Part shown: piece after piece, positions 1 to 64,000 of the stretch
Position numbering within the stretch: position 1 is the stretch's first letter
Layout of the letters: each line of letters begins with the position of its first letter
Assembly: GCF_039536245.1 (NCBI RefSeq)
Contig: NZ_BAAAYN010000043.1
Location: 1 to 64,000 of the forward strand
Direction of reading: 5' to 3'
Length of the DNA: 64,000 nucleotides
DNA from: Cryptosporangium minutisporangium
GTDB lineage: Bacteria > Actinomycetota > Actinomycetes > Mycobacteriales > Cryptosporangiaceae
The notes under the pieces: generated by a model
What the model saw: the letters and a program-made list of their open reading frames with translations, nothing else
Told to the model about the DNA's origin: nothing
Database searches by the model: none
Position numbers and translations under genes: made by a program

Positions 1-696
1 CAGCGCGGCGTTGCCCAGCGTGCAGCGGGCCAGCAGGCTGCGGAGCGTTCGGCGGAACAACAGGCCGCAGCGGCCGCGGTGCAGCGTCGGATCGCCCAAC
101 AGCGTGCGGCGGCGGCTGAGCGTGCCGCCGCGCAGGCCGCCGTTCCCGGGGCTCAGCGACCCGACGCGCGAGCGCAGGCCCCCGGCGCGGCGCCACGTCC
201 CAACCGACCGCCGGCCGCACCACCGCGAGCGGCCGCACCACCGCGGGGCTACCCCGCGGTGCCGGAGCGACCCGCCCGGCCCGAGATCGCCCCGCCGGAC
301 GGACGCCCCGCCGACCGGACCCGCCCGGACGGTGGCACTCCCCGGGGCGCGAACGCCGAAACGGCGCGCCCCACGACGTCCGCCCCGGCAACGAGCACCC
401 CGGATCGGCGGACAGCCGGGCAACCGGAGTACCCGGGCGTACCGCCGGGTGAGCTGTACCCACCCCTCGCCGAAGGGCCGCCGGCGCCGGTTGCCCAGCC
501 GGAGTCGCTGACCCCGGCGGGGGCCGACCACCGCCTACCGGTCGGCCTGCAGATCGGGGTGGCGCTGCTCTTCCTGTACCTGGTGCTGGTCTACTTCGAC
601 CGCCGGTTCCTGATGCTCCACCGGCGCAGCACCAAGCCCCCGAAGGAGCCGGACGCCGGCATCGACCTGGTCCGCGACCACGCCAAGAAGGGCTAG
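1..696 (+). CDS. Pro/Ala/Gln-rich protein with C-terminal membrane anchor (5' partial)
   Basis: The frame is open from base 1, so the true start lies upstream of the window; 231 residues are visible. The first ~60 residues are Ala/Gln/Arg-rich and could form a coiled coil. A long Pro/Ala/Arg/Thr-rich linker of low complexity follows. One hydrophobic segment (about bases 540-597, LQIGVALLFLYLVLVYF) near the C-terminus is followed by a basic cytoplasmic-looking tail ending in KKG. This suggests a membrane-tethered, mostly disordered protein. No family is recognised. Its TAG stop (694-696) overlaps the TAG stop of the convergent gene at 693-695, so the two transcripts meet head-on with no spacer. 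Confidence 0.6.
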   Translation, partial: QRGVAQRAAGQQAAERSAEQQAAAAAVQRRIAQQRAAAAERAAAQAAVPGAQRPDARAQAPGAAPRPNRPPAAPPRAAAPPRGYPAVPERPARPEIAPPDGRPADRTRPDGGTPRGANAETARPTTSAPATSTPDRRTAGQPEYPGVPPGELYPPLAEGPPAPVAQPESLTPAGADHRLPVGLQIGVALLFLYLVLVYFDRRFLMLHRRSTKPPKEPDAGIDLVRDHAKKG

Positions 697-1121
697 GCCG
701 CCAGCACCCGGCGCCGGTGGCAGGCCCGAAGGTGGCTCCCGACGAGCGCGGGAAGGCCGGAGCGGACACACGCGTCCGCTCCGGCCTCCAGCACCTCCAC
801 CACCTGTTCGGCGGGCGCGCAGCTGTCCAAGACGCCGACCACTGGCGTGCCGGGGTGCTGGCGGACCGCGGCGCGGATGCGGCCGCCGGTCGCTCGGGAG
901 ATCACCAGCAGATCGGTGTCACCCACCTCGGCCAGTGTCGTGCTCTCCAGGCGCCAGTGCACCGGGAGTTCCTCGGCGAGCGCGGCGAGGCTGTCGGGTG
1001 CCCCGACGACGGTGACTCGGACCGGAGGGCCGGGAAGTTCGTCGGGGAGCGCGCCCCAACCGGGTTCGATGACGGCGCCTGCCCCGCGGGGCGGGAGATA
1101 GCTGCTGGTCGTGATCGTCAT
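693..1121 (-). CDS. Receiver-like hypothetical protein
   Basis: 142 residues. I chose the ATG at 1121 because AAAGGA sits five bases upstream; an upstream in-frame ATG at 1142 has no such site. After a Pro/Gly-rich N-terminus, residues ~30-140 look like a Rossmann or response-regulator receiver fold: alternating hydrophobic strands (VRVTVVG, TDLLVIS, TPVVGVLD) with helices, and a late segment with GADACVRSG that resembles the end of receiver domains. The usual phosphoacceptor aspartate region reads DLLVISRATGG, with no Asp at the expected place. If it is a receiver it is therefore probably degenerate. Its function is unknown. It is convergent with and overlaps the stop of the preceding gene. 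Confidence 0.6.
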   Translation of the reverse strand: MTITTSSYLPPRGAGAVIEPGWGALPDELPGPPVRVTVVGAPDSLAALAEELPVHWRLESTTLAEVGDTDLLVISRATGGRIRAAVRQHPGTPVVGVLDSCAPAEQVVEVLEAGADACVRSGLPALVGSHLRACHRRRVLAA

Positions 1122-1205
1122 GGTTCCTTTGTCCGCCCGCATGCTGGGGATGCGCTGTTCGTCAGATGTGTCGATTCTGTGAGAGGCGATCGTTACGGTG
1201 GCCCC

Positions 1206-2804
1206 GTGATTCGGGACGCGCTGATCGACCGGGTGCTGGGGCTACCGGGCAGGGCCGGGCCCTACCGGGTGGAGCGCGGGCTACGGGTGCCGATGCCGGA
1301 CGGGGTGACGCTGCTGGCCGACCGGTACGCGCCGCCGGGCGACCACCCCGGTCCGGTGGTACTGGTCCGCACGCCGTACGGCCGCGACCGACAGCTCGCG
1401 CTGCTCTACGGAGCGCCGTTCGCCCGGCGCGGCCTGCAGGTCGTCATTCAGAGCGTCCGCGGGACCTTCGGCTCCGGTGGCCGCTTCGCGGCGTTCCATC
1501 ACGAGAAGGAGGACGGGCTGACCACCGTGGCCTGGCTCCGGGAACAGCCCTGGTGCGACGGGCGCGTCGCGACGATGGGGTCGAGCTACCTCGGTTACAC
1601 GCAGTGGGCGGTCGCGCCGTACGTCGACCCGCCGCTCGCCGCGATGTGTCCGGCGATCACCGGCTCGGAGTTCAACAGCGCCACGTACCTCGGCGGCGGC
1701 GTCGGGCTGCGGGGCGCCTTCGAGTGGGGCGTGATGGTCGAGCGGCAGGAGAACGGCCGCGGTCGTTTCCTCCGGGGTCTGCTCGGGCTGGACGTCCGGC
1801 GTAACCGTCGCGCGATGGCCGGCCTTCCACTGGCCGACGCCGACCGGCGAGCGATCGGTGCGCGCAGTGCGTACTGGCAGGAAGTGGTGGCGCACGCCGA
1901 CCCGGACGACGACTTCTGGGCGCTCACCGACCACTCCGCGGGAACGGCGTCGGTCGCCAGCCCGATCTCGATGTACACCGTCTGGTGGGACATCTTCCTG
2001 GTCAACCAGTTGCGCGACGTCGTGGCGCTGCAGAAGGCAGGTAACCCGCCTCGGCTGACGGTCGGGCCCGGCGCGCACGTGGACGTCGCCGGTGCGCTGG
2101 CCGCGAGCCGGGACGCGTTCGATCACCTCTCGGCGGTGTTACTCGATGCGCCGGTGGCGGAGCGCGCGCCCGTCCGGCTTTGGCTGCAGCACGGTGGGCG
2201 CTGGCTGTCGGCGGACCAGTGGCCACCGCCCAGCACCCCCACGACGTGGCACTTCGGCCCGGGCGGTGGGCTCGGGCCGTCGCCGGTGCCGTCGGGTGAC
2301 CCGGACGTGACGTTCTACGACCCGGCCGACCCGACGCCGACCGTCGGCGGGCCGGTGATCGGGCGGGACGCCGGGCCGGCCGACAACCGGGCGATCGAGG
2401 CCCGGCCGGACGTCCTCGGTTACACCAGCGACCCGGTGCCGTCCGACCTGGATCTGGTCGGAGAGGTGAGTGCGGTGGTACGGGTGCGGAGCGATCCGGG
2501 CCACGGGGACGTCTTCGTCCGGCTCTGCGACGTGGAGCCGTCGGGTCGCTCGATGACGATCACCGACGGGTTCGTGCGGCTGCGTCCGGGCGCGCCGTTC
2601 GACGTCCCGGTGGAGCTGCGGCCGACCGCGTACCGGGTGCGCGCCGGCCACCGGCTCCGCCTGCAGGTGTCCGGCGGCGCGTACCCCCGATTCGCTCGAA
2701 ATCTCGGCACCGGCGAACCGGTGGCGACGGCCACCCGCATGGTGAAGGCACGCCGGGAGACGTTTGGCGGCTCGCTAACGCTGCCGGTCCATGACGCGGG
2801 ATGA
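1206..2804 (+). CDS. CocE/NonD-family hydrolase (X-Pro dipeptidyl-peptidase S15 type)
   Basis: 532 residues from GTG 1206. The frame is open further upstream, but the family-like N-terminus (RVPMPDGVTLLADRYAP) begins just after this GTG. The alpha/beta-hydrolase nucleophile motif GSSYLG places the likely catalytic Ser at residue 127, in the position of the cocaine esterase GxSYxG elbow. PGAHVD holds a candidate catalytic His (about 291). The C-terminal jelly-roll part carries the family's YDPADPTPTVGG signature (residues ~370-385) and SDLDLVGEVSAVVRV. Length fits the 530-600 residue family. Such enzymes cleave esters, amides or beta-lactam-like acyl groups; the substrate cannot be read from sequence. 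The gene is monocistronic. Confidence 0.88.
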   Translation: MIRDALIDRVLGLPGRAGPYRVERGLRVPMPDGVTLLADRYAPPGDHPGPVVLVRTPYGRDRQLALLYGAPFARRGLQVVIQSVRGTFGSGGRFAAFHHEKEDGLTTVAWLREQPWCDGRVATMGSSYLGYTQWAVAPYVDPPLAAMCPAITGSEFNSATYLGGGVGLRGAFEWGVMVERQENGRGRFLRGLLGLDVRRNRRAMAGLPLADADRRAIGARSAYWQEVVAHADPDDDFWALTDHSAGTASVASPISMYTVWWDIFLVNQLRDVVALQKAGNPPRLTVGPGAHVDVAGALAASRDAFDHLSAVLLDAPVAERAPVRLWLQHGGRWLSADQWPPPSTPTTWHFGPGGGLGPSPVPSGDPDVTFYDPADPTPTVGGPVIGRDAGPADNRAIEARPDVLGYTSDPVPSDLDLVGEVSAVVRVRSDPGHGDVFVRLCDVEPSGRSMTITDGFVRLRPGAPFDVPVELRPTAYRVRAGHRLRLQVSGGAYPRFARNLGTGEPVATATRMVKARRETFGGSLTLPVHDAG

Positions 2805-2868
2805 CGCCCTGTCGTCCTCGGCTGGCGCCGCTGATGATTGGCACGCTTTCCGTGTGACGCGTCGGGTG

Positions 2869-3006
2869 GTTGTCGCCCTTCCCGGGCGGAGCGCGGATGG
2901 TTGTCGTGCTTCAGGGGTGACGCACACAGTGGTTGTCGCGGAATCCGTGCCATGACACGGAATGCGCGACAACGATCTCGGCGGGCACCCGGAAGCGGCG
3001 ACAACC
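2869..3006. repeat. Cluster of GGTTGTCG octamers with an embedded hairpin
   Basis: Between the CocE gene and the deaminase, the octamer GGTTGTCG occurs on the + strand at 2869, 2899 and 2931 (spacing 30 and 32). The inverse CGACAAC(C) occurs at about 2967 and 2999. The third direct copy and the first inverse copy form the arms of a near-perfect inverted repeat (2933-2950 and 2956-2973, 16 of 18 positions pairing, about 5-6 base loop). The stretch does not look like coding sequence. It may be a bidirectional terminator between the convergent flanking genes, a binding-site cluster or a small mobile palindromic repeat. Confidence 0.6.
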
Positions 3007-3059
3007 AGCCCGGATCCCTGGAGGACAACGTAGCGCCAACGCGCGGGCCGGGACCGCGG

Positions 3060-3539
3060 TCAGTTCCAGAAGCCGACGTGGGCGGCGCGCGCCTCGGGCA
3101 GGTCGACCGGGCCGTCGACGACGATCTCCCGCTGGCCCCGCGCGAACACCTCGCGGCACGGCAGCGCGAGCGTGGGGTTCTCCGGGTTCGCCTCGGTCAT
3201 GCTGCGCAGCTCGGCTTCGCTCATCGCGAATACCACCCGGCCGATCCCGGACCAGTAGATCGCGCCCGAGCACATCGCGCACGGCTCGGTGCTGGTGTAG
3301 AGCGTGCACTCGGCCAGCTCCTCCGGGGCGAACCGGACGCTGGCCTGCCGCACCAGGTTGGTCTCCGCGTGCCCGGTGGCGTCCCGCCCGGTGACGACGC
3401 TGTTCTCCGCCGCCAGGACCTCGGCGCCGGTAGCGTCGGCGAGAACCGCTCCGAACGGGTGGTTGCCGTTGATCCGGGCGTGGCGCGCTACCCCGACCGC
3501 ACTACGGAGGTGGTCGGTGTCGATCTCGTTGAGCGCCAT
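3060..3539 (-). CDS. Nucleoside/nucleobase deaminase (zinc CDA-fold)
   Basis: 159 residues from ATG 3539, which has AGGAGGAGG eight bases upstream. The zinc site of the cytidine/guanine deaminase superfamily is complete: HAE at residues 57-59 and PCAMC at 86-90 (ligands His57, Cys87, Cys90; proton shuttle Glu59). The length and the sequences HPFGAVLAD and YTSTEPCAMC match free-base/nucleoside deaminases such as guanine or isocytosine deaminase, rather than tRNA adenosine deaminase TadA. It probably deaminates a purine or pyrimidine base in salvage or detoxification; the substrate is not decidable. It is divergent from the DUF3224 gene, and a perfect 7+7 palindrome sits just above its ribosome site. 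Confidence 0.88.
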   Translation of the reverse strand: MALNEIDTDHLRSAVGVARHARINGNHPFGAVLADATGAEVLAAENSVVTGRDATGHAETNLVRQASVRFAPEELAECTLYTSTEPCAMCSGAIYWSGIGRVVFAMSEAELRSMTEANPENPTLALPCREVFARGQREIVVDGPVDLPEARAAHVGFWN

Positions 3540-3553
3540 GTGGTCATCCTCCT

Positions 3554-3572
3554 CCTGACAGAAGGTGTCAGG
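3554..3572. promoter_or_regulatory. Palindrome CCTGACA-N5-TGTCAGG, candidate operator
   Basis: A perfect interrupted palindrome (7-base arms, 5-base spacer) lies 15 bases upstream of the deaminase start. It also lies about 50 bases upstream of the divergent DUF3224 start. Size and symmetry fit a dimeric TetR/GntR-type repressor site. No regulator gene is adjacent. Confidence 0.4.
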
Positions 3573-3622
3573 CATTCGCCCCAGGATTGACCTCGACAGC
3601 CCTTCGATTCCAGGAGTCACTC

Positions 3623-4018
3623 GTGTCCCGTCGCGCCACCGCTTCGTTCGTCATCGAATCTTTCGACGCCGTCGGTCAGCCGGACGGTGCGGAGGGGGAG
3701 ACCGTCATCGCGTCCGCCCTGCTCAGCAAGGTGTTCTCCGGTGACGTCGAGGGAACAAGCCTGCTGCGGATGGTGTCCGCGCAGACGCCGGTGGAAGGCT
3801 CGGCGGCCTACGTGGCCGTGGAGCGGATCACCGCCAGCGTCCACGGACGCAAGGGCAGCTTCGTCCTGCTGCACACGGCGACGTACACCGAGACGCGGTG
3901 GCAGGTGGTCGCCGACTCGGGCACCGGCGAGCTCACCGGCATCACCGGGACCGCGGTGCTCGAGCGGCACGACGACGGCTCGCACACGTTCACGCTCGAC
4001 TACGACCTGCCGAGCTGA
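3623..4018 (+). CDS. DUF3224 domain protein
   Basis: 131 residues. GTG 3623 is preferred to the TTG at 3587, because AGGAG lies seven bases upstream and the protein then begins directly at the domain. The whole chain matches the DUF3224 pattern, a small beta-barrel related to the allene-oxide-cyclase/avidin-like folds: an ATASFVIESFDAV start, a KVFSGDVEGTS strand pair, a GRKGSFVLLHTATY central motif, the GTGELTGITGT turn and a TFTLDYDL end. These proteins are common in Actinobacteria and have no assigned biochemical role. It is divergent from the deaminase. Confidence 0.85.
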   Translation: MSRRATASFVIESFDAVGQPDGAEGETVIASALLSKVFSGDVEGTSLLRMVSAQTPVEGSAAYVAVERITASVHGRKGSFVLLHTATYTETRWQVVADSGTGELTGITGTAVLERHDDGSHTFTLDYDLPS

Positions 4019-4152
4019 CCGGCGCCAGGACGCCCCGGAGGCCGGGGACTCTCGCCGGGATGATCGGCGAAATCGCCGGTTTCGGTCGATCACCGGTGGT
4101 GGACGGGTGAGCGGTTCTACGGTGGGATCGTCGCCGTCGAAAGAGGTCAACG

Positions 4153-5742
4153 ATGACCGACGTCCACGCCGCCCCCGTCACGGCTCCCACCGGCAGTACG
4201 CTCTCGCAACTTGCCGAGCGCTCCTGGGAACGCATCGGCCGGGAGAGCATCCAGATCTTCGAGGACCAACGCTGGACCCACGCCGAGCTCGGCGCCCGGT
4301 CCCGCCGGTTCGCGACCGGCCTGCGGGAAGCGGGCCTGCGCCCCGGTGACCGAGTGGTGCTGTGCATGGCCAACTGCCCCGAGGTGGGCGTCGCCTACCA
4401 CGGGATCTGGTGGGCCGGTGGCGCGACCACACCGCTGCTGTTCCTGCTCAGCGAGGCCGAGATCGCGCACGTGCTGCGCGACAGCGAGGCGGCGTTCGTC
4501 ATCACGACGCCGGAGTTCCTGCCCAAGGTGCAGGCTGCCGCGCACGGCATCGCCACCCTGCGCGGCATCATCGTCGCCGGTGCGGCGCCCGGCTCCGCCA
4601 CGACCCAGGCACCCGAGGGCGCGGCGCCCGGCCTGCCGGCGGTGCTGGACTTCGCCCAGCTGGAGAGCGGCCCCGAGGCGGCCCAGGTGCCGCGGCGCCC
4701 GGACGACCTGGCTGGGCTGCTCTACACCGGCGGCACCACCGGACGCTCGAAGGGCGTCACGCTCACCCACGACGCGATGTCCGCGGCTGCCTGGGCGATG
4801 GTGCACGCGTCCGAACAGGACGACGAGCTGCAGGTCGCCCTCCTTCCGCTGCCGCTCTCGCACGTCTACGGGCTGACCGTCAGCGTCATGGCGGTGCACG
4901 CCGCGACGCCGCGCACTGCGGTGCTGATGCGGTGGTTCGACCCGGTCGGCTGGTTGCGGCTCGCCGAGGAGCATCGCGCTCAGGTCGGCGCGGTCGTGCC
5001 GTCGATGCTCCAGCTGATCATGGCTCAGCCGGTGGAGGACTACGACCTCTCCGCGCTGCGCCGGATCGCCAGCGGTGGCGCACCGCTTCCGGCCCAGGTC
5101 GCGGCGGACTTCAAGCGTCGAGTGCCCGGCGTCGAGGTGTACGAGGGGTACGGCTGCTCGGAGCTCGCCGGCGGCATCTCGGCGGCGAAGCCGGGCGTCG
5201 TTCGTCCGGGCAGCGTCGGAGTTCCGATGCCGAACGTCGAGGTCCGGATCGAGCGTGCGGACGGGTCGCTGGCCGACCCGGGTGAGGACGGCGAGATCTG
5301 CGCGCGAGGGCCGATGCTGATGACCGGCTACTGGAACTCGCCCGAGGAGACCGCGCACGCGATCCGGGACGGCTGGTTCCACACCGGCGACATCGGGCAC
5401 CAGGACGCTGACGGCCACCTGTACGTCGTCGACCGGATCAAGGACCTGATCATCCGGGACGGCTTCAACGTGTACCCGCGGGACGTCGAGGAAGCGATGC
5501 TCACCCACCCGGACGTGGCGCTCTGCGCGGTCGTCGGACGACCCGACCCGCGCCGCGGCGAAGAGGTGGTCGCGTTCGTGCAGCTCCGACCGGGGGCGAC
5601 CGTCGGCGCCGAGGACCTGATCGCGTACGGGCGGTCGCGGCTCGCCGCCGTGAAGTACCCGCGCGACGTCCGGATCGTCGACTCGATCCCGCTGACGTCG
5701 GTCGGCAAACTCGACCGCAAGGCGCTACGCCACACGGTCTGA
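4153..5742 (+). CDS. AMP-forming acyl-CoA synthetase (fatty-acid/aryl-CoA ligase)
   Basis: 529 residues, with AAAGAGG upstream of the ATG. It is a complete ANL-superfamily enzyme. The phosphate-binding loop is LLYTGGTTGRSKG (~residues 188-200). The adenine region is VYEGYGCSE, the ribose-binding part is WFHTGDIG, and the hinge is DLIIRDGFNVYPRDVEE. The C-terminal catalytic lysine is in SVGKLDRKALR. It would activate a carboxylic acid to the acyl-adenylate and then the CoA thioester. The family range covers long-chain, medium-chain and aromatic acids, so the substrate is open. It stands alone, convergent with the next gene across a long hairpin. Confidence 0.9.
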   Translation: MTDVHAAPVTAPTGSTLSQLAERSWERIGRESIQIFEDQRWTHAELGARSRRFATGLREAGLRPGDRVVLCMANCPEVGVAYHGIWWAGGATTPLLFLLSEAEIAHVLRDSEAAFVITTPEFLPKVQAAAHGIATLRGIIVAGAAPGSATTQAPEGAAPGLPAVLDFAQLESGPEAAQVPRRPDDLAGLLYTGGTTGRSKGVTLTHDAMSAAAWAMVHASEQDDELQVALLPLPLSHVYGLTVSVMAVHAATPRTAVLMRWFDPVGWLRLAEEHRAQVGAVVPSMLQLIMAQPVEDYDLSALRRIASGGAPLPAQVAADFKRRVPGVEVYEGYGCSELAGGISAAKPGVVRPGSVGVPMPNVEVRIERADGSLADPGEDGEICARGPMLMTGYWNSPEETAHAIRDGWFHTGDIGHQDADGHLYVVDRIKDLIIRDGFNVYPRDVEEAMLTHPDVALCAVVGRPDPRRGEEVVAFVQLRPGATVGAEDLIAYGRSRLAAVKYPRDVRIVDSIPLTSVGKLDRKALRHTV

Positions 5743-5757
5743 GGAGTGGCCGGAGCG

Positions 5758-5797
5758 GTGTGCACTTGGGCGACCTGTAGCCGGCCGAAGTGCACAC
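5758..5797. terminator. Bidirectional hairpin between convergent genes
   Basis: Perfect 10-base arms (GTGTGCACTT at 5758-5767 and AAGTGCACAC at 5788-5797) enclose a 20-base loop, midway between the stops of the CoA ligase and the alpha/beta hydrolase. There is no U-tract on either side. Confidence 0.65.
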
Positions 5798-5816
5798 TGC
5801 CCACAAAGGACAAATC

Positions 5817-6740
5817 TCACGACCCGCTGGAGACCTCGAACGGGCCCGGACGGCCCTCCCGCAACAACGTCCGCCAGCGCTTCGCGTCGTACTCCGGCGG
5901 GTCGGTGCCCTTGACGAACTCCTCGACCACGCGCAGGAACCGGTCCGGGTCGGTACGGTGCGGAAAGTGGCCGGCGCCTTCGAAGATCTCCAGTCGGCTG
6001 CCCGGCATCGCCTCGTGGGCGAGCTCCGCGTGCTGCACCGGGATGACGCCGTCCTCGGCGCCCCAGATCAGCAACGTCGGCAGGCCCTCGGTGAGGTAAC
6101 ACCGGTCGAGCATCGTGATCACTTGGCCGCGGGGGTCGACGGCCGCGCGGAGCGTCCGCAGGAATGCTTCCCGCGCCGTACCGTCGTCCAACGCCGGGTA
6201 CGTGTCGGCGATGTAGTCCACGTCGCGGCCGGCGGCCAGTCGTCCCAACCGCCGCAGAACCGGCGCGGAGATCCGCGAAATCGCCCGGACCGGTGGCGTC
6301 CCGACGAGCCGCAGTACGTGTTCGGCGCCGGGCGCGGTGGCCAGCCGGAGCAGCGGGTGCACCTCCGGGCCGATACCGCCGCTGCCGACCAGCACGAGCC
6401 GCTCGCACCGATCCGGGAACTGGTACGCGAACTGCATCGCGACGCCGCCGCCCAGCGAGTGCCCGATCACCGTGACCCGCTCGACGTCCAGAACGCTGAG
6501 CAGGTCCCGCATGCCGCAGGCGTACGCGGCGACCGCGTAGTCGGCGCGAGGTTTGTCGGAACCGCCGTGCCCGAGCAGGTCCGGCGCGATCACGTCGTAG
6601 TGCTCGGCGAGCTGCGGTAGCACGTGCGACCAGGTGGCCGAGCTGTCGCCCACACCGTGGATGAGCAGGATCGTCGGGCCGCTCCCACTACGACGGAACG
6701 CCCGTCGGTAACCGTGTACGTCGCGGTACTGCAGTTCCAT
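5817..6740 (-). CDS. Alpha/beta-fold hydrolase
   Basis: 307 residues from ATG 6740 (GGGAGT upstream). The oxyanion region is LLIHGVGDSS (residues 25-34), the nucleophile elbow is VIGHSLGGG with Ser95, the acid lies in LIWGAEDGVIP, and the histidine is in EGAGHFPHR. This is the classic serine triad of esterase, C-C hydrolase or epoxide-hydrolase-like proteins. The frame stays open upstream through a 15-bp tandem repeat and would add a Lys/Ala/Pro-rich tail if a GTG at 6857 were used. I judge that extension untranslated. It lies in the same direction as another hydrolase of the same fold (6938-7741), with a repeat-containing gap between. Confidence 0.87.
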   Translation of the reverse strand: MELQYRDVHGYRRAFRRSGSGPTILLIHGVGDSSATWSHVLPQLAEHYDVIAPDLLGHGGSDKPRADYAVAAYACGMRDLLSVLDVERVTVIGHSLGGGVAMQFAYQFPDRCERLVLVGSGGIGPEVHPLLRLATAPGAEHVLRLVGTPPVRAISRISAPVLRRLGRLAAGRDVDYIADTYPALDDGTAREAFLRTLRAAVDPRGQVITMLDRCYLTEGLPTLLIWGAEDGVIPVQHAELAHEAMPGSRLEIFEGAGHFPHRTDPDRFLRVVEEFVKGTDPPEYDAKRWRTLLREGRPGPFEVSSGS

Positions 6741-6780
6741 ACCCACTCCCGGATCGCCAGCCGCTCGGAGTCGGCCCGGC

Positions 6781-6870
6781 GCTTTCAGGCCCGGTGCTTT
6801 CAGGGCCGTCGCTTTCAGGGCCGGCGCTTTCAGGGCCGGCACCTTCAGGGCCGGCACCTTCAGGGCCGGT
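6781..6870. repeat. Six tandem copies of a 15-bp unit
   Basis: Six uninterrupted 15-bp units with the consensus GCTTTCAGGGCCGGC fill 6781-6870; units 3 and 4 are identical and the others differ at one to three positions. The array lies 41 bases upstream of the hydrolase start at 6740. Because the period is a multiple of three, it also reads as a repeated Leu-Lys-Ala-Pro-Ala peptide on the minus strand. Confidence 0.9.
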
Positions 6871-6937
6871 ACGGCGAGCGTGCGTCGAAGAAGTTTCCGA
6901 GGCGTCTACGAGACGGAAGCAGTCCGTTACGGCCCGC

Positions 6938-7741
6938 TCAGGCGGTGGCCTGACCCCGCGCAGACGCCGCCGTGGTGGCCAAGATGATCGACGCGACCAA
7001 GTCGGGTGCGTCGCTCATCGGCACGTGCCCGCAGCGGGGGAGCGTGACGTGCCGGGCCTCGGGCATCCGCCGGGCAGCCCGCTCGGCCTGGCGGGGCAGC
7101 AGGATCCGGTCGCGGGTTCCCCAGGCGATCGTCACCGGCACACCGGGGTGCCCGCGGAACTCGTACCGCGCGGCTCCGTGCGCCAGGCTGCCGAACGACG
7201 ACGCGTCGCGCAGCGCGAGCGTGTCGCCGAGCGCCTGCTCCGCCGACAACCGGGACGGGTGGGCGACCAGCAGCCCGAACGAGAGCGCGCGTAACCACCG
7301 GACGTCGGAGGCGACCTTCAACACCGGCTCCGGTAAGTGGGACGCCGCCCGCAGCGAGCGCAGGATCGACAGTGCCCAGCGGATCTCCCAGCCCCGGAAG
7401 AAGCCGGCGGGCGAGAGTGCGGTGACGGTCGAGACCATGCCCGCCTTCGCCAGCTCCAGCGCGACCGCACCGCCGAGGCTGTTGCCCGCCACGTGCGGAC
7501 GCTCGATGCCCATGTCGTCCAGCAGCCACCGGCTGACCTCGGCGACCAGAGCGTCGAGGGTGTCCGGTGGGCCGTCAGCGGGCAGCGGTGAGCGCCCGAA
7601 GCCCGGCAGGTCCACCGCGATCACGTCGTGGTGTTCGGCGAGGAGGTCGAAGACGGGCTCCCAAGCCTGCCAGCGGTGCCCGATCCCGTGGAACAGGATC
7701 AGCGGGGAGCCGGTTCCACGGCGTTCGTAGGCCAGCGTCAT
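6938..7741 (-). CDS. Alpha/beta-fold hydrolase
   Basis: 267 residues from ATG 7741, preceded by AGGTGA. The motifs are LILFHGIGHRW (oxyanion hole), HVAGNSLGGA with Ser88 as nucleophile (GNSLGG rather than GHSMGG), WGTRDRILLP (acid) and LPRCGHVPM (catalytic His). The closest general type is the 2-hydroxymuconate-semialdehyde hydrolase/haloalkane-dehalogenase-like group; the substrate is unknown. The downstream hydrolase at 5817-6740 shares the fold but little obvious sequence, so recent duplication is not evident. Confidence 0.87.
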   Translation of the reverse strand: MTLAYERRGTGSPLILFHGIGHRWQAWEPVFDLLAEHHDVIAVDLPGFGRSPLPADGPPDTLDALVAEVSRWLLDDMGIERPHVAGNSLGGAVALELAKAGMVSTVTALSPAGFFRGWEIRWALSILRSLRAASHLPEPVLKVASDVRWLRALSFGLLVAHPSRLSAEQALGDTLALRDASSFGSLAHGAARYEFRGHPGVPVTIAWGTRDRILLPRQAERAARRMPEARHVTLPRCGHVPMSDAPDLVASIILATTAASARGQATA

Positions 7742-7853
7742 CGCTCATCACCTGTCTCCGGGGGCGTATGGAGACATCGTGACCGACAACCTTACTCGCG
7801 GGTAGGTTCTTTCCTGATCTCCCGCTCTTCAGAATCGATAAAGTAGCGCGGTG

Positions 7854-9029
7854 TCAGCCGACCCAGGCGCTCCCGACCCGCGTCATCGGCCCACCGAGGC
7901 TCTGCCCGATCAGCCGCACGCTCTCCTCCGCCGACGTTCCGTCCGCCGTGTCGACGCCCAGCTCGTCCAGTAGCTCGGCCACGCAGGCCACGTCCGCCGC
8001 CACCCCGGCGATCAGCGACGCGGCGTCGGTCAGGCCGGCGGCGTGCGGGCAGACGTCGATCTCCACCGGCGGGAAGTCGGCCGCGCCCGTCGCCGCCAGC
8101 ACGCCCTCCACCGTCGCCCGCAACACGCTGGTCGTGGCGCGGAGCGGCGCCTCCGGCCGGGCGTGCAGCGGCAGGTGCCGACCCACTCGCCACGGTCCGG
8201 CGCCCGGCAATTGGGCCAGCGCGTTCGGCACGTCGTCGACCCCGCGGGTGCTTCCGTTCGGCTGCTGCTCGCGCACCGGCTGCGGTCCGTCCGCCGCCAG
8301 TCCGGCCAGCACCAGCCGCGCGGCCGGATCGCGCGGATCGTCCACCTGGATCGCGGCCGCCGCCTGGATCTTCTGGACGCGGAGCCCGGCCCGGTAGACC
8401 GCGGCCACCACACCGCCGGGGTCGAGGAACGACACCGCCAGTGCGCAGGTGTCGACGCACACCCCGACGTACCGCGGATCGACCCGCCCGGCGAGCCACC
8501 GCACGGCGTCCGGAACGGTGTCGAGCACGTACCCCGGCGCCGGTTCGAGCGCGAGCGTCACCGGCCGCCCGTGGACCGCGTCGATGGTGCGCAACCTCGC
8601 GACCAGCGCCTCTACGAACCTGTGCGCTTCGTCGTCGTCAGCCGCCGACCACGGGTGCCTTCCGAGCGGCACCGTCCCGAGGGTGCCGTACGCGAGTCGA
8701 TCGGGGAGCAGGTCGGCGAGCACCGCCGCGCAGTCCATCGAGTAGCGCAGCCGGGCCGGATCGTTCCACCGTGGAGCGTCGCCGCCGGTGTTCAGCGTGA
8801 CGACCTCGAGGCCGCGAGCATCCAGCTCGGCGCGGAGTCGTCGCCGCCCGGCGCGGTCGCCGGCGAGGCCCGCCGCGACCGACGGAGGTAACCGCAGCCC
8901 GAGCCCTAGCCGCGCCAGCGGCACCGCGCGGCGGATCGGTTCGGCGTACCGGTCGAGCTGCCGGACGACGTCGTCGAGGTCGGTGGCCGGGTGCAGATCG
9001 GCACAGTAGGAGAGCGGTCCGTCACCCAT
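7854..9029 (-). CDS. EboE-like TIM-barrel protein (xylose-isomerase fold)
   Basis: 391 residues from ATG 9029, where the conserved part (LSYCADLHPATDLDDVV) begins four residues in. This N-terminus, the RLGLGLRLPPSVA segment, the GLEVVTLNT strand and the VTLALEPAPGYVLDT strand match 'metabolite traffic protein EboE', a xylose-isomerase-like TIM barrel. EboE belongs to the eustigmatophyte/bacterial ebo cluster, which in several bacteria moves prenylated or indole-type precursors to the periplasm. The other ebo genes (UbiA-like EboC, TatD-like EboB, EboA, EboD) are not next to it here, so the role is unclear. The C-terminus is Ala/Asp-rich. It is divergent from the SDR gene over a 279-base gap. 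Confidence 0.7.
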   Translation of the reverse strand: MGDGPLSYCADLHPATDLDDVVRQLDRYAEPIRRAVPLARLGLGLRLPPSVAAGLAGDRAGRRRLRAELDARGLEVVTLNTGGDAPRWNDPARLRYSMDCAAVLADLLPDRLAYGTLGTVPLGRHPWSAADDDEAHRFVEALVARLRTIDAVHGRPVTLALEPAPGYVLDTVPDAVRWLAGRVDPRYVGVCVDTCALAVSFLDPGGVVAAVYRAGLRVQKIQAAAAIQVDDPRDPAARLVLAGLAADGPQPVREQQPNGSTRGVDDVPNALAQLPGAGPWRVGRHLPLHARPEAPLRATTSVLRATVEGVLAATGAADFPPVEIDVCPHAAGLTDAASLIAGVAADVACVAELLDELGVDTADGTSAEESVRLIGQSLGGPMTRVGSAWVG

Positions 9030-9308
9030 GGCGCAACATCCGTTACCCCGTCGCTCGACCCGCACCGTTACTCAACGGAGCCCCGCCTAACCACGACGTC
9101 GTCGGTGGTCCTTTACAAAGCGTGAATAAAGGAACTTTCGACACTCGGACGTGCACCATATCGGATCCCCGTGCGGCGCATCCAGGTTCGGTGACCGATA
9201 TCGCCGTGACCGCTTCTTCTGCGTAACACCAGGGCGCCTGTTGGGGCCGATGGGGCGGGAGTCAGAATCTTCAGGCCGCCCTCACCGCATGATCAGGAGG
9301 CTCTTCCG

Positions 9309-10064
9309 ATGCCACGCTCCGTGCGCAGCAACATCCTGATCACCGGAGCGAGCTCCGGGCTCGGCGCCGGTATGGCGCGGGAGTTCGCCGCGCGGGGCCG
9401 GAACCTCGCGCTCTGTGCTCGGCGCCTCGACCACCTGGAATCGCTCCGTGAGGAACTGGTCGCCGCGCACCCCGGCATCCGGGTGGCGATCCACAGCCTC
9501 GACGTCACCGATCACGACGCGGTGTTTCGGACCTTCCGCTCGTTCGCCAGCGGACTCGGGCAGATCGACCGGGTCATCGTCAACGCCGGCTCGGGCAAGG
9601 GCGCCTCGGTCGGGACCGGACGGTTCGAGGCCAATCTGGAGACCGCTGAGACCAACTTCGTCGCCGCGCTGGCCCAGTGCGAAGCGGCGATGGAGATCTT
9701 CCGCGAGCAGAACGCCGGCCACCTCGTCGTCATCTCGTCGGTCGCAGCGCTGCGAGGCGCACGGCGCGCCCAGACCGTCTACGCGGCGACCAAGGCCGGG
9801 CTGTCCACGCTGGCTGAGGGCATCCGTCTCGACGTCGCGGACACCCCCCTCCGGGTCTCGGCGATCCACCCCGGCTACATCCGGACCGAGATCAACGCGA
9901 AGGTAAAGGGCACGCCGTTCATCGTCGACACCGAGACCGGCTGCCGCGCGCTCGCGCGCGCGATCGAGCGCGAGCGCGCCTCGTCGTACGTTCCGGGCTG
10001 GCCCTGGCGCGTGGTTGCTCCCCTCTACCGGATCGCCCCTGCCTCACTCCTCCGCCGCCTTTAG
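9309..10064 (+). CDS. Short-chain dehydrogenase/reductase
   Basis: 251 residues, with AGGAGG nine bases before the ATG. This is a classical SDR: TGASSGLG (12-19) for NAD(P) binding, the NAG segment (VNAGSG), the catalytic Ser in VVISSVAALRG and YAATK for Tyr/Lys. The Arg after the first strand (CARRLD) suggests NADP preference. A C-terminal Trp/Arg/Tyr-rich tail (VPGWPWRVVAPLYRIAP) is typical of the SDR subgroup that acts on lipidic or steroid-like alcohols. It has no operon partner, and the 41-bp repeat array starts about 200 bases downstream. Confidence 0.88.
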   Translation: MPRSVRSNILITGASSGLGAGMAREFAARGRNLALCARRLDHLESLREELVAAHPGIRVAIHSLDVTDHDAVFRTFRSFASGLGQIDRVIVNAGSGKGASVGTGRFEANLETAETNFVAALAQCEAAMEIFREQNAGHLVVISSVAALRGARRAQTVYAATKAGLSTLAEGIRLDVADTPLRVSAIHPGYIRTEINAKVKGTPFIVDTETGCRALARAIERERASSYVPGWPWRVVAPLYRIAPASLLRRL

Positions 10065-10777
10065 ATCGACGCCGTCCGGCGAACCGCCGTGGGCGGGCCC
10101 CGCCCCGCCGTCGAACTCCCGCGCTGCCCTCGCATCCCCGCCGCGGCCCGCGCTCCCACCCCCGCCGCCGTCCACTCGCGGGCGCCTTCCGCAAAGCCCC
10201 CGCCGCCCTGCCGCCCAGGGCGGGGCGGGCGTCCCTCGAGGCCACCGCTCGCAGGCCGGGGGACATTTTCGGGAAGCCCGCCGCCGCAGCTGGTTTTCGG
10301 GCAGGCCACCGTTCCCGGGGCCTCGGGGAGGTTGTTTTTCGGGAAGGCCGCCCCTGGCGGGCCAGGGAGAGGTTGTTTTTCGGGAAGGCCGCCCCTGGCG
10401 GGCCAGGGAGAGGTTGTTTTTCGGGAAGGCCACCGCTCGCGCGGCCCGGAGAGGTGGTTTTTCGGGAAGTTGGCCAGGCTGCCCGGGGCGACGTGGCGGG
10501 CATGCCGCGGAACCCGGCGCAGCGGCAGCGGCGCGGGGTGGCGATCACGGCGTCTGGGGTGCAAGCCGAGGCTCTCCAGACCGCCAGCGGCCCGGATCAG
10601 CCACGGTGGTTACTACGAGCGATGCATCAATCACGGCTAGTCATGCGGGCGGTTCAGGGGTCGCTGGACGGCGCGGTCGGTGCGAGTCTCGGCCCCGACG
10701 TGGGGGACCCGGCCGTCTCGGTCGGGCACGTCGGGCGGAGCCAGGGGTGGACTCCGCGTCATTCGCCGGGGGGCACC
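10065..10777. other. 713-base intergenic region
   Basis: No coding sequence is convincing here; frames that run through it shift at every 41-bp repeat. The first ~200 bases are extremely C-rich on the + strand, the middle (10,261-10,475) holds the repeat array, and 10,480-10,777 shows no structure I can name apart from the leader of the M50B-like gene. Confidence 0.6.
10261..10475. repeat. Array of 41-bp repeats with TTTTTCGGGAAGGCC core
   Basis: The T-run and CGGGAAG core recurs at 10,335, 10,376, 10,417 and 10,458, each exactly 41 bases apart. Two degenerate copies precede it (cores near 10,266 and 10,294). Two consecutive units are identical over about 40 bases and contain the palindrome CCCTGGC-GG-GCCAGGG; the flanking units keep the core but differ in the palindrome. 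The period is not a multiple of three, so the array is not coding. Related units with the same period are at 41,311-41,410 and 47,591-47,690. Confidence 0.88.
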
Positions 10778-11527
10778 ATGACAGCTGGCCTGCTGCCGTT
10801 ATCCGTCCTGCTCGCGCCATCACCCGCGCCGTCGGAGCCCGGCCCGGCCGCGACGCCGGGGCGCCTCGAAGAGGTGATGTCGAACATCGCCGAAGCCCAG
10901 CCCAGCGCTCCGACCTGGCTGGTGATCTGCACAGGCCTGGCCGCTCTCGGCCTCTCTGGCTCGTTCGTGTTCATCGACTGGCTGGTCAGCGCGAGCCACG
11001 AGGGCGCTCACGCGGTGATGAGCGATTTCACGTCGAAGCTCGAGTGGGTCAAGATCCCGTTGAACGGCAACCCGGGGACGAAGCCTTCCGACGACACCGG
11101 GCATCTAGCGAGCATCGCTATCGGCGTCGTCGGCTACATCGGCCCGTCGCTGTTCGGACTGCTCGGTGCCGTCCTCCTGGCCCATGACCACCCGGTGGCC
11201 GTGCTGTGGCTGGCGATCGTCCTGTTTGCGGCACTTCTGTGGAACATCACGAATCCGTTCGGATTCGTCGTAGTGGGCCTCCTGGGCGGGTTTGTCCTTG
11301 TTGTCGCCTGGTCGACTTCGATCCGGTCGCAGACCACGGTCGCGTACTTGATGGTCTGGTCGCTGCTCATCGCCGGCCTCGGCGACGTCGCCAAGCTGGC
11401 GGTGAAGAGCGATCACACGAGATTGCGGGAACTCACCTGGATCCCGGCTCGGATCTGGGCGCTGTCCCACCTCGCTTTCTGCGCGTACGCGCTCTACCTC
11501 GGCGGGCGAATGCTGCTGACGGGTTGA
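10778..11527 (+). CDS. M50B-like membrane metallopeptidase
   Basis: 249 residues from ATG 10,778 (a G-rich site lies five bases upstream; ATG 10,877 is an alternative that would remove a Pro-rich leader). It has about six hydrophobic segments. HEGAH, a zinc HExxH motif, follows the first of them (residues ~73-77, in SASHEGAHAVM). Later segments (GHLASIAIGVVGYIGPSLFG) match the Gly-rich second region of the Pfam peptidase_M50B family, and the C-terminus keeps the family's L-x-x-T-x-I/L-P-x-x-W pattern (ELTWIPARIW). It is probably an intramembrane or membrane-embedded zinc protease; its substrate is unknown. It precedes the DUF4397/sortase operon but is 112 bases away. Confidence 0.78.
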   Translation: MTAGLLPLSVLLAPSPAPSEPGPAATPGRLEEVMSNIAEAQPSAPTWLVICTGLAALGLSGSFVFIDWLVSASHEGAHAVMSDFTSKLEWVKIPLNGNPGTKPSDDTGHLASIAIGVVGYIGPSLFGLLGAVLLAHDHPVAVLWLAIVLFAALLWNITNPFGFVVVGLLGGFVLVVAWSTSIRSQTTVAYLMVWSLLIAGLGDVAKLAVKSDHTRLRELTWIPARIWALSHLAFCAYALYLGGRMLLTG

Positions 11528-11639
11528 TTCGACGCGGGGTGCATCCGTCCGGCGGGTTCCGGTCGTAGCAGCAGGTGAGTACGGGCCGAGCGCCCCGCTC
11601 GACCAGCCCGAGACCGGAATTTCCTCGAGGAGGACCCGC

Positions 11640-12464
11640 ATGCTTCGCAACCGCGCCGCCCGCGCCGCACTGGGCGCCACCGCCGTCGCACTGATCGGCG
11701 GCGGCGTCAGCGTCGGCCTGTCCACGCCCGCCGCCGCGGCTGACCCCGCCAACGTGTCGGTGGTGCACGGCATCCCGGGCGCCACCGTCGACGTCTACGT
11801 CAACGGCAAGCGCACACTCGACAACTTCGCGCCGGCCACCGTCGCCGGTCCGCTGAAGCTGCCGGCCGGCTCCTACGACCTGAAGGTCGTCGCCGGTGAC
11901 GCCCCAGACGGCAACGCCGCGGCGGTCGTCGAGGCGAACGACGTCGACGTGCCTGCGGGTGCCAACGTCAGCGTCGTCGCCCACCTGGACGCCTCCGGCA
12001 AGCCGACGCTGACGCCGTTCGCCAACGACGTCTCCAAGGTCGCGCCCGGGCAGGCCCGCCTGACCGTCCGCCACACCGCCGCCGCACCCGCCGTCGACGT
12101 GCGCGCGAACCAGAAGGTCGCGTTCTCCGGCCTCGAGAACCCGAAGGAGGCCAAGGCCGACCTGCCTGCCGGCACGGTGAGCGCCGACGTCGTCCTGGCT
12201 GGACAGAGCCAGCCGGTGATCGGGCCGACCGACGTGGAGCTGAAGGAAGGCACCTCGACGATCGTGTACGCGATCGGATCGGCGCAGGACAAGACGCTGA
12301 ACGTGGTCGCGCAGACGATCGAGGGGCTGCACTCCGCTCCGTCGTCGGTGCCCGCCGGGTTCGGTAGCGACGCCGGCGTGCCGCCGTACGCGCTGCTGAC
12401 CGGAGGCCTTGGCCTGCTGATGCTGACCGCGGCCGGCGCTCGCCTGGCCACCGCGCGCAGCTGA
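11640..12464 (+). CDS. Secreted DUF4397 protein
   Basis: 274 residues, with GAGGAGGA upstream of the ATG. A signal peptide (residues ~1-34, ending TPAAAADP) leads to two tandem Ig-like DUF4397 modules: NVSVVHGIPGATVDVYVNG (~38-56) and the related RLTVRHTAAAPAVDVRANQ (~140-158). A final hydrophobic helix (~250-268) with ATARS at the end could anchor it. It heads an operon with a class F sortase (20-base gap), ECF sigma and anti-sigma. This context suggests a surface protein processed by the sortase. However, no LPxTG or LAxTG-like motif precedes the C-terminal helix. Confidence 0.9.
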   Translation: MLRNRAARAALGATAVALIGGGVSVGLSTPAAAADPANVSVVHGIPGATVDVYVNGKRTLDNFAPATVAGPLKLPAGSYDLKVVAGDAPDGNAAAVVEANDVDVPAGANVSVVAHLDASGKPTLTPFANDVSKVAPGQARLTVRHTAAAPAVDVRANQKVAFSGLENPKEAKADLPAGTVSADVVLAGQSQPVIGPTDVELKEGTSTIVYAIGSAQDKTLNVVAQTIEGLHSAPSSVPAGFGSDAGVPPYALLTGGLGLLMLTAAGARLATARS

Positions 12465-12483
12465 CCAGCTGAAGGAGATCGGT

Positions 12484-13122
12484 ATGCGCCGCCCCGCGGC
12501 CGTCGTGTTCGGCGTCGGCATCCTGCTGGTGCTCGTCGCCGTGTCCGTGTTCGTAGTCGCACGCGATCCCGCGGAGCCACCCACCACCGAGGGTGCCGCC
12601 GCGGCGGAGCGACTCGCGACCGAGGCCCCGGCGCCCCCGGCGACCACGGCCCGGGCGGCGCAGCCGATCACTCCGCAGCGGCTCCGGATCCCCGGCATCG
12701 GAGTGGACGCCACCGTGCTGCCGGTCGGGGTCGAAGCGGCCACCGGCGAGATGGAGGTGCCCCGGGCAGTCGATCGGGTGGGCTGGTACCGCTACGGCCC
12801 CGCCCTCGACGCCCCGGCGGGATCAATGGTGATCGCCGGGCACGTCGACGACGCCAGCCAGGGCCCCGGCGCCTTCTTCGAGTTGCGAGACCTGGGTATT
12901 GACGATCGACTGGTAGTCACCGGCACCGACGGCACCGACCGTCGTTACCGCGTCGTCGCCCGCGAGGTCTTCGACAAGTCCGCGGTGCCCCTCGATCGAC
13001 TGTTCAGCCGAGACGGAGCGCCGCGCCTGACGCTCGTTACCTGTGGCGGATCGTTCGACCGGGCCGCCCGCTCCTACCGCGACAACGTCGTGGTGACCGC
13101 CGTCGAGGAGGCTGGCCGATGA
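12484..13122 (+). CDS. Class F sortase
   Basis: 212 residues from ATG 12,484 (GAAGGAGA upstream). An N-terminal signal-anchor helix (~7-26) is followed by a Thr/Ala/Pro linker and the sortase beta-barrel: LRIPGIGVDATV, the catalytic His in VIAGHVDD, the catalytic Cys in LTLVTCGG and a following Arg-rich strand (RAARSYRDNVVV). The short catalytic domain and the neighbouring DUF4397 gene are typical of actinobacterial class F sortases. These are transpeptidases that cut and attach surface proteins outside the membrane. Its stop overlaps the sigma-factor start (ATGA at 13,119-13,122), implying translational coupling. Confidence 0.92.
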   Translation: MRRPAAVVFGVGILLVLVAVSVFVVARDPAEPPTTEGAAAAERLATEAPAPPATTARAAQPITPQRLRIPGIGVDATVLPVGVEAATGEMEVPRAVDRVGWYRYGPALDAPAGSMVIAGHVDDASQGPGAFFELRDLGIDDRLVVTGTDGTDRRYRVVAREVFDKSAVPLDRLFSRDGAPRLTLVTCGGSFDRAARSYRDNVVVTAVEEAGR

Positions 13123-13766
13123 CCCCAGGCGCAGACTCCGGTTCGCCGACCGGCGCGGAGGCCGGCCGACCGCCGGACACCCCCGGTGGCTGGCCGCCGG
13201 AGCCGACCGAGGGCGACGCCGACGCCCTGCTAGCCGCTCGGTTCCTCGCCGGCGACGAGTGCGCACTGCGCGCGATGTACGACCGATGGGGTGGTCTCGT
13301 CTACCGACTGGGCCGCCAGACGCTCCCCAGCTCCAGCGACGCCGAGGACCTCACCCAGGCGACGTTCGTCGCCGCCTGGCGGGGCCGTTCGACGTTCGAT
13401 CCGGAGCGGGGACGGCTGGCCGGCTGGGTGATGGGTATCGCGAAGCGTCAGCTGGTCGACCGGCTGCGTGCCCTGCAGCGGGAAGAGCGAGTGGTCCGGG
13501 TGGTGGAGGCGGTCGAGCCGGTGATGCCGGCCCATCCCGGCCCGGAGCGAGTGCTGGACAGGCTGGTCGTGGCCGATCGATTGGCCCAGCTCAGCCCGGA
13601 GCAACGCCGGGTCGTCCAGCTAGCGTTCTTCGACGACCTGACGCACACCCAGATCTCGGGCTTGACCGGGCTACCACTCGGCACGGTGAAATCACATCTG
13701 CGCCGTGGCGTCAGCCAGCTGCGTCGATCTTGGGAGGAGGTGGACCATGCGGCACGTCGACCCTGA
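13119..13766 (+). CDS. ECF-type RNA polymerase sigma factor
   Basis: 215 residues. A ~30-residue Pro/Gly-rich N-terminal extension precedes sigma region 2 (ARFLAGDECALRAMYDRW ... DAEDLTQATFVAAWRG ... GWVMGIAKRQLVDRLR) and region 4 (LSPEQRRVVQLAFFDDLTHTQISGLTGLPLGTVKSHLRRG), with no large region 3. This matches the ECF group paired with RskA-like anti-sigma factors. It starts inside the sortase stop codon, and its own 3' end overlaps the anti-sigma gene by 20 bases. It probably transcribes this operon and envelope-stress genes. Confidence 0.93.
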   Translation: MTPGADSGSPTGAEAGRPPDTPGGWPPEPTEGDADALLAARFLAGDECALRAMYDRWGGLVYRLGRQTLPSSSDAEDLTQATFVAAWRGRSTFDPERGRLAGWVMGIAKRQLVDRLRALQREERVVRVVEAVEPVMPAHPGPERVLDRLVVADRLAQLSPEQRRVVQLAFFDDLTHTQISGLTGLPLGTVKSHLRRGVSQLRRSWEEVDHAARRP

Positions 13767-14529
13767 ACGACTGACCCTGCTGGCGCTCGACGAGGACTTG
13801 CCGCCGGCCGATGCCGACGAGCAGTGGGCGCGTGCCCACCTCGCGGAGTGCCCGGTGTGCGGCCAGGAGTACGCGGCCCTCCGGCACGTCATCGGGCTGG
13901 GCCGGGAATCCGACGCCGACGACCTGGCTCCGCCCCCGCCGCCACCGCGCGTCTGGGACGCGATCCAAGCCGAAGTCCGGACCGAACTCCTGGCCGAAAC
14001 CCCGGCCGAACCCCCGGCCGAACCCCCGGCCGAACCCCCGGCCGAGGTCGTTCCGCTCCGTCCTCGCGGACGCCGCATTCCGCCCCGCCGGGTGCTCACC
14101 GCCGCAGCGGCGTGCGTGCTCGGCGTCGTCCTCGGAGTGGGTGCGACGCTCGGATGGCAGGAGGTCCGTAGCCCGGCACCTACCGAGCGCACCGTGGTCG
14201 CGTCGACGGAGCTCGCGCCGGTCGGGCAGGCGGGTACCGGTAGCACCGGCGACGCCCGCCTGGTCCGCACCGACGACGGACTCGCGCTCGAGATCGACGT
14301 GCGCGAACTGCCGCTGACCGACGGCTTCTACGAGGCGTGGATGTTCGTCCCCGGCACCACCCGGATGCAGGCGATGGGTGCGGTCCGGCCGGGCGAACTG
14401 GTGCGGTTCCCGGTACCGGCGGGACTGGACCCGGCGGGCTGGCGCGGCATCGACATCTCGTCGGAGGCGTTCGACGGCGATCCGGCGCACTCGGCCACCA
14501 GTGTGCTGCGCGGTGAGTTGCGTCGGTGA
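13747..14529 (+). CDS. Zinc-containing anti-sigma factor (RskA type)
   Basis: 260 residues from ATG 13,747, which has GGAGGAGG upstream inside the sigma gene. The cytoplasmic ZAS motif HLAECPVC (His31, Cys35, Cys38) is followed by a linker with four PAEP units encoded by 12-bp tandem repeats (about 13,998-14,045). One membrane helix follows (~115-137, VLTAAAACVLGVVLGVGATLGW), then an extracytoplasmic RskA-like C-terminal domain (LPLTDGFYEAWMFVPGTTRMQAMGAV). It should bind and silence the overlapping sigma factor until released, usually by regulated proteolysis. The M50B-like protease gene upstream is a speculative candidate for that role. Confidence 0.9.
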   Translation: MRHVDPERLTLLALDEDLPPADADEQWARAHLAECPVCGQEYAALRHVIGLGRESDADDLAPPPPPPRVWDAIQAEVRTELLAETPAEPPAEPPAEPPAEVVPLRPRGRRIPPRRVLTAAAACVLGVVLGVGATLGWQEVRSPAPTERTVVASTELAPVGQAGTGSTGDARLVRTDDGLALEIDVRELPLTDGFYEAWMFVPGTTRMQAMGAVRPGELVRFPVPAGLDPAGWRGIDISSEAFDGDPAHSATSVLRGELRR

Positions 14530-14579
14530 GTTGGTACCACTGCGTACCAACGGTCGGTGCGGCGCGGTAGAAAGTACCC

Positions 14580-17500
14580 ATGTCAACGCGGGTGCTCGTC
14601 GCCAACCGAGGTGAGATCGCGGTCCGGGTACTCCGGGCCGCGCGTGAGCTCGGCTGGGCCACCACAGCCGTGTACGCGGCCGACGACGCGGGCGCCGCTC
14701 ACGTCGGGCTCGCCGACGACGCGCGCCCGCAGCCCGGCGCTGGTCCGGCGGCCTACCTCGACGTCGACGCGCTGGTGGCCGCCGGCGTCGAGACCGGGTG
14801 CACGCTCGTCCACCCCGGCTACGGCTTCCGTTCGGAGAGCGCCGAGTTCGCTCGGGCGTGCGCCGCGGCCGGCCTGACGTTCGTCGGGCCGGAGCCCGAC
14901 GTCCTCGACCGGCTCGGCGACAAGACCAGTGCTCGTGCGCTCGCCGCGGACCTGGGGATCCCGGTCGCGGCCGGCGGGTCGACGCTCGCCGAGGCGGAGA
15001 AGCTGCTGGAGAAGCACGGCGCGGTCATCGTCAAGGCGGTGGCGGGCGGCGGCGGGCTGGGCATGCGCGTGGTACGCGACGCCGGGCAGCTCGCCGACGC
15101 GTACGAACGGTGCCGCTCGGAGGCGCGCTCGGCGTTCGGCCGGGAGGACGTCTACGTCGAGCAGTACCTGGCCGCCGCCCGGCACGTCGAGGTGCAGGTG
15201 GTCGGCGACGGCACCGGCGCGGTGGTGGCGATCGGCGACCGGGACTGTTCGGTGCAGCGGCGGCACCAGAAGCTCGTCGAGGTGGCGCCCGCTCCGGCAC
15301 TGCCGCCGGCAGTGCGTGCGGCGCTGGCCGACGCTGCCACCCGGTTGACCGCGGCGGTCGGGTTCCGCGGCCTGGCCACGGTCGAGTTCCTGGTGGACGC
15401 CGATGCGCTCACGGCGGGAGCCCCGGAACCGTTCGCCTTCCTGGAGGTCAACCCTCGACTTCAGGTGGAGCACACGGTCACCGAGGAGGTCCACCGGGTC
15501 GACCTGGTAGCAGCTCAACTGCGGATCGCCGCCGGTGCGACGCTGGACGACGTCGGTCTCGCGACGCCGCCGCCACCGGTCGGGTGCGCGATCCAGGCCC
15601 GGGTGAACGCGGAGTCCTACCGCCCCGACGGCTCGCCGACGCCGTCCACCGGCACGCTCACCACCGTCACGTTGCCTGGCGGCCCTGGCGTCCGGGTCGA
15701 CACCGCGGCTCGGGTGGGCGACGCGGTCTCCGCCCGGTTCGACAGTCTGCTGGCGAAGGTCGTGGTGTCCGCGCCGGACGGCCCGGGTGGAACGCTCCGT
15801 CGACTCGAGCGGGCGCTGGCCGAGACCCGGCTCGACGGCGTCGCGACGAACCTGCCCGCGCTGGCGGCGATCGTGGCGCACCCCGCGTTCCGCGACGGGC
15901 TCGCTGCCGGGACGGTCACCACCGGTTTCCTCGCCGACCACCCCGACGTGCTGCGGGCAGCGTCCGCTGCCGAGACGGTGACCACCGCAGACACTCAGCC
16001 GGGTACGGTCCCGGCCACCGCCGACCTGCGCGGTGTGGTCGCCGCGGTCCGGGCCGAGGTCGGCCGGTCCGTGCGCGCGGGCGAGGAGCTCGTGGTGGTC
16101 GAGGCGATGAAGATGGAGCACGTCGTCGCCGCGCCGGTCGACGGCACGGTGGTGGCGGTGCCGGTGGCGGCCGGTGATCCGGTCGTCGAGGGTGCGGTCG
16201 TGGCCGTCGTGCTGCCCGGTGACGCCGGCGAGGACGCGGCCGTCGAGGCCGCCGACCACGACCCGGACGCGATCCGCTCCGACCTGGCCGACGTCCTCGG
16301 GCGGCAGGCGCTGCTGCAGGACGCCGCTCGCCCGGAGGCAGTGGCGAAGCGGCACGCGCGTGGGCGCCGGACGGCCCGAGAGAACCTCGCTGACCTGGTC
16401 GAACCGGGTACCTGGGTGGAGTACGGCGGTCTGGTCGTCGCGGCGCAGCGCACCCGCCGTTCGCTCGACGAGCTGGTGGCCAAAACTCCGGCCGACGGTG
16501 TGGTCGCCGGGCTGGGGCGGATCAACGGAGACCTGTTCGCCGACGACCGGGCCCAGGCGGCGGTGCTCAGCTACGACTACACGGTGCTGGCCGGCACCCA
16601 GGGCATGGCCGGTCACAAGAAGAAGGACCGGCTGTTCGAGGTGATCGAGCGCCTGCGGCGTCCGGTCGTGCTGTTCGCGGAGGGCGGTGGCGGGCGCCCC
16701 GGCGACGTCGACGTGCAGACCGTGTCCGGCCTCGACACACAGGCGTTCACGCTGTGGGCGGGCCTGTCCGGGCTGGTGCCGCGGATCGCGGTCGTCTCCG
16801 GACGTTGTTTCGCCGGGAACGCGGCGCTGGCCGGCTGTTCCGATCTGATCATCGGCACCCGCGACGCGTCGCTCGGGATGGGTGGCCCGGCGATGATCGA
16901 GGGCGGCGGCCTCGGGGTGGTCGCCCCCGACGAGGTCGGCCCGGCGGCGGTGCAGGCCGCGAACGGCGTCCTCGACGTCTTGGTGGACGACGACGCGGCC
17001 GCGGTCGCCGCCGCGAAGCAGGCGCTCTCTTACTTCCAAGGGGCGCTGCCCAGCGGCGACGCCGTTGACCAGCGGTTGCTGCGTCAGGCGATCCCGGAGA
17101 ACCGGCTGCGCGTCTACGACGTGCGGCGGATCGTCGAGGGACTCTGCGACACCGGTTCCGTGCTCGAACTGCGGAGCGGGTTCGCGCCCGGGATGGTCAC
17201 CGCGCTGGCCCGGATCGACGGGCGGCCGGTCGGCGTCCTGGCGAACAACCCGCTGCACCTGGCGGGCGCGATCACCAGCGACGGCGCCGACAAGGCGGCT
17301 CGGTTCCTGCAGCTCTGCGAGGCCCACCGGCTGCCGGTGATCTCGCTCGTCGACACGCCCGGAATGATGGTCGGCCCGGACGCCGAGAAGACCGCCCTGG
17401 TGCGGCACTGCAGCCGCCTCTTCGTGGTGGGTGCCGCGCTGACCGTCCCGCTCGTCGCGGTCGTGCTGCGCAAGGCGTACGGCCTGGGTGCCCAGGCGAT

Positions 17501-17816
17501 GACCGGCGGCAGCCTGCTGAACCCGTTGCTCACCGTGGCCTGGCCGACCGGCGAACTCGGTGCGATGGGCTTCGAGGGCGCGGTCCGGCTCGGGGCTCGC
17601 AAAGAGCTGGAGGCGATCGCCGATCCGGTCGAGCGGCAGCAGTTCTTCGAGGCCGCGGTGGCGGCGCTGTACGAACGGGGCAAGGCGCTCTCGGCCGCGA
17701 CCTACGGCGAGCTGGACGACGTCGTCGATCCCGCCGACACCCGGCGGCTGATCCTCACCGTGCTGCGTTCTGCGCACCCTGGCGAGCATCGTCGCGGATT
17801 CGTCGACGTGTGGTGA
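14580..17816 (+). CDS. Single-chain acyl-CoA carboxylase (BC-BCCP-CT fusion)
   Basis: 1078 residues. Domains in order: biotin carboxylase (1-~440; NRGEIAVRVLRAARELG, ATP-grasp KAVAGGGGLGM, EVNPRLQVEHTVTE); biotinyl domain (~475-550; EAMKMEH with biotin Lys511); carboxyltransferase beta then alpha parts (~560-1078; GRRTARENLADLVEPG, GGGGRPGD, DTPGMMVG, GSLLNPLLTVAWPTGELGAMG). The usual alpha subunit stops after the biotinyl domain. Here the CT is fused, so one chain could do the whole reaction: ATP-dependent carboxylation of an acyl-CoA such as acetyl-, propionyl- or a longer-chain CoA. No pccB/accD partner is nearby. A 51-base gap separates it from the anti-sigma gene. The reverse strand is open for its entire length, a high-GC artefact. 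Confidence 0.92.
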   Translation: MSTRVLVANRGEIAVRVLRAARELGWATTAVYAADDAGAAHVGLADDARPQPGAGPAAYLDVDALVAAGVETGCTLVHPGYGFRSESAEFARACAAAGLTFVGPEPDVLDRLGDKTSARALAADLGIPVAAGGSTLAEAEKLLEKHGAVIVKAVAGGGGLGMRVVRDAGQLADAYERCRSEARSAFGREDVYVEQYLAAARHVEVQVVGDGTGAVVAIGDRDCSVQRRHQKLVEVAPAPALPPAVRAALADAATRLTAAVGFRGLATVEFLVDADALTAGAPEPFAFLEVNPRLQVEHTVTEEVHRVDLVAAQLRIAAGATLDDVGLATPPPPVGCAIQARVNAESYRPDGSPTPSTGTLTTVTLPGGPGVRVDTAARVGDAVSARFDSLLAKVVVSAPDGPGGTLRRLERALAETRLDGVATNLPALAAIVAHPAFRDGLAAGTVTTGFLADHPDVLRAASAAETVTTADTQPGTVPATADLRGVVAAVRAEVGRSVRAGEELVVVEAMKMEHVVAAPVDGTVVAVPVAAGDPVVEGAVVAVVLPGDAGEDAAVEAADHDPDAIRSDLADVLGRQALLQDAARPEAVAKRHARGRRTARENLADLVEPGTWVEYGGLVVAAQRTRRSLDELVAKTPADGVVAGLGRINGDLFADDRAQAAVLSYDYTVLAGTQGMAGHKKKDRLFEVIERLRRPVVLFAEGGGGRPGDVDVQTVSGLDTQAFTLWAGLSGLVPRIAVVSGRCFAGNAALAGCSDLIIGTRDASLGMGGPAMIEGGGLGVVAPDEVGPAAVQAANGVLDVLVDDDAAAVAAAKQALSYFQGALPSGDAVDQRLLRQAIPENRLRVYDVRRIVEGLCDTGSVLELRSGFAPGMVTALARIDGRPVGVLANNPLHLAGAITSDGADKAARFLQLCEAHRLPVISLVDTPGMMVGPDAEKTALVRHCSRLFVVGAALTVPLVAVVLRKAYGLGAQAMTGGSLLNPLLTVAWPTGELGAMGFEGAVRLGARKELEAIADPVERQQFFEAAVAALYERGKALSAATYGELDDVVDPADTRRLILTVLRSAHPGEHRRGFVDVW

Positions 17817-17900
17817 CGACCACATTCGTGCGCATCGGTATCACGGAGGTGGTTCGACGGTCTGTTCCGGTGAGTTCGTTGCCGGAGGGGAAGGATCGTC

Positions 17901-18500
17901 ATGGGGTACCGAGTCAGTTTCGGACTGCGGCTGCTAGCCGTCGCCGCCGTCGTAGGCATGGTCGTGTGGGGCGCGAGCGCGGCGGATGTCGGCGCGCCGA
18001 AGGGATTGCAGAACGCGATTGAGACCCTGACCGGCGGACCGGCTGCGGCGAACGCCGCCACGCCGACCGCGTCCGCCTCCGCGGCGCCGACCGCGGCGGC
18101 GACACCGACCGCGAGCGCAGCCGCCACCACGGCCGCCGCGACCGTCCGGCCGTTCATGGCGACGGTGACCAACACGTGCGTCCCGGACGCGTCGCTGCCG
18201 AAGACGTACTACGCCGGCAAGAACTGCGCCGACCCGGACCTGCGCTACACCAAGTACCTGGTCACGCTGTCGTCCGAGGTCTACCGAGTGGTCGGCTACC
18301 AGCCCAAGATGGTCCAGCTCGGCGAGGAGACGTGCGACGCGCTGGCGACGTACGACCAGTCCCGGGTGGTCATGGACGTCACGCAGTGGCTGGTCGCCGA
18401 GCAGAACCCGACCAAGCCGCGCCAGGCCGCGCTGAGCGTGCTGAACGCCGCGACCCAGAACCTGTGCCCGGCGCTCCGGAGCAAGGTGACGATCGCTTAG
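17901..18500 (+). CDS. Secreted protein with Ala/Thr linker, possible DUF732-like domain
   Basis: 199 residues, with GAGGGGAAGG upstream of the ATG. A signal peptide or anchor (~8-28) is followed by a ~50-residue Ala/Thr/Pro/Ser linker. A C-terminal ~115-residue domain has four cysteines (NTCVP, NCADP, ETCDAL, NLCPAL). The last part, with an invariant-looking Cys after GEE and a final LCPAL, resembles the helical DUF732 domain of actinobacterial exported proteins; this is a tentative match. It is monocistronic and followed by a strong terminator. Confidence 0.75.
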   Translation: MGYRVSFGLRLLAVAAVVGMVVWGASAADVGAPKGLQNAIETLTGGPAAANAATPTASASAAPTAAATPTASAAATTAAATVRPFMATVTNTCVPDASLPKTYYAGKNCADPDLRYTKYLVTLSSEVYRVVGYQPKMVQLGEETCDALATYDQSRVVMDVTQWLVAEQNPTKPRQAALSVLNAATQNLCPALRSKVTIA

Positions 18501-18523
18501 TTCTCCACGCTGAGCTGGGTAAA

Positions 18524-18553
18524 CCGAGGGCGCGCCGACCGGCGCGCCCTCGG
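18524..18553 (+). terminator. Strong GC hairpin terminator
   Basis: Perfect 13-base arms (18,524-18,536 and 18,541-18,553) with a GACC loop, 24 bases after the stop of the secreted protein. There is no U-tract. Confidence 0.8.
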
Positions 18554-18588
18554 CGCGTCCCGCTCAGGCGCCGCGTCCCGGTGCCGAT

Positions 18589-20238
18589 GTGACGGACATG
18601 ACGACGGACGGCGCGGGGCCGGCCATGGCCGGGCCCGAGATCGCGGGCCGCGGCGATCCGCTCGACGCCGCCACCCGTGATCGCGTCCTTCGGTACTTTC
18701 TCGAACAGGTGCCCGACGCGGAGGTCATGGCGATCGCGCCGGACGGGCTGTTCACCGACATGCCGGACTCGATACCGCTGGGCAGCGGGCATCGGATTCT
18801 GCACGGGCACGCATCTGCGCTGGAGATCGTTCCGACGTCCGACATGGTGTCGGTCATCGACGCCTGGCGCCGTGCCCAGGAGCACGGCGTGGCCAGCACC
18901 GACATGCACCTCCTGGATGAGCCGGACGCCGAGACCCGGCTGCACTTCGTCGACGTCACGGAGGCGCACGGCGTCATGATCGGAGTGCTGGTCGGCACGG
19001 CGCGCCGGGAGCACGGTTCCGCCCCCTCCCGGGTCTACCAGCCCCGACGCTCGGCGGTGCGGAAGGACGCCCAGTCCCACTTCCTCGAGGTCGACGCTGC
19101 GTTCACGCGCATCCTCGGCTGGGAGGCGGACGACGTGGTCGGGCGTCGGGCCGCCGACTTCGTGCACCCCGACGACCACGAGCGGGCAATCGAGAACTGG
19201 ATGGAGATGCTCGCCCGGCCCGGTTCGCAGAGCCGGGTCCGGCTGCGCCACCGGCACAAGGACGGATCCTGGGTCTGGATGGAGGTCACGAACCAGAACC
19301 GGCTGCGCGACCCCGATCGGCAGGACGTCGCCGCCGAGATGCTGAACATCGCCGAGGAGATGGCGGCTCAGGAAGCGCTGGCCGCGAGCGAGAGCCTGCT
19401 GCGGGCGCTGACCGAGGCGCTGCCGCTCGGCCTGCTCCAGTTCGGCCCCGACCGCAGCGTCCAGTACTGCAACGAGCGGATCCGGACGCTCCTCGGTGTG
19501 CCTCGTGCCGTCAGCGTCGCGCAGCACTTGGCCGGAGTGCTGCCGGTCGACCGTCCAGTGGTCGAGGAGGCGCTGACCGCGGTGATCGCCGGGGAGGACC
19601 GGGACCTGGAAGTCAGGCTGCGCCAGGCCCGCCGCTGCCACCTGCGGCTGCGGCCGATTCGGGACGCCGCGGGCGTGGTCACCGGTGGTCTGCTCAGCGT
19701 CAACGACGTCACCGAGGACGCCCGCCTCCGGGACGAGCTGCGTCAGCGCGCCACGTACGACGCGCTGACGCAGAGCCTCAACCGGGCCGCGATCCTCGAC
19801 GAGTTGGAACAGGCACTGGGCGCCACGCACGCCGGGGGGACCGGCACGTCGGTGGTGTTCTTCGACGTGGACCACTTCAAAGAGGTCAACGACCAGCTCG
19901 GGCACAGCGCGGGCGACCAGCTGCTGGTGGCGGTCGCGCGTCGGCTGCGTTCGGCGGCCCGCACCGACGACCTGGTCGGGCGCCTGGGCGGTGACGAGTT
20001 CCTGGTGGTGTGTCGCAACGTGCCGAGCGCCGAGGTGGCGCTCGCGGTCGCGGGGCGGCTCGCGGACGCCCTCGGCGAGCCGCTGGCCCTCGGCGGGACC
20101 GAGATGACCCCGAAGGCGAGTATCGGGGTCGCGTGGTCGGCGACCGAGGTCGAGGCGGACGTCCTGATCGACCGCGCCGACGTCGCGATGTACGAGTCCA
20201 AGCGTCAGCGGCTCGGGCGTCCGGTGCTCGCCGACTAA
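18589..20238 (+). CDS. PAS-GGDEF diguanylate cyclase
   Basis: 549 residues. GTG 18,589 is used (ATG 18,598 is the next choice; neither has a clear ribosome site). An N-terminal sensor-like part (~20-150) is followed by a PAS domain (~165-270, FTRILGWEADDVVGRRAADFVHPDD), a second PAS (~270-375, LLRALTEALPLGLLQFG) and a GGDEF domain (~390-545). The active site GGDEF is intact at 467-471, and the inhibitory RxxD site is present five residues before it (RTDD). It should make cyclic di-GMP from GTP with product feedback inhibition. It is soluble, with no membrane segment. Its stop overlaps that of the convergent TetR gene. Confidence 0.9.
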   Translation: MTDMTTDGAGPAMAGPEIAGRGDPLDAATRDRVLRYFLEQVPDAEVMAIAPDGLFTDMPDSIPLGSGHRILHGHASALEIVPTSDMVSVIDAWRRAQEHGVASTDMHLLDEPDAETRLHFVDVTEAHGVMIGVLVGTARREHGSAPSRVYQPRRSAVRKDAQSHFLEVDAAFTRILGWEADDVVGRRAADFVHPDDHERAIENWMEMLARPGSQSRVRLRHRHKDGSWVWMEVTNQNRLRDPDRQDVAAEMLNIAEEMAAQEALAASESLLRALTEALPLGLLQFGPDRSVQYCNERIRTLLGVPRAVSVAQHLAGVLPVDRPVVEEALTAVIAGEDRDLEVRLRQARRCHLRLRPIRDAAGVVTGGLLSVNDVTEDARLRDELRQRATYDALTQSLNRAAILDELEQALGATHAGGTGTSVVFFDVDHFKEVNDQLGHSAGDQLLVAVARRLRSAARTDDLVGRLGGDEFLVVCRNVPSAEVALAVAGRLADALGEPLALGGTEMTPKASIGVAWSATEVEADVLIDRADVAMYESKRQRLGRPVLAD

Positions 20239-20828
20239 CGCGCCGCTACGACCCGGAGTGCGGTGTTCCCGTAGAGGTCTCCGATCTCGGCGGGGGAGAG
20301 GCGACCGTCCGGGCGGTACCAGCGCGCCACGTCGACGCAGAGCGACAGGAGCACTAGCGTCGCGCCCTTGGCGTCCGGCGTCCCGAACTCACCCGTAGCG
20401 ATGCCGGCCGAGATCTCACCCAGGACGTCGCTCTCGATCTGCTCGCGGAGCAGTACCACCTCGGTGCGGTGGGCCGGATCCAGCGCGTCCAGCTCGTACT
20501 GGACCACTCGGCCCATCGTGTGCTCGCCCGCGTGCCAGCACGCGAAGTCGTGCACCATCGCGCGGAGCCGCTCGGCGTGCGTCGCCAGCCCGGCCGGAGC
20601 GTCCGCGACGATCTGGCGCGCTTCTCGGTGGCCGCGCAGGGCGATGTGGTAGAGCACCTCCTCCTTCGACCGGAAGTGCACGTACAGTGCCGCCGGGCTC
20701 ATCCCCGCCCGACCGGCGATGTCGCGGGTGGTGGTGGCGTGGAAGCCGCGTTCGGCGAACGCCTCGGTCGCGGCACCCAGTAGCCGCTGTACCGGATCCG
20801 TCCGGAGCACCGGGGTCTCCCGCGTCAT
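20235..20828 (-). CDS. TetR-family regulator of acyl-CoA metabolism
   Basis: 197 residues. An N-terminal helix-turn-helix (GFHATTTRDIAGRAGMSPAALYVHFRSKEEVLY, split as helices 2-4, ~residues 28-60) leads to an all-helical ligand domain. The type resembles KstR2/FadR-like TetR repressors that sense acyl-CoA. It is divergent from an acyl-CoA dehydrogenase gene, and a TetR-like operator (TAAGCAAGCGCTTATT) lies between them, closer to the dehydrogenase. Its TAG stop overlaps the TAA stop of the convergent diguanylate cyclase gene. Confidence 0.88.
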   Translation of the reverse strand: MTRETPVLRTDPVQRLLGAATEAFAERGFHATTTRDIAGRAGMSPAALYVHFRSKEEVLYHIALRGHREARQIVADAPAGLATHAERLRAMVHDFACWHAGEHTMGRVVQYELDALDPAHRTEVVLLREQIESDVLGEISAGIATGEFGTPDAKGATLVLLSLCVDVARWYRPDGRLSPAEIGDLYGNTALRVVAAR

Positions 20829-20944
20829 GCCGCCATTCTGCGCCCTCCGCCGCCCCCGAGTAGTGCGGCTGAGGGTATGGGCCAGGGGTGGTCGTGGGCT
20901 TCGTCACGGCGCGTTGACGAGGCCGAGAGGACACGTCACCCTCC

Positions 20945-20960
20945 TAAGCAAGCGCTTATT
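20945..20960. promoter_or_regulatory. Candidate TetR operator TAAGCAAGCGCTTATT
   Basis: A near-palindrome centred on AAGCGCTT, 18 bases upstream of the acyl-CoA dehydrogenase GTG. It resembles the AAGCAAGnnCTTGCTT-type boxes bound by KstR2-like TetR repressors of acyl-CoA genes. The adjacent divergent TetR gene is the likely binder. Confidence 0.55.
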
Positions 20961-20978
20961 CATCGCGGAGGAATCGTC

Positions 20979-22124
20979 GTGAAGCGGACTATCTTTACCG
21001 AGGACCACGACTCGTTCCGGGCGTCGGTCCGGGAGTTCGTCACCCGGTCGATCCTGCCTCGGCACGACGAGTTCATCGCCGACAAGCAGATCGCCCGGGA
21101 CGTCTGGCTCGAAGCAGGCAAGCAGGGCTTCCTCGGCCTCGAGGTGCCGGAGGAGTACGGCGGCAGCGCGGCCGGCGACTGGCGCTTCAACGCGATCTTC
21201 AGCGAGGAGCTGGCGCGCGTCGGGGTGGCGTTCTCCTCGTCGTTCAGCATCCACGTCGACGTCGTCGCGCCGTACCTGATCGAGCTCACCAACGACGCGC
21301 AGAAGCAGCGCTGGCTGCCCGGGTTCTGCACCGGTGAGCTCACCACCGCGATCGGCATGACCGAGCCGAGCGGCGGCTCCGACCTCGCCGGCTTGAAGAC
21401 CACCGCGGTCCGCGACGGCTCGGACTGGGTGCTCAACGGGTCGAAGACGTTCATCACCAACGGCTACTCCGCCGACCTGGTCGTGGTCGCCGCCCGGACG
21501 AGCCCGGAGAAGCGCGCCAAGGGCATCTCGCTGTTCGTCGTCGAGGCCGGGACGCCGGGCTTCGAGCGCGGGCGCAAGCTGGAGAAGGTCGGTCAGCCCG
21601 AGGCGGACACCGCCGAGCTGTTCTTCGACAATGTCCGGCTGCCCGCCGAGAGCCTGATCGGCGAAGTCGACCGCGGATTCATCCACATGATGGAACGCCT
21701 CCCGCAGGAGCGGATCGGTGCCGCGGTGTCGAACATCGCGCACGCGGCGCAGATCCTCACCGAGACGATCGAGTACGCCCGTGAGCGGAAGGCCTTCGGT
21801 CAGGCGATCGGAAGCTTCCAGAACACCAAGTTCGTGCTCGCGGACATGGTGACGCGGGTCGAGGTCACCCAGGCGTTCGTCGACCAGTGCATCGCCGCCC
21901 ACGCGGCCGGTGAGCTCACCGCCGTGGACGCGGCGAAGGCGAAGTGGTGGAGCGCCCAGGTGCAGGGCGAGGTGCTGGACGCGTGCGTCCAGATCCACGG
22001 TGGCTACGGGTACATGACCGAGTACCGCGCGGCCCGCGCCTGGATGGACGCCCGCGTCACGCGCATCTGGGCCGGCTCCAACGAGATCATGAAGGAACTG
22101 ATCGGCCGCGACCTGGGCTTCTAG
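20979..22124 (+). CDS. Acyl-CoA dehydrogenase
   Basis: 381 residues from GTG 20,979 (GGAGGA seven bases upstream; the frame is open earlier but would run through the operator). This is a full FAD-dependent acyl-CoA dehydrogenase: FTEDHDSFRASVREFV, GMTEPSGGSDLAGLKT, WVLNGSKTFITNG, RKAFGQAIGSFQNTKFVLADM and the C-terminal GYGYMTEYRAARAWMDARV with IWAGSNEIMKELIGRDL. It would oxidise an acyl-CoA to the 2-enoyl-CoA in beta-oxidation or branched-chain/xenobiotic acid catabolism. Control by the divergent TetR is likely. Confidence 0.92.
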   Translation: MKRTIFTEDHDSFRASVREFVTRSILPRHDEFIADKQIARDVWLEAGKQGFLGLEVPEEYGGSAAGDWRFNAIFSEELARVGVAFSSSFSIHVDVVAPYLIELTNDAQKQRWLPGFCTGELTTAIGMTEPSGGSDLAGLKTTAVRDGSDWVLNGSKTFITNGYSADLVVVAARTSPEKRAKGISLFVVEAGTPGFERGRKLEKVGQPEADTAELFFDNVRLPAESLIGEVDRGFIHMMERLPQERIGAAVSNIAHAAQILTETIEYARERKAFGQAIGSFQNTKFVLADMVTRVEVTQAFVDQCIAAHAAGELTAVDAAKAKWWSAQVQGEVLDACVQIHGGYGYMTEYRAARAWMDARVTRIWAGSNEIMKELIGRDLGF

Positions 22125-22136
22125 ACGGAACCCGAA

Positions 22137-22186
22137 GAACGATGTGGCGCTGGGCCCGCTATGACGAGCCCAGCGCCACATCGTTC
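22137..22186. terminator. 19-bp stem bidirectional terminator
   Basis: Perfect arms at 22,137-22,155 and 22,168-22,186 with a 12-base loop lie between the convergent dehydrogenase and CBS genes. The right arm ends eight bases before the CBS stop codon. No U-tract is present. Confidence 0.8.
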
Positions 22187-22193
22187 CGCAGCG

Positions 22194-22628
22194 TCAGCTC
22201 GTGATGTAGCCGACTAGTTGTTCTTTTTCGGACTCCAGTTCGGAAATCGTGCTCTTCACGACGTCCCCGATGCTCACCAACCCGACGAGCTTGCCGTCTT
22301 CCACCACCGGCAGGTGCCGGATGCGGTGTTTGGTCATCGTCTCCCGGATCTTCGCGACGTCGTCGCTGCTCCGGCACGTGTGCACGTCGACGGTCATGAT
22401 CGACGACACGCTCTCGTCGAGCAACCGGGCGCCGTGCTCGTGCAAGCGGCGCACGATATCTCGTTCCGACACGATCCCGGCGATCGTGGTTCCATCGGTC
22501 GAGACGACGAGCGCCCCGAAGTTGTACTCGGCTAGTTGCGCCAAGAGTGCGCGGACGGTGATCTCCGGCCCCACGGTCGCAACCGTGGAGCCACCGGACT
22601 TGCTGCGCAGGACATCGCTGATCAACAT
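22194..22628 (-). CDS. Two-CBS-domain protein
   Basis: 144 residues from ATG 22,628 (GGGAG nine bases upstream). The protein consists of a tandem CBS pair: VRALLAQLAEYNFGALVVS ... GIVSERDIVRRL (~25-70) and SIMTVDVHTCRSSDDVAKIRE ... HLPVVEDGKLVGLVSIGDVV (~78-130). A charged helix at the C-terminus follows. Stand-alone CBS pairs bind adenine nucleotides (AMP, ATP, SAM or NAD) and act as energy or stress sensors. No partner gene is adjacent. Confidence 0.9.
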   Translation of the reverse strand: MLISDVLRSKSGGSTVATVGPEITVRALLAQLAEYNFGALVVSTDGTTIAGIVSERDIVRRLHEHGARLLDESVSSIMTVDVHTCRSSDDVAKIRETMTKHRIRHLPVVEDGKLVGLVSIGDVVKSTISELESEKEQLVGYITS

Positions 22629-22882
22629 CGGGCATCGCTCCCAACGCAGATGGAGGACGCATCCCAAGGGCGGCCGGATGCGTTCCCCCTGGGTACCGGT
22701 TCGAGACTTGTCGCGTCAAGGGTCCGATGCGACGCGTCTCGTCCGAAAAGACACAGTCTTCTATGGACTACTGATGACTTCTGGCGATTTCTAGATATCC
22801 GGGGCAGAAGGGCGCACCGTAGAGAGACCTAGATCACACTGACGGCAACGGTGCCGGCGATGTGGGTCTCGGGGAGGTCGTT

Positions 22883-23923
22883 ATGGCGCGGACCCGGACG
22901 GTGTTCTCCCTCTCTTTCGTCGCGATCATCGCGCTGGTGGCGATCGTCGCCGGGGTGGTGGTCGGCCGAGCATCCGGCTCGGGTTCGGACGGCGGAGGCG
23001 GCGGTGACGGCGGGGCCGCCAGCGGCACCCGGATCGACGTGATCATCAAGGCCAGCGACTCGTCGTTCTGGCAGGTCATGCTCGCCGGTGCGGAGCACGC
23101 CGCCGACGACTTCGGCATCGAGGTCAACACGTTCGGCCCGACGTCCGAGACCAACATCGACGAGCAGGTGCAGCTCGTCGAGAACTCGATCTCCCGCGGC
23201 GTCGACGGCATCGTGATCGCGCCGAACTCCTCCAGCGCGCTGAACTCGGTGATCGAGCGGGCCCGCGAGGCCGGCGTCAAGGTCATCACCGTCGACACCC
23301 GGATCACCACCCAGTCCGAGGGGTTCATCGGCACCGACAACGTCAAGGCCGGTCAGCAGGCCGGGCGCCGGATGTGCGAGCTGCTCAAGGCGCAGGGCCG
23401 GACGTCCGGCGCGGTGCTGGTCGAGTCGTCGGTGGCCGGCATCCAGTCGCTGGTCGACCGCGACCGCGGCTTCCGGCAGGGCCTCGCCGAGGGCTGCCCC
23501 GGCGTCGACTCGAAGCTCCAGCGGTACAACAACAACGACATCAACACCGCGGCGTCGCAGGTCAACGATGCGATCACCGCCAACGAGAACCTGCTCGGGG
23601 TGTTCGCGGACAACAACACGTCCGGAGTCGGTGCGGCCCGCGCGGTCGCCGACAACAAGGCCGCCGACCGGATCCCGGTTGTCGCGTTCGACTCCGACCC
23701 GCAGGAGAACGCCGCGCTGGACAACGGCACGATCGACGCGCTCGTCGTCCAGAACCCGTACTTCTTCGGCTACCAAGGCGTGCTCGCCTCGGCGATGGCG
23801 GCGGTCGACCGTACCCCGCCGCGCGACATCGACCCCGGCGCCGTCGTCGCCGACCAGAAGAACCGCAATACGCCCGAGGTGAAGTCGCTGCTCGAGCCGC
23901 CGACCGCCGAGCCCGGCTCATGA
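22883..23923 (+). CDS. Sugar ABC transporter substrate-binding protein
   Basis: 346 residues from ATG 22,883 (GGGAGG six bases upstream). An N-terminal membrane helix (~6-30) and a Gly/Ser-rich stretch precede a periplasmic-binding domain of the RbsB type: DVIIKASDSSFWQVMLAGAEHAADD, VDGIVIAPNSSSALN, GVKVITVDTRI, FIGTDNVKAGQQAG and VVAFDSDPQE. No lipobox Cys is seen, so it is probably held by an uncleaved signal anchor. It is the first gene of a three-gene importer. The substrate is probably a monosaccharide or related polyol; which one is unknown. Confidence 0.88.
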   Translation: MARTRTVFSLSFVAIIALVAIVAGVVVGRASGSGSDGGGGGDGGAASGTRIDVIIKASDSSFWQVMLAGAEHAADDFGIEVNTFGPTSETNIDEQVQLVENSISRGVDGIVIAPNSSSALNSVIERAREAGVKVITVDTRITTQSEGFIGTDNVKAGQQAGRRMCELLKAQGRTSGAVLVESSVAGIQSLVDRDRGFRQGLAEGCPGVDSKLQRYNNNDINTAASQVNDAITANENLLGVFADNNTSGVGAARAVADNKAADRIPVVAFDSDPQENAALDNGTIDALVVQNPYFFGYQGVLASAMAAVDRTPPRDIDPGAVVADQKNRNTPEVKSLLEPPTAEPGS

Positions 23924-25851
23924 GCCGCGGCGCCGATCCGTTCGATCCGGCGTCGGCCTCCGCGCCGGTCGACCCGGTGACCGGCCGGCCGGTGCCGGCA
24001 GAGCGATCGGCCGATGACCCACCGGTCGACGGCGGGCCGGTACCGGTGGACGCGCCGGACGGTGCGCCGCTGGCCGGGTCCGCTTCCGAGGTGCCGGCCC
24101 CGGTGGACGCCCCCGCGGGCACTGGAACGGACGCCCGAGAGCCGGTGCTCGAGCTCACCGGTGTGTCGAAGGCCTTCGGCCCGGTCCAGGCGCTCAACGA
24201 CGTCTCGCTGCGGTTGATCCCCGGCGAGGTGCACTGCCTGGCAGGCGAGAACGGAGCCGGGAAGTCGACGCTGATCCGGGTGCTGACCGGCGCGCTTCGG
24301 CGGGACCGCGGCGAGTACCGGATCGACGGCGCCGAGGTGACCACCGCGACGCCCGCCGCCCTGCGCACCGCCGGTGTACAGGCCGTGTACCAGGAGCTGA
24401 GCCTGCTCCCGCACCTCTCGGTGGCCGAAAACCTCTTCATGGGCCGGCTGCCTGCCCGGCGGGGTCTGCTCGACTCCCGTCGGCTGCGACGCCGCGCGCG
24501 TGAGGCGCTGACGGAGGTGGGGCTGGGCGACCTCGACCCGGACACGGCGGTCGAGCAGCTCTCCGCGGCGACCAAACAGCTCGTCGAGATCGCGAAGGTG
24601 CTCACCGCGGAGTCGGTGAAGGTGATCGTGTTCGACGAGCCGACCACCGCGCTCACCGAGAGCGAGTCGGCCCGGCTGCTCGACCACATCCGCCGGCTCC
24701 GGGAGCAGGGCGTCGCGATGCTCTACGTGACCCACCGGCTGGAGGAGATGTTCGAGATCGGCGACCGCGTGACCGTGCTGCGCGACGGCGGGTTGTCCGA
24801 GACCGGCCCGATGGCCGACTACGACGAGAACCGGCTGATCGCCGCGATGGTCGGCCGCGAGGTCACGTCGCTCTACCCGGAACAGCACCGCGAGACGTCG
24901 GACGACGCTCCGCTGCTCCGCGTGCGTGGGCTGCGGCGGACCGCCGACGGGCCCTCGATCGACCTGGACGTCCGCCCGGGGGAGATCGTCGGCATCGGCG
25001 GGCTGCTCGGGTCCGGGCGGAGTGAGCTGTTGCTGGCGATCTTCGGCGCGGAGCGAATCGTCGCCGGGGAGATCCAGGTCGACGGCCGGACGGTCCGGCC
25101 TACCGGGCCGCGGGCGATGATGAACTCCGGGATCGGGCTGCTCACCGAGGACCGTAAGGTGCTCGGATTGCTGCCGGAGCTCTCGATCCGGGAGAACGTG
25201 ACGATCGCGAGCCTGCGGCGGGCATCGCGCAACGGTCTGCTGCCGGGCAAGGCGCAGGCGGCGGACGCCGATCGGCTGCTGGACTCGCTGCGGCTGCGAG
25301 CCGGCTCCTATGACCAGCCGGTGTCGACGCTGTCCGGCGGCAACCAGCAGAAGGTGCTGTTGGCGCGCTGGCTGCTGACCGAGCCGAAGGTGCTGGCGTT
25401 CGACGAGCCGACCAAGGGCATCGACGTCGGAGCCAAGGGCGAGCTCTACGACGTGATCGGAGACCTCGCGCAGCGCGGGCTGGGCATCGTCGTCGTGTCG
25501 TCGTACCTGCCCGAGCTGATCGGGCTCGCGGACCGAATCATCGTCCTGCGCGACGGTGCGATCGCCGGTGAGCTCCCGGCCGGCGCGTCCGAGGAGGACG
25601 TGCTCCGGCTCGCGTCCGGCGGTGCCGGCGAGGCGCCGTCCGACGGCCGTGGTCCGGCCTCGGCCGCCGCCCCCGAGACTGCCCCCGGCGGCGGCCCGGC
25701 CGGCGGGAGCGCCCCGACCGAACATGCGTCGGACGTACGGACAGATGCTGGGGACGACGACGGGGCGGATCCGCGAGCCGGGACGCGCGGCACGCCGGCG
25801 CCGAATCCGGGGAGCCCGACCGACCCGCAGGGAGACCGTCATGGTGCCTAA
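23920..25851 (+). CDS. Sugar ABC transporter ATP-binding protein (RbsA/MglA type)
   Basis: 643 residues, starting inside the stop of the binding-protein gene (ATGA). Two nucleotide-binding domains are fused. NBD1 (~75-310) has GENGAGKST, the signature QLSAATKQLVEIAKVL and VIVFDEPTTAL. NBD2 (~325-560) has a degenerate Walker A (GGLLGSGRSELL), the signature LSGGNQQKVLLARWL and VLAFDEPTKGIDVGAKGE. This asymmetry is standard for RbsA-like proteins. Unusual are a Pro/Ala/Asp-rich N-terminal extension of ~65 residues and a low-complexity C-terminal tail of ~70 residues, which overlaps the permease start. Confidence 0.92.
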   Translation: MSRGADPFDPASASAPVDPVTGRPVPAERSADDPPVDGGPVPVDAPDGAPLAGSASEVPAPVDAPAGTGTDAREPVLELTGVSKAFGPVQALNDVSLRLIPGEVHCLAGENGAGKSTLIRVLTGALRRDRGEYRIDGAEVTTATPAALRTAGVQAVYQELSLLPHLSVAENLFMGRLPARRGLLDSRRLRRRAREALTEVGLGDLDPDTAVEQLSAATKQLVEIAKVLTAESVKVIVFDEPTTALTESESARLLDHIRRLREQGVAMLYVTHRLEEMFEIGDRVTVLRDGGLSETGPMADYDENRLIAAMVGREVTSLYPEQHRETSDDAPLLRVRGLRRTADGPSIDLDVRPGEIVGIGGLLGSGRSELLLAIFGAERIVAGEIQVDGRTVRPTGPRAMMNSGIGLLTEDRKVLGLLPELSIRENVTIASLRRASRNGLLPGKAQAADADRLLDSLRLRAGSYDQPVSTLSGGNQQKVLLARWLLTEPKVLAFDEPTKGIDVGAKGELYDVIGDLAQRGLGIVVVSSYLPELIGLADRIIVLRDGAIAGELPAGASEEDVLRLASGGAGEAPSDGRGPASAAAPETAPGGGPAGGSAPTEHASDVRTDAGDDDGADPRAGTRGTPAPNPGSPTDPQGDRHGA

Positions 25852-26941
25852 GCTCGTCTGGCGGGAGCCGATCCCGACCAGAACGATCACCAGCGAATCC
25901 GCCGCCGAGGCGCCCGCCGCCGACCCACCCGAAGCGGCGGCTCCCGGCAGAGCTGACCGGCCCACCGGGGAACTGTCCGGGACGCTGCCGTCGCACCGGG
26001 TGCTGACGCTCGGCGACATCGCGGGCCGGGAGAGCGGCGGTCTGGTCGTGCTGCTGGTCGCGGTCGGCGCCTTGACGCTGGCCAGCGACACGTTCCTCAC
26101 CGCGGGCAACCTCTCCAACCTCGCCAGGCAGGTCGCGATCTTCGGCATCATCGCGGTCGGCCAGCTGCTGGTGATCCTCACCGCAGGCATCGACCTCTCG
26201 GTCGGCTCTGTGTTGGGGCTGTCCGGCGCGGTCACCGCACAGCTGCTGGTCGCCGGCTGGCCGGTCATCGCGGCGATCGCCGCCGGCGTCGCGATCGGGA
26301 CCGCCCTGGGGCTCGTGAACGGCCTGCTGGTCACCCGCGCCATGCTGCCCCCGTTCATCGCGACGCTCGGCATGCTCGGCATCGCCCGCGGCGTCGTCCT
26401 GGTGATCACCGACGCGAAGACCGTCCAAGGGCTGCCGACCGGGTTCCAGGAGATCGCCAACGGCACGGTGCTCGGCATCCCGAACTTGCTGCTGATCGCC
26501 GCCGCCGTGGTGATCGCGGTGTGGTTCATGCTGACTCGAACGGTGTTCGGCCGGTACATCTACGCGGTCGGGTCGAATCCGGAGTCGGCGCGTCTCGCCG
26601 GTGTTCCGGTGACCGCGGTGACGATCGCCGTGTACGCGATCTCCGGGCTGCTCGCCGGGTTGGGCGGCGTACTGCTCACGTCCCGGCTCGGCGCGGGTAT
26701 TCCGACCGCAGGGACCGGCTTCGAACTCAACGCGATCGCGGCCTGCGTGATCGGTGGCGCCAGCCTGTTCGGCGCCAAGGGCGGGGCGTTGGGCGCGGCG
26801 ACCGGGGCGCTGATCATGGGCGTGCTGAACAACGGCGGCAACCTGCTCGCGATCAACGCGTTCTACCTGCAGATCGCGATCGGCGTCCTGATCCTGGTCG
26901 CGGTGGGCTTCGACCAGTGGAACAGCCGAGCCCGCGCCTGA
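25841..26941 (+). CDS. Sugar ABC transporter permease (RbsC type)
   Basis: 366 residues from ATG 25,841 (AGGGAGA upstream), overlapping the ATPase gene by 11 bases. A cytoplasmic Pro/Ala-rich N-terminus (~60 residues) precedes eight to ten membrane helices. Family signatures are VGQLLVILTAGIDLSVGSVL, PPFIATLGMLGIARGVVL, YAVGSNPESARLAGV and the late CVIGGASLFGAKGGALGA. It forms the membrane channel of the importer with the two preceding genes. Confidence 0.92.
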   Translation: MVPKLVWREPIPTRTITSESAAEAPAADPPEAAAPGRADRPTGELSGTLPSHRVLTLGDIAGRESGGLVVLLVAVGALTLASDTFLTAGNLSNLARQVAIFGIIAVGQLLVILTAGIDLSVGSVLGLSGAVTAQLLVAGWPVIAAIAAGVAIGTALGLVNGLLVTRAMLPPFIATLGMLGIARGVVLVITDAKTVQGLPTGFQEIANGTVLGIPNLLLIAAAVVIAVWFMLTRTVFGRYIYAVGSNPESARLAGVPVTAVTIAVYAISGLLAGLGGVLLTSRLGAGIPTAGTGFELNAIAACVIGGASLFGAKGGALGAATGALIMGVLNNGGNLLAINAFYLQIAIGVLILVAVGFDQWNSRARA

Positions 26942-26999
26942 CCTCTGATCGGTTTTCCGATCCGTCTTTAATGTTCGTAATTGTGGTTATTGTGCTTTC

Positions 27000-29960
27000 A
27001 TGAGGGAGGGGCGCGGCCTGCACTGGCGCGTGGGCGCGGTTCGCTGGGGTGCCGCGATGCTCACGGCCGTGATCGTCATCGCGGTGGCTGTTTTCGCCGC
27101 CGCACTCGCCTCCCACCTCAGCCAGCGGACGCGCGAGCAGGAGGCGCGGGCCCAGACCGTCGTCGTCGCGAACCGCCTGGAACGCCAGGTCGACCACTAC
27201 ATCGAGGCGCTGCGCGGGATCGCGGCCTGGGTCCGGACCGACGGCTGGCCCACCCGCCCCGAGTACCACCGGTACGCGAGCTCGGTCGCGGTCCGGAGCC
27301 GGTACCCCGGCATCCAGGTGATCGGGGTGGCGCAGTACGTCGACGCCGCGCAGCGGGCGAGCTTCACCCGGGCGGCGGCGGCCGACGCGGCGCGCGCGGC
27401 ACTGAGCTACCCGGAGTTCCGGATCAAGCCCGCCGGTACCGGCGACGCGTTGCCGATCAGCTACCTCGACCCGGTCGGCGGCAACGAGGCCGCGCTGGGT
27501 CTCGACTTCCTGAGCGAACCGCGTCGCCGGGCCGCGGCGCTGGCCGCCCGCGACCTCGCGTCCCCGCGGCTCACCGCACCCACCACGCTGGTGCAGGAGA
27601 CCGGCACCCAGCAGGGTGCCCTGGTCATGGTGCCGGTCTACCGCACCGCGACCATTCCGAGCACGGTCGCCGAACGCCGGGCCGCGTTCGACGGCGTGAT
27701 CTACGCGGCGTTCCGGATGGGGGACCTCACCGCAGGCGTGCTCGGCGCGGATGCCGACCGGCTGTGGCTGGACGACGTCGGAGCGGCCGCCGGAGCCCGT
27801 GTCCTCCATGCACCGGAGGACCGGAGCAGCCCACCCCGCAGCGCGCAGGAGTCCCACCTGCGGATCGCGGGACGCGACTGGCGCGTCCGGTTCGACGCGA
27901 AGCCGAACCTCGGCCCGGTGGCTCGCTACGGACCGCTCGGGGTAGCGGTCAGCGGCGTCGCGGTGGCCATGCTGGCCGGTGCGCTCCTGCTGGCTCTGAC
28001 GTCCACCCGGGCGCGGGCGCGGTCACTCGCGGTCTCGATGACCGCGGAGCTGCGTTCGGTGACCGACACCGCGACGGACGCCATCGTCACGGTTGACCAC
28101 ACCGGGCACGTCACCGCGTGGAACCGGGGCGCCGCCCGGATGTTCGGCATCGAGCCGGGTGCGATCCTCGGTGCGCCGCTCGGCCGCGTCGTTCCCGGCG
28201 GATTGGCCGCACTCATCACCCACCCCCCGTCGGCTGACTTCCACCCCGACCCGGTCGTCGAGCTGGACGCCACCCGGGCGGACGGCACCGTGCTGCACGT
28301 CGAGGCGTCGGTATCGACCTGGGACAGCCCACGCGGCCTGTTCGCGACCGCGATTCTTCGTGACGTGACCGAACGCCGCCGCGCCGAGGTTGCGGTCCGG
28401 CAGACCAACGACCTGCTCGAAGGTGTCCTTCGGGGCGCCACCGAGTGCGCGATCGTCGGCTGCGCCCCGAACGGCACGATCACGGTGTTCAACGAGGGCG
28501 CCCACCGGATGCTCGGCTACCGAGCCGAGGAGGTGGTGGGCAAGCCCGTGCTCGACGTTCTGCACGACTCGGCCGAGATGGCGGCGGTCGCCGAGGAGCT
28601 CGGGGTGGACGGTCCGGAGCAGGTCTTCCCGGCCCTGATGCAGAACGGCGCGCCGACCACCCGCGAGTGGACCTACGTCCGGGCCGACGGCTACAAGCTG
28701 CCGGTGCTGCTCACGGTCTCGACGGTGCGGAACGACCAGGGCGCCGTCGAGGGGTTCATCGGCATCGCGTTCGACCTGACCGAGGCCCACCGGATGGAGC
28801 GGGAGCGGGCCCGGCTGGCGCACCGGTTCGAGCAACTGCTGAACTGCTCCGGCGAGGGAATCTTCGGTCAGGACCGGAACGGCCGGATCACGTTCGTCAA
28901 CCGGCAGGCTGCTCGGCTGCTCGGCTGGGACGTCGACGATCTGATCGGGCGCGACGGGCACGAGGTCCTGCACCACCATCGGGCGGACGGCGCACCGTAC
29001 CCGGTCGACGACTGCCCGATCGTCCGTAGCGGCGCCGATGGCAACACCCGCCGAGTGGACACCGAGGTGTTCTGGCGGCGGGACGGCTCGTGGTTGCCGG
29101 TGGAGTACGTCGCCGCGCCGCTGCGCCGGGACGGCCAGATCGAAGGGGTGGTGGCCACGTTCGCGGACATCACCGACCGGAAACGGACCGAGCAGGCGCT
29201 GAAGGACGCGGTCGAGAGCGAGCGGGAGGCCGCGCGCCGGCTGCGGGAGATCGACCAGGTGCGCACGGATCTGGTGTCCACCGTGTCGCACGAGCTCCGG
29301 ACGCCGCTGACCAGCATCTCCGGCTACCTGGAGCTGCTGATGGACGGCGACGTGGGTCCGATCACCGGCGAGCAGGCGGCGATGGTCGAGGTCGCGCACC
29401 GCAGCTCGCAGCGGTTGTTGCTGCTGGTCGAAGACCTCCTCACGCTCTCCCGGATCGATGCCGGTGCGTTCAGCATCAAGCGGGACGACGTCGACCTCGC
29501 GATGTTGCTGTCGTCCGCGATCGGTGCGGTCGCCCCGCTGGCGGCGGCCCGCGAGCTGCGGCTGATCTCGGACGTCCCGGTGGATCTGGGGGTGGTCCGC
29601 GGGGACGCCTCCCACCTGGACCGGGTGTTGCTCAACCTGCTCTCCAACGGCGTCAAGTTCACACCGCCCGGCGGCACGGTCACGCTGGTCGGTCGGCGCG
29701 TCGGGGACGAGGCGGTGGTGACCGTGACGGACACCGGCATCGGCATCCCGGCGGAGGAGCAGAGCCGGCTGTTCGACCGGTTCTTCCGCTCCTCCAACGC
29801 GATGGACGAGGCGATTCAGGGCACCGGCCTGGGGCTGTCGATCGTGAAGACGATCGTCGAGCACCACGGTGGCCGGATCACGGCGGAGTCCGCCGTCGGG
29901 AAGGGCACGACGATGACTCTGACGCTCCCCGTCCGCGCTCCCGTGCGCAGCGGAGCCTGA
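27000..29960 (+). CDS. CHASE-PAS sensor histidine kinase
   Basis: 986 residues. ATG 27,000 has no clear ribosome site and follows an unusually AT-rich 40 bases; a later start is possible. Helix 1 (~16-38) and helix 2 (~312-335) bracket an extracellular CHASE domain (~40-300; YPGIQVIGVAQYVD). Three PAS domains follow (~345-455, ~465-590 and ~600-735, with MFGIEPGAILG, MLGYRAEEVVG and LLGWDVDDLIG). Then come HisKA (STVSHELRTPLTSISGYLE, phosphorylated His764) and HATPase_c (NLLSNGVKFTPPGG, DTGIGIPAEEQ, GLGLSIVK). CHASE domains bind small extracellular ligands. No response regulator is adjacent, so its partner is elsewhere. Confidence 0.93.
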   Translation: MREGRGLHWRVGAVRWGAAMLTAVIVIAVAVFAAALASHLSQRTREQEARAQTVVVANRLERQVDHYIEALRGIAAWVRTDGWPTRPEYHRYASSVAVRSRYPGIQVIGVAQYVDAAQRASFTRAAAADAARAALSYPEFRIKPAGTGDALPISYLDPVGGNEAALGLDFLSEPRRRAAALAARDLASPRLTAPTTLVQETGTQQGALVMVPVYRTATIPSTVAERRAAFDGVIYAAFRMGDLTAGVLGADADRLWLDDVGAAAGARVLHAPEDRSSPPRSAQESHLRIAGRDWRVRFDAKPNLGPVARYGPLGVAVSGVAVAMLAGALLLALTSTRARARSLAVSMTAELRSVTDTATDAIVTVDHTGHVTAWNRGAARMFGIEPGAILGAPLGRVVPGGLAALITHPPSADFHPDPVVELDATRADGTVLHVEASVSTWDSPRGLFATAILRDVTERRRAEVAVRQTNDLLEGVLRGATECAIVGCAPNGTITVFNEGAHRMLGYRAEEVVGKPVLDVLHDSAEMAAVAEELGVDGPEQVFPALMQNGAPTTREWTYVRADGYKLPVLLTVSTVRNDQGAVEGFIGIAFDLTEAHRMERERARLAHRFEQLLNCSGEGIFGQDRNGRITFVNRQAARLLGWDVDDLIGRDGHEVLHHHRADGAPYPVDDCPIVRSGADGNTRRVDTEVFWRRDGSWLPVEYVAAPLRRDGQIEGVVATFADITDRKRTEQALKDAVESEREAARRLREIDQVRTDLVSTVSHELRTPLTSISGYLELLMDGDVGPITGEQAAMVEVAHRSSQRLLLLVEDLLTLSRIDAGAFSIKRDDVDLAMLLSSAIGAVAPLAAARELRLISDVPVDLGVVRGDASHLDRVLLNLLSNGVKFTPPGGTVTLVGRRVGDEAVVTVTDTGIGIPAEEQSRLFDRFFRSSNAMDEAIQGTGLGLSIVKTIVEHHGGRITAESAVGKGTTMTLTLPVRAPVRSGA

Positions 29961-29980
29961 CGAGTCGTCCACGTCGTCAG
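29957..29980. terminator. Short hairpin spanning two convergent stops
   Basis: CTGACGA (29,957-29,963) pairs with TCGTCAG (29,974-29,980). Both arms contain the stop codons of the convergent kinase and DUF62 genes, and only 16 bases separate the two reading frames. Confidence 0.4.
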
Positions 29981-30756
29981 ACCGCGGAGAGCCTGACCAC
30001 CTCGCCAGCACCCACGCCGAGGCGGGCGGTGGCGCTGCCCTGGTTGACGGCTAGGGCGGGGCGACCGGTCGAGTCGACGAGTAGCACCAGGGCGCCGTGC
30101 GGCACGTCGCCGAACGTCTCACCGCGCGCCACGACGATCGCCTGCTGGGCGGCGTCCAGCACCTGGACGGACGGGCCGAGCGACGCCAGGTCGGCCGCGG
30201 TGGCCGCGAGTTGTAGCGAGCCGAACCGGTCGACGGACCGGACCTCCGCCTCCAGCCAGCCGGGGCCAGACCTCGTCACCGGCGAGGGCAGCCGGAGCAG
30301 CGTCGACACGTCCACCGACGGTCCCAGCGCCGCCAGCGAGGTGCCGGACGCCAGGCGGGCCGCGGCCGGCATGAACAGGTCGCGGCCGTGGAACGTGCGG
30401 GCCGGCGTCGAGTCGGTCAGCTCGACCGCGGCGGTCGCTCCGCCGAGCGCGTGGGCGGCCGGGAGCAGCAGGCCATTGTCCGGCCCGACCAGCAGCCCTT
30501 GCGGTGCTTCGACCGCCACTGCGCGCCGGCTCGTGCCCACGCCGGGATCGACGACCGCGACGTGCACGGTTCCGTCCGGCAGGTAGGGGACGGCGTCGGC
30601 GAGCACCGCCGCTCCGCGTCGCACGTCGGCGAGCGGCACCAGGTGGGTGACGTCGATGATGCGGACGCCCGGCGCGGTGCGGAGTGCGACGCCGTGACAG
30701 ATCGCGACGAACGCGTCCGACGAGCCGTAGTCGGTGGTGAACGAGATGTGCCGCAT
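29977..30756 (-). CDS. SAM hydroxide adenosyltransferase (DUF62)
   Basis: 259 residues. This is a DUF62 protein of the fluorinase/chlorinase fold: FTTDYGSSDAFVA (7-19), DVTHLVP, VVDPGVGT (~69-76), GPDNGLL (~91-97), TFHGRDLFMPAAA and a C-terminal small domain with VLLVDSTGRPALAVNQGSA. The family hydrolyses S-adenosylmethionine to adenosine and methionine with water as nucleophile; the halogenase-specific insertions are not evident. It starts three bases after the SoxR stop, with its GAGG site in the SoxR 3' end, so the pair is an operon. A physiological link between SAM hydrolysis and redox control is not established. Confidence 0.88.
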   Translation of the reverse strand: MRHISFTTDYGSSDAFVAICHGVALRTAPGVRIIDVTHLVPLADVRRGAAVLADAVPYLPDGTVHVAVVDPGVGTSRRAVAVEAPQGLLVGPDNGLLLPAAHALGGATAAVELTDSTPARTFHGRDLFMPAAARLASGTSLAALGPSVDVSTLLRLPSPVTRSGPGWLEAEVRSVDRFGSLQLAATAADLASLGPSVQVLDAAQQAIVVARGETFGDVPHGALVLLVDSTGRPALAVNQGSATARLGVGAGEVVRLSAV

Positions 30757-30759
30757 CAG

Positions 30760-31224
30760 TCAGGCCTCCTCGCCCACCGGGTCGCGGAGCAGGCGCGGCA
30801 GGTAGACGGCGCCCGGACCGGCTGGAGCGGCCCGGTCGCCGGGGTTCGAGAGCCGGCACCGCTGCAGCGAGAGGCATCCGCAGCCGATGCACGAGTCGAG
30901 CCCGTCACGTAACGCCGCCAGCGCCGCGATCTGATCGTCGAGCCGGCTGCGCCAGGCGCGGGACAGCCGCGTCCAGTCGGACCTGGTCGGCGTCCGTCCG
31001 GCCGGGAGCGTGGCGAGCGCCGCGCGAACCTCCTCGAGGCTCAATCCGACGTGCCGAGCGGCCCGGATGAACGCCAGCCGCCGCAGCACCGACCGGTGGT
31101 ACCGCCGCTGATTGCCGCTGGTGCGGGTGGCCTCCAGCAGCCCCACCCGCTCGTAGTACCGCAGCGCGGACGGCGCGTGTCCGCTGCGGTGTGCCACCTC
31201 GCCCATCGTCAGCAGGTCGGACAT
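30760..31224 (-). CDS. soxR: Redox-sensitive MerR-family activator SoxR
   Basis: 154 residues from ATG 31,224 (GGGGAGGG upstream). A MerR helix-turn-helix (LTMGEVAHRSGHAPSALRYYERVGLL, split over ~5-30) is followed by a dimerisation helix. The [2Fe-2S] cluster motif CIGCGCLSLQRC is complete (C-x2-C-x-C-x5-C). In actinomycetes SoxR responds mainly to redox-cycling compounds and activates oxidoreductase and pump genes. The divergent SDR gene is the obvious target here, and a symmetric site lies between them. Confidence 0.93.
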   Translation of the reverse strand: MSDLLTMGEVAHRSGHAPSALRYYERVGLLEATRTSGNQRRYHRSVLRRLAFIRAARHVGLSLEEVRAALATLPAGRTPTRSDWTRLSRAWRSRLDDQIAALAALRDGLDSCIGCGCLSLQRCRLSNPGDRAAPAGPGAVYLPRLLRDPVGEEA

Positions 31225-31242
31225 GACCCTCCCCAGAGCTTG

Positions 31243-31262
31243 ACCTGAAGCCAACTTCACTT
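31243..31262. promoter_or_regulatory. Candidate SoxR box
   Basis: CCTGAAGCCAACTTCACTTT contains the dyad TGAAG-CCAA-CTTCA, the size and symmetry of the MerR/SoxR box (reference CCTCAAGTTAACTTGAGG). TTGACC at its left edge could be part of a SoxR-type promoter. It sits 19 bases upstream of soxR and about 105 upstream of the SDR gene. Confidence 0.45.
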
Positions 31263-31284
31263 TTTACCGTACAGGCATCGCGCT

Positions 31285-31351
31285 GAATTTTTCTCGACCG
31301 GCCGCTGCCGAGCTCACTCGACCTCGGAGAAGGCCGGAGCCCGAGAGGGTT
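31285..31351. repeat. Palindromic element, intergenic copy
   Basis: A ~67-base interrupted palindrome in the leader of the SDR gene. Its landmarks are GACCGGCC (31,296-31,303), a 22-base middle, GGAGAAGGCCGGAG (31,326-31,339) and a right end GAGGGTT. The same landmarks with the same 22-base spacing are found in reverse orientation inside the queA coding sequence at 32,504-32,570. The element begins 23 bases after the candidate SoxR box and ends 16 bases before the SDR start. Confidence 0.75.
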
Positions 31352-31367
31352 CCGAACGGAGGAAACC

Positions 31368-32072
31368 ATGCCTGTCGCCTTGATCACCGGCGCTTCCCGC
31401 GGGTTCGGCCGGGCTGCCGGCCTCGCTCTCGTCGCCCGCGGCTGGGACCTCGTCGTCGACGGCCGGGACAGCACCGCTCTCGACCGGGCCGTCGCCGAGC
31501 TGCGGAGCCGGGGCGGTCCGCACACCCAGGTGCTGGCCGTCCCCGGCGACGTCGCCGACCCGGCCCACCGCGAGGTGCTCGCTCGGGTCGTCGGCACGCT
31601 CGGCCCGATCGACCTGCTCGTCAACAACGCGAGCGCGCTCGGCCCGATGCCGTCGCTCGGCGACTATCCGCTCGACCGGCTCGAGTCGGTGTTCGCGGTC
31701 AACGTCCTCGCCCCGCTCGGGCTGATCCAGCTGCTGCTGCCGTCGCTGACCGCGGGCGGGGGCGTGGTCGTCAACGTCAGCTCGGACGCGGCGGTGGAGG
31801 CGTACCCGCAGTGGGGCGGGTACGGGGCGAGCAAGGCGGCGCTCGACCAGCTGTCCGCGGTGCTCGCGGTGGAGCGGTCCGATCTCCGGGTGTACGCGTT
31901 CGACCCCGGCGACATGCGGACCGCCATGCACCAGGAGGCGTTCCCGGGGGAGGACATCTCCGACCGTCCGGGGCCGGAGACCGTGGTTCCGGCGCTGCTC
32001 CGGTTGGTGGAGGAACGGCCGCCGAGCGGGCGGTACCGCGCCTCGGAGCTGCTGGCGGGGGTGGGAGCGTGA
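31368..32072 (+). CDS. Short-chain dehydrogenase/reductase, probable SoxR target
   Basis: 234 residues, with ACGGAGGAAACC before the ATG. SDR signatures: TGASRGFG (7-14), the NNAS segment in LLVNNASALGP, VVNVSSDAAVE for the catalytic Ser and YGASK for Tyr/Lys. The C-terminus is short. It is transcribed away from soxR and coupled to the queA gene by a GTGA overlap. Its substrate is not deducible. The leader carries a 67-base palindromic element that would fold in the mRNA. Confidence 0.88.
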   Translation: MPVALITGASRGFGRAAGLALVARGWDLVVDGRDSTALDRAVAELRSRGGPHTQVLAVPGDVADPAHREVLARVVGTLGPIDLLVNNASALGPMPSLGDYPLDRLESVFAVNVLAPLGLIQLLLPSLTAGGGVVVNVSSDAAVEAYPQWGGYGASKAALDQLSAVLAVERSDLRVYAFDPGDMRTAMHQEAFPGEDISDRPGPETVVPALLRLVEERPPSGRYRASELLAGVGA

Positions 32073-33178
32073 AGCCCCGGACGGTGTTCACTCTGCCAAC
32101 GGACGCCGAGGCAACCTCACCACCGGAGGCGCGGGGTCTGGCTCGGGACGAGGTGCGGCTGCTGGTCGCCGCACCGTCCGGGCTCACTTCGACGCGGTTC
32201 GCCGCACTGCCGGAGTTCCTGAAGCCCGGCGACCTCGTCGTCGTCAACATCTCCGGCACGCTGCCGGCCGCAGTGGACGGTCGTCGTCCGGACGGGACGC
32301 CGGTCGTCGTGCACTTCTCCGCACCGCGAGCGCGGGACAGCGGATGGACCGTGGAGCTGCGGCTCCCGGACGGCTCCGGTCCGGTGCTGGACGCCGCGGT
32401 CGGTGAGCGGATCGCGTTGCCGGACGGTGCTCACCTGACGCTCCGGACGCCCGCCGACACCCACCCGGCCGGGGTCCGGCTCTGGGCCGCGGACGTCGTA
32501 ATGAACCCTTTTCAACCTCCGGCCTTCTCCCCGGCTGAGCGACCTCAGCGAAGGCCGGTCGAAAAGAGTTCACTGGAGGGACCGGTGGAGGCCTGGTTGA
32601 ACCGGCACGGGCGCCCGATCACCTACGGCTACCTGCAGGGACGGTGGCCGCTGGCCGACTACCAGCCGGTGTTCGCCCGCGAGCCGGGCAGCGCGGAGAT
32701 GGCCAGCGCCGGGCGTCCGTTCACCGACCGGATGGTGACCGACCTGGTGACCCGCGGCATCGGAGTGGCGCCGATCCTGCTGCACACCGGCGTCTCGTCG
32801 CAGGATCTCGGGGAAGGACCGCAGACCGAGCGGTTCCGGGTGCCGGCCGCGACCGCCCGCCAGGTGGAGTTGGCGCGGCGCACCGGCGGGCGGGTCGTCG
32901 CGGTCGGGACGACCGTCACCAGGGCGCTGGAGAGCGCGGTCGACGCCGCCGGGCACGTCGTGGCGACCGAGGGCTGGACGGATCTGGTGATCGGGCCGGA
33001 TCACCCGGCGCGGGTGGTGAACGGCCTGGTGACCGGGTGGCACACACCGGAGGCGTCACACCTGTTACTGCTCGAAGCCGTCGCCGGTTCCGAGTTAGTC
33101 CAGACGGCGTACCGGGCCGCGGTCGCCGAGGGTTACCGCTGGCACGAATTCGGCGACAGCTGCCTGTTTCTTCCGTGA
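32069..33178 (+). CDS. queA: QueA-family S-adenosylmethionine:tRNA ribosyltransferase-isomerase
   Basis: 369 residues from GTG 32,069, which overlaps the SDR stop. The protein matches the QueA fold: FTLPTDAEATSPPEARG at the start, GDLVVVNISGTLPA, GRPITYGYLQ, RPFTDRMVTDLVTRGIGVAPILLHTGVSS, GGRVVAVGTTVTRALES, TDLVIGPDHPARVVNGLVTGWH and a C-terminal EFGDSCLFLP. Classical QueA transfers ribose from SAM to preQ1 in tRNA during queuosine synthesis; this is the divergent actinobacterial branch, so the exact reaction is less certain. Residues ~146-168 are encoded by a copy of a 67-base palindromic element placed in frame. Confidence 0.8.
   Translation: MKPRTVFTLPTDAEATSPPEARGLARDEVRLLVAAPSGLTSTRFAALPEFLKPGDLVVVNISGTLPAAVDGRRPDGTPVVVHFSAPRARDSGWTVELRLPDGSGPVLDAAVGERIALPDGAHLTLRTPADTHPAGVRLWAADVVMNPFQPPAFSPAERPQRRPVEKSSLEGPVEAWLNRHGRPITYGYLQGRWPLADYQPVFAREPGSAEMASAGRPFTDRMVTDLVTRGIGVAPILLHTGVSSQDLGEGPQTERFRVPAATARQVELARRTGGRVVAVGTTVTRALESAVDAAGHVVATEGWTDLVIGPDHPARVVNGLVTGWHTPEASHLLLLEAVAGSELVQTAYRAAVAEGYRWHEFGDSCLFLP
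32504..32570. repeat. Palindromic element inside the queA coding sequence
   Basis: Arms CCGGCCTTC (32,519-32,527) and GAAGGCCGG (32,550-32,558) pair perfectly. An inner GCTGAG-CGAC-CTCAGC stem and outer AACnCTTTTC / GAAAAGnGTT arms extend it to a ~67-base hairpin. It is the reverse-oriented relative of the element at 31,285-31,351. It encodes a Pro/Arg-rich segment between two conserved QueA blocks and keeps the frame. Confidence 0.8.
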
Positions 33179-33262
33179 TATCGGCCGGACGACTCGACCG
33201 GCGCCGGGGTGGCGTTCGACGGGCTCAACCGCCGCCGACGGCCGGGTCCTGCGCGGGTCGTT

Positions 33263-34339
33263 CTACGAGGCGGTGAGTGCGGTGTTCACTCGACGGGCGT
33301 GCAGGAGCCACCACCACCCGCTCAGCGCCGCCCCGACGCTGAACCCGAGCACCATGACCGCGAGTAGCCGCGCGATCAGCCCCGGCCACGGCACCGGCGG
33401 GACCGCGTGCGCGAACGTCGCGTAGTCGGGAAGTCCACCCAGCAACGCCAGGCACGCCCCGCCGAACGCGACCGCGAACGGCCCGGCCTCCCAGCCCCGG
33501 GCGGCGAGCACCGCGGCGGCCAGCGCGGCCAGTGACACCAGCACCCCGACGCCCTGCCCGGTGAGCGCCCCGGTGAGGATGCCGAAGCCGGTCGCGCCCT
33601 CGGTGATGGTGCGGCCGATCGCGTCGGCGAGTTCGGCCAGCGCGGCCACTCCCAAGGCACCGATGACGAGATGGCGCGCCGCCGGACGTCCGCGAAGGAA
33701 GTAGGCGGCCGCGAACAGGGCCGCAGCCACCAGCACGACGGCCACCCACCACAGCGGGGTGATCGGCGGTGGTTCGTACGCCAGCGTGCCGCTGACCGTG
33801 GTCTGGGTGCCCGCGACGACCAGAGCCGCCTTCCAGGACGCGATGCGGTGCGCCGAGTCCGGGTCGGCGGCGACCGCCGGCGGCGGGCTGGTGCTCATCC
33901 AGTGCGAGCGATGGTCGTGCCAGCGGACGACCGGCTCGGAGCCGACCTTCTTCCACTCCGGCGCGGCGGCGGTGTCGACGCGGGCGCTGGCCGGCACGGG
34001 GCTCTTGCCGTCGGCCGTGGCGTTGAGCCAGGTGGCCGGTGAGCGGGTATTGGTCCAGACGCCGTCCGGCGTGACCCGGAGGTACGGCTCGCCGGAGTAG
34101 CCGCGGATCTCGACGTCCGCGTCGGTGCGGCTGCGCAGTTCGAGCCGCGCGCCGTTCTCGACCACGCGCACCGTGACGTCCGGCGAGTCCGGGGTGACCG
34201 CCGTGATCGTGGTCCGGTAGTCGCTGGCGGAGGGCTTGGCGTCGGCGCTGTGTCCCCGAGCGGGCGAGGCGGTCACCGTGAGCAGCACGACCACCACCGC
34301 GAGGATCGCCGCCAGGCGGTGCGTGCGGGTTCGCTGCAT
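33263..34339 (-). CDS. Secreted-domain multi-pass membrane protein, unknown function
   Basis: 358 residues from ATG 34,339 (GGAGGTCGG about 11 bases upstream). A signal peptide (~1-30, ending SPARGHSA) leads to an extracellular ~150-residue domain rich in beta-strand patterns. This domain contains YLRVTPDGVWTNTRSPATWLNAT and a WHDHRSHWMSTSPP stretch with several His. Five or six membrane helices follow (from PPITPLWWVAVVLVAAALF to the C-terminus). The plan resembles exported copper-resistance or membrane-anchored surface proteins, but I do not recognise a named family. It is convergent with queA. Confidence 0.75.
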   Translation of the reverse strand: MQRTRTHRLAAILAVVVVLLTVTASPARGHSADAKPSASDYRTTITAVTPDSPDVTVRVVENGARLELRSRTDADVEIRGYSGEPYLRVTPDGVWTNTRSPATWLNATADGKSPVPASARVDTAAAPEWKKVGSEPVVRWHDHRSHWMSTSPPPAVAADPDSAHRIASWKAALVVAGTQTTVSGTLAYEPPPITPLWWVAVVLVAAALFAAAYFLRGRPAARHLVIGALGVAALAELADAIGRTITEGATGFGILTGALTGQGVGVLVSLAALAAAVLAARGWEAGPFAVAFGGACLALLGGLPDYATFAHAVPPVPWPGLIARLLAVMVLGFSVGAALSGWWWLLHARRVNTALTAS

Positions 34340-34554
34340 GTAAGGCCGACCTCCGAGCTGGGACACCACCCCTCCAGGATGACGCCCGTCCCGCGTCCCG
34401 CCACGTCCGGGTGGTGCCGCCGCTCGCGTCCGCGCTGGCCGACGCTCTGTTCTGCGAATGCGGAACATCTGCTGAACCGGACGCCGGGCCTTTCCGTGTG
34501 AAGGGCGTGGGCACCTCCGAAGCCCATCCGGGTGCGCCGGACTCAGGAGAACGA

Positions 34555-35370
34555 ATGCGTAAACAAGGTCGGTCAGGTTGGACTCTGGGCGTTGCCATCG
34601 GTGGTGTGACGCTCGCTCTGACCGGCGCGGCGATGGTGGGTGTTTCCTCCGCCAGTGAGGACTCCGAAACTGCGTCCGTGGGACAAATCACGTGTCCGGA
34701 CGTCGCCAGCCAGCTACCCGCCATTCCGGCCTCGGCGCAAGCCGAAGTCGATCGGAATCTGACGTTGCTGCAGACGCAGATTTCGGAAGCGCAGAATCGA
34801 TTGGAATCCACGGTCGGCCAAGGCGGCCCCAACTTCGTGCAGAACGCGATCCTCGGTCCACTGGCCTCGAAACGGGGTGCGGCGATCGACCGGATCGCGA
34901 TCGCGATCGGACGCACCGCCGCGCGTCCGGAGCTGCCGATCGCCGAACTCTCGACCTGCACCGTGGAGGAGGGCGGGGCCGCTCCGGCGACCACCGCACC
35001 CACGACCGAGGCGCCTGCGGCGCCGGAGACGTCCGCACCGGCTGCAGACGATGCGGATAACGGGGACGACGCTGCTGATCAGCGGATCTCGTGCCCCGAT
35101 GTGGAGAGTGAGCTGCCGGCGATCCCGGCGCAGGCCCAAGCGGAGGTGGAGCGCAATCTGGCGTTGCTCGACACGCAGATCAGTGAAGCCAACAACCGAC
35201 TTCTGACGTCCGCGGGAGAAGGAGGACCGAACTTCGTCCAGAACGCAATTCTAGGCCCGCTCGCTGATAAGCGAGGAGCCACCATCGACCGTATCCAGAT
35301 CTCGATCGGTCGACACGCCGCGCGTCCCGAGCTGGACGTCGCCGCGTTGTCGGTCTGTTCACTCGCCTGA
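34555..35370 (+). CDS. Secreted protein with two Cys-capped repeat domains (paralogue 1)
   Basis: 271 residues from ATG 34,555 (AGGAGA upstream). A short basic N-terminus (MRKQGRSGW) and one hydrophobic segment (~9-32) act as signal or anchor. Two homologous ~90-residue domains follow (~45-140 and ~180-271), joined by a Thr/Pro/Ala/Asp linker. Each domain begins with CPDV and ends with a Cys (STC, SVC), and contains PAIPA-AQAEV-RNL-LL-TQISEA and GGPNFVQNAILGPLA-KRGA-IDRI. The pattern suggests a helical bundle closed by one disulphide. No known family is recognised. The next gene (35,649-36,725) is a paralogue. Confidence 0.88.
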   Translation: MRKQGRSGWTLGVAIGGVTLALTGAAMVGVSSASEDSETASVGQITCPDVASQLPAIPASAQAEVDRNLTLLQTQISEAQNRLESTVGQGGPNFVQNAILGPLASKRGAAIDRIAIAIGRTAARPELPIAELSTCTVEEGGAAPATTAPTTEAPAAPETSAPAADDADNGDDAADQRISCPDVESELPAIPAQAQAEVERNLALLDTQISEANNRLLTSAGEGGPNFVQNAILGPLADKRGATIDRIQISIGRHAARPELDVAALSVCSLA

Positions 35371-35380
35371 GTCCGGACTT

Positions 35381-35480
35381 GCGGTTGCGCGGTCTGTGGC
35401 GGTCCGCGTGAACCAATCCCGGTCACCGGGTTCAGGCCTCCAGGGAGCATCGCCGGTTACCCCGCCGGCGGTGCTCCCTG
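35381..35480 (+). ncRNA. Candidate structured 3' element, copy 1
   Basis: Stem-loop 1: GGTT (35,383-35,386) pairs with AACC (35,411-35,414) and CGCG (35,388-35,391) with CGCG (35,405-35,408), around the 13-base loop GTCTGTGGCGGTC. Stem 2: CCCGG-TCA-CCGGG (35,418-35,430). Stem 3: a 40-base hairpin (35,441-35,480) with 15-17 pairs, terminator-like. Copy 2 behind the paralogue keeps the loop exactly while all stems differ in sequence. It could be a 3'-UTR element or a small RNA. Confidence 0.5.
35441..35480 (+). terminator. Terminator hairpin after paralogue 1
   Basis: CAGGGAGCATCGCCGG (35,441-35,456) pairs with CCGGCGGTGCTCCCTG (35,465-35,480), with one T:G position and an 8-base loop, followed by TGCAATTT. 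Confidence 0.75.
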
Positions 35481-35648
35481 TGCAATTTCGCGGACGGAAT
35501 TTAATGAGCCGGTTGACCCAAATCTTCATGGTTCCGCCGACTCACTATCTCTTTTCCCGATTTCGGTGAACCATCCCTCTCGTGGCGGAGTTCTCGATGA
35601 CGTGGGCGCATGGAGGCCCTTCCGGGTGCACGATTAGGGAGAGCGGAA

Positions 35649-36725
35649 TTGCGAAAGCAATCAGGACGGTCGGGGTGGGCGATAGGCGCGGCCGTGGGCG
35701 GAACCGCGATAGCGCTGACCGCCGCCGCCATGGTCGGCGTCTCGTCGGCGAGCATGAACTCGGACGCCACCGCGACGGTGAGCGCAACGGCCGACCCAGG
35801 GGCCGATCAGATCGTCTGTCCCGACGTCGCCGGTGAACTGACCGAGGTGCCCGCCCGGGCGCAGAACGAGGTCGCGCGCAACGTCGCGCTGTTGGAGATG
35901 CAGGTCGGCGAGGCACAGAAGCGGCTGGAGTCGACGGTCGGCCAGGGCGGCGAGAACTTCGTCCAGAACGCGATTCTGGGTCCGCTGGCTTCCAAGCGGC
36001 AGGCGGCGATCCAGCGCATCGAGATCGCGATCGGCCGAGTAGCCGATGCTCCGGACCTCGACGAGGAGGCGCTCGCGGAGTGCGCCGTCGAGGCGGCGGA
36101 CGCCGCTGCGGACCCCTCGGCGAGCGTCGATCCGTCGGCCACCGAGGACCCGGCCGCGACGGACGATCCCGCGGCCACCGACGACCCGGCAGCGACCGAC
36201 GACCCCGCAGCGACCGACGACCCGGCAGCTGCCGACGACCCGGCTGCGGACGACGCTGCGGCGGCCGAGCACCCGCCGGCGACCGACGATCCCGCTGCGA
36301 TGGACGACCCAGCGGCGACCGAAGATCCGGCCGCCGTGGAGGACCCGGCAGCCACCGAGGACCCGGCTGCGGATGCCTCGGCGTCCGCCGACCCCGGCCT
36401 GATCGAATGCCCGGACGTCGCGAAGTACGTGCCGGAGGCCGAGGTGCCCGAGGAGGCACAGGAGGCCGTAGACGAGAACATGGAGGCGCTGGCCGAGAAG
36501 GAAGCCGCAGCGGAGGACGCGCTGGCCGAGGCGGAGAACGCGGACGCCGCCTACGTCCAGGACAACGTTCTCGGCCCGCTGGCGATCCAGCGGGTGGCGA
36601 TCCTCGTCCGCATGGAGGTCGCCGTCGACAAGTACGACGCCGACAGCGGGAAGAGCGCGGCGAAGAATCAGCGCCAGGCCGTGCACACCGCCATCACGAA
36701 GCTCTCCGGCTGTTCGCTCGCCTGA
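35649..36725 (+). CDS. Secreted protein with two Cys-capped repeat domains (paralogue 2)
   Basis: 358 residues. I use TTG 35,649: AGGGAGAG lies just upstream and the first residues (M/L-RKQSGRSGW) then align with the start of paralogue 1. Signal or anchor ~9-32. Domain A (~55-145) starts IVCPDV, contains GGENFVQNAILGPLASKR and ends AECAV. A ~95-residue linker is built from degenerate Ala-Thr-Asp-Asp-Pro-Ala-Ala repeats. Domain B (~255-358) starts IECPDV, contains YVQDNVLGPLAIQR and ends SGCSLA, the same last four residues as paralogue 1. Domain B has diverged most. The gene probably arose by tandem duplication of its neighbour. Confidence 0.87.
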   Translation: MRKQSGRSGWAIGAAVGGTAIALTAAAMVGVSSASMNSDATATVSATADPGADQIVCPDVAGELTEVPARAQNEVARNVALLEMQVGEAQKRLESTVGQGGENFVQNAILGPLASKRQAAIQRIEIAIGRVADAPDLDEEALAECAVEAADAAADPSASVDPSATEDPAATDDPAATDDPAATDDPAATDDPAAADDPAADDAAAAEHPPATDDPAAMDDPAATEDPAAVEDPAATEDPAADASASADPGLIECPDVAKYVPEAEVPEEAQEAVDENMEALAEKEAAAEDALAEAENADAAYVQDNVLGPLAIQRVAILVRMEVAVDKYDADSGKSAAKNQRQAVHTAITKLSGCSLA

Positions 36726-36738
36726 GTGAGGCCGAGTT

Positions 36739-36764
36739 CCGCGGGGCCCGTACGGGCCCCGCGG
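36739..36764 (+). terminator. 26-base perfect palindrome after paralogue 2
   Basis: CCGCGGGGCCC-GTAC-GGGCCCCGCGG lies 13 bases after the stop. It is a fully self-complementary hairpin with no U-tract. Confidence 0.65.
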
Positions 36765-36780
36765 ACCGCCGGGAGGTGAT

Positions 36781-36881
36781 CGGACGGCGTGGTCTGTGGC
36801 GGTCCGCGCCGTACCGAACCCGGTAGCCGACTCGGGCTACGCAGGACGCACCGCCGGCCGGGGAAGCCGGCGGTGCGTCCT
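36781..36881 (+). ncRNA. Candidate structured 3' element, copy 2
   Basis: Stem-loop 1: CGG-ACGG-CGTG (36,781-36,791) pairs with CGCG-CCGT-A-CCG (36,805-36,816; one G:U pair, one bulged A) around the same 13-base loop as copy 1. Stem 2: GTAGCC (36,823-36,828) with GGCTAC (36,835-36,840). Stem 3: a perfect 16-pair hairpin (36,843-36,858 / 36,866-36,881) followed by TTCG. Nothing on the + strand follows it, so it is not a leader of a downstream gene. Confidence 0.5.
36843..36881 (+). terminator. 16-pair terminator closing copy 2
   Basis: AGGACGCACCGCCGGC and GCCGGCGGTGCGTCCT form a perfect stem with a 7-base loop, then a short T-run (TTCG). It is the strongest hairpin in the 348-base gap before the convergent small membrane protein. 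Confidence 0.85.
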
Positions 36882-37073
36882 TTCGCGTGAGGCGCGACCC
36901 CGCCGGTTCCGGGCGGACGGGGCCGCGCGAGATGAATACTGGCCCCTCGGAGGCCACTCAGCCGATACCTTGCGGTGTTGGGCGTATCCGCAGCAGCGTC
37001 CGCCCGCAGTCGCCGATGTGCCTAGCTGTCTTTTGTGCACTGTCCTATGTCACTGCAGTCCGGCCCGGCCGCC

Positions 37074-37430
37074 TCACCAGCACGGGTCGAATCGGATCCC
37101 GGTCATGTCGTGGACGCCGATCAGGCTGACGGCCATGAGCAGCCCGGGCAGCCCGAGCGAGCCGACGACCAGGCCCGCGAGGGCAAGCAGCGAGCCTCGA
37201 CGTCGCTGCCGCTCGCAGCGCCGCAGTGCGATCGGCCCGAGCACCACAGCGGCCACCGCGCACAGCCCCAACAGGTACGTACCCCAGCCCGGAGACGCGA
37301 CGAACGCGAAGCCGATTCCGTAGAGCGGTAGGTACGGCAACCCGCCGGCGAAGCCCGCGATGCCCAGGCCGAAGGCGACCATGGCGAGGCGCATGCGCCC
37401 GGGAGACGTCGGCGCCGGAGCGTCGGTCAT
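37074..37430 (-). CDS. Small three-helix membrane protein
   Basis: 118 residues (G-rich site AAGGGGG before the ATG). Three hydrophobic helices (~13-35, ~45-65, ~80-103), the first rich in Gly (FGLGIAGFAGG), with a basic loop CERQRRRG between helices 2 and 3. This layout resembles the DUF4190-type small membrane proteins. Its function is unknown. It is monocistronic. Confidence 0.65.
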   Translation of the reverse strand: MTDAPAPTSPGRMRLAMVAFGLGIAGFAGGLPYLPLYGIGFAFVASPGWGTYLLGLCAVAAVVLGPIALRRCERQRRRGSLLALAGLVVGSLGLPGLLMAVSLIGVHDMTGIRFDPCW

Positions 37431-37586
37431 GGTCCACCCCCTTCCCTGGCTGATCGGTTCGCGCGTGCGACGTCTGAGGCTTGTTCGTCGCCGAGATGAC
37501 GCGAACGGTGCCGTCGGACGTTCGGACGCTGCGGTCGCGCTCGCCCGGAACCCGGTGGTTCCGCCGGCCGATCAAATGGGTCCGCG

Positions 37587-38333
37587 TCAGGACAGGGCAA
37601 GGACGCAGAACTCGTGGCCGTCCGGGTCGGTCAGACACGTCCACGGGACGTCGCCCTGGCCGATGTCGAGGTCGGTGGCGCCGAGGGCCCGCAGGCGGGC
37701 CACCTCCGCCGCTTGGTCGTCGCCGGGGTACGGCAACAGGTCGAGATGGACCCGGTCGGGCGCGGTCTTCTCGCCGGGCGTACGGAGGAACTCGAGATAC
37801 GGGCCGACGCCCTCGGCGGAGCGCAACGCCGCGTACTCGTCGGTCACCTCGTGCCGGATCCAGTCCGTCGCCTCACCCCAGAAGTGGGCCATGGTCCGCG
37901 GATCTGCGCAGTCGACCACCACCGCGGCGATCGGCCCGGTGTCCCGGTAGATCTCCCGAGGCTCCAACACGCAGAACTCGTTGCCCTCCGGATCGGCGAG
38001 GACCGTCCACGGCACGTCACGCTGGCCCACATCGGCGGGCGTCGCGCCCAGAGTCCGCAGACGCGCGACCAACTCCGTCTGATGGGCCGCGGAGGTGCTG
38101 GCGAGATCGAGGTGCACGCGGTTCTTCGTTGCCGTCTTGGCTCCCGGCACGGGCACGACGTTGATGCCGACGGCGACCGGGTCCGGCCAGACCAAGCCGC
38201 CGACGGGCCCCACGTAGGTGGTCAGGCCGGAGCCGCCGCGGTAGGCACTCCAGCCGAGTGCCTCCGCCCAGAACTGGCCGACCGTCGCGTGATCGAGAGC
38301 CTTGATGTTCACCTGGGCAGGGCGCAGCGCCAT
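37587..38333 (-). CDS. VOC-family protein with two glyoxalase-like domains
   Basis: 248 residues from ATG 38,333, whose AGGAT site overlaps the stop of the upstream membrane gene. Two homologous halves (~1-120 and ~125-248) both end in a conserved block: PWTVLADPEGNEFCVLEP and PWTCLTDPDGHEFCVLAL. Each half carries HLDL (NRVHLDLAS, DRVHLDLLP) and a QFW/HFW-E-A segment. This is the glyoxalase-like actinobacterial VOC type with unknown ligand. Tandem halves usually form one metal or ligand site between them. Confidence 0.88.
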   Translation of the reverse strand: MALRPAQVNIKALDHATVGQFWAEALGWSAYRGGSGLTTYVGPVGGLVWPDPVAVGINVVPVPGAKTATKNRVHLDLASTSAAHQTELVARLRTLGATPADVGQRDVPWTVLADPEGNEFCVLEPREIYRDTGPIAAVVVDCADPRTMAHFWGEATDWIRHEVTDEYAALRSAEGVGPYLEFLRTPGEKTAPDRVHLDLLPYPGDDQAAEVARLRALGATDLDIGQGDVPWTCLTDPDGHEFCVLALS

Positions 38334-38343
38334 GCCGGCGATC

Positions 38344-39363
38344 CTAGGCATCCGTCTGCTCGATATGGGTTGGTCGTCCGGCCCCGCTTCGAGCGCTGGG
38401 TCTGCTGCGGGTAGCTCGCGCCGCGCGCCAGAGCAGCCCAGCCAGACCGAGAGCGAACAGAACGTTGCCGACGACATCGACGAGCCCACCTGCCCCGACC
38501 AGAGGCTGCGACGGGAACGCGTACCAGGCGTAGGTCACGAGTGCGCCGCCGGTCAGGGCGAGCACGTGCCGCTCGTTCCATCCCGGTCGTTTGCTCCATC
38601 GCGCGAGCAGCCGCGCGCTGACCGCGTACAGGGCCAGGTAGACCACGACTGTCGGCCAGCCAGGGAACCAGCCCAGCACGATGAATGCGCTGGTGACAGC
38701 GAAGGCGATTGCGGCGACCTGCCATGGGCTCGGGGCGGGGGACCCGACGGGCTCCGCCCGCCGCCCAGTGACCAGGAACGCGGCGGCAACGAGGATCCCC
38801 GCAGCGGCCGTGGTGCCGGCCAATTGACCGGGCGCCGCGACAAAACGTTCGATCTCGTACGTGGCGAGCCAGTTGGTGACCGCGCCCAGGACGAACACGG
38901 CGCCGGCGAGGGCCAAGCCTCGGTTACTCAGCCACGGCTGCGCCGCCCGACGTGGCACCAGCGCCTCAGCGAGGGCGATGGACGCGCTGATGCTCCACAC
39001 GGCGTGCAGAGTCAGCACGAAGATCGTCCACCACGCGCCCATGCCGAGCGTGGGTACGGGCGCCCAGCTCAGCAACGGGTAGCCGAAGTAGGACGGGTTG
39101 AACAGCGTGTGGGTCACCAGTCCTTCCTCGATCACCCCGTAAGCCAGAGCGAGCAAGAAGATGGTCGACCAGCCGCGCTGGGCCCGGCGGGCGACCTCCC
39201 GGATCAACAGCGCGCCACCACCGTAGAGCGGTGCGGTGAGCACCAGCCAGGGCAAGGCGGTCACCGACATGTTGCCGTGGAGGTACTCGCCGATCAGCGG
39301 TGCGAGGACGAACAAGCCCAACGCTGCCCATCCGGCTGAACGGTGCGGGGTCTGGCTCGACAT
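38344..39363 (-). CDS. Polytopic membrane protein, unknown function
   Basis: 339 residues with about nine membrane helices. The motif ALAYGVIEEGLVTHTLFNP after helix 3 has a Glu-Glu pair, recalling the EExxR of CPBP (Abi) intramembrane proteases, but no downstream His motifs are clear, so I do not assign that family. The C-terminal tail is Arg/Ser-rich. It forms an operon with the VOC gene (10-base gap). Confidence 0.72.
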   Translation of the reverse strand: MSSQTPHRSAGWAALGLFVLAPLIGEYLHGNMSVTALPWLVLTAPLYGGGALLIREVARRAQRGWSTIFLLALAYGVIEEGLVTHTLFNPSYFGYPLLSWAPVPTLGMGAWWTIFVLTLHAVWSISASIALAEALVPRRAAQPWLSNRGLALAGAVFVLGAVTNWLATYEIERFVAAPGQLAGTTAAAGILVAAAFLVTGRRAEPVGSPAPSPWQVAAIAFAVTSAFIVLGWFPGWPTVVVYLALYAVSARLLARWSKRPGWNERHVLALTGGALVTYAWYAFPSQPLVGAGGLVDVVGNVLFALGLAGLLWRAARATRSRPSARSGAGRPTHIEQTDA

Positions 39364-39687
39364 CGGATGCTCCGCAGGCTGGCGAGGACATGACCTCGAC
39401 AGCCTCGCCGCCCCAGGGGGCGCCCCCGCGACGCCCTTCGGTAGCCGCGCCTGAGACTTTGGTCTACCGCCCGGCCTTCTCCATCTCGGCGTGGACGGCT
39501 TGTCTCCGCACTCGCCGCGCTCGGCAGGCCTTCGGAATGGGCCCCGAATTAGGGTGCGTCTGCGTCCGCGGGGAGAGGGTCGGCCGCAGCCAGCGTGAAC
39601 CGCTGTTCAACGCGGGAGGGCGGTAACCGCGGAGCGGCCGCAGTGGTGGGCACAAGGCCGCTCACCTGCGGTGATGAAGAGAGTGGG
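39364..39687. other. 324-base intergenic region
   Basis: No gene is supported. Around 39,471-39,482 the string CCGGCCTTCTCC repeats part of the palindromic element of 31-32.6 kb, but the partner arm is absent. Nothing else is recognisable before tRNA-Lys. Confidence 0.5.
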
Positions 39688-39760
<73 letters not shown>

Positions 39761-39957
39761 TCGTCACTCCCGGGACGGGCGACCACCCCGGGTGACGAGA
39801 GACAACGATAGCAGCCGACGCGTCAGGCCAGAAATCGGTAGGAGAGCCGTCCGTCACACCGGCCCCAGCGGCCATTTCACCGACGCCTCACCCGCTCGGC
39901 GGGCCGAGAATCTCGCCGCGCCGACGGTGAACCGATCGGGTCATCGGGTCGTAGGGG

Positions 39958-39990
39958 TTGACAACATCGTGTACAGGTGATTCACAGTGT
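39958..39990 (+). promoter_or_regulatory. Possible promoter of the L,D-transpeptidase gene
   Basis: A perfect TTGACA (39,958-39,963) lies 72 bases upstream of the start. The -10 region is poor (TTCACA at 17-base spacing), so only the -35 element is convincing. Confidence 0.35.
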
Positions 39991-40029
39991 CGTGTAGGTG
40001 TACGGCAGGATCTGCCGGAAGTACTGCGG

Positions 40030-41286
40030 ATGAGCGGGGTAACGATGCGGGCGGTCCGCACCACGGTCGGCGGCGACGCCGAGCGACACGGTCGGCGATG
40101 GGCGAAGCGGGTCGGCGCCGCGGTGCTCGCGGTGGGGTTGCTGGCCGCGTGTGACAGCGCGGCCGGAGCGCCGACCGGGGAGTTCAGCCCGGCCGGCAAC
40201 ACGGCGTCGAAGAGCCCGGCGGTGCCGACGACGCTCGCCCTGACGGCGCCGGCGAACAAGGCCACGAAGGTCCTGACCAGCTCGGTGCTGACGTTCACCA
40301 CCAACGGCACGCTCGACACGGTGACGCTCACCGGCTCGGACGGGAAGCCGGTGGCGGGCAACGTCTCGAGCGACAAGAAGTCGTGGGTGCCGGCGCGGCA
40401 GCTCGCGTACAGCGCCACCTACAAGGTGGTCGCGACGGCGTCGCAGGGCGGCGAAAACAGCAAGACGCTGACGTCCACGTTCACGACGATGGCCCAGCCG
40501 TCCTCGATCACCGGCGCCGACCTCTACGTCAACGACGGTGACACGGTGGGGATCGGGCTGCCGATCGTCGTCGAGTTCACGAACAGCATCCCCAAGTCGC
40601 AGCGTGCCGCGGTGGAGAGGCGGCTCTTCGTCACCAGCACCCCCGCTGTCGAAGGCTCGTGGCACTGGTTCTCCGGGAGCGAGATCCACTACCGTCCGCG
40701 CGCGTACTGGCCGAGCGGCGCGAAGGTGTCGGTGCGGCTGGCCATCGGCGGCCTGCCGATGGGTGACGGGAGCTACGGCAAGCGTGACCGGTTCGCCACG
40801 TTCACGGTCGGCCGCGCGGTGACCAGCAAGGTCGTCAACAAAGACAAGACGATGTACGTCTACAAGGACGGGAAGCTGATCCGGAAGTTCCCAATCAGCC
40901 TCGGCAAGCGCAGCACGCCGACGTCGTCCGGCCGGATGGTCGCAATGGAGAAGGCGTACAAGAAGACGTTCGACTCCGGAACGTTCGGCGTGCCGTCGGA
41001 CTCACCAGACGGGTACCGGCAGGTGGTGTACTTCGACGTCCGGTTCACCTGGGGCGGGGAGTTCGTGCACGCTGCGCCGTGGTCGGTCGGCTCGCAGGGA
41101 CGTGAGAATGTCTCGCACGGATGTGTCAATGCGTCGACGGCCAACGCCAGCTGGTTCTACGAGCTGACGCTCAAGGGCGACCCGATCGAGGTCATCGGCA
41201 CCGAGACGCGCGTCGAGAAGGGCAACGGCTGGACCGACTGGGAGCTCAGCTGGGAGCAGTACAAGGCGGGTAGCGCGCTGCGCTGA
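40030..41286 (+). CDS. L,D-transpeptidase lipoprotein with Ig-like domains
   Basis: 418 residues from ATG 40,030 (ATG 40,045 is equally possible). A long basic N-terminus leads to a signal peptide with lipobox LLAAC (~Cys39), so it is a lipoprotein. Two Ig-like domains (~65-150 and ~155-258, the second ending RFATFTVG) precede the YkuD catalytic domain (~260-385) with HAAPWSVGSQGRENVSHGCVN split around catalytic Cys (SHGC) and His. A C-terminal Trp-rich tail (WTDWELSWEQY) follows. This is the LdtMt2-like architecture. It makes 3-3 cross-links in peptidoglycan outside the membrane. Confidence 0.93.
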   Translation: MSGVTMRAVRTTVGGDAERHGRRWAKRVGAAVLAVGLLAACDSAAGAPTGEFSPAGNTASKSPAVPTTLALTAPANKATKVLTSSVLTFTTNGTLDTVTLTGSDGKPVAGNVSSDKKSWVPARQLAYSATYKVVATASQGGENSKTLTSTFTTMAQPSSITGADLYVNDGDTVGIGLPIVVEFTNSIPKSQRAAVERRLFVTSTPAVEGSWHWFSGSEIHYRPRAYWPSGAKVSVRLAIGGLPMGDGSYGKRDRFATFTVGRAVTSKVVNKDKTMYVYKDGKLIRKFPISLGKRSTPTSSGRMVAMEKAYKKTFDSGTFGVPSDSPDGYRQVVYFDVRFTWGGEFVHAAPWSVGSQGRENVSHGCVNASTANASWFYELTLKGDPIEVIGTETRVEKGNGWTDWELSWEQYKAGSALR

Positions 41287-41310
41287 CCGCCGCTGCCGGC
41301 GGCGCCGAGC

Positions 41311-41415
41311 GAATTTTTCGGGAAGGCCACCTCTCGGGCGCCGCCGGGAGGTGGCCTTTCGGGAGAACCACCCCTCCGCGCCCCCTCAGAGGTGGCCTTT
41401 CGGGAAAAGCGCCAC
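41311..41415. repeat. Three 41-bp-spaced TTTCGGGA repeats
   Basis: The C of TTTCGGGA falls at 41,319, 41,360 and 41,401, exactly 41 bases apart, starting 25 bases after the L,D-transpeptidase stop. Unit borders are GGTGGCC on the left and CCACC on the right. One unit shares 23 of 25 bases with the inverted copy near 47,630. The array is non-coding. Confidence 0.85.
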
Positions 41416-41537
41416 CCAGCGCCCAGGATGAGCGGCGCGGCGCCCCGGCAGCGGGGACGGCGCCCCCGCCACGGGGCGGCGAGCGGGTGCGCACATGACG
41501 AAGGGCCGGTCCGAATGGACCGGCCCGTCTCGCCGTA

Positions 41538-41614
41538 TGGGGTGACTGATGGGATTTGAACCCACGACACCCGGGACCACAACCCGGTGCTCTGCCAACT
41601 GAGCTACAGCCACC
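41538..41614 (-). tRNA. tRNA-His (anticodon GTG)
   Basis: Minus-strand cloverleaf with an encoded extra G at -1 pairing to discriminator C73 (acceptor GGTGGCTG/CAGTCACC), the hallmark of tRNA-His. Anticodon arm CGGGT-TGTGGT-CCCG gives GTG. T-loop TTCAAAT. CCA is encoded (41,538-41,540). Confidence 0.95.
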
Positions 41615-41738
41615 ATGCGCACTACCCGATCCGGAGGACCAGCTCGCGCGGCTCACTCATCATAGCGGTCCGCGCCCGCGCACCTCGACCTCGATCCCCC
41701 CTCTGGGGATCGCGCAGGTCACACCGGGCCGCTGGGCG

Positions 41739-42341
41739 TCATTTCGGGTCGGACAGCGAGGCCGCGATGGTCCGTGCCTGCTCGACGTCCGGCCCGGGCT
41801 GGGGGACGAAGATCGCCTGCCGGTAGTACTGGAGCTCGCGGATGCTCTCCCGGATGTCGGCCAGCGCCCGGTGCGCGAGCCCCTTCGCGGGCTGCCCGAA
41901 GTACACCCGCGGGTACCAGCGCCGGCACAACTCCTTGATCGAGGAGACGTCGACCATCCGGTAGTGCAGATAATTGTCGAGCCGCGGCATGTCGCGCGCG
42001 ATGAAGCCCCGGTCGGTCGCGATCGAGTTCCCACACAGCGGCGCCGACTTCGGGTCCGGGACGTGCTCCTGGATGTAGGCGAGCACCTGGTCCTCAGCCT
42101 CGGCGAGCGTCACCGTCGAGGCGCGCACCTCGTCGGTGAGCCCGGACTTGGCGTGCATGTCCCGGACCACGTCCAGCATCCCGCTCAGCATCTCGTCAGA
42201 GGCATGGATCACCACGTCGATGCCCTCACCGAGGATGTTCAGCTCGGAATCGGTCACGAGCGCAGCAACCTCGATGAGCGCGTCGTGTCCCAGTTCAAGT
42301 CCGGTCATCTCGCAGTCGACCCACACCAAACGCTCAGTCAC
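41739..42341 (-). CDS. orn: Oligoribonuclease
   Basis: 200 residues from GTG 42,341 (GGATAGG upstream). A complete DEDDh 3'-5' exonuclease: [10 protein letters not shown] (Exo I Asp/Glu), [14 protein letters not shown] (Exo II Asp), [12 protein letters not shown] (Exo III His/Asp) and [20 protein letters not shown]. It degrades 2-5 nt RNAs and in actinomycetes the c-di-GMP product pGpG, which links it functionally with the diguanylate cyclase at 18.6 kb. Essential or growth-important in many bacteria. Confidence 0.95.
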
Positions 42342-42387
42342 GGACGGCAGCCTATCCACCCGGACGAACAACCGTGTCGAGCCCTAC

Positions 42388-43014
42388 CTAACTGTCCCGC
42401 ACAGTCCGATATGCGAGCATGCCGCCGAAGGCCATCAAACCGACCCCGGAGAGCGTGTCGACCGTCTGCATCAAGCGGTCCCCGATCCGCCGCCGGGCGA
42501 GCGCCACGCCGAGCGCCAGCACCGTGAACCAGCCGATGCTGCCGATGCCGAGGCCGGCGAGCAGGCTCCCCGCCGAGGCCGGTGACGACGTCAACGCGGC
42601 GGTGGACGCGGCGGCGAAGATCGAGGCCCAGGACGCGATCGTCAGCGGATTGGACGCGGTGGCCAGCACGGACGTGCGCAACGCCGCCTTGACGGTGGTC
42701 ACCTCGTCCACGGTTTCCAAGCCCAGTCGCACCCGGTGGGCCGTCCACAGCGTGCGGGCACCCATCCAGATCAGGACGCCGGCGCCGATGGTGCCGAGCG
42801 TCCACCGGATGGTGTCCGACCGGACCAGTTGGGCGACTCCGAGCAGGCCGAGCGTGGCGTACGCCATGTCGACGAGCGCGGCGCCGAGCCCGATCGCGAG
42901 CCCGGGCGCCAGCCCGTAGCGCAGGACGGTGCGGACGCAGAGTAGGGAAACCGGCCCGACCTGGGCCGCGACGAAGAGACCGAGTCCCAACCCGGCCAGG
43001 GCAGCGGTGAGCAT
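42388..43014 (-). CDS. LysE-family exporter
   Basis: 208 residues from ATG 43,014. Six membrane helices; GLFVAAQVGPVSLLCVRTVLRYGLAPGLA (split over helix 1 and loop) is the LysE/RhtB signature QxGP, and SNPLTIASWASIF is the second conserved block. It would export an amino acid or similar small solute using the proton gradient. It may be co-transcribed with orn (46-base gap). Confidence 0.88.
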   Translation of the reverse strand: MLTAALAGLGLGLFVAAQVGPVSLLCVRTVLRYGLAPGLAIGLGAALVDMAYATLGLLGVAQLVRSDTIRWTLGTIGAGVLIWMGARTLWTAHRVRLGLETVDEVTTVKAALRTSVLATASNPLTIASWASIFAAASTAALTSSPASAGSLLAGLGIGSIGWFTVLALGVALARRRIGDRLMQTVDTLSGVGLMAFGGMLAYRTVRDS

Positions 43015-43190
43015 GACGTCGATCCCAGCACGCGGGACCGCGAGTGTTCGATCGGTTTTCCCGGCCCCGCTCGCCGGGCAACCATTCCAGAGCGAGCGCC
43101 CCGTTCCGGGCGCTACCGTCACCTGCCTGCCCGAGGGCGTCGCGCGGGCTGCCGGGCGAACGCACGACCACGCACGAGGAGGGCCCGCCG

Positions 43191-44954
43191 ATGGTCGGCC
43201 GGATTGAGGACTACGCGGTCATTGGCGACCTGCACACTGCAGCGCTCGTCGGCACCGACGGCTCGATCGACTGGCTCTGCCTGCCGCGCTTCGACTCCGG
43301 CGCGTGCTTCGCTGCCCTGCTCGGTGACGAGGAGAACGGCCACTGGCGGATCGCGCCGGTCGGACAGAGCGTCTGCACCAGCCGCAAGTACCGCGAGGAC
43401 ACGCTGATCCTGGAGACCGAGTGGACGACTCCGGAGGGCACGGTTCGCGTCATCGACCTGATGCCGCCCCGGGACGACGCCGTCGACGTGGTGCGGGTGG
43501 TGGAGGGCGTCAGCGGGCGGGTGTCGATGCGCAGCGTCCTGCGGCTGCGGTTCGACTACGGGCGGATCGTCCCCTGGGTCCGGCACGTCAACGGCGAGTT
43601 CGCCGCGGTCGCCGGCCCGGACGCGGTGTGGCTGCGCAGCAGCGTCCCGCTGCACGGAGAGAACCGGGCGACGATCGGGGACTTCACGGTCGGGCCGGGG
43701 GAGTACGTGCCGTTCGTGCTCACCTGGCGCGAGTCCTGGCACACCAACGACCGCGACGTGGACGCGATCGAGCAAGTCAACAACACCGAGGTGTACTGGC
43801 GCAGCTGGATCGACGGGTGCCGTTACGAGGGACGCTGGGCCGACGCGGTCCGGCGGTCGCTGATCACGCTCAAGGCGCTGACGTACGACCCGACCGGAGG
43901 GATCGTCGCTGCCGCCACGACGTCGCTGCCCGAACAGATCGGTGGACCCCGCAACTGGGACTACCGCTACTGCTGGCTGCGGGACGCGTCGTTCACGCTC
44001 CAGGCGCTGGTGTCCAACGGATACGACCTGGAGGCGCTCGCCTGGCGCGACTGGCTGCTGCGCGCGGTCGCCGGCGACCCGTCCGACCTGCAGATCATGT
44101 ACTCGATCAAGGGTGCCAGGCGGATCGACGAGTGGGACGTCCCGTGGCTGTCCGGGTACGAGAAGTCGACGCCGGTCCGGATCGGCAACGCGGCGAGCGA
44201 GCAGCTCCAACTGGACGTCTGGGGCGAGGTGCTCGACTGTCTGCACCTCGCGCGGGAGGCCGGCATCGCCGGGAGCGACGACGCCTGGCACCTGCAGAAG
44301 CGGCTGGTCCACCACCTGGAGTCCGCCTGGCGGGAGCCGGACAACGGTCTCTGGGAGGTCCGCGGCGACCGGCAGCACTTCGTGCACTCGAAGGTGCTGT
44401 GTTGGGTGGCGTTCGACCGGATGGTCAAGACCGCCGAGCAATTCGGTCAGGACGGCGACGTCGAACGGTGGCGGGCGATCCGGGACGAGATCCACGCGGA
44501 GGTGTGCGCCAAGGGCTTCGACCGGACGCGGAACACGTTCACCCAGTACTACGGCTCGACCGGCCTCGACGCGTCGCTGCTGCTCATCCCGCGGCTGGGG
44601 TTCCTGCCGCCGAGCGATCCCCGGGTGGTGGGCACCGTCGAGGCGGTGCAGCGCGAGCTGTGCGTCGACGGGTTCGTGCTGCGGTACCGCCCGGAGCAAG
44701 AGGCGGTCGACGGCCTACCCGGCGGCGAGGGCGCGTTCCTGGCCTGCAGCTTCTGGCTGGCCGACGCGTTGTTCCTGATCGGGCGCGAGGAGGAGGCGGT
44801 CGCGCTCGTCGATCGCCTGGTGGCGCTCTCCAGCGACACGGGGCTACTAGCCGAGGAGTACGACCCGGTCACCAAGCGTCACTTGGGTAACACCCCTCAA
44901 GCGTTCAGCCACGTCGCGCTCGTGAACTCCGCGGTGCTCATCGGCGGGGCCTGA
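43191..44954 (+). CDS. GH15 glucoamylase/trehalase-like glycosidase
   Basis: 587 residues from ATG 43,191 (GAGGAGGG upstream). An N-terminal beta-sandwich (EDYAVIGDLHTAALVGTDGSIDWLCLPRFDS, split, residues ~4-35) precedes the (alpha/alpha)6 barrel with GPRNWDYRYCWLRDASF (general acid region), EWDVPWLSGYE, HSKVLCWVAFDRM and a late EEYDPVTKRHLGNTPQAFSHVAL holding the second Glu. Actinobacterial members of this type are often trehalases, splitting trehalose to glucose; others are glucoamylases. No signal peptide, so it is cytoplasmic. Confidence 0.9.
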   Translation: MVGRIEDYAVIGDLHTAALVGTDGSIDWLCLPRFDSGACFAALLGDEENGHWRIAPVGQSVCTSRKYREDTLILETEWTTPEGTVRVIDLMPPRDDAVDVVRVVEGVSGRVSMRSVLRLRFDYGRIVPWVRHVNGEFAAVAGPDAVWLRSSVPLHGENRATIGDFTVGPGEYVPFVLTWRESWHTNDRDVDAIEQVNNTEVYWRSWIDGCRYEGRWADAVRRSLITLKALTYDPTGGIVAAATTSLPEQIGGPRNWDYRYCWLRDASFTLQALVSNGYDLEALAWRDWLLRAVAGDPSDLQIMYSIKGARRIDEWDVPWLSGYEKSTPVRIGNAASEQLQLDVWGEVLDCLHLAREAGIAGSDDAWHLQKRLVHHLESAWREPDNGLWEVRGDRQHFVHSKVLCWVAFDRMVKTAEQFGQDGDVERWRAIRDEIHAEVCAKGFDRTRNTFTQYYGSTGLDASLLLIPRLGFLPPSDPRVVGTVEAVQRELCVDGFVLRYRPEQEAVDGLPGGEGAFLACSFWLADALFLIGREEEAVALVDRLVALSSDTGLLAEEYDPVTKRHLGNTPQAFSHVALVNSAVLIGGA

Positions 44955-45001
44955 CGGCAGGTGGACCTGTCCGAGCGTGCGGATAGGTCCACCTGCCGTC
45001 A
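44952..45001 (+). terminator. 17-bp stem terminator containing the GH15 stop
   Basis: Perfect arms 44,952-44,968 and 44,985-45,001 with a 16-base loop; the left arm includes the TGA stop of the GH15 gene. The 130 bases after it show nothing. Confidence 0.8.
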
Positions 45002-45132
45002 GCACCGAGCTCCGGGCGGGCACCGAACCGCGCGTCGGGGCGGCACCACCGCCTGGCGGACGCGAGGAGCGCGTCCGCCAGGTCCGCTGCAGGAGCGGGC
45101 GTCCTTGCGGTGGTTCGCCGGGCGGCGTCTGA

Positions 45133-45540
45133 CTAAAAGCGGTGAGCTTCGTGGCCGTACCCGAGGGCAGAAGCCACTTCCCCTGCGTTTTGGTATTCGG
45201 CATCGGCGGGCAGGTCGCGAACCGCGCTGACCAACCGCGCGGGAGCGTTGTTCTCGACCAGCCGGTCGATGAGCTGGTCGCGGCGCGCCGGGTAGATCTC
45301 CTTGCCCAGGTGCGCGGCGAGCTCCGAGCGTCCCTCGACGCCCTCCGGGGTGAGCCCCTCGGGAACGCCGCCGGTCAGCGTGCCGTTCGGCGCGAAGTCG
45401 GCCTCGGGCTGGTCTTCGCCGGAGGGCTCCGGGTCGCGCCACTCCTCGGTCCGACCCGAATGCCCGGACCGCACCAGACCTTCGGTCTCGCGCGCCATCG
45501 CCTCGTCCTGCCGTGGTCCGTGTTTGTCGCTGCGTTCCAT
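45133..45540 (-). CDS. DUF2795 protein
   Basis: 135 residues from ATG 45,540. A charged N-terminal half without structure precedes the small DUF2795 domain (~70-130): SELAAHLGKEIYPARRDQLIDRL, split, and LPADAEYQNAGEVASALGY, which follows the family's 'P-A-x-x-x-L-x-x-A ... F-x-s-x-x-e-V-x-x-A-L' pattern. The function is unknown. It follows the flavin reductase gene in the same direction (29-base gap). Confidence 0.82.
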   Translation of the reverse strand: MERSDKHGPRQDEAMARETEGLVRSGHSGRTEEWRDPEPSGEDQPEADFAPNGTLTGGVPEGLTPEGVEGRSELAAHLGKEIYPARRDQLIDRLVENNAPARLVSAVRDLPADAEYQNAGEVASALGYGHEAHRF

Positions 45541-45569
45541 GGGCCAGCGATTACCCGGCGCCTGCGAAC

Positions 45570-46136
45570 TCAATCACGCGGTGTGAGGGTCCGGTACCCG
45601 CGGTCGTACCGCACCAGGGGGTTGCGTCCCGAGCCGGTGGTGGCGCTCACCACCGAGGCGGTCACCAGCAGGTGGTCCCCGACCGATCGGCGATCGGTGG
45701 TGACGCACTCCAGCGTGGCGCCGGCTCGGTCGAGCAGCAGCGCGCCGGTCGCCGCGCCGCGGTGGTGCTCCTCCTCGGCCAGCAGCAACCGGGCACTCGG
45801 ACGTCCGGCCACCGCGAACCGTCCGGCCAGCGCCGCCTGATTACTGGCGAGGACCGACAACCCCCAGTGCGCCCGGCGGCCCAGTACCTCGGCGACGTAG
45901 CCGGCCGAATCCACCGCGATCGCCACGATCGGCGGGAACAACGAGACCGGCATCAACGCTGTGAGGGTGACGGCGAGATCGTCGGCGGGGTCGTCGAAGT
46001 CCTCGTCGGGATCGAGAGCATCGGGGCCGGGCGGCGCCGATTCGGGTGGCCGTCCGTCCCGGACGCTCAGCACCACGACGCCGGTGGCGAACCGCCCGAG
46101 AGCGGATTTCACCTGGTCGGCCGAGGTGTTCGTCAC
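45570..46136 (-). CDS. Flavin reductase-like (FMN split-barrel) protein
   Basis: 188 residues from GTG 46,136 (GGATGG upstream); an upstream ATG at 46,232 is possible. The protein matches the flavin reductase-like domain: SALGRFATGVVVLSV, TLTALMPVSLFPPIVAIAVD, WGLSVLASNQAALAGRFA, LECVTTDRRSVGDHLLVTASVV, then LVRYDRGYRTL. An Asp/Pro-rich loop (~30-55) replaces the usual short turn after the first strand, which is odd. It would supply reduced flavin to a partner oxygenase; none is adjacent. Confidence 0.82.
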   Translation of the reverse strand: MTNTSADQVKSALGRFATGVVVLSVRDGRPPESAPPGPDALDPDEDFDDPADDLAVTLTALMPVSLFPPIVAIAVDSAGYVAEVLGRRAHWGLSVLASNQAALAGRFAVAGRPSARLLLAEEEHHRGAATGALLLDRAGATLECVTTDRRSVGDHLLVTASVVSATTGSGRNPLVRYDRGYRTLTPRD

Positions 46137-46313
46137 AGAACCATCCGGAAACTCACCGGGGCAGGTTACCCGGCCGATGGGGTGGGCATCCCCTGACGGA
46201 TGGCTCACAGCGCGCAACGTTGCGCGGATCACCCTTCGAAACCGGAATCTCCGCCGGGTGAACGCCGTTGTGGGTTACGTACGTGTGAGGCACAAAGAGG
46301 GATTGGGGAGACG

Positions 46314-47276
46314 ATGACGACGGACGTTGTGGAACCGAGTACCCGGGTCGTCGAGGTGGACGACACCGCGGCACCGGACCGCGACCTCGTCGGCACATAC
46401 CTGCACGAGATCAGCCGCACACCGCTGCTGAACGCCGCGCAGGAAGTGGAGCTGTCGAAACAGGTCGAGGCCGGCCTCCTCGCCGAGTTCTGGCTCGACG
46501 AAGGAACGATCCCCGAGCACATCACGCGTTCTGAGCTTACCCGGCTCGTGGCCGAAGGTCGCCGGGCGAAGGACGCATTCATTCTGGCCAACCTTCGCCT
46601 GGTGGTTTCGATCGCGCGGCGGTACACCCGCAGCGCGATGCCGCTGCTGGACCTGGTGCAGGAGGGTAACTCCGGCCTGGTCCGTGCCGTGGAGAAGTTC
46701 GACTACCAGCGCGGATACAAGTTCTCCACCTACGCGACCTGGTGGATCCGGCAGGCGATCAGCCGAGCCATCGCGCAGCAGGCCCGAACGGTCCGGCTCC
46801 CCGTCCACCTCGTGGAGGAGATCAACCGGATGCGTAACGTCCGGCGCGATCTGACCCGTGAGCTGGGCCGTGAGCCCGAGATCGCGGAGATGGCCGGCGC
46901 GCTAGACATCGAGCCGTCGCGGGTCGAGGAGCTGATTCGGTGGGCGCGGGAGACCGTGTCGCTGGACACCCCGGTCGGTGAGGACGGCGAGACCTCGCTG
47001 TCCGACCTGGTCGCGGATCGGGACGAGCCGTCGCCGGAGGACGTGGTCATCGCCGCGCTCCAGCGGGACGGGCTCGGGCAGATGATCGAGCGGCTCGACC
47101 CGCGGTCGGCGCGGATCGTCCGGGCGCGGTACGGCCTCGAGGACGGGCGGCAGCAGTCGCTCACCGAGATCGCCGGCACGCTGGGACTGTCCCGCGAGCG
47201 AGTGCGGCAGCTCGAGAACGCGGCGCTGCACCAGCTCCGCGAGCTCGCCGCCTCCGAAGGCGTGGTTGCAGCCTGA
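46314..47276 (+). CDS. SigB/HrdD-type sigma-70 factor
   Basis: 320 residues from ATG 46,314 (GGGGAGACG upstream). Region 1.2 (DLVGTYLHEISRTPLL), region 2 (LRLVVSIARRYTRSAMPLLDLVQEGNSGLVRAVEKFDY split, GYKFSTYATWWIRQAI), region 3 (LPVHLVEEINRM, GREPEIAEMAG) and region 4 (YGLEDGRQQSLTEIAGTLG, SRERVRQLE) are complete. There is no long region 1.1. It is therefore a non-essential principal-like factor, as SigB in mycobacteria or HrdB paralogues in Streptomyces. It ends in a classic terminator. Confidence 0.94.
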   Translation: MTTDVVEPSTRVVEVDDTAAPDRDLVGTYLHEISRTPLLNAAQEVELSKQVEAGLLAEFWLDEGTIPEHITRSELTRLVAEGRRAKDAFILANLRLVVSIARRYTRSAMPLLDLVQEGNSGLVRAVEKFDYQRGYKFSTYATWWIRQAISRAIAQQARTVRLPVHLVEEINRMRNVRRDLTRELGREPEIAEMAGALDIEPSRVEELIRWARETVSLDTPVGEDGETSLSDLVADRDEPSPEDVVIAALQRDGLGQMIERLDPRSARIVRARYGLEDGRQQSLTEIAGTLGLSRERVRQLENAALHQLRELAASEGVVAA

Positions 47277-47288
47277 GGTTCGTAGCGG

Positions 47289-47317
47289 AGCCCCGGCCCG
47301 ATTGGGCCGGGGCTTTG
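47289..47317 (+). terminator. Intrinsic terminator of the sigma gene
   Basis: AGCCCCGGCCC-GATT-GGGCCGGGGCT followed by TTG/T: an 11-pair GC stem with a 4-base loop and short T-run, 12 bases after the stop. Confidence 0.9.
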
Positions 47318-47460
47318 TCATGTCTACGCCGTCCGGATCACCACCGCAGGTATGCCCGCTCCTGCATCCCGGGTGGCGCGACGCGCGCCTCGCCTCCGCT
47401 GTCAGTGGTGCCCGCACCGCCGCGCGGTGTCGTCCGACGTGCGCGCCCGGTGCCGCCTGG

Positions 47461-47690
47461 GCGAGTGCGAACTTCCCGAATATCCGTCCGCATGGCGGCG
47501 GCGACGCCCGGCGCGCCTGGGCGAGTGCGAACTTCCCGAATATCCGTCCGCATGGCGGCGGCGACGCCCGGCGCGCCTGGGCGAGTGCGAACTTCCCGAA
47601 AATGCGCCCGCCGGCGGGGTGGGTGGGGTGGTTCTCCCGAAAGCCAACCTGTGCGCCGCCCGCGAGAGGTGGTCTCCCCGAAAGTCCGCC
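47461..47690. repeat. 60-bp exact duplication plus 41-bp-spaced TTTCGGGA repeats
   Basis: Bases 47,461-47,520 and 47,521-47,580 are identical; a third copy keeps the first 20 bases. On the minus strand each carries TTCGGGAAGTTCGCAC. From the third copy on, the CCC of the core lies at 47,595, 47,636 and 47,677, a 41-base period as at 10.3 and 41.3 kb but in the opposite orientation. This fills most of the 477-base gap between the sigma-factor terminator and the DUF2630 gene; no coding sequence is supported there. Confidence 0.85.
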
Positions 47691-47793
47691 CACGCGCCGC
47701 CCGGCGGCGCCGCCCCGGCAGTCACGTGGCGGAAGGCAGCGGACGGGCGGCGGCGTACGGTCGGAACGTCGGTAGCGAACGACGGGAGTAGAC

Positions 47794-48039
47794 GTGCAGG
47801 AGAAGCAGATCATCACGCGGGTCGACGAGCTGGTCGCCGAGGAGCACTCGCTCCGGCAGCGCCTGGCCGCCGGTGAGCTGACCGCCGCCGAGGAACACGA
47901 GCGCCTCAAGCGGGTCGAGGAAGAGCTCGACCAGTGCTGGGACCTCCTCCGTCAGCGGCGGGCGAAGCGCGACGCGGGCCAGAACCCGGACGACGCCACG
48001 CCGCGTCCGGTGAGCGAGGTCGAGTCGTACCTGCAGTAA
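47794..48039 (+). CDS. DUF2630 protein
   Basis: 81 residues from GTG 47,794 (GGGAG upstream). The whole chain is the DUF2630 pattern: IITRVDELVAEEHSLRQR, then ERLKRVEEELDQCWDLLRQRRAKRDAG and a short C-terminal VSEVESYLQ. It is a small charged helical hairpin of unknown role, common in Actinobacteria. It is followed at once by a PHO box. Confidence 0.85.
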   Translation: MQEKQIITRVDELVAEEHSLRQRLAAGELTAAEEHERLKRVEEELDQCWDLLRQRRAKRDAGQNPDDATPRPVSEVESYLQ

Positions 48040-48041
48040 CG

Positions 48042-48074
48042 GTTCACATCCCATTCAACCCTGTTCCAACTGGT
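48042..48074 (+). promoter_or_regulatory. Three-unit PHO box (PhoP-binding direct repeats)
   Basis: Three direct repeats at an exact 11-base period: GTTCACATCCC (48,042), ATTCAACCCTG (48,053), TTCCAACTGGT (48,064). This is the layout of the streptomycete PHO box (consensus GTTCACC per 11-nt unit). It sits 70-100 bases upstream of the glycerophosphodiesterase gene. Confidence 0.72.
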
Positions 48075-48143
48075 ATCTGACTGGCTCCGCTGGGCTGCTC
48101 GGGGCGAGGCGACATCCACGTCGCCGCGCCTCGAGGAGGACAG

Positions 48144-49256
48144 ATGCCCAATCGGAGTGCCCGCTTAGCGGCGGGCTCGGTACTCGGGCTGGCCATGGCC
48201 GTGAGTGCACCCGCCGCGGCCACGGCCGCCCCGTCGGGGCTGGAGGTGCTCGCCGAGCCCGCCGCGGTGGCCGCCCGCCCAGGCGCCCCCGGAACGAAGC
48301 CCGTCGTCATCGCGCACCGCGGAGCCAGCGGATACCGGCCCGAGCACACGCTCGCCGCCTACCAGCTCGCGATCGAGCAGGGCGCGGACTTCGTCGAGCC
48401 CGACTTGGTCTCGACGAAGGACGGCGTGCTGGTCGCGCGTCACGAGAACGAGATCGGCGGCACCACCGACGTCGCGAGCCACCCGGAGTTCGCCGACCGC
48501 AAGACCACCAAGACGATCGACGGCCGGACGATCACCGGCTGGTTCACCGAGGACTTCACGCTCGCCGAACTCAAGACTCTCCGGGCGGTCGAGCGCCTCC
48601 CGGCCGTCCGCCCCGGCAACACCGCGTACGACGGCAAGTTCCGGGTGCCGACGCTCCAGGAAGTCGTCGACCTGGTGAAGCGGGAGAGCAAGCGGCGTCA
48701 CCGGACGATCGGGCTCTACCCGGAGACCAAGCATCCGACGTACTTCCGCTCGATCGGCAAGCCCCTGGAAGAGCCACTGGTGAAGACGCTGAAGCGGAGC
48801 CGGCCGCCGAAGGTGATCATCCAGTCCTTCGAGACCGGCAATCTTCGACGCCTCAACCGGATGATCGACGTGCCGCTCGTCCAACTCGTCGACGCCGCGG
48901 GCGCGCCCTACGGCGACGGCCGCACGTACGACGACCTGGTCACCCCGGCGGGCCTGGCCGACATCCGGACCTACGCGGACGGCGTGGGGCTGAACACCGC
49001 TCGGGTGATCGGTCCGACGCAGGCGCCCACGACCGTGGTCGCGGACGCACACGCGGTCGGGCTGATCGTGCACGTCTGGACCATCCGCAGCGAGAACCAG
49101 TTCCTGCCGGCCGCCTTCCGCATCGGCACCGATCCGAACGCCGTGGGGGACGTCGAGGGCTGGTTGCGGCTGCTGCTGGCTCAGCGGATCGACGGGTTCT
49201 TCACCGATTTCCCGGACGTCGGCCGAGCGGTGGTCGACGGACGCCGCGCGGCCTGA
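48144..49256 (+). CDS. glpQ: Secreted glycerophosphodiester phosphodiesterase
   Basis: 370 residues, with GAGGAGGACAG before the ATG. A signal peptide (~1-29, AMAVSAPAAATAAP) leads to the GDPD TIM barrel: IAHRGASGYRPEHTLAAY (~55-72), FVEPDLVSTKDGVLVARHE, RVPTLQEVVDLVK, LYPETKHPTYF, VIIQSFETGNLRRL, VHVWTIRSENQFLP and the final DGFFTDFPDVG. GlpQ-type enzymes release glycerol 3-phosphate from deacylated phospholipids or wall teichoic acid outside the cell. The PHO box upstream predicts induction under phosphate starvation. Confidence 0.92.
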   Translation: MPNRSARLAAGSVLGLAMAVSAPAAATAAPSGLEVLAEPAAVAARPGAPGTKPVVIAHRGASGYRPEHTLAAYQLAIEQGADFVEPDLVSTKDGVLVARHENEIGGTTDVASHPEFADRKTTKTIDGRTITGWFTEDFTLAELKTLRAVERLPAVRPGNTAYDGKFRVPTLQEVVDLVKRESKRRHRTIGLYPETKHPTYFRSIGKPLEEPLVKTLKRSRPPKVIIQSFETGNLRRLNRMIDVPLVQLVDAAGAPYGDGRTYDDLVTPAGLADIRTYADGVGLNTARVIGPTQAPTTVVADAHAVGLIVHVWTIRSENQFLPAAFRIGTDPNAVGDVEGWLRLLLAQRIDGFFTDFPDVGRAVVDGRRAA

Positions 49257-49416
49257 TCGCACCCGCGCGGGAGCCTTACGTCCGGCGCGCTCCGCGGTGA
49301 CGGCGCCACCGCGCAGCGTGCCGGACCTCCTCCATCCGGCGGATTGCGTGTGACCACCGCATACTGGGGATATCAGCAGGACGTCACCCGCTTGCCGTCA
49401 GGAGGAGACCGCGCCG

Positions 49417-51453
49417 ATGGGTTCCCCGGAGTCTGCGGGGACGCCCCTGCCGAGGTCCCCCGACGTCCTCCTCGATCGGCTGGAGCTCGCCCTCGACGCC
49501 TCCGGGATCGGGTCGTTCGACTGGCACCTGGAGACCGGTGAGCTGATCTGGGACGACCGCCTGTGCCGCCTGTTCGGCATCGAGCCGGCGTCGTTCGACC
49601 GCCGGATCGAGACGTTCTACGCGCACCTCCACCCGGCCGACCGGGGCCGGGTGGAGCAGGTGATCCAGCACGCGATCGAGGCCCGGGGCGAGTACCACGC
49701 CGAGTACCGCGTCGTCCGTCCGGACGGTGCCGAGCGCTGGGTGGACGCCAGGGGACGCGTAGTCGCCGGTCCGGACGGGGGCCCGGACCGCCTGATCGGC
49801 GTCGCGACGGACTTCACCGACCGCTACCAGACCTGGCAACGTCAGCAGGACGCCGCCCGCGCCGAGTGGGAGCGGGCCCAGCTCATCAACGCGGTGACCA
49901 GGGCGCTCGCCGAGGCGCTGACGCTCAAGGACGTCACCCAGGTCCTGACCGGAACCCTGCGCGAGGCGATCGGCGCCAGCGCCCTGGGCGTCGTGCTGAT
50001 GGAGAGTGGCCGACTCCGCGTCGTGGATGCGGTGGGGTACGACTCGCAGGTCGTTGCGGACTTCGACGGGGCGTCGATGGACGACCCGCGGCCGCTCGCC
50101 GAGGCGGTGCGCACCCGGCTCCCGCTGTTCGCCGGCGACGCCGCTGCGTTCGTCGACCGCTGGCCGGAGGCCGCAGAGGGCCGGGGCGCCGCCTGGGCTT
50201 ATCTCCCGATGATCGCGGCCGGGCGGCCGGTCGGCGGTTTCGCGGTGCGCTGGGACCGGCCGCAGGCGTTCACGTCCGACGACCGCACGATGCTCGTCGC
50301 CCTCGGCGGTCTGGCCGCGCAGTCGTTGGAGCGGGCACGCCTCTACGACGCCGAGCACGAGCTCGCCGCCGGCCTGCAGCGCGTCATGCTGCCCCGGCGC
50401 ACCGACGGCATCCCCGGGGTGTCGACCGCGTGCCGGTACCTACCCAGCGCCGACGGGCTTCAGGTCGGCGGCGACTGGTACGACGTCATCGCGCTGCCGT
50501 CCGGCGAGGTCGGTCTCGTCGTCGGGGACGTCGAAGGGCACACCGCACACGCCGCAGCGGTGATGGGCCAGCTGCGGATCGCGGTGCGCGCCTACGCCAC
50601 CGAGGGCCACCGCCCGGAAGAGGTGATCGCGCGCACCAACCGGCTGCTCGTCGACCTGGAGACCCGGCTGCTCGCGACCTGCTGCTACGTCACGATCGAC
50701 CCGGCCACCGGGGAAGGCGTCGTGGTGGGCGCGGGACATCCGCCGCCGCTCGTCGTCCGGGCGGACGGGCGCGTGGAGATCTCCGAGCCCAGCGGTGGCC
50801 TGATCCTCGGCGTGCAGGACGCCGCCGAGTACCGGTCCACCGCCGTCCACATCGGCCCGGGCGACGCCCTGGTGCTGGTGACCGACGGGTTGATCGAGTC
50901 ACCGGGGCAGTCGATCGACGCCGGCCTGCGCGCGCTGGCGGAGCGGGCAGCCGCCGGCGCCGGTGACAACGCCGAGCACCTCGCCGACCGGATCGTCGCG
51001 CCGATCGGATCGGCCGGGCGGCGTTTCGACGACATCGCGGTCGTGGTGGCCCGTCGCGATCTGGTCGAGGAGACCCGGACCGACGAGGCGCGGCACGCGG
51101 TCGCCCGGGGCGCGTCGGGCATGATCGGCCGCGCGCGGGCCTTCGTGACCCGGACCCTGACCGCCTGGGACATCGACCAGACCGTTCGGGAAGCGGCGGT
51201 GCTCTGCGCGTCGGAGCTGGTGACGAACGCGATCCGGCACGGCGAGGGCCTGGTGGAGCTGGCCCTGATCCGGTACCCCGATCGGATCCGACTGGTCGTC
51301 GAGGACGACTCGCCGACGCCGCCACGCCTGGTACACGCGTCGATGACCAGCACCGGCGGCCGTGGGCTCGACGTCGTGGCCCGGCTGTCCGCTGCGTGGG
51401 GCTCGGAGGCGCGGGGCACCGGGAAGATCGTCTGGGCGGAGTTTCCCTGCTGA
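49417..51453 (+). CDS. PAS-GAF-SpoIIE phosphatase with RsbW-like ATPase domain
   Basis: 678 residues, with AGGAGGAG before the ATG. Domains: PAS (~20-145; IGSFDWHLETGELIWDDRLCRLFG split, HPADRGRVEQ), GAF (~155-305), PP2C-type SpoIIE phosphatase (~310-545; GGDWYDVIALPSGEVGLVVGDVEGH split, GAGHPPPLVV, VLVTDGLIESPG, DDIAVVVARRD) and a C-terminal GHKL ATPase of the anti-sigma/RsbW type (~555-678; ASELVTNAIRHGEGLVELAL, VEDDSPTPPRLV, GRGLDVVARLSAAWG). Such proteins control an anti-anti-sigma factor by both dephosphorylation and rephosphorylation. The partner sigma system is not adjacent; the SigB-like gene is 3 kb upstream. Confidence 0.92.
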   Translation: MGSPESAGTPLPRSPDVLLDRLELALDASGIGSFDWHLETGELIWDDRLCRLFGIEPASFDRRIETFYAHLHPADRGRVEQVIQHAIEARGEYHAEYRVVRPDGAERWVDARGRVVAGPDGGPDRLIGVATDFTDRYQTWQRQQDAARAEWERAQLINAVTRALAEALTLKDVTQVLTGTLREAIGASALGVVLMESGRLRVVDAVGYDSQVVADFDGASMDDPRPLAEAVRTRLPLFAGDAAAFVDRWPEAAEGRGAAWAYLPMIAAGRPVGGFAVRWDRPQAFTSDDRTMLVALGGLAAQSLERARLYDAEHELAAGLQRVMLPRRTDGIPGVSTACRYLPSADGLQVGGDWYDVIALPSGEVGLVVGDVEGHTAHAAAVMGQLRIAVRAYATEGHRPEEVIARTNRLLVDLETRLLATCCYVTIDPATGEGVVVGAGHPPPLVVRADGRVEISEPSGGLILGVQDAAEYRSTAVHIGPGDALVLVTDGLIESPGQSIDAGLRALAERAAAGAGDNAEHLADRIVAPIGSAGRRFDDIAVVVARRDLVEETRTDEARHAVARGASGMIGRARAFVTRTLTAWDIDQTVREAAVLCASELVTNAIRHGEGLVELALIRYPDRIRLVVEDDSPTPPRLVHASMTSTGGRGLDVVARLSAAWGSEARGTGKIVWAEFPC

Positions 51454-51620
51454 GAACTACGCACCGGTCTCAGCGGGAGTGCAGCGGTAGTGCTACGCAG
51501 AGTATTCAGATCGTGGCGCGGGAGCGATAGGCTGATCCCTCGGGTCCAGCGGCGGCCTCCACTGCCCGCGTCGCGCGCGCAAGCGTCGCGAGTGGGGACG
51601 TCCGTGCAGGTCGGACGGGG

Positions 51621-51696
51621 TGGTGCCCTCGGCAGGACTCGAACCTGCGACCAAGTGCTTAGAAGGCACCTGCTCTATCCGCTGAGCTACGAGGGC
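51621..51696 (-). tRNA. tRNA-Arg (anticodon TCT)
   Basis: Minus-strand cloverleaf: acceptor GCCCTCG/CGAGGGC, D-arm GCTC/GAGC, anticodon arm GGTGC-CTTCTAA-GCACT giving TCT, T-loop TTCGAGT, discriminator A and encoded CCA (51,621-51,623). Confidence 0.96.
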
Positions 51697-52530
51697 ATGG
51701 CGCGGGAGCAGGATTAGTCGACGGCCCCCGCCGTGCCCCACCAGTCCCCGCTATCTCGGAGAGCAGAGTAACCCGCAGGTCAGAGCCGTGCTCAGGGATC
51801 CGGGGGGACACTCCCGACGCGTCTCCTGCAGTCCGCGTCAATTGATACTGACGGACAGCCCGAGTCGTGCTTTTCCATCAGGTTACTAACCGATTTGCCC
51901 CTGACGCGGATCCCCGCGCGTTCCTCCGCGTGACTACTGTCAGTGCGCGGAAGCGTTGATAACGGTTATGGCAACGATCCAGGCCAGAACGAGGGCGGCG
52001 GCGAACGGAACAGTGACCTTGCTCATGGGAGGCACCCCTTTGCGCGGATCGGGAGCGAGCGACGGCCTGTCGACCCGGCCATGCGCACCGCAACGCCCCG
52101 AGGGCGGCCTCATCCGAGGGCTGCCTAGCTACCTCGCTTGACGGGCGGCGTCGTCTCCCGACGCCTCAGCGGCTGAGCGCGTGCCGGGTATGACTACTGG
52201 AGGGATCGTTCGACGACACGACGACCACCTCCTCGGCTCGGCCCACCATCCGCCTCGTTCCCCGCCCGGTGACCCGGCGCGGGGCGCGGTTGACCCAACG
52301 TCGAAGGCTACACGCTGTGCCGGGTTAACGCACATCGGCGCTGGTCAAGCGTCGGAAGCCGGACTGTGGGTGGAGTCCGAGATCCACACAGGACGGTAGC
52401 TCGGAGGACTAGGGCGGCCTCGACCGGACGGTTGAACCACCCGTGGTCAGTGGGTGCGTCCCTCGGTGCCCGAGTCACCCTTCCGCCCCAGGTGCGGACG
52501 CGCGGGCGGCGGGCGTGGCATGGTCGTCGG
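51697..52530. other. 834-base region, mostly non-coding
   Basis: Apart from a 28-codon reading frame at 51,940-52,026, no coding sequence is convincing: longer frames have poor third-position bias and no ribosome sites. Short AT-rich stretches (51,838-51,900) suggest promoters, but no consensus is clear. Confidence 0.5.
51940..52026 (-). CDS. 28-residue membrane peptide (very small ORF)
   Basis: Reading from ATG 52,026 on the minus strand: MSKVTVPFAAALVLAWIV then AITVINASAH, stop TGA at 51,940-51,942. Residues ~6-23 form one hydrophobic helix, with a basic N-terminus and polar C-terminus. AAAGGGG lies about eight bases upstream of the ATG. The size and shape recall small regulatory membrane peptides (KdpF-like size), but no family is recognised. 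Confidence 0.5.
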   Translation of the reverse strand: MSKVTVPFAAALVLAWIVAITVINASAH

Positions 52531-53424
52531 GTGGACCTCGAAGAGGTGGCCGAAGAGCTGTACAGCCTCGACCTTGGACAATTCACGCCGGTCCGCACCG
52601 CGCGGGAGAAGGAGGCGCGGGCGGCGGGCGATCGTGAGCTGGCCGCGCAGATCAAGCAGCTGCGCAAGCCGTCGCTCTCGGCGTGGCTCGCCAACCAGCT
52701 CGTCCGCGAGCGTCGGGAGCAGATCGAGCCGCTGCTGGCGCTCGGCGAGCAGCTGCGCGAGCTGCAGGCCTCGGTGAGCGCCGACCAGCTCCGTGCACTG
52801 ACCCAGCAGCGGCACCGGCTGGTCTACGCGGTGGCGCAGGAGGCGCGGGCGCTCGGCCACGAGCGGGGGCAGACGGTCAGCGACGACGTCGCCCGGGAGT
52901 TGGAGCAGACGCTGCACGCGGCGCTCGGCGATCCGGGAGCGGCTGAGGCGGTCCGGAGCGGACGGTTGACCAACGGGCTGCAGTACGCGGGTTTCGGGCC
53001 GGTGGATCCGGCCGCCGTCCCGGCTCCGGAGGCCACGCCCAAGCCGAAGCCGAAGGGCAAGTCGGGGCCGAAGGACGACCTGGCCGCGCGGCGGAAGGAG
53101 CGCGCCGAGCAGCTACGTCGGGCCCGGGAAGAGGCGCAGGAGGTGCTCGACCGGGCGCGAGCGGCGCTGGTCGACGCCGAGGCGTCGCGGGACGAGGCGG
53201 CCCAGACGCTGGAGGACGCCGAGCGGCGGCACACCGAGGCGCGGGACCGCGTCGACCAGCTCCGGCTGGACTTGGACGACGCGGAAGCGGCCGCGGACAG
53301 CGCGGAGCACGAACTCAAGGCCGCTCGACGGGCGGGCGAGGCCGCGCGGAAAGCAGCGCAGCTGGCGGCGCAGCGGGTGACCGGCGCCGCGCACCGGCTC
53401 GCCGAGCTACCCGAACCGGAGTGA
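52531..53424 (+). CDS. Coiled-coil protein, unknown function
   Basis: 297 residues from GTG 52,531. The N-terminal ~165 residues are helical (DLEEVAEELYSLDLGQFTPVRTAREKEA, split) with PSLSAWLANQLVRERREQIEPLL. A Pro/Lys linker (~180-195) leads to a ~100-residue Ala/Glu/Arg-rich coiled coil (QEVLDRARAALVDAEASRDE onward). The type is recurrent in actinobacterial genomes without known role; the ARE-KEARAAGDRELAAQIKQLRKPS motif looks like a conserved nucleic-acid or protein contact site, but this is inference. It is convergent with ackA across a long hairpin. Confidence 0.75.
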   Translation: MDLEEVAEELYSLDLGQFTPVRTAREKEARAAGDRELAAQIKQLRKPSLSAWLANQLVRERREQIEPLLALGEQLRELQASVSADQLRALTQQRHRLVYAVAQEARALGHERGQTVSDDVARELEQTLHAALGDPGAAEAVRSGRLTNGLQYAGFGPVDPAAVPAPEATPKPKPKGKSGPKDDLAARRKERAEQLRRAREEAQEVLDRARAALVDAEASRDEAAQTLEDAERRHTEARDRVDQLRLDLDDAEAAADSAEHELKAARRAGEAARKAAQLAAQRVTGAAHRLAELPEPE

Positions 53425-53425
53425 G

Positions 53426-53484
53426 CGCTCGGCGTTGCACGCTTACCGCCCCTGTACGGGACCGGAATGTGCAACGCCCCGAGC
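53426..53484. terminator. Long hairpin covering the ackA 3' end
   Basis: GCTCGGCGTTGCAC (53,427-53,440) pairs with GTGCAACG-CC-CCGAGC (53,469-53,484) with a two-base bulge and a 28-base loop. The right half lies inside the last codons of ackA, so this stem serves both convergent genes. Confidence 0.6.
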
Positions 53485-54630
53485 GACGGCGGCCGCTTGG
53501 GCGGCGATCTCGGACTCCTCGTCGGTGGGGATGACGAGCACCGGGATGGGGCCGTGGCCGATCGTCGCCGGGGTGGACGGCCCCACGGCCTCGCGGTTGG
53601 CGTCCTCGTCCAGCTCGACGCCCAGGTGGGCCAGTGGACCGCAGACCTCGGCCCGGAGTGGTGCGTCGTTCTCGCCGACCCCCGCGGTGAACACCAGCGC
53701 ATGAACCCCGGGAACCACCGCCAGGTAGGCGCCGACGTACTTGCGGATCCGGTAGGCGTAGACGTCGCGCGCCAGCCGAGCGCCCGCGTCGCCCTCGTCC
53801 GCCGCCGCCCGGACCTCGCGCATGTCGGAGACCCCGGCCAGGCCCCGTAGCCCGCTGCGGCTGGTGAGGATCTTCTCCACGTCCGCCGGGTCGAGCCCCG
53901 CGCGGATCAGATGGAACGGGACCGCCGGGTCCAGATCGCCGCTCCGGGTGCCCATCACCAGGCCCTCCAGCGGCGACAGCCCCATCGACGTGTCGACGCT
54001 CCGCCCACCGGCCACCGCGGTCGCCGACGCGCCGTTGCCGAGGTGGCAGATGACCAGGTTCGGTGCGGGCACGCCGAGGTACTCCGCCGCGCGTCCGGTG
54101 ACGTACTGGCAGCTCGTTCCGTGGAAGCCGTACCGGCGGATGCCGTACTCCGCGGCGACGTCGACCGGCAGCGCATAGGTGGCGGCCACCGCCGGGATCG
54201 TCGCATGGAACGCGGTGTCGAACACCGCGACCTGCGGCACGTCCGGCAGCTGTGCCCGCAACGCCCGGATGCCCGCGAGGTTGACCGGGTTGTGCAGCGG
54301 TGCGAGCGGCGACAGCTCCTCGATGCCGGCCTCCACGGCGGCGTCGACCACCGTCGGCGCGGTGTACCGCGTCCCGCCGTGGACGACCCGGTGGCCGACC
54401 GCGAGCAGGCCGTCCAGCGACGCGTTCGGTAGTACGTCGAGCATCCACGCCAGGGCGGCGGCGTGGTCCTTCGCTGGGCGGGTCTCCGGGGCGCGGCCGT
54501 TGTGCCGCAGCCGGGCGGCGTCCGAGCCGATCTCCTCGATCAATCCTTTGGCGAGTACTCCGGCCCCGACGTCGATCAGCTGGTACTTCAGCGACGACGA
54601 ACCGGAGTTCACCACGAGGACCAGCTTCAT
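53443..54630 (-). CDS. ackA: Acetate kinase
   Basis: 395 residues from ATG 54,630 (AAGGAG upstream; ATGA overlap with pta). Complete ASKHA-fold acetate kinase: VLVVNSGSSSLKYQL (7-21), VGHRVVHGGTRYTAPT, HNPVNLAGI, VFDTAFHATIPA, RRYGFHGTSCQYVTGRA, LGNGASATAVAGGRSVDTSMG, TRSGDLDPAV, FTAGVGENDAPLR. It interconverts acetyl phosphate plus ADP with acetate plus ATP, working with Pta in overflow or acetate use. A 3' hairpin overlaps its end. Confidence 0.96.
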   Translation of the reverse strand: MKLVLVVNSGSSSLKYQLIDVGAGVLAKGLIEEIGSDAARLRHNGRAPETRPAKDHAAALAWMLDVLPNASLDGLLAVGHRVVHGGTRYTAPTVVDAAVEAGIEELSPLAPLHNPVNLAGIRALRAQLPDVPQVAVFDTAFHATIPAVAATYALPVDVAAEYGIRRYGFHGTSCQYVTGRAAEYLGVPAPNLVICHLGNGASATAVAGGRSVDTSMGLSPLEGLVMGTRSGDLDPAVPFHLIRAGLDPADVEKILTSRSGLRGLAGVSDMREVRAAADEGDAGARLARDVYAYRIRKYVGAYLAVVPGVHALVFTAGVGENDAPLRAEVCGPLAHLGVELDEDANREAVGPSTPATIGHGPIPVLVIPTDEESEIAAQAAAVARGVAHSGPVQGR

Positions 54631-56708
54631 CGTGCTCCTTGAGCCTGGACGGCAGTACTCTGCTGAGCCTGAACGGCAGTTATGGCGACGGTGTTGACGA
54701 TGTCGGCGACCGTGCAGCCGCGGGACAGGTCGTTGACCGGTCGCCGCAGCCCCTGCAGCACCGGACCCACCGCGATCGCGGACGCTGCCCGCTGCACCGC
54801 CTTGTACGTGGTGTTGCCGGTGTTGAGGTCCGGGAAGACCAGCACGGTCGCGTGCCCGGCCACCGGGTTGCCGGGCAGCTTCGCCGCGCCGACCCCCGGG
54901 TCGACCGCGGCGTCGTACTGGATCGGCCCGGCCAGCGGCAGGTCGGGCCGCCTGCCCGCCACGATCTCGGTAGCCTCCCGCACCTTCTCCACGTCGACGC
55001 CGGACCCGGAGCCGCCGGTGGAGTACGACACCATCGCGACCCTGGGCTCGACGCCGAACGCCACCGCGGTCTCGGAGGCGCACACCGCGATGTCGGCCAG
55101 CTGGGTGGCGTCCGGGTCGGGGACCACGGCGCAGTCCGCGAACACCAGTACCCGGGTGGGCAGGCACATCAGGAACGCGCTGGAGACCAACGAGACGCCG
55201 GGCAGCGTCCGGATCACCTCCAACGCGGGCCGGATCGTGTGCGCGGTGGTGTGCGCGGCACCGGAGACCATGCCGTCGACCTCGCCGGCGTGCACCAGCA
55301 TCGTGCCGAAGTACGAGACGTCCCCGATGATGTCGAACGCCATCTCCGGCGTGACGCCTCGGTGGGCGCGCAGCTCTGCGTAGGTCTTGGCGAACTGCGC
55401 ACGCAGCGGCGAGGTCAGCGGGTCGATGATCCGGACGCCGGACAGGTCGGTGCCGAGCTGGGTGGCCTTCGCTGCGATCGCGTCGGGGTCACCGAGCAGC
55501 ACCAGGTCGGCCACGCCGCGATGGGTGAGCTCCTCGGTGGCGAGCAGGATGCGCTCCTCGTCGCCCTCGGGCAGCACGATCGTCCGTTTGTCGGCGCGGG
55601 CGTGCGCGATCAGCTGCGCGGAGAACATCAGCGGCGTGACGACATCCGGCTTGGACAGCTGGATCCGCTTGCGCAGGGTCTCGGTGTCGACGTTGTCGGC
55701 GAAGGCCCCGAGTGCGGCGGCCACTTTGCGGGCGCTGTCCGCCCGCAACTGCCCGGTGAGGCCCTCCAGCTGGTGCAGCGTCGTGTAGGTGTCGGCCTTC
55801 ACCGCGATCACCGGCAGGCCGGACGGCTCCAGCAGCGCGAGACTCTGCTGGTCGGGGACGTGCCCGACGGTCAGCACGATGCCGGCCGGCGTCGGTAGGT
55901 GCGGGCTGACGGCGGCCGCCGCGACGCCGACCGCCAGATCGATCCGGTCGCCGGACGAAACCAGCAGCATGCCGTCGCGCAGCAGCGGTAGCACGGTCTG
56001 CAGGTAGGCCGAGCCGGCCAGATACGAGTCGACCTCGCGCTGGAGGGCGGGGCCGTCGCCGGCCAGCAGCGTGCCGTCGAGGGCTGCGACGACCTCGCCG
56101 ACCGTGAGCGCGGCCAGGATCGGGAGGTCCGGGACCACGTAGACCGGCGGGTCGGCGCTGGTGAGGCCGGCGTGCTCCGGACCGGCGCGATTGACGATCG
56201 TCGCGACCACCTCGCAGCCGTGCTCGCGGAGGACCGCACCGCCCTCGCGGAGTGCGGTGGTCACTGCGTCGGCGGTGCGGCCGTGCCCGGAGAGAACCTG
56301 CAGCACCGGCGCGCCCAGGTTGGCGGCCAGCTCGGCGTTGAGGCCCAGCTCGACCGCCGGCGACGGTCCGGTGTAGTCCGTGCCCACGCACAGCACGAAG
56401 TCGTACCGCTCACGGAGCCGCGCGACGTGGTCGACGACGGCGGCGATCAGCCGCTCCGGACCACCGGACTCGATCAACTCCGCCGCGGACGAGTACGTGA
56501 AGGCGACCGCGTCCGCCTCTGGCAGCTCGAGTTGGTAGCGACCGCGGGCCAGCTCGACGATCGGGTCCGGTTGTCCGTGGTCCGGCACGACCGGCCGGAA
56601 CACCGCGAGCCGCTGGACGTCCGCGGCCAGGAGGTCGAGCAGGCCGAGCGCCACCGCGGACTTGCCCGAGCGCGGCTCCATCGAGGTGAGATAGAGGATG
56701 TCGGACAT
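54627..56708 (-). CDS. pta: Phosphate acetyltransferase
   Basis: 693 residues from ATG 56,708 (GGAAGGACCGAG upstream). N-terminal P-loop-like domain (SMEPRSGKSAVALGLL; 1-~210) and DRTGG domain (~215-330) followed by the catalytic PTA_PTB domain (~375-693; FSAQLIAHARADKRTIVLPEG split, YFGTMLVHAGEVDGMVSGAA, SSAFLMCLPTRVLVFADCAV, GSGSGVDVEKV, NTYKAVQRAASAIAVGPVLQG). This is the long, three-domain bacterial Pta. It makes acetyl phosphate from acetyl-CoA. The last ~15 residues (AVQAQQSTAVQAQ) repeat an 18-bp unit, and the stop overlaps ackA. Confidence 0.95.
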   Translation of the reverse strand: MSDILYLTSMEPRSGKSAVALGLLDLLAADVQRLAVFRPVVPDHGQPDPIVELARGRYQLELPEADAVAFTYSSAAELIESGGPERLIAAVVDHVARLRERYDFVLCVGTDYTGPSPAVELGLNAELAANLGAPVLQVLSGHGRTADAVTTALREGGAVLREHGCEVVATIVNRAGPEHAGLTSADPPVYVVPDLPILAALTVGEVVAALDGTLLAGDGPALQREVDSYLAGSAYLQTVLPLLRDGMLLVSSGDRIDLAVGVAAAAVSPHLPTPAGIVLTVGHVPDQQSLALLEPSGLPVIAVKADTYTTLHQLEGLTGQLRADSARKVAAALGAFADNVDTETLRKRIQLSKPDVVTPLMFSAQLIAHARADKRTIVLPEGDEERILLATEELTHRGVADLVLLGDPDAIAAKATQLGTDLSGVRIIDPLTSPLRAQFAKTYAELRAHRGVTPEMAFDIIGDVSYFGTMLVHAGEVDGMVSGAAHTTAHTIRPALEVIRTLPGVSLVSSAFLMCLPTRVLVFADCAVVPDPDATQLADIAVCASETAVAFGVEPRVAMVSYSTGGSGSGVDVEKVREATEIVAGRRPDLPLAGPIQYDAAVDPGVGAAKLPGNPVAGHATVLVFPDLNTGNTTYKAVQRAASAIAVGPVLQGLRRPVNDLSRGCTVADIVNTVAITAVQAQQSTAVQAQGAR

Positions 56709-56983
56709 CTCGGTCCTTCCCGGTCGGTGACAGCCCAGGCCGGACAGGGCTTGATCGCAGCTTACGGAGCGCACCTTCCCTACCCGAGTCCGGTCCGGAT
56801 GAACACCGTTCGAAGCTTCCGGACGCCCCGGAGCCGATGCCGTCGAATTGCGCTACCGATATTGCTCTGGGCGTAGACGCCGAAAGCAAAATCGCCTGGA
56901 GCGAACATTTCTGTTGAGTGGACCGACCGCCGTTTAGCGTTCGGGTGGTAACGAAAGCGAGTTGAGAGGCACGGATCAACGAT

Positions 56984-57706
56984 ATGAAAAAGACAAATAT
57001 TCGGACGCCGGACGCGAGGCGCGCGGCGGCGCCCGACCGGGCGTTGGACACCGTGCCGCACTGGTCGTCCGCGCCGGTGATCGGACCGGTCGTCCGGGCC
57101 GGGATCGCTCCGGACACCTGGGCGTCCTCGCCGGTTCCGAGCGGCGGCGGGGGCCTGGACGACCAGGTCTTCTCGCGCCTGCTGCGGGACCGGATCGTCT
57201 TTCTCGGCAGCGAGGTCACCGACGCGGTGGCGAATGCGCTCTGTGCGCAATTGCTACTACTCAACGCGGAGGATCCGGAGCGGGACATCTGGCTCTACAT
57301 CAATTCGCCGGGCGGCTCGGTGACCGCGGGCATGGGAATCTACGACACCATGCAGTGGGTGAGTAACGACGTCTGCACGGTGGCCCTCGGATTCGCGGCT
57401 TCGATGGGCCAGTTCCTGCTTTGTTCCGGCGCGCCAGGAAAGCGGTACGCCTTACCGCACTCCCGAGTCGTCATGCACCAGCCGCACGGTGGATTCGGCG
57501 GCACCGAGACCGAAATTCGGATCCAGGCCGAGCAGATGCTGCACACCAAGAAGACGATGGCCGAGCTCATCGCCTTCCACACCGGTCAGTCGCTGGAGAC
57601 GGTGGAGCGCGACTCCGATCGGGATCGCTGGTTCACCGCGGACGAGGCGCGGGAGTACGGCTTCGTCGACCAGGTCGTCCGGACGCTCGACACGGTCACG
57701 GCCTGA
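56984..57706 (+). CDS. clpP: ClpP-like serine protease
   Basis: 240 residues from ATG 56,984. The ClpP core is intact: INSPGGSVTAGMGIYDTMQW, GFAASMGQFLL with catalytic Ser140, RVVMHQPHGG with His165, and Asp214 in DRDRWF. A ~45-residue N-terminal extension (RTPDARRAAAPDRALD, Pro/Ala-rich) precedes the usual start and shows no processing motif I recognise; ClpP normally begins near residue ~50 here. No second clpP, clpX or tig is adjacent, so this is a stand-alone paralogue. Confidence 0.9.
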   Translation: MKKTNIRTPDARRAAAPDRALDTVPHWSSAPVIGPVVRAGIAPDTWASSPVPSGGGGLDDQVFSRLLRDRIVFLGSEVTDAVANALCAQLLLLNAEDPERDIWLYINSPGGSVTAGMGIYDTMQWVSNDVCTVALGFAASMGQFLLCSGAPGKRYALPHSRVVMHQPHGGFGGTETEIRIQAEQMLHTKKTMAELIAFHTGQSLETVERDSDRDRWFTADEAREYGFVDQVVRTLDTVTA

Positions 57707-57832
57707 GTAGCTAGGGCGGTGGAGCCCGCTGCGGGCGTCGCCGGCGGTCGAGCGAGGCCGTCGTGACCTGTGCCGGGTCTCAAGGCCGCCGCAGCTGCCT
57801 GCCGGCGGCGTCAGCAGCAGCAGGCCTTGCGA

Positions 57833-58042
57833 TCAAGCCGCGTTGCCGGTGTCTCCGGGGTGCTGGTTCGCTCGCCTCGGGGCGCCGGTGCTGTGGCAGC
57901 GGGAGGCGGTCGGCTCGGCCGACCGGTCGTGTTCCGCGGCGGTCTGCTGACGAGTCGCCGCGGTAGCGAGCAGGCGGATCCGGAGCTGGTCGAGCACGCG
58001 GTCGAGTGCGTCGCCGTCGGCACCGGATAGGGGCGCGATCAT
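57833..58042 (-). CDS. Possible 69-residue protein
   Basis: ATG 58,042 on the minus strand, possibly leaderless: TAGAAT lies seven bases upstream within the palindrome TCTACGC-G-GCGTAGA. A helical segment (DALDRVLDQLRIRLLATAATRQQ) is followed by a disordered Arg/Ser/His tail. Third-position G/C is high, which supports coding, but no homologue is recognised. The rest of the 599-base gap (57,707-58,305) holds no other gene. Confidence 0.35.
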   Translation of the reverse strand: MIAPLSGADGDALDRVLDQLRIRLLATAATRQQTAAEHDRSAEPTASRCHSTGAPRRANQHPGDTGNAA

Positions 58043-58283
58043 GGCCAAAATTCTACGCGGCGTAGACGAGAAAATCCACGAGACGAAGGCCGGGCATCGG
58101 CGCGCGAGTTCCCCGAGAAGTGTCGTGACTGATCGTGGTTCTGGCAACGGAACCGAGCGCATTTTCTTTATCGATACCGGGGTGATGCGCCTTTCGGGGT
58201 TATTTGTCGCCGGCGCTCCCGCTCGTCGGGTGACGCTGTGAACGTCCTCACGTCGGGCTCTCCGAGGTGCTGTACGGAAGCTT

Positions 58284-58297
58284 TGAACTCTGGTTCA
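58284..58297. promoter_or_regulatory. Palindrome TGAAC-TCTG-GTTCA at a TetR start
   Basis: Perfect 5-base arms with a 4-base spacer, ending nine bases before the GTG of the TetR gene. The symmetry and position fit an autoregulatory TetR operator. Transcription may start close to the GTG. Confidence 0.5.
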
Positions 58298-58305
58298 CTA
58301 CTTCC

Positions 58306-58965
58306 GTGCCGTACCGCCAACCCCCTCGGGTCGCGCGCCGCCGCGCCGCGGTGCGCGAGCGGCTCGTGGCCGAGGCGACCGGGATCGTCGCCGCCCAGGG
58401 CTGGGCCGGCGCGACGGTCGCGGCCGTCGCCGCAGCGACGGGAATCTCCACCGGCGCGGTCTACCAGCACTTCCCGAACAAGGGCGCGCTCGCGGCCGAG
58501 GTGTTCCGCCGCGCCACTCAGCGGGAGCTGGAGGTACTCGCCACCGTCCTGGCGGCGCCCACCCCCGCCTCTTCGGCGGACCGGCTCGCGCAGGGTGTCG
58601 GGCTGTTCGCGCAGCGAGCCATCCTGGGCCGCCAGCTGGCGTACGCGCTGATCGCCGAACCCGCGGACCCGCTGGTCGTGACCGAGCGACTGGCCTACCG
58701 GCGGCGCTACCACGAGGTTTTTGCGGCGCTGATCGTCGAGGGCGTCCGGGCGGGGGAGATGGCGCAGCAGGACCCGGCCGTCACCGCGACGGCGCTCACC
58801 GGCGGCGTCGCCGAAGTGCTGATCGGTCAGCTCTCCGCGCCGGTGGACGGGCCCGCCGCCCGCTCGCTGGTCGCGGAGCTCACGGCGCTCGTGCTCCGGT
58901 GTGTCGGGGTGCCCGCGACGCAGTTCGCCCCACCCGCACTGGAGGCAGCATGTCCGAGCTCGTGA
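58306..58965 (+). CDS. TetR-family regulator
   Basis: 219 residues from GTG 58,306; the mRNA may be leaderless, since no ribosome site is seen and a palindromic operator sits immediately upstream. HTH: GWAGATVAAVAAATGISTGAVYQHFPNKGALAAEVF (split across helices 2-4, ~30-64). The ligand domain is helical with a C-terminal TetR_C motif. It overlaps the acyl-CoA dehydrogenase gene by 16 bases, so the pair is one operon, and it probably represses it. Confidence 0.87.
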   Translation: MPYRQPPRVARRRAAVRERLVAEATGIVAAQGWAGATVAAVAAATGISTGAVYQHFPNKGALAAEVFRRATQRELEVLATVLAAPTPASSADRLAQGVGLFAQRAILGRQLAYALIAEPADPLVVTERLAYRRRYHEVFAALIVEGVRAGEMAQQDPAVTATALTGGVAEVLIGQLSAPVDGPAARSLVAELTALVLRCVGVPATQFAPPALEAACPSS

Positions 58966-60638
58966 CGTCCCACTCCCCGGCCCTCCCGGCAACCGTCCCG
59001 GCCTCCGGCGCGGCGACGCACGAGGTCACCAACCAGCCTCCGCCGCTGGTCGGCCACGACGTGGCGGACGATCCGGTGCTGCTCGCCGGGGTCGTGCGGG
59101 AGGGCGCCTCCTGGTTCCTGCCCGAGCTGCACGAGCTGGGACGTCTCGCCGGTAGTGCCGAGGCGCAGACCTGGGCCGACGAGGCGAACCGCTACGAGCC
59201 GGTGCTGTGCACCCACGACCGGTACGGCCACCGGGTCGACGAGGTGGAGTTCCACCCGTCCTGGCACCGGCTGCTGGAGGTCTCGGTCGGTGCCGGGCTC
59301 GGTGGCACGCCGTGGGCCGACGACCGCGTCGGCGCGCACGTGGCCCGAGCCGCCGGGTTGCTCGTGCAGGGGCAGCTGGAGGCGGGGCACCTGTGCCCGC
59401 TCTCGATGACCTACGCCGCGGTGCCTGCGCTGCGCGCGACGCCCGATCTCGCTGCGCTCTACGAGCCGCTGCTCACCAGCCGGGTCTACGACTTCGGCCT
59501 GCGGGTGCCGACGACCAAGCGCGGACTGCTCGCCGGCATGGGCATGACCGAGAAGCAAGGCGGGTCCGACGTCCGCTCGAACACGACGACGGCCCGCCCG
59601 GCAGGCGACGGCACCTGGCGGCTGCGCGGGCACAAGTGGTTCACCAGCGCGCCGATGAACGACCTGTTCCTCGTCCTGGCGCAGGCGCCGGACGGGCTGT
59701 CCTGCTTCCTGGTGCCGCGGGTGCTGCCGGACGGGACCCGCAACACGTTCCGAATCCAGCGGCTGAAGGACAAGCTCGGCAACCGGAGCAACGCCAGCTC
59801 CGAGCCGGAGTTCGACAACACAGTCGCCTGGCTGGTCGGGCCCGAGGGGCGAGGGGTTCGGACGATCATCGAGATGGTGTCGCTGACTCGCCTGGACAAC
59901 GTCGTGGGCTCCGCGGCCGGAATGCGCGCCGCGCTGACCCAGGCACTGCACCACACCCGCCACCGGTCGGCGTTCGGGCGCCGGCTGGTCGACCAGCCGC
60001 TGATGGGCAACGTGCTAGCCGACCTGGCCCTGGAGTCGGAAGCGGCGACCACGCTGGCACTCCGGCTCGCCGGCGCGGTGGACCGGTCTTTCGCCGGCGA
60101 CGAGCAGGAGCGGGCGTTCAGTCGGCTGGCGACGGCGATCGGCAAGTACTGGGTGTGCAAACGGCAGCCCGCGTTCGTGGCCGAAGCGCTCGAATGCCTC
60201 GGCGGCAACGGCTACGTCGAAGAGAGCGGCATGCCTCGGCTCTACCGGGAGGCGCCGCTGAACGGCATCTGGGAAGGGTCCGGCAACGTCAACGCGCTCG
60301 ACGTCCTGCGGGCGCTGGGGCGCGAGCCAGCCGCGTTCGACGCATTCACCGAGGAGATCGAGCAGGTGCTCGGCGCCGACAGCCGCCTGGACGCGGCGTG
60401 GGCGGCGCTGCGCCGCGAGCTGTCCGACACGCACGAGTGGGAGTACCGGGCCCGTCGGCTGGTGGAGCGGTTCGCGCTCGTCCTCCAGGGCGCGTTGCTC
60501 GTGCGGCACGCGCCGGACGAGGTCGCGAGCGCGTTCTGCGGCTCCCGGCTCGGCGGGGAGAGCGGCTACGCGTTCGGGACGCTGCCGCGCGGAACCGCGA
60601 TCGAGGTGTTGCTGGCCCGCGCCGCGGCCTCCGAGTGA
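58950..60638 (+). CDS. AidB-like acyl-CoA dehydrogenase
   Basis: 562 residues from ATG 58,950 (GGAGGCAGC upstream). The long acyl-CoA dehydrogenase of the AidB/isovaleryl type: MGMTEKQGGSDVRSNTTTA, GHKWFTSAPMNDLFLVLAQ, KDKLGNRSNASSEPEFDNTVAWLVG (split), HRSAFGRRLVDQPLMGNVLADL and LGGNGYVEESGMPRLYRE-APLNGIWEGSGNVNALDVLRAL (split). The C-terminal ~140 residues are the extra helical domain of AidB. In E. coli AidB belongs to the alkylation response; here the flanking TetR suggests a metabolic role instead. FAD enzyme, cytoplasmic. Confidence 0.9.
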   Translation: MSELVTSHSPALPATVPASGAATHEVTNQPPPLVGHDVADDPVLLAGVVREGASWFLPELHELGRLAGSAEAQTWADEANRYEPVLCTHDRYGHRVDEVEFHPSWHRLLEVSVGAGLGGTPWADDRVGAHVARAAGLLVQGQLEAGHLCPLSMTYAAVPALRATPDLAALYEPLLTSRVYDFGLRVPTTKRGLLAGMGMTEKQGGSDVRSNTTTARPAGDGTWRLRGHKWFTSAPMNDLFLVLAQAPDGLSCFLVPRVLPDGTRNTFRIQRLKDKLGNRSNASSEPEFDNTVAWLVGPEGRGVRTIIEMVSLTRLDNVVGSAAGMRAALTQALHHTRHRSAFGRRLVDQPLMGNVLADLALESEAATTLALRLAGAVDRSFAGDEQERAFSRLATAIGKYWVCKRQPAFVAEALECLGGNGYVEESGMPRLYREAPLNGIWEGSGNVNALDVLRALGREPAAFDAFTEEIEQVLGADSRLDAAWAALRRELSDTHEWEYRARRLVERFALVLQGALLVRHAPDEVASAFCGSRLGGESGYAFGTLPRGTAIEVLLARAAASE

Positions 60639-60803
60639 GCTACTTCTCATTGTGGACTCACCGGAGGTGAATTCGCAGGTACCGGCCGTGGTCGAGACGA
60701 TGGACGGATCGGCCGGATCGTACTTATCACCCACGTGTGACGCCCCTGAAACACCCGCCACGGACGCTGACGTCGACCCCCCATGACGCGGAGGTGACAC
60801 CCC

Positions 60804-61457
60804 GTGGCAAGCGACCGGGCGCGCCGGCCATCCGGAGCGGCAGGCATGGCCCCAGTGGCCCGTACGGTCGCGCATGCGGCGCTGGTGGGGGGTGCGGTCG
60901 TCGCGATCAGACCGGCCCGGCCCCGGGACGCCGCGGCAGTCGCCGACCTGCACCAGCGCTCGACGCCCGGGTCGCTGCGAGATCGGTACCCCGGCGCGCT
61001 GCCGCCCGCGCTGACCGATCCGGATCAGTGCCTCGCCGCCGCGCCCGGTAGTTGCACGCTGGTGGCGTTCAGCGGTTTCCGGTTGGTCGGGATCGCGCAG
61101 ATCACCGGGCACGTGCCGGTCGCCGACTTCGGCGTGCTGGTGCGCGAGGACCATCGGCGCCGCGGGCTGGGCGCGATCCTGGTCAAGCACGCGCTTCTCG
61201 TCGCACACGAGCTGGGGCATCGGGAGGCGGTCTCGTTCGGCGGGCCGGAGAACCGCGCGCTCCGGGCGATGCTGCACCGGCTCGGGTTGGAGCGCCGTAC
61301 CCGGTACACCGGCGATCTCCTGGTGACGCGGATCCCGTTGCCGTACGAGGGTGAGCCCGCGCTCGCCGAGCCCGGCGTGGACGACAGCTCGCTGGTCGAG
61401 CCGGCCGTCCGGATGCCGTACCCGGCCGTCGCCCGCCCCCGCATCGCCACCGTCTGA
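60804..61457 (+). CDS. GNAT-family acetyltransferase
   Basis: 217 residues from GTG 60,804 (GGAGGTGA seven bases upstream). The GNAT core is clear: VVAIRPARPRDAAAVADLH, then IAQITGHVPVADFGVLVREDH and the acetyl-CoA loop RRRGLGAILVKHALLVAHELGH (split). The N-terminal ~30 residues and the C-terminal ~35 residues are extra, the latter Pro-rich. It transfers an acetyl group from acetyl-CoA to an amine; the acceptor is unknown. Monocistronic. Confidence 0.85.
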   Translation: MASDRARRPSGAAGMAPVARTVAHAALVGGAVVAIRPARPRDAAAVADLHQRSTPGSLRDRYPGALPPALTDPDQCLAAAPGSCTLVAFSGFRLVGIAQITGHVPVADFGVLVREDHRRRGLGAILVKHALLVAHELGHREAVSFGGPENRALRAMLHRLGLERRTRYTGDLLVTRIPLPYEGEPALAEPGVDDSSLVEPAVRMPYPAVARPRIATV

Positions 61458-61628
61458 GCCCGTAGTCCGTTACCGCAGGTCCGGTACTTCCCGCGCCCGT
61501 TCGGTTGGGCCAGCGGGCAGCAGCGCCTTCCGCCGCGTCACGGCCCACGGTGGCGGTCATCTAGTCCGAACGGTGTAGGGATCCGCACGTCACAGGTGCC
61601 ACGGCCTGGTACGCCGCTTACCCTATTC

Positions 61629-61644
61629 CTGAACATACGTTCGA
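61629..61644 (+). promoter_or_regulatory. Candidate LexA (SOS) box
   Basis: CTGAACATACGTTCGA matches the actinobacterial LexA box TCGAAC-N4-GTTCGA at 10 of 12 conserved positions. It lies 18 bases upstream of the DUF222/HNH start, where REP13E12-type genes of mycobacteria carry SOS boxes. Confidence 0.6.
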
Positions 61645-61661
61645 TGATTAGGTTCGTTGGC

Positions 61662-63269
61662 ATGGAGACGGGTCTGGGACGGCTGACCGCAGCGGCGGAC
61701 GAAGTAGTCACCGCTGCAGATTTGGCCGGGTGCTCGGACGCGGCACTGCTCGAGCGGCTGCGATCGCTGGCGCGGATCCGGTCGCAGGTGGACGCGGCAC
61801 TGGTCGCTGCAGTGGGGATGGTGCATCAGCGGGGCGCGGTGGAGTACGACGGGGCGTTGTCGACGAAGTCCTGGCTCCAGGCCCGGCTACGCCTGGCGCC
61901 GGTGGAGTCCTCCGACCTGGTGGAGGTGGCCCGGCACTTGGCCGATCATCCGACCTTCGCCGACGATTTCCGGGCCGGCCGGGTGTCGCTCGCGCATGTG
62001 CGGGTCGCGGCGCGGCTGGCGAAGAAGATCGGCCCGGACCACGCCGCGGACGCGCTCGAGGCGCTGCTGGGCCCGGCGTTGAGCATGGACCCGGCGGCGT
62101 TGAAGCACGTCGCGAAACGCATCCACGTATACCTGCGCCCTGAAGACGACGATGACCCCGCGCCGGATGAGGCCGACCGAGCGCTGTACAACGCGCAGAC
62201 TTTCGACGGCACGTGGGATCTGGCCGGGACCCTCACCCCCGAAGTCGGCGCACTGGCGCAGACCTACCTGACCGCCGCCGCGGCCAAACGTGGCCCCGAG
62301 GATGACCGCGCGCCGTGCCAGCGTCGTCACGACGCGATCGCGGAGTTGTTCCGGGCCGGCCTGGACGCTGGGCACCTACCGACCCACGGCGGTGAACGAC
62401 CCCACCTCGCCGTCCTGGTCCACGCCCACGATCTCCAGCAGCAGAACACCCCGCACCGCAAGCGGCGACGGCTGGCCCCGATTCGGTTCGACGGCGACGA
62501 CGCCCTGACCGCGCTGCACGCCTACCCCGACGACGACCCCACCCCGATACCCCCGGACTGGGCTACCGACCCCGACCCCGGTCTCGACACCGCCGCCGTC
62601 GACTGGGATGCCCTACTGGCGATCTGGGCCGACGACGCCGACCACAACACCGCACCCGACGCTGGATTCCCACCAGACACCGGTCTGCCAGACACCGGCC
62701 TGCCGGGCACGGGCCTGCCGGGTACGGGCCTGCACGGTGCCGCGCTGCCGGAGTCTGGGCTCGCACCGGGCCCCGCGCTGCCGGAGTCTGGGCTCGCACC
62801 GGGCCCCGCGCTCGGCGAAGCGATAGCCGCTGCAGTTGCCGGGACCGGCCGCCGATCCCACTTACCCACCCCCGGCATGGGCGGCCTCACCGAATACGGC
62901 GGCTTCCTGTCTTCCGAGGCTGTCCGGCGGCTGGCCTGCGACGCCGGCATCAACCGCGTCGTTCTGGATCCCCACGACATCCCGATCAACGCCGGACACC
63001 GCAACCGCCTTCCCAGCCCCGGTCTCCGCCGGATTCTCGCCGCCCGCGACGGCGGGTGCCGCTTCCACGGCTGCGATCGGCCACCCGCTTGGACCCAGGC
63101 GCATCACGTCGTGCACTGGGCCGACGGCGGACCCACCAACCTCGACAATCTGATCCTCGTCTGCGGCTACCACCACCACCTCGTCCACGACCACCACTGG
63201 TCACTCACCTTCAACGGACGAGAACTCACCATCCGTCGCCCCGACGGCACCACCCTCGACCCACCCTGA
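61662..63269 (+). CDS. DUF222/HNH endonuclease-like protein (13E12 type)
   Basis: 535 residues from ATG 61,662; an upstream in-frame start at 61,596 would run through the LexA box. N-terminal DUF222 (~10-260; ALSTKSWLQARLRLAPVE, FRAGRVSLAHVRVAARLA) and C-terminal HNH domain with GGCRFHGCDRPPAWTQAHHVVHWADGG (split) and NLILVCGYHHHLVHD. Between them (~330-395) a repeat region encodes GLPGTG-type units (15 bp) and two 33-bp copies of ALPESGLAPGP. Members of this large family are often SOS-regulated; a nuclease role is assumed from the HNH, not shown. Confidence 0.88.
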   Translation: METGLGRLTAAADEVVTAADLAGCSDAALLERLRSLARIRSQVDAALVAAVGMVHQRGAVEYDGALSTKSWLQARLRLAPVESSDLVEVARHLADHPTFADDFRAGRVSLAHVRVAARLAKKIGPDHAADALEALLGPALSMDPAALKHVAKRIHVYLRPEDDDDPAPDEADRALYNAQTFDGTWDLAGTLTPEVGALAQTYLTAAAAKRGPEDDRAPCQRRHDAIAELFRAGLDAGHLPTHGGERPHLAVLVHAHDLQQQNTPHRKRRRLAPIRFDGDDALTALHAYPDDDPTPIPPDWATDPDPGLDTAAVDWDALLAIWADDADHNTAPDAGFPPDTGLPDTGLPGTGLPGTGLHGAALPESGLAPGPALPESGLAPGPALGEAIAAAVAGTGRRSHLPTPGMGGLTEYGGFLSSEAVRRLACDAGINRVVLDPHDIPINAGHRNRLPSPGLRRILAARDGGCRFHGCDRPPAWTQAHHVVHWADGGPTNLDNLILVCGYHHHLVHDHHWSLTFNGRELTIRRPDGTTLDPP

Positions 63270-63542
63270 CACCGATCACGCCGAACCACCCGGAGTGCCC
63301 CGGCGCTCCGGGCGATCGGCATACCCTTGGCGCCAGGTCCTCTGACCAGCCAAGGCGTTGCGGCCGGCACCGAGCAAATCGTGGGGCCATAACACGGGCG
63401 GGATCGGGCCGAGCCGAATCCACAACAGGACCACTTCTCCACAGCCGGGTCGGCAGGCGCTGCTCGGCGACGGCAATCGCCGGGACCTTGGAGGTGCGCC
63501 CGGGTATCCGGGCAGACGATTCGCGGAAGCAGGGATCTTCAG

Positions 63543-64000
63543 ATGAACGAGACGATCACCACCATCGTGGGGAACGTCGTCGACACGCCCGGGCTACGAA
63601 CCCTCGACTCCGGTGTGAGCGTGACGTCCTTCCGAGTGGCCTCGACCGCCCGCCGATTCGACCGGGTGACCAACCGCTGGGTCGACGGCGATTCGCTCTA
63701 CCTCAAGGTGACGTGCTGGCGTGCCCTCGCCGAGAACACCGCCGCGTCGGTGGTGAAGGGCGATCCGGTGGTGGTCACCGGCCGGCTGTACACCCGCCTC
63801 TACGAGGTGGCGGAATCCCGCCGCGCCGCCTACGAGCTGGAGGCGACGGCCATCGGCTTCGACCTCAACCGTGGACGTGCGCAGTTCAAGCGGATCTCGC
63901 CGTCGCGGGCGGCGACGGTCGACGAAGTCGGCCCGGACGGGATTCCGACCGGTGGTGCGGTCGAGGCTCACCTGGACACGGGGATCGCCGAGGGCGCTCC
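63543..64000 (+). CDS. ssb: Single-stranded DNA-binding protein (3' partial)
   Basis: 152 codons visible before the window ends. The OB-fold is clear: TITTIVGNVVDTPGLR near the start, FRVASTARRFDRVTNRWVDG, YLKVTCWRALAENTAASVVKGDPVVVTGRL (split) and YELEATAIGFDLNRG. The C-terminal acidic tip, expected for SSB, is beyond the window. The protein could be the main SSB or a paralogue; the missing tail would help decide. Confidence 0.85.
   Translation, partial: MNETITTIVGNVVDTPGLRTLDSGVSVTSFRVASTARRFDRVTNRWVDGDSLYLKVTCWRALAENTAASVVKGDPVVVTGRLYTRLYEVAESRRAAYELEATAIGFDLNRGRAQFKRISPSRAATVDEVGPDGIPTGGAVEAHLDTGIAEGA

What the first reader, a model, noticed from the sequence alone, without database searches (positions are those of the whole stretch)
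10261..47690. TTTCGGGA repeat with exact 41-bp period at three distant loci
Cores spaced 41 bp occur at 10,335/10,376/10,417/10,458, at 41,319/41,360/41,401 and (inverted) at 47,595/47,636/47,677. One unit at 41.3 kb and one at 47.6 kb match at 23 of 25 bases, while sequences between cores vary. 41 bp is about four helical turns, so all cores face the same side of the DNA; it is not a codon multiple. All three arrays lie just downstream of + strand genes. This looks like a phased protein-binding array or a dispersed non-coding repeat.
Basis: seen in the sequence. Interest (0 to 1): 0.82.

Follow-up and report, generated by a model that had tools for sequence, protein, structure and literature searches.

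The report
Species-specific phased palindromic intergenic repeat arrays
Between its genes this actinobacterium carries, at about eighty sites, short palindromic DNA repeats locked to a spacing of about 41 bases that its held sister species lack; they resemble known mobile palindromic repeats but lack the usual end tag, and no matching transposase was found.

Summary
In the window's own genome (9.23 Mb) TTTCGGGA recurs at exactly 41 bp 68 times; the reversed control pattern 0 times. A covariance model gives 133 matches (129 distinct units) at 81 loci, and none in three congeners. The unit is TTTCGGGAAGRCCACCTC, 14 mostly G/C bases, GAGGYGGNY, then the next core: a hairpin-capable palindrome with a well-kept core, moderately conserved arms and a random loop. 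Exact same-strand cores lie 39-42 bp apart. Arrays are intergenic, enriched between convergent genes, rare in divergent gaps, orientation-neutral. Congeners lack them at the orthologous sites that could be aligned. Best explanation: a species-specific dispersed palindromic repeat that behaves like REP/BIME elements (DNA-level, non-autonomous, tandemly multiplied), whose core an unidentified protein recognises. It fails REP membership tests: no GTAG or CGTC tag, no RAYT transposase. A protein-binding role for the phasing is consistent but unproven. A second family with a 32-bp period has similar habits. New variant of a known kind.

The parts
10267..10467 (+). Array 1: five exact cores (10267, 10337, 10378, 10419, 10460) plus a degenerate core at 10295; the last four exact cores at 41-bp spacing
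   Evidence: model matches between C43:10263 and 10473
41316..41405 (+). Array 2: three exact cores at 41316, 41357, 41398; two hairpin units; 29 bp after an L,D-transpeptidase gene
47594..47683 (-). Array 3: inverted; two exact cores (47594, 47635) and one degenerate core (47676)
   Evidence: model matches C43:47588-47646 and 47629-47687
47444..47611 (-). 60-bp tandem repeat (2.8 copies) carrying ATTCGGGAAG-type cores, running into array 3
   Evidence: TRF; the repeat finder
41277..41471 (.). 195 bp that are 15 bp at the orthologous site of congener G002 (array 2 plus flanks)
47320..47731 (.). 412 bp that are 19 bp at the orthologous site of congener G002 (array 3, the 60-bp repeat and a separate dispersed palindrome)
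2869..3007 (+). Array of the second family (B): about 32-bp period, core TGGTTGTCG, with a palindromic centre and inverted copies

Best explanation
The arrays are copies of a species-specific, non-autonomous, dispersed palindromic repeat that works like REP/BIME elements. Shown: the unit is an 8-bp core (TTTCGGGA) with inverted arms (RCCACCTC / GAGGYGG) around a random GC-rich loop; units are chained head to tail in a 39-42 bp register, some arrays closing with an inverted core; they sit mostly in tandem and convergent gaps; congeners lack them at the orthologous sites that could be aligned. Inferred: copies spread on this lineage by a DNA-level copying process, then multiplied locally. The core stays intact because an unidentified DNA-binding protein (a mobilising nuclease or a chromosome protein) must recognise it, and the palindromic arms can extrude or fold as a hairpin beside it. 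Rarity in divergent gaps reflects selection against insertion into promoters.
For: Dispersed: 133 model matches, 129 distinct units, 81 loci on 48 contigs (only 150 candidates per genome were scored, so probably a lower bound). Species-specific: 0 of 3 congeners with the model, 0 of 60 other genomes under stricter filters, 0 of 4 other family members with the exact pattern. Of 396 other genomes of the order 4 have one hit each, and the reversed control also hits 4 of them (8 hits), so these are background. Insertion polarity: gap here against G002 is 195/15, 412/19, 304/51, 199/3 bp and 352/82, 256/50, 322/34, 201/32, 236/17, 199/48, 225/66 bp. Context: of 55 clusters with two or more exact cores 24 convergent, 26 tandem, 1 divergent, 4 at an edge, against 92/312/171 gaps of 60 bp or more (p 2e-7 convergent, 6e-7 divergent; 6e-7 and 1e-6 without the doubtful L057 row). 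Held-out set, 26 distinct gaps: 14 convergent, 9 tandem, 2 divergent, 1 edge against 27/71/49 (p 3e-5 and 0.005). Orientation-neutral: 11 sense, 15 antisense in tandem gaps. Core kept, loop free: inter-locus identity 0.80 for the CCACC arm and 0.421 for the loop against 0.403 at random, core 1.00 by selection of exact cores; middle cores exact in 35 of 40; right-arm-anchored cores 39 exact, 6 with 1-2 mismatches. Local multiplication: units of one array 0.69 alike, of different arrays 0.54.
Against: No mobiliser found: no Y1 transposase (PF01797) in 5 of 5 family genomes, with controls that rang in 5 of 14; the Y2 transposase search was empty, but its controls were silent too. Flanking genes show no family common to many arrays (10 similar pairs, 28-40% identical except one gene counted twice, among 106 proteins). 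Junctions show no clear target-site duplication and the extra DNA includes non-repeat flanks. At L089 the G002 gap is longer than ours (280 against 178 bp). Loops are saturated between loci although fourfold sites still match G002 at 0.68, which does not fit simple recent copying from one master. Only 26 of 62 units with an array mate have their nearest relative in the same array. Of 82 stretches with both arms 16 have no core-like word on either side. Pairing support is weak: 72.9% of cells paired against 70.4% shuffled.
Confidence: 0.58

Rival explanations
1. A phased protein-binding array kept for chromosome topology: a nucleoid protein or gyrase binds the cores on one face of the helix and absorbs positive supercoils where convergent transcription meets.
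For: Exact same-strand cores only 39-42 bp apart, none at 1-38 or 43-65. Core well kept while loops are random. Enrichment between convergent genes. At least some E. coli BIME-2 elements are gyrase sites in vivo (PMC6379681, passages). A second family with a 32-bp period in the same genome.
Against: No match in three congeners, which manage without it. Most arrays have only two or three chained cores (27 and 20 of 52). 41 bp is 3.9, not 4.0, turns (my arithmetic). Orientation is mixed among the six arrays examined on one 210-kb contig. No candidate protein.
Confidence: 0.2
2. RNA-level elements: bidirectional terminators or 3'-end stabilisers formed by the hairpins of transcribed arrays.
For: They lie at 3' ends and between convergent genes; arrays fold somewhat better than shuffles (mean z -2.0 core strand, -1.5 other strand; 40 of the 52 arrays folded, core strand lower in 26); on the core strand a T-run follows the stem (sequence).
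Against: Orientation is neutral in tandem gaps (11 against 15). At 5 of 10 loci checked a congener has a terminator-like stem of 11 bp or more in the gap, and this genome keeps a separate one outside the array at 4 of these 5. At the other 5 loci no stem of 9 bp or more was found in the congener gaps tested (both congeners at 3, G002 alone at 2). Covariation is weak.
Confidence: 0.14
3. Miniature transposon (MITE) of an unidentified insertion sequence: the cores and outer GGCGGAT/ATCCGCC arms are decayed terminal inverted repeats.
For: Some single-unit copies are full inverted repeats with an inverted second core, e.g. L061 and L056; empty sites in congeners.
Against: No clear target-site duplication; outer-arm pairing is not clearly above shuffling (z 1.4); no gene family common to array flanks (flanking genes were not scanned for transposases as such); head-to-tail chains at fixed pitch are unusual for MITEs (recalled).
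Confidence: 0.06
4. Ordinary slippage minisatellites or chance GC-rich repeats.
For: Units within an array are more alike than between arrays, and some arrays show ABAB duplication, e.g. L054.
Against: Slippage cannot put the same core and arms at 81 separate loci.
Confidence: 0.02

Closest known systems
REP / BIME elements (GTAG and CGTC families; PMC3733652: abstract, passages and section 15 seen)
   Same: Short palindromic, high-copy, intergenic; mostly between unidirectional and convergent genes; several families in some genomes, some species-specific; often close together; the CGTC families apparently lack a dedicated transposase too
   Different: No GTAG or CGTC tag beside the outer cores as a rule; no RAYT match in the genome; head-to-tail chains at a fixed pitch of about 41 bp with a well-kept core and random loop
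E. coli BIME-2 gyrase sites (PMC6379681, passages only)
   Same: Intergenic palindromic arrays
   Different: Sequence was not compared here; gyrase binding not tested here
MITEs and neisserial NIME/dRS3 arrays (recalled, no call)
   Same: Palindromic repeats interspersed with variable sequence in intergenic arrays
   Different: Different sequence and pitch as recalled; no clear target duplication found here
Intergenic VNTR/MIRU minisatellites of mycobacteria (recalled, no call)
   Same: Tandem units in intergenic DNA
   Different: Here one core and its arms are shared by 81 loci while loops are unrelated

Membership tests
REP (GTAG or CGTC superfamily) | Palindromic extragenic repeat in high copy | tested here: met
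   129 distinct units at 81 loci; intergenic
REP (GTAG or CGTC superfamily) | Unpaired GTAG or CGTC tag at one end | tested here: not met
   GTAG or CTAC within 14 nt outside 0 of 52 first and 0 of 52 last cores; CGTC or GACG 2 of 52 and 4 of 52; inside 87 units GTAG 1, CTAC 2, CGTC 8, GACG 16
REP (GTAG or CGTC superfamily) | RAYT (Y1) transposase in the genome (GTAG families) | tested here: not met
   PF01797: no match in any of 5 family genomes; controls rang in 5 of 14 genomes. The genome is a 152-contig draft, 99.64% complete
REP (GTAG or CGTC superfamily) | Preference for convergent and unidirectional gaps | tested here: met
   compared with PMC3733652 section 15
BIME-2 gyrase sites | Bound or cleaved by gyrase | not testable with these tools
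   needs gyrase mapping
MITE | Terminal inverted repeats | tested here: inconclusive
   consensus arms exist, but outer-arm pairing z 1.4
MITE | Target-site duplication | tested here: inconclusive
   none evident by eye at the junctions printed; flanks too diverged to be sure
Intrinsic terminator | Orientation bias relative to the upstream gene | tested here: not met
   11 sense, 15 antisense in tandem gaps
CRISPR | Identical repeats with unique spacers and cas genes | not tested
   Only the pitch is similar: the variable loop is 8-11 bases and units are palindromes; cas genes were not searched

The most novel reading that the evidence does not exclude
Since its split from its sister species the genome has evolved a chromosome-wide set of helically phased binding arrays (41-bp and 32-bp families, about four and three helical turns) between convergent and tandem genes. 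A dedicated lineage-specific DNA-binding protein keeps the cores intact while everything between them drifts to random GC-rich sequence: a new kind of supercoil-absorbing or insulating element, or a new mobile element that copies only core and arms and takes its loop from elsewhere.
Probability: 0.15. Interest if true: 0.8.

Novelty: new variant of a known kind. Interest (0 to 1): 0.5.

Why it matters
It adds a high-copy palindromic repeat family without the usual tags and without a detected RAYT, with a well-kept core and a fixed pitch, in an actinobacterial genome. If the core is bound, it gives a genome-wide set of natural array sites with empty-site controls in sister species, so the question whether REP-like repeats are parasites or adopted binding sites becomes directly testable.

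Tried and rejected
RAYT-driven REP: rejected as membership. IS91-type mobiliser: PF04986 found nothing, but the controls were silent, so inconclusive. Hairpin selected as RNA: pairing only slightly above shuffles and no strand bias. Outer-arm pairing as part of one large palindrome: not significant. A cassette-like gene travelling with the arrays: no family common to the flanks. Phage or plasmid origin: no match in viral contigs with one pattern, nor with array 1 in plasmids or phages. Genome contigs: a strict pattern found nothing (which may leave out the own genome); the search with the L,D-transpeptidase protein gave nine distant relatives, mostly Propionibacteriales-type MAGs and Microlunatus, 36-47% identical. 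So no call names the organism. Analogous arrays in congeners: no comparable word among the top 15 enriched words in 280 kb of G001 and 120 kb of G002; G003 was not sampled for this. Rfam: only three tRNAs in the window. Papers: the listings show nothing recognisable as this repeat (titles and abstract starts of the papers listed only; one search covered the bare core word and listed 15 of 570).

Limits: stretches L031-L090 were chosen around exact cores (from and the first 100 places), so counts on them lean towards arrays and intact cores; the held-out loci came from the model instead, but the model also weighs the core. The 27 held-out rows are 26 gaps, because the two rows of L169 share one gap. 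The gene calls are from a home-made codon-usage caller, and the background gaps include the array gaps (excluding them strengthens the convergent excess). Rows kept in the 55 clusters although they may not be true family members: the L057 minisatellite and loosely spaced pairs such as L031, L032 and L063. Model matches C38:106 and C56:346 were not fetched for the context test. The model alignment used 59 of the 64 units listed. One search used 11 of the 24 flanks printed; one search fetched 20 regions for 10 of these 11 loci (L088 left out).
Full report
Observation. One core (47676) is degenerate, and two more copies (10267 exact, 10295 degenerate) were missed. In the whole genome (G000, 9.23 Mb, 152 contigs; the window is contig C43:1-64000) the pair at exactly 41 bp occurs 33 + 35 times, the reversed pattern never. 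The single word occurs 326 times against 36 for the reversed word. In 61 stretches (1.21 Mb), distances between exact same-strand cores up to 300 bp are 39, 40, 41, 42 bp (6, 9, 64, 8 pairs), nothing at 1-38 or 43-65, with further peaks at 82 and 123.

Anatomy. The 61 distinct 41-mers give TTTCGGGAAGrCCACCTCtc, then 12 bases of which positions 21-31 are nearly pure G/C, then GAGGYGG.Y and the next core. The inner 8-11 loop bases are 89.5% G+C, near GC3 (91.7%), while intergenic DNA is 69.1%. Arms are inverted repeats, so both the inter-core segment and the core-centred segment are palindromic. Arrays of chained exact cores number 52 in the stretches: 27 with two cores, 20 with three, 1 with four, 3 with five, 1 with six. 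Some end in an inverted core, TCCCGAAA (L046, L056, L061, L065, L072, L075, L082, L087).

What is constrained. Between loci the CCACC arm is 0.80 identical and the loop 0.421 against 0.403 expected at random; the core is 1.00 because exact cores were selected. Without requiring an exact core at the place tested: the middle core between two exact cores about 82 bp apart is exact in 35 of 40 and has one mismatch in 5. Of 88 right-arm anchors CCACCTC in gaps with at least one exact core, 39 have an exact core upstream, 6 have 1-2 mismatches, 22 have three (by position these are the same palindrome read from the other strand, my reading) and 21 have four or more. With a looser arm the figures are 69 exact and 14 with 1-2 mismatches of 260 anchors. 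Of 82 stretches with both arms, 28 have two exact cores and 16 have no core-like word on either side. These tests still lean towards intact arrays. Pairing adds little beyond conserved sequence: z 2.9 for the inter-core stem and 0.8 for the core-centred one; 72.9% of cells paired against 70.4% shuffled, covariation score 0.176 against 0.142 (1 and 3 of 500 shuffles reach these).

Where they sit. Of 55 clusters with two or more exact cores 24 are in convergent, 26 in tandem, 1 in divergent gaps and 4 at an edge; background gaps of 60 bp or more are 92, 312 and 171 (p values). A further set of loci found by the model and not used before gives 27 rows, which are 26 gaps because two rows share one: 14 convergent, 9 tandem, 2 divergent and 1 edge against 27, 71, 49 (p 3e-5 convergent, 0.005 divergent). 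In tandem gaps the core points with the genes in 11 cases and against in 15. Array orientation also changes along contig C43.

Where they come from. The model R1 gives 133 matches in this genome and none in three congeners (150 candidates scored per genome), and none in 60 other genomes, congeners included, under stricter filters. Four units are matched on both strands, so there are 129 distinct units, in 81 loci more than 1 kb apart. The exact pattern is absent from 4 of 4 other family members. In the order sample of 397 genomes, 4 others have one hit each; the reversed control has 8 hits in 4 genomes other than ours, so this is background. At orthologous sites congener G002 has short gaps: 15 bp for our 195 (array 2), 19 for 412 (array 3), 51 for 304, 3 for 199; 82 for 352, 50 for 256, 34 for 322, 32 for 201, 17 for 236, 48 for 199, 66 for 225. 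Read from the nearest listed alignments, L047 is 4 for 135 and L079 108 for 163. The exception is L089 (280 for 178, with repeats of its own in G002). In G001, L074 is 4 bp for our 139; the site of array 1 does not align well enough to judge, L073 has lost flanking sequence, L048 is rearranged and L083 aligns on one side only. G002 is the nearer of the two relatives measured (coding identity 0.869, fourfold 0.683; G001 0.839 and 0.615), so gain on this lineage is the parsimonious reading. The extra DNA contains more than the repeat, and I see no clear target-site duplication.

Mechanism. A selfish copy that dies on arrival should lose its AT-containing core as fast as its loop. In most units it has not, although the loops are saturated. 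So the core is either recognised during ongoing copying or kept by selection for binding. I commit to a REP/BIME-like dispersed palindrome whose core is recognised by an unidentified protein (0.58), with a chromosome-topology binding array as the main rival (0.20). Terminator function is weakened by orientation neutrality and by the separate terminator-like stems kept beside arrays at 4 of the 5 loci where a congener has one. The step 'spread by copying' is inferred from dispersal plus empty sites. The step 'protein recognition' is inferred from constraint. Neither was shown directly.

A second family. TGGTTGTCG repeats at 31-33 bp occur 144 times in this genome, in 0 of the other 4 family genomes, and once in 1 of the 56 further genomes. 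Part of the 144 comes from long runs of identical units (e.g. contig C10). Several of its arrays have a palindromic centre (such as CCGTGCCATGGCACGG) followed by inverted copies; nine arrays in the stretches are 4 convergent, 4 tandem, 1 edge. The copy at window 2869-3007 lies in 277 bp that are 27 bp in G001 (my reading of the alignments). Two families of unlike sequence but similar habits suggest a general process in this species.

Comparison with what is known. REP families share the location bias, copy number and species-specificity (PMC3733652: abstract, passages, section 15). This family lacks the tags and the genome shows no such transposase, so it is not filed as a REP. At least some BIME-2 elements bind gyrase in E. 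coli (PMC6379681, passages), a lead for function only.

Noticed in passing
window 2869-3007; also L041 7956-8060, L051 9214-9798 and others: Second species-specific phased family: about 32-bp period, core TGGTTGTCG, 144 pairs in this genome and 0 in its four held family members; several arrays have a palindromic centre and inverted copies.
   Followed up: partly
window 45028-45128 and 47326-47427: Two copies, in opposite orientation, of a dispersed palindromic element (ACGCCGYCCGGCGAACCACCGC... or near it) that flank a flavin-reductase-like and a sigma-70-family gene; similar matches occur in all three congeners.
   Followed up: partly
window 47444-47611: 60-bp tandem repeat with a core related to TTTCGGGA (ATTCGGGAAG), merging into array 3.
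   Followed up: no
L057 9516-9779: Another minisatellite, about 32 bp per unit (GATGGTTGGCGCGCATTCCGGACGGC...), perhaps a variant of the 32-bp family.
   Followed up: no
window 14580-17825: Very long overlapping open frames on both strands (1078 and 1080 aa), not surprising in 71% G+C DNA.
   Followed up: no
G000 C10:662-1214: The 32-bp family forms a run of identical units near a contig end, a possible cause of the assembly break.
   Followed up: no

Follow-up and report, generated by a model that had tools for sequence, protein, structure and literature searches.

The window, meaning the whole stretch of 64,000 nucleotides that was analysed, comes from an actinobacterial genome of 9.23 Mb (G000), where it lies on contig C43. 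It contains two tandem paralogous genes, each followed by the same short sequence. The question is what has been conserved behind these genes, and what it does.

Gene A (34555–35370, + strand) and gene B (about 35649 to 36725, + strand) are open reading frames ending in UGA; the start of B is probably a TTG, as judged from the alignment of the leaders. Both proteins look secreted. They have in common a domain with about 60% identity, present in two copies in A, which is predicted to fold as a helical hairpin. No Pfam family was found for either protein, and a fold search of the PDB with the domains of A returned no significant match. The domain is common in Streptomyces, Amycolatopsis, Nonomuraea and Actinoplanes, and homologues occur in many Actinobacteria. 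In two paralogues from the same genus (L018 and L016), an A/B-type domain lies N-terminal to a second domain, which is DUF1996 (PF09362) in L018 and looks alike in L016; no Pfam model covers this N-terminal domain, which is widespread in Actinobacteria.

Orthologues of A and B are present in two congeners, G002 and G003. The fourth congener, G001, has neither the A/B pair nor a close orthologue of its upstream neighbour. In all three species with the pair, the 5' leaders of A (34501–34555) and B (35601–35650) have GGGC(n)GCCC-WUCCGGGUGC in common, apart from small changes, so that the tandem duplication of the A-B unit took in the 5' leader. The shared segment is possibly a leader RNA; the leader of A has no match in Rfam.

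Structure and conservation of the elements

The first-pass annotation had described a 13-base loop borne by covarying stems behind both genes. The sequence GTCTGTGGCGGTC indeed occurs exactly twice in the window, at 35392–35404 and 36792–36804, both on the + strand, and with its flanking bases (GGTCTGTGGCGGTCC) it is found exactly at these two places only in the 9.23 Mb genome. The identity of the loops therefore stands, but not their size: in the RNA the outer G and C form the closing pair of a loop of 11 nucleotides (UCUGUGGCGGU), at 35393–35403 in copy 1 and 36793–36803 in copy 2. Both elements are found at the same two places, behind A and B, in G002 and G003. The six sequences thus available, copies 1 and 2 from three species of one genus, have the loop consensus UCUGUGGCGGY. 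They are identical over GG-UCUGUGGCGG-Y-CC except at Y, and the inner stem is nearly invariant. Four-fold degenerate sites in codons sharing their first two bases were taken as the neutral yardstick. Of these, 54% are invariant among the three species in A and 30% in B, and 9.4% (5/53) over all six sequences. With sites this variable, twelve invariant positions in a row are not expected by chance.

In the consensus fold of copy 1, a closing helix (P1), supported by pair counts, is formed by UGAGUCCGG (35368–35376), which includes the stop codon of A, and CCGGGUUCA (35426–35434). It encloses the P3 hairpin (GGUUGCGCGG / CCGCGU-G-AACC, 35383–35414) that carries the invariant loop. The CCGGG of the 3' strand of P1 has an alternative partner at 35418–35422, with which it forms a local hairpin (CCCGG-UCA-CCGGG, 35418–35430) in competition with P1. 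A terminator-like hairpin of 17 base pairs follows at 35441–35480. In copy 2, the 5' strand of P1 is UGAGU (36723–36727), which includes the stop codon of B and can pair with ACUCG (36830–36834). A strong hairpin, P0 (CCGCGGGGCCC-GUAC-GGGCCCCGCGG, 36739–36764), stands directly 3' of the gene and is kept in each species with a different sequence. The P2 helix, made of GCCGGG (36768–36773) and CCCGGU (36819–36824), supports the P3 hairpin (36780–36817) with basal strands UCGG and CCGA and the invariant loop, and a terminator-like hairpin is found at 36844–36881.

The stems agree with the initial description, some finer points of which were modified. The second hairpin, at 35418–35430, is clear in copy 1 but missing from copy 2. 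AACC (35411–35414) does have alternative partners in copy 1, but the preferred one varies among the three species, so this does not amount to a conserved switch. Strong terminator-like hairpins do end both copies, but in this genome they lack a long U tract, and a search found no U-tracted terminator.

The covariation had been seen in the inner stem, as CGCG/CGCG in one copy and CGTG/CGCG in the other, and in differing outer pairs. The inner difference is a one-sided wobble between the two copies of the window and not a compensation. The two-sided changes lie in the outer pairs and become evident only with the orthologues: columns 6–8 of the alignment (A2) read UA/AU/CG, CG/UG/GC/UA and GC/AU/GU. 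Three core pairs have two-sided changes, with 94% of the cells paired compared with 27–45% when slid, and most pairs of the inner stem do not vary among the six sequences. As the covariation rests on few pairs in three species, its support alone is modest. The fold z-scores are −4.2 and −7.2 for copies 1 and 2, the terminators contributing. Some shuffle controls of the pair counts were weak, with 34/500 over all six sequences, in an alignment (A6) of trimmed pieces that was made by hand and is biased towards structure, and 325/500 for copy 1 alone.

That a structured RNA element under selection is present in the 3' untranslated region of both genes, and that it is not an ordinary leader riboswitch, was borne out. 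Between copy 1 and B stands a terminator-like hairpin, and no convincing + strand gene was found downstream of copy 2. A small coding frame over the elements was also considered and discarded upon inspection, since the frames are not common to both copies and are broken by indels.

Two further features, one in copy 2 and one next to it, were noticed. GGAGGUGAUC at 36772–36781 matches, over 10 nucleotides, the complement of the 3' end of the 16S rRNA; it is not kept exactly in G002 and G003. Just 3' of copy 2, at 36890–36953, lies another GC-rich hairpin region (AGGCGCGACCCCGCCGG...GGGGCCGCGCGAGATGAATA) that is 93–98% identical at the same position in G002 and G003, with 41 consecutive invariant nucleotides. 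This region is essentially single-copy, with one weak partial second match, in G003.

Possible pairing around the stop codons

Each of the six tails has a conserved YUCAGG downstream that is able to pair with the UGA ending its gene. In copy 1, the consensus fold places the stop codon opposite the conserved YUCA within the closing helix, the fourth pair of which is G-U, G-C and A-U in the three species (one compensating pair). The helix between YUCA and the stop codon has 9, 9 and 9 base pairs in copy 1 and 5, 5 and 6 in copy 2, and is the longest available or tied for the longest in 6/6 tails. When the tails were shuffled, P values of 0.006–0.02 were obtained for copy 1 and of 0.14–0.35 for copy 2, where the helix, not significant by itself, is merely suggestive. 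Each element would thus resemble a domain that is closed by the stop-codon helix and has a terminator behind it. A pseudoknot between the UCUG of the loop and a downstream CAGG appeared possible upon inspection in 6/6 sequences. It was not retained, as both sides hardly vary and the CAGG overlaps the better-supported partner of the stop codon.

Distribution of the element

The first-pass annotation had made its proposal depend on further copies. A covariance model derived from these six sequences recovered the four orthologous copies of G002 and G003 and none elsewhere: searches of 61 relatives, 399 genomes from the order and 395 from the class yielded no true further member. The best outside matches are weak, with a loop that is missing or different. 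The fourth congener has no element; two exact motif matches in it (L033 and L034) lie outside any matching stem-terminator context. Likewise, no element was found near 80 homologous genes in other genera, the 3' untranslated regions of which mostly contain plain terminator-like hairpins. A scan of viral contigs gave one match, lacking the matching stem. A pattern scan of genome contigs gave none, which is weak evidence as the collection may not include the nearest relatives. At the gathering score, Rfam recognised only three tRNAs elsewhere in the window and no family for the element, and nothing was returned for the element at a permissive E-value. The presence in several lineages that would be expected of a conserved cis-encoded structured RNA was not observed, as the bearers are G000, G002 and G003, all from one genus. 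The element is thus well delimited, has no Rfam match and, within the searched range, belongs to one gene pair in one genus. The computation establishes its structure, the selection on its loop and this limitation.

Possible roles of the elements

In each of the three species the element follows closely on the stop codons of A and B, and in copy 1 the distance does not change. A loop that stays fixed while its stem varies, placed immediately 3' of both coding regions, is most readily interpreted as a recognition element of the 3' untranslated region. We infer that the element is transcribed, that its loop is recognised and that the mRNA is affected. The explanation ranked first, tentatively, is a lineage-specific, cis-acting regulatory domain that presents the loop and sets the stability or decay of the mRNA 3' end. 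From the stop codon on, the 3' untranslated region of each paralogue would contain a conserved RNA domain, in which a multi-part helix would support the P3 hairpin with its invariant 11-nucleotide loop ahead of a terminator hairpin. The domain would most likely act in cis, on the mRNAs of A and B. A trans-acting factor, probably an RNA-binding protein, may recognise the loop, and this recognition, together with pairing of the stop-codon region, would govern the stability or decay of the 3' end.

Ranked second, as possible but rather doubtful, is the release of the 3' untranslated regions as small RNAs, by processing or from an internal promoter, with the invariant loop as a seed pairing with other mRNAs. 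Conserved bases beyond those of the terminator have been described as one hallmark of such RNAs, the seeds of which typically comprise 8–10 conserved bases (PMC9438474), and the Streptomyces s-SodF is an Hfq-independent precedent (PMC7821165). The conserved stretch of 8–11 nucleotides ahead of the terminator resembles a seed of this type, and a terminator-like hairpin ends both copies. However, exact complements of the loop numbered 10, 9 and 12 in the three genomes, against 16, 10 and 24 for a reversed control, counting exact 11-mers only and including the elements themselves. The single complement site found in two species (G000 and G002) outside the elements and close homologues falls in a coding frame. 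A search by consensus found no sigma-70-type promoter, which is little informative in this phylum. As exact complements of the loop are not enriched, a small RNA is slightly disfavoured, and a cis or protein-bound role fits better than base-pairing. That the region only serves for elaborate termination and 3'-end protection, the loop being kept as an aid to folding or termination, is unlikely. The strong terminator-like hairpins after both copies would suit this function, and 3'-end protection by stable stem-loops is known from Streptomyces (PMC8269248), but the homologous genes of other genera manage with a single hairpin of free sequence, and an invariant 11-nucleotide loop across paralogues would not be needed.

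The pairing of the stop codon (UGAR with YUCA) in the closing helix leaves room for a further proposal, to which we give little credence: a switch in the 3' untranslated region coupled to translation termination. The terminating ribosome would melt the stop-codon helix, thereby freeing the CCGGG to form the local hairpin in copy 1 and altering the presentation of the invariant loop, and the fate of the mRNA would be a readout of ribosome traffic at the stop codon. Improbable, too, is an action at the DNA level, either as the binding site of a transcription factor or through extrusion of a single-strand hairpin. The elements are inverted repeats with a fixed centre, but their half-sites change in a compensatory manner around an unchanging spacer, where a dyad operator would show the reverse, and they are strand-oriented, always behind a stop codon.

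A selenocysteine insertion (SECIS) element, through which the UGA of A would be read as selenocysteine or SelB would be bound for regulation, is very improbable and was rejected. In all three species, a GGUCU does start 20 nucleotides behind the UGA of A, SelB and tRNA-Sec are encoded in the G000 genome, and the true fdhA SECIS of G003 has GGUCUG 18 nucleotides after its UGA. However, copy 2 lies 65–92 nucleotides from its stop codon, which is the wrong spacing, the read-through frame is broken in G003 by a 2-nucleotide indel, and the GGUCU lies partly in the stem and partly in the loop and does not form a small apical loop. SelB was found in G000 and G003, and tRNA-Sec in G000; in G002 no SelB passed the cut-off and no fdhA with a UGA was found, although the two elements are both retained. 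The use of selenocysteine is patchy in the genus, as SelB and a UGA-containing fdhA are present in G000, G001 and G003 and neither was found in G002.

A stem-loop whose loop has come through gene duplication as well as speciation, located 3' of two genes whose products seem to be secreted, makes a well-bounded candidate for a regulatory RNA of the 3' untranslated region in an actinobacterial lineage. In Staphylococcus, a genome-wide study found that most 3' untranslated regions diverge even within the genus (PMC7821165). The candidate is interesting, but its kind is not surprising. Both cis elements and small RNAs from 3' untranslated regions are supported by the literature (PMC7821165, PMC9438474). 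If the pairing of the stop codon is real, it would connect translation termination to the fate of the mRNA in a way that is open to direct testing.

Like the structured RNA families of Rfam, the element has a conserved secondary structure with compensating changes, though no family reaches its gathering score here. Bacterial SECIS elements of the fdhF/fdhA type likewise have a GGUCU hairpin about 20 nucleotides after a UGA, a likeness confined to copy 1; here the loop geometry is different and the element is retained in a species with no recognisable SelB. CpxQ and s-SodF also have a conserved stretch between stop codon and terminator (PMC9438474, PMC7821165), whereas here the conserved bases are in a hairpin loop, its exact complements are not enriched and processing is only putative. 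The precedent for the preferred cis-acting domain is the acnB gene of Escherichia coli, in which a stem-loop in the gene's own 3' untranslated region is proposed to be bound by apo-AcnB in an autoregulation and to control decay of the mRNA (PMC7821165). The two have no known sequence relation. In the present case two paralogues have the loop in common, and as their products appear to be secreted, autoregulation by the product is unlikely.
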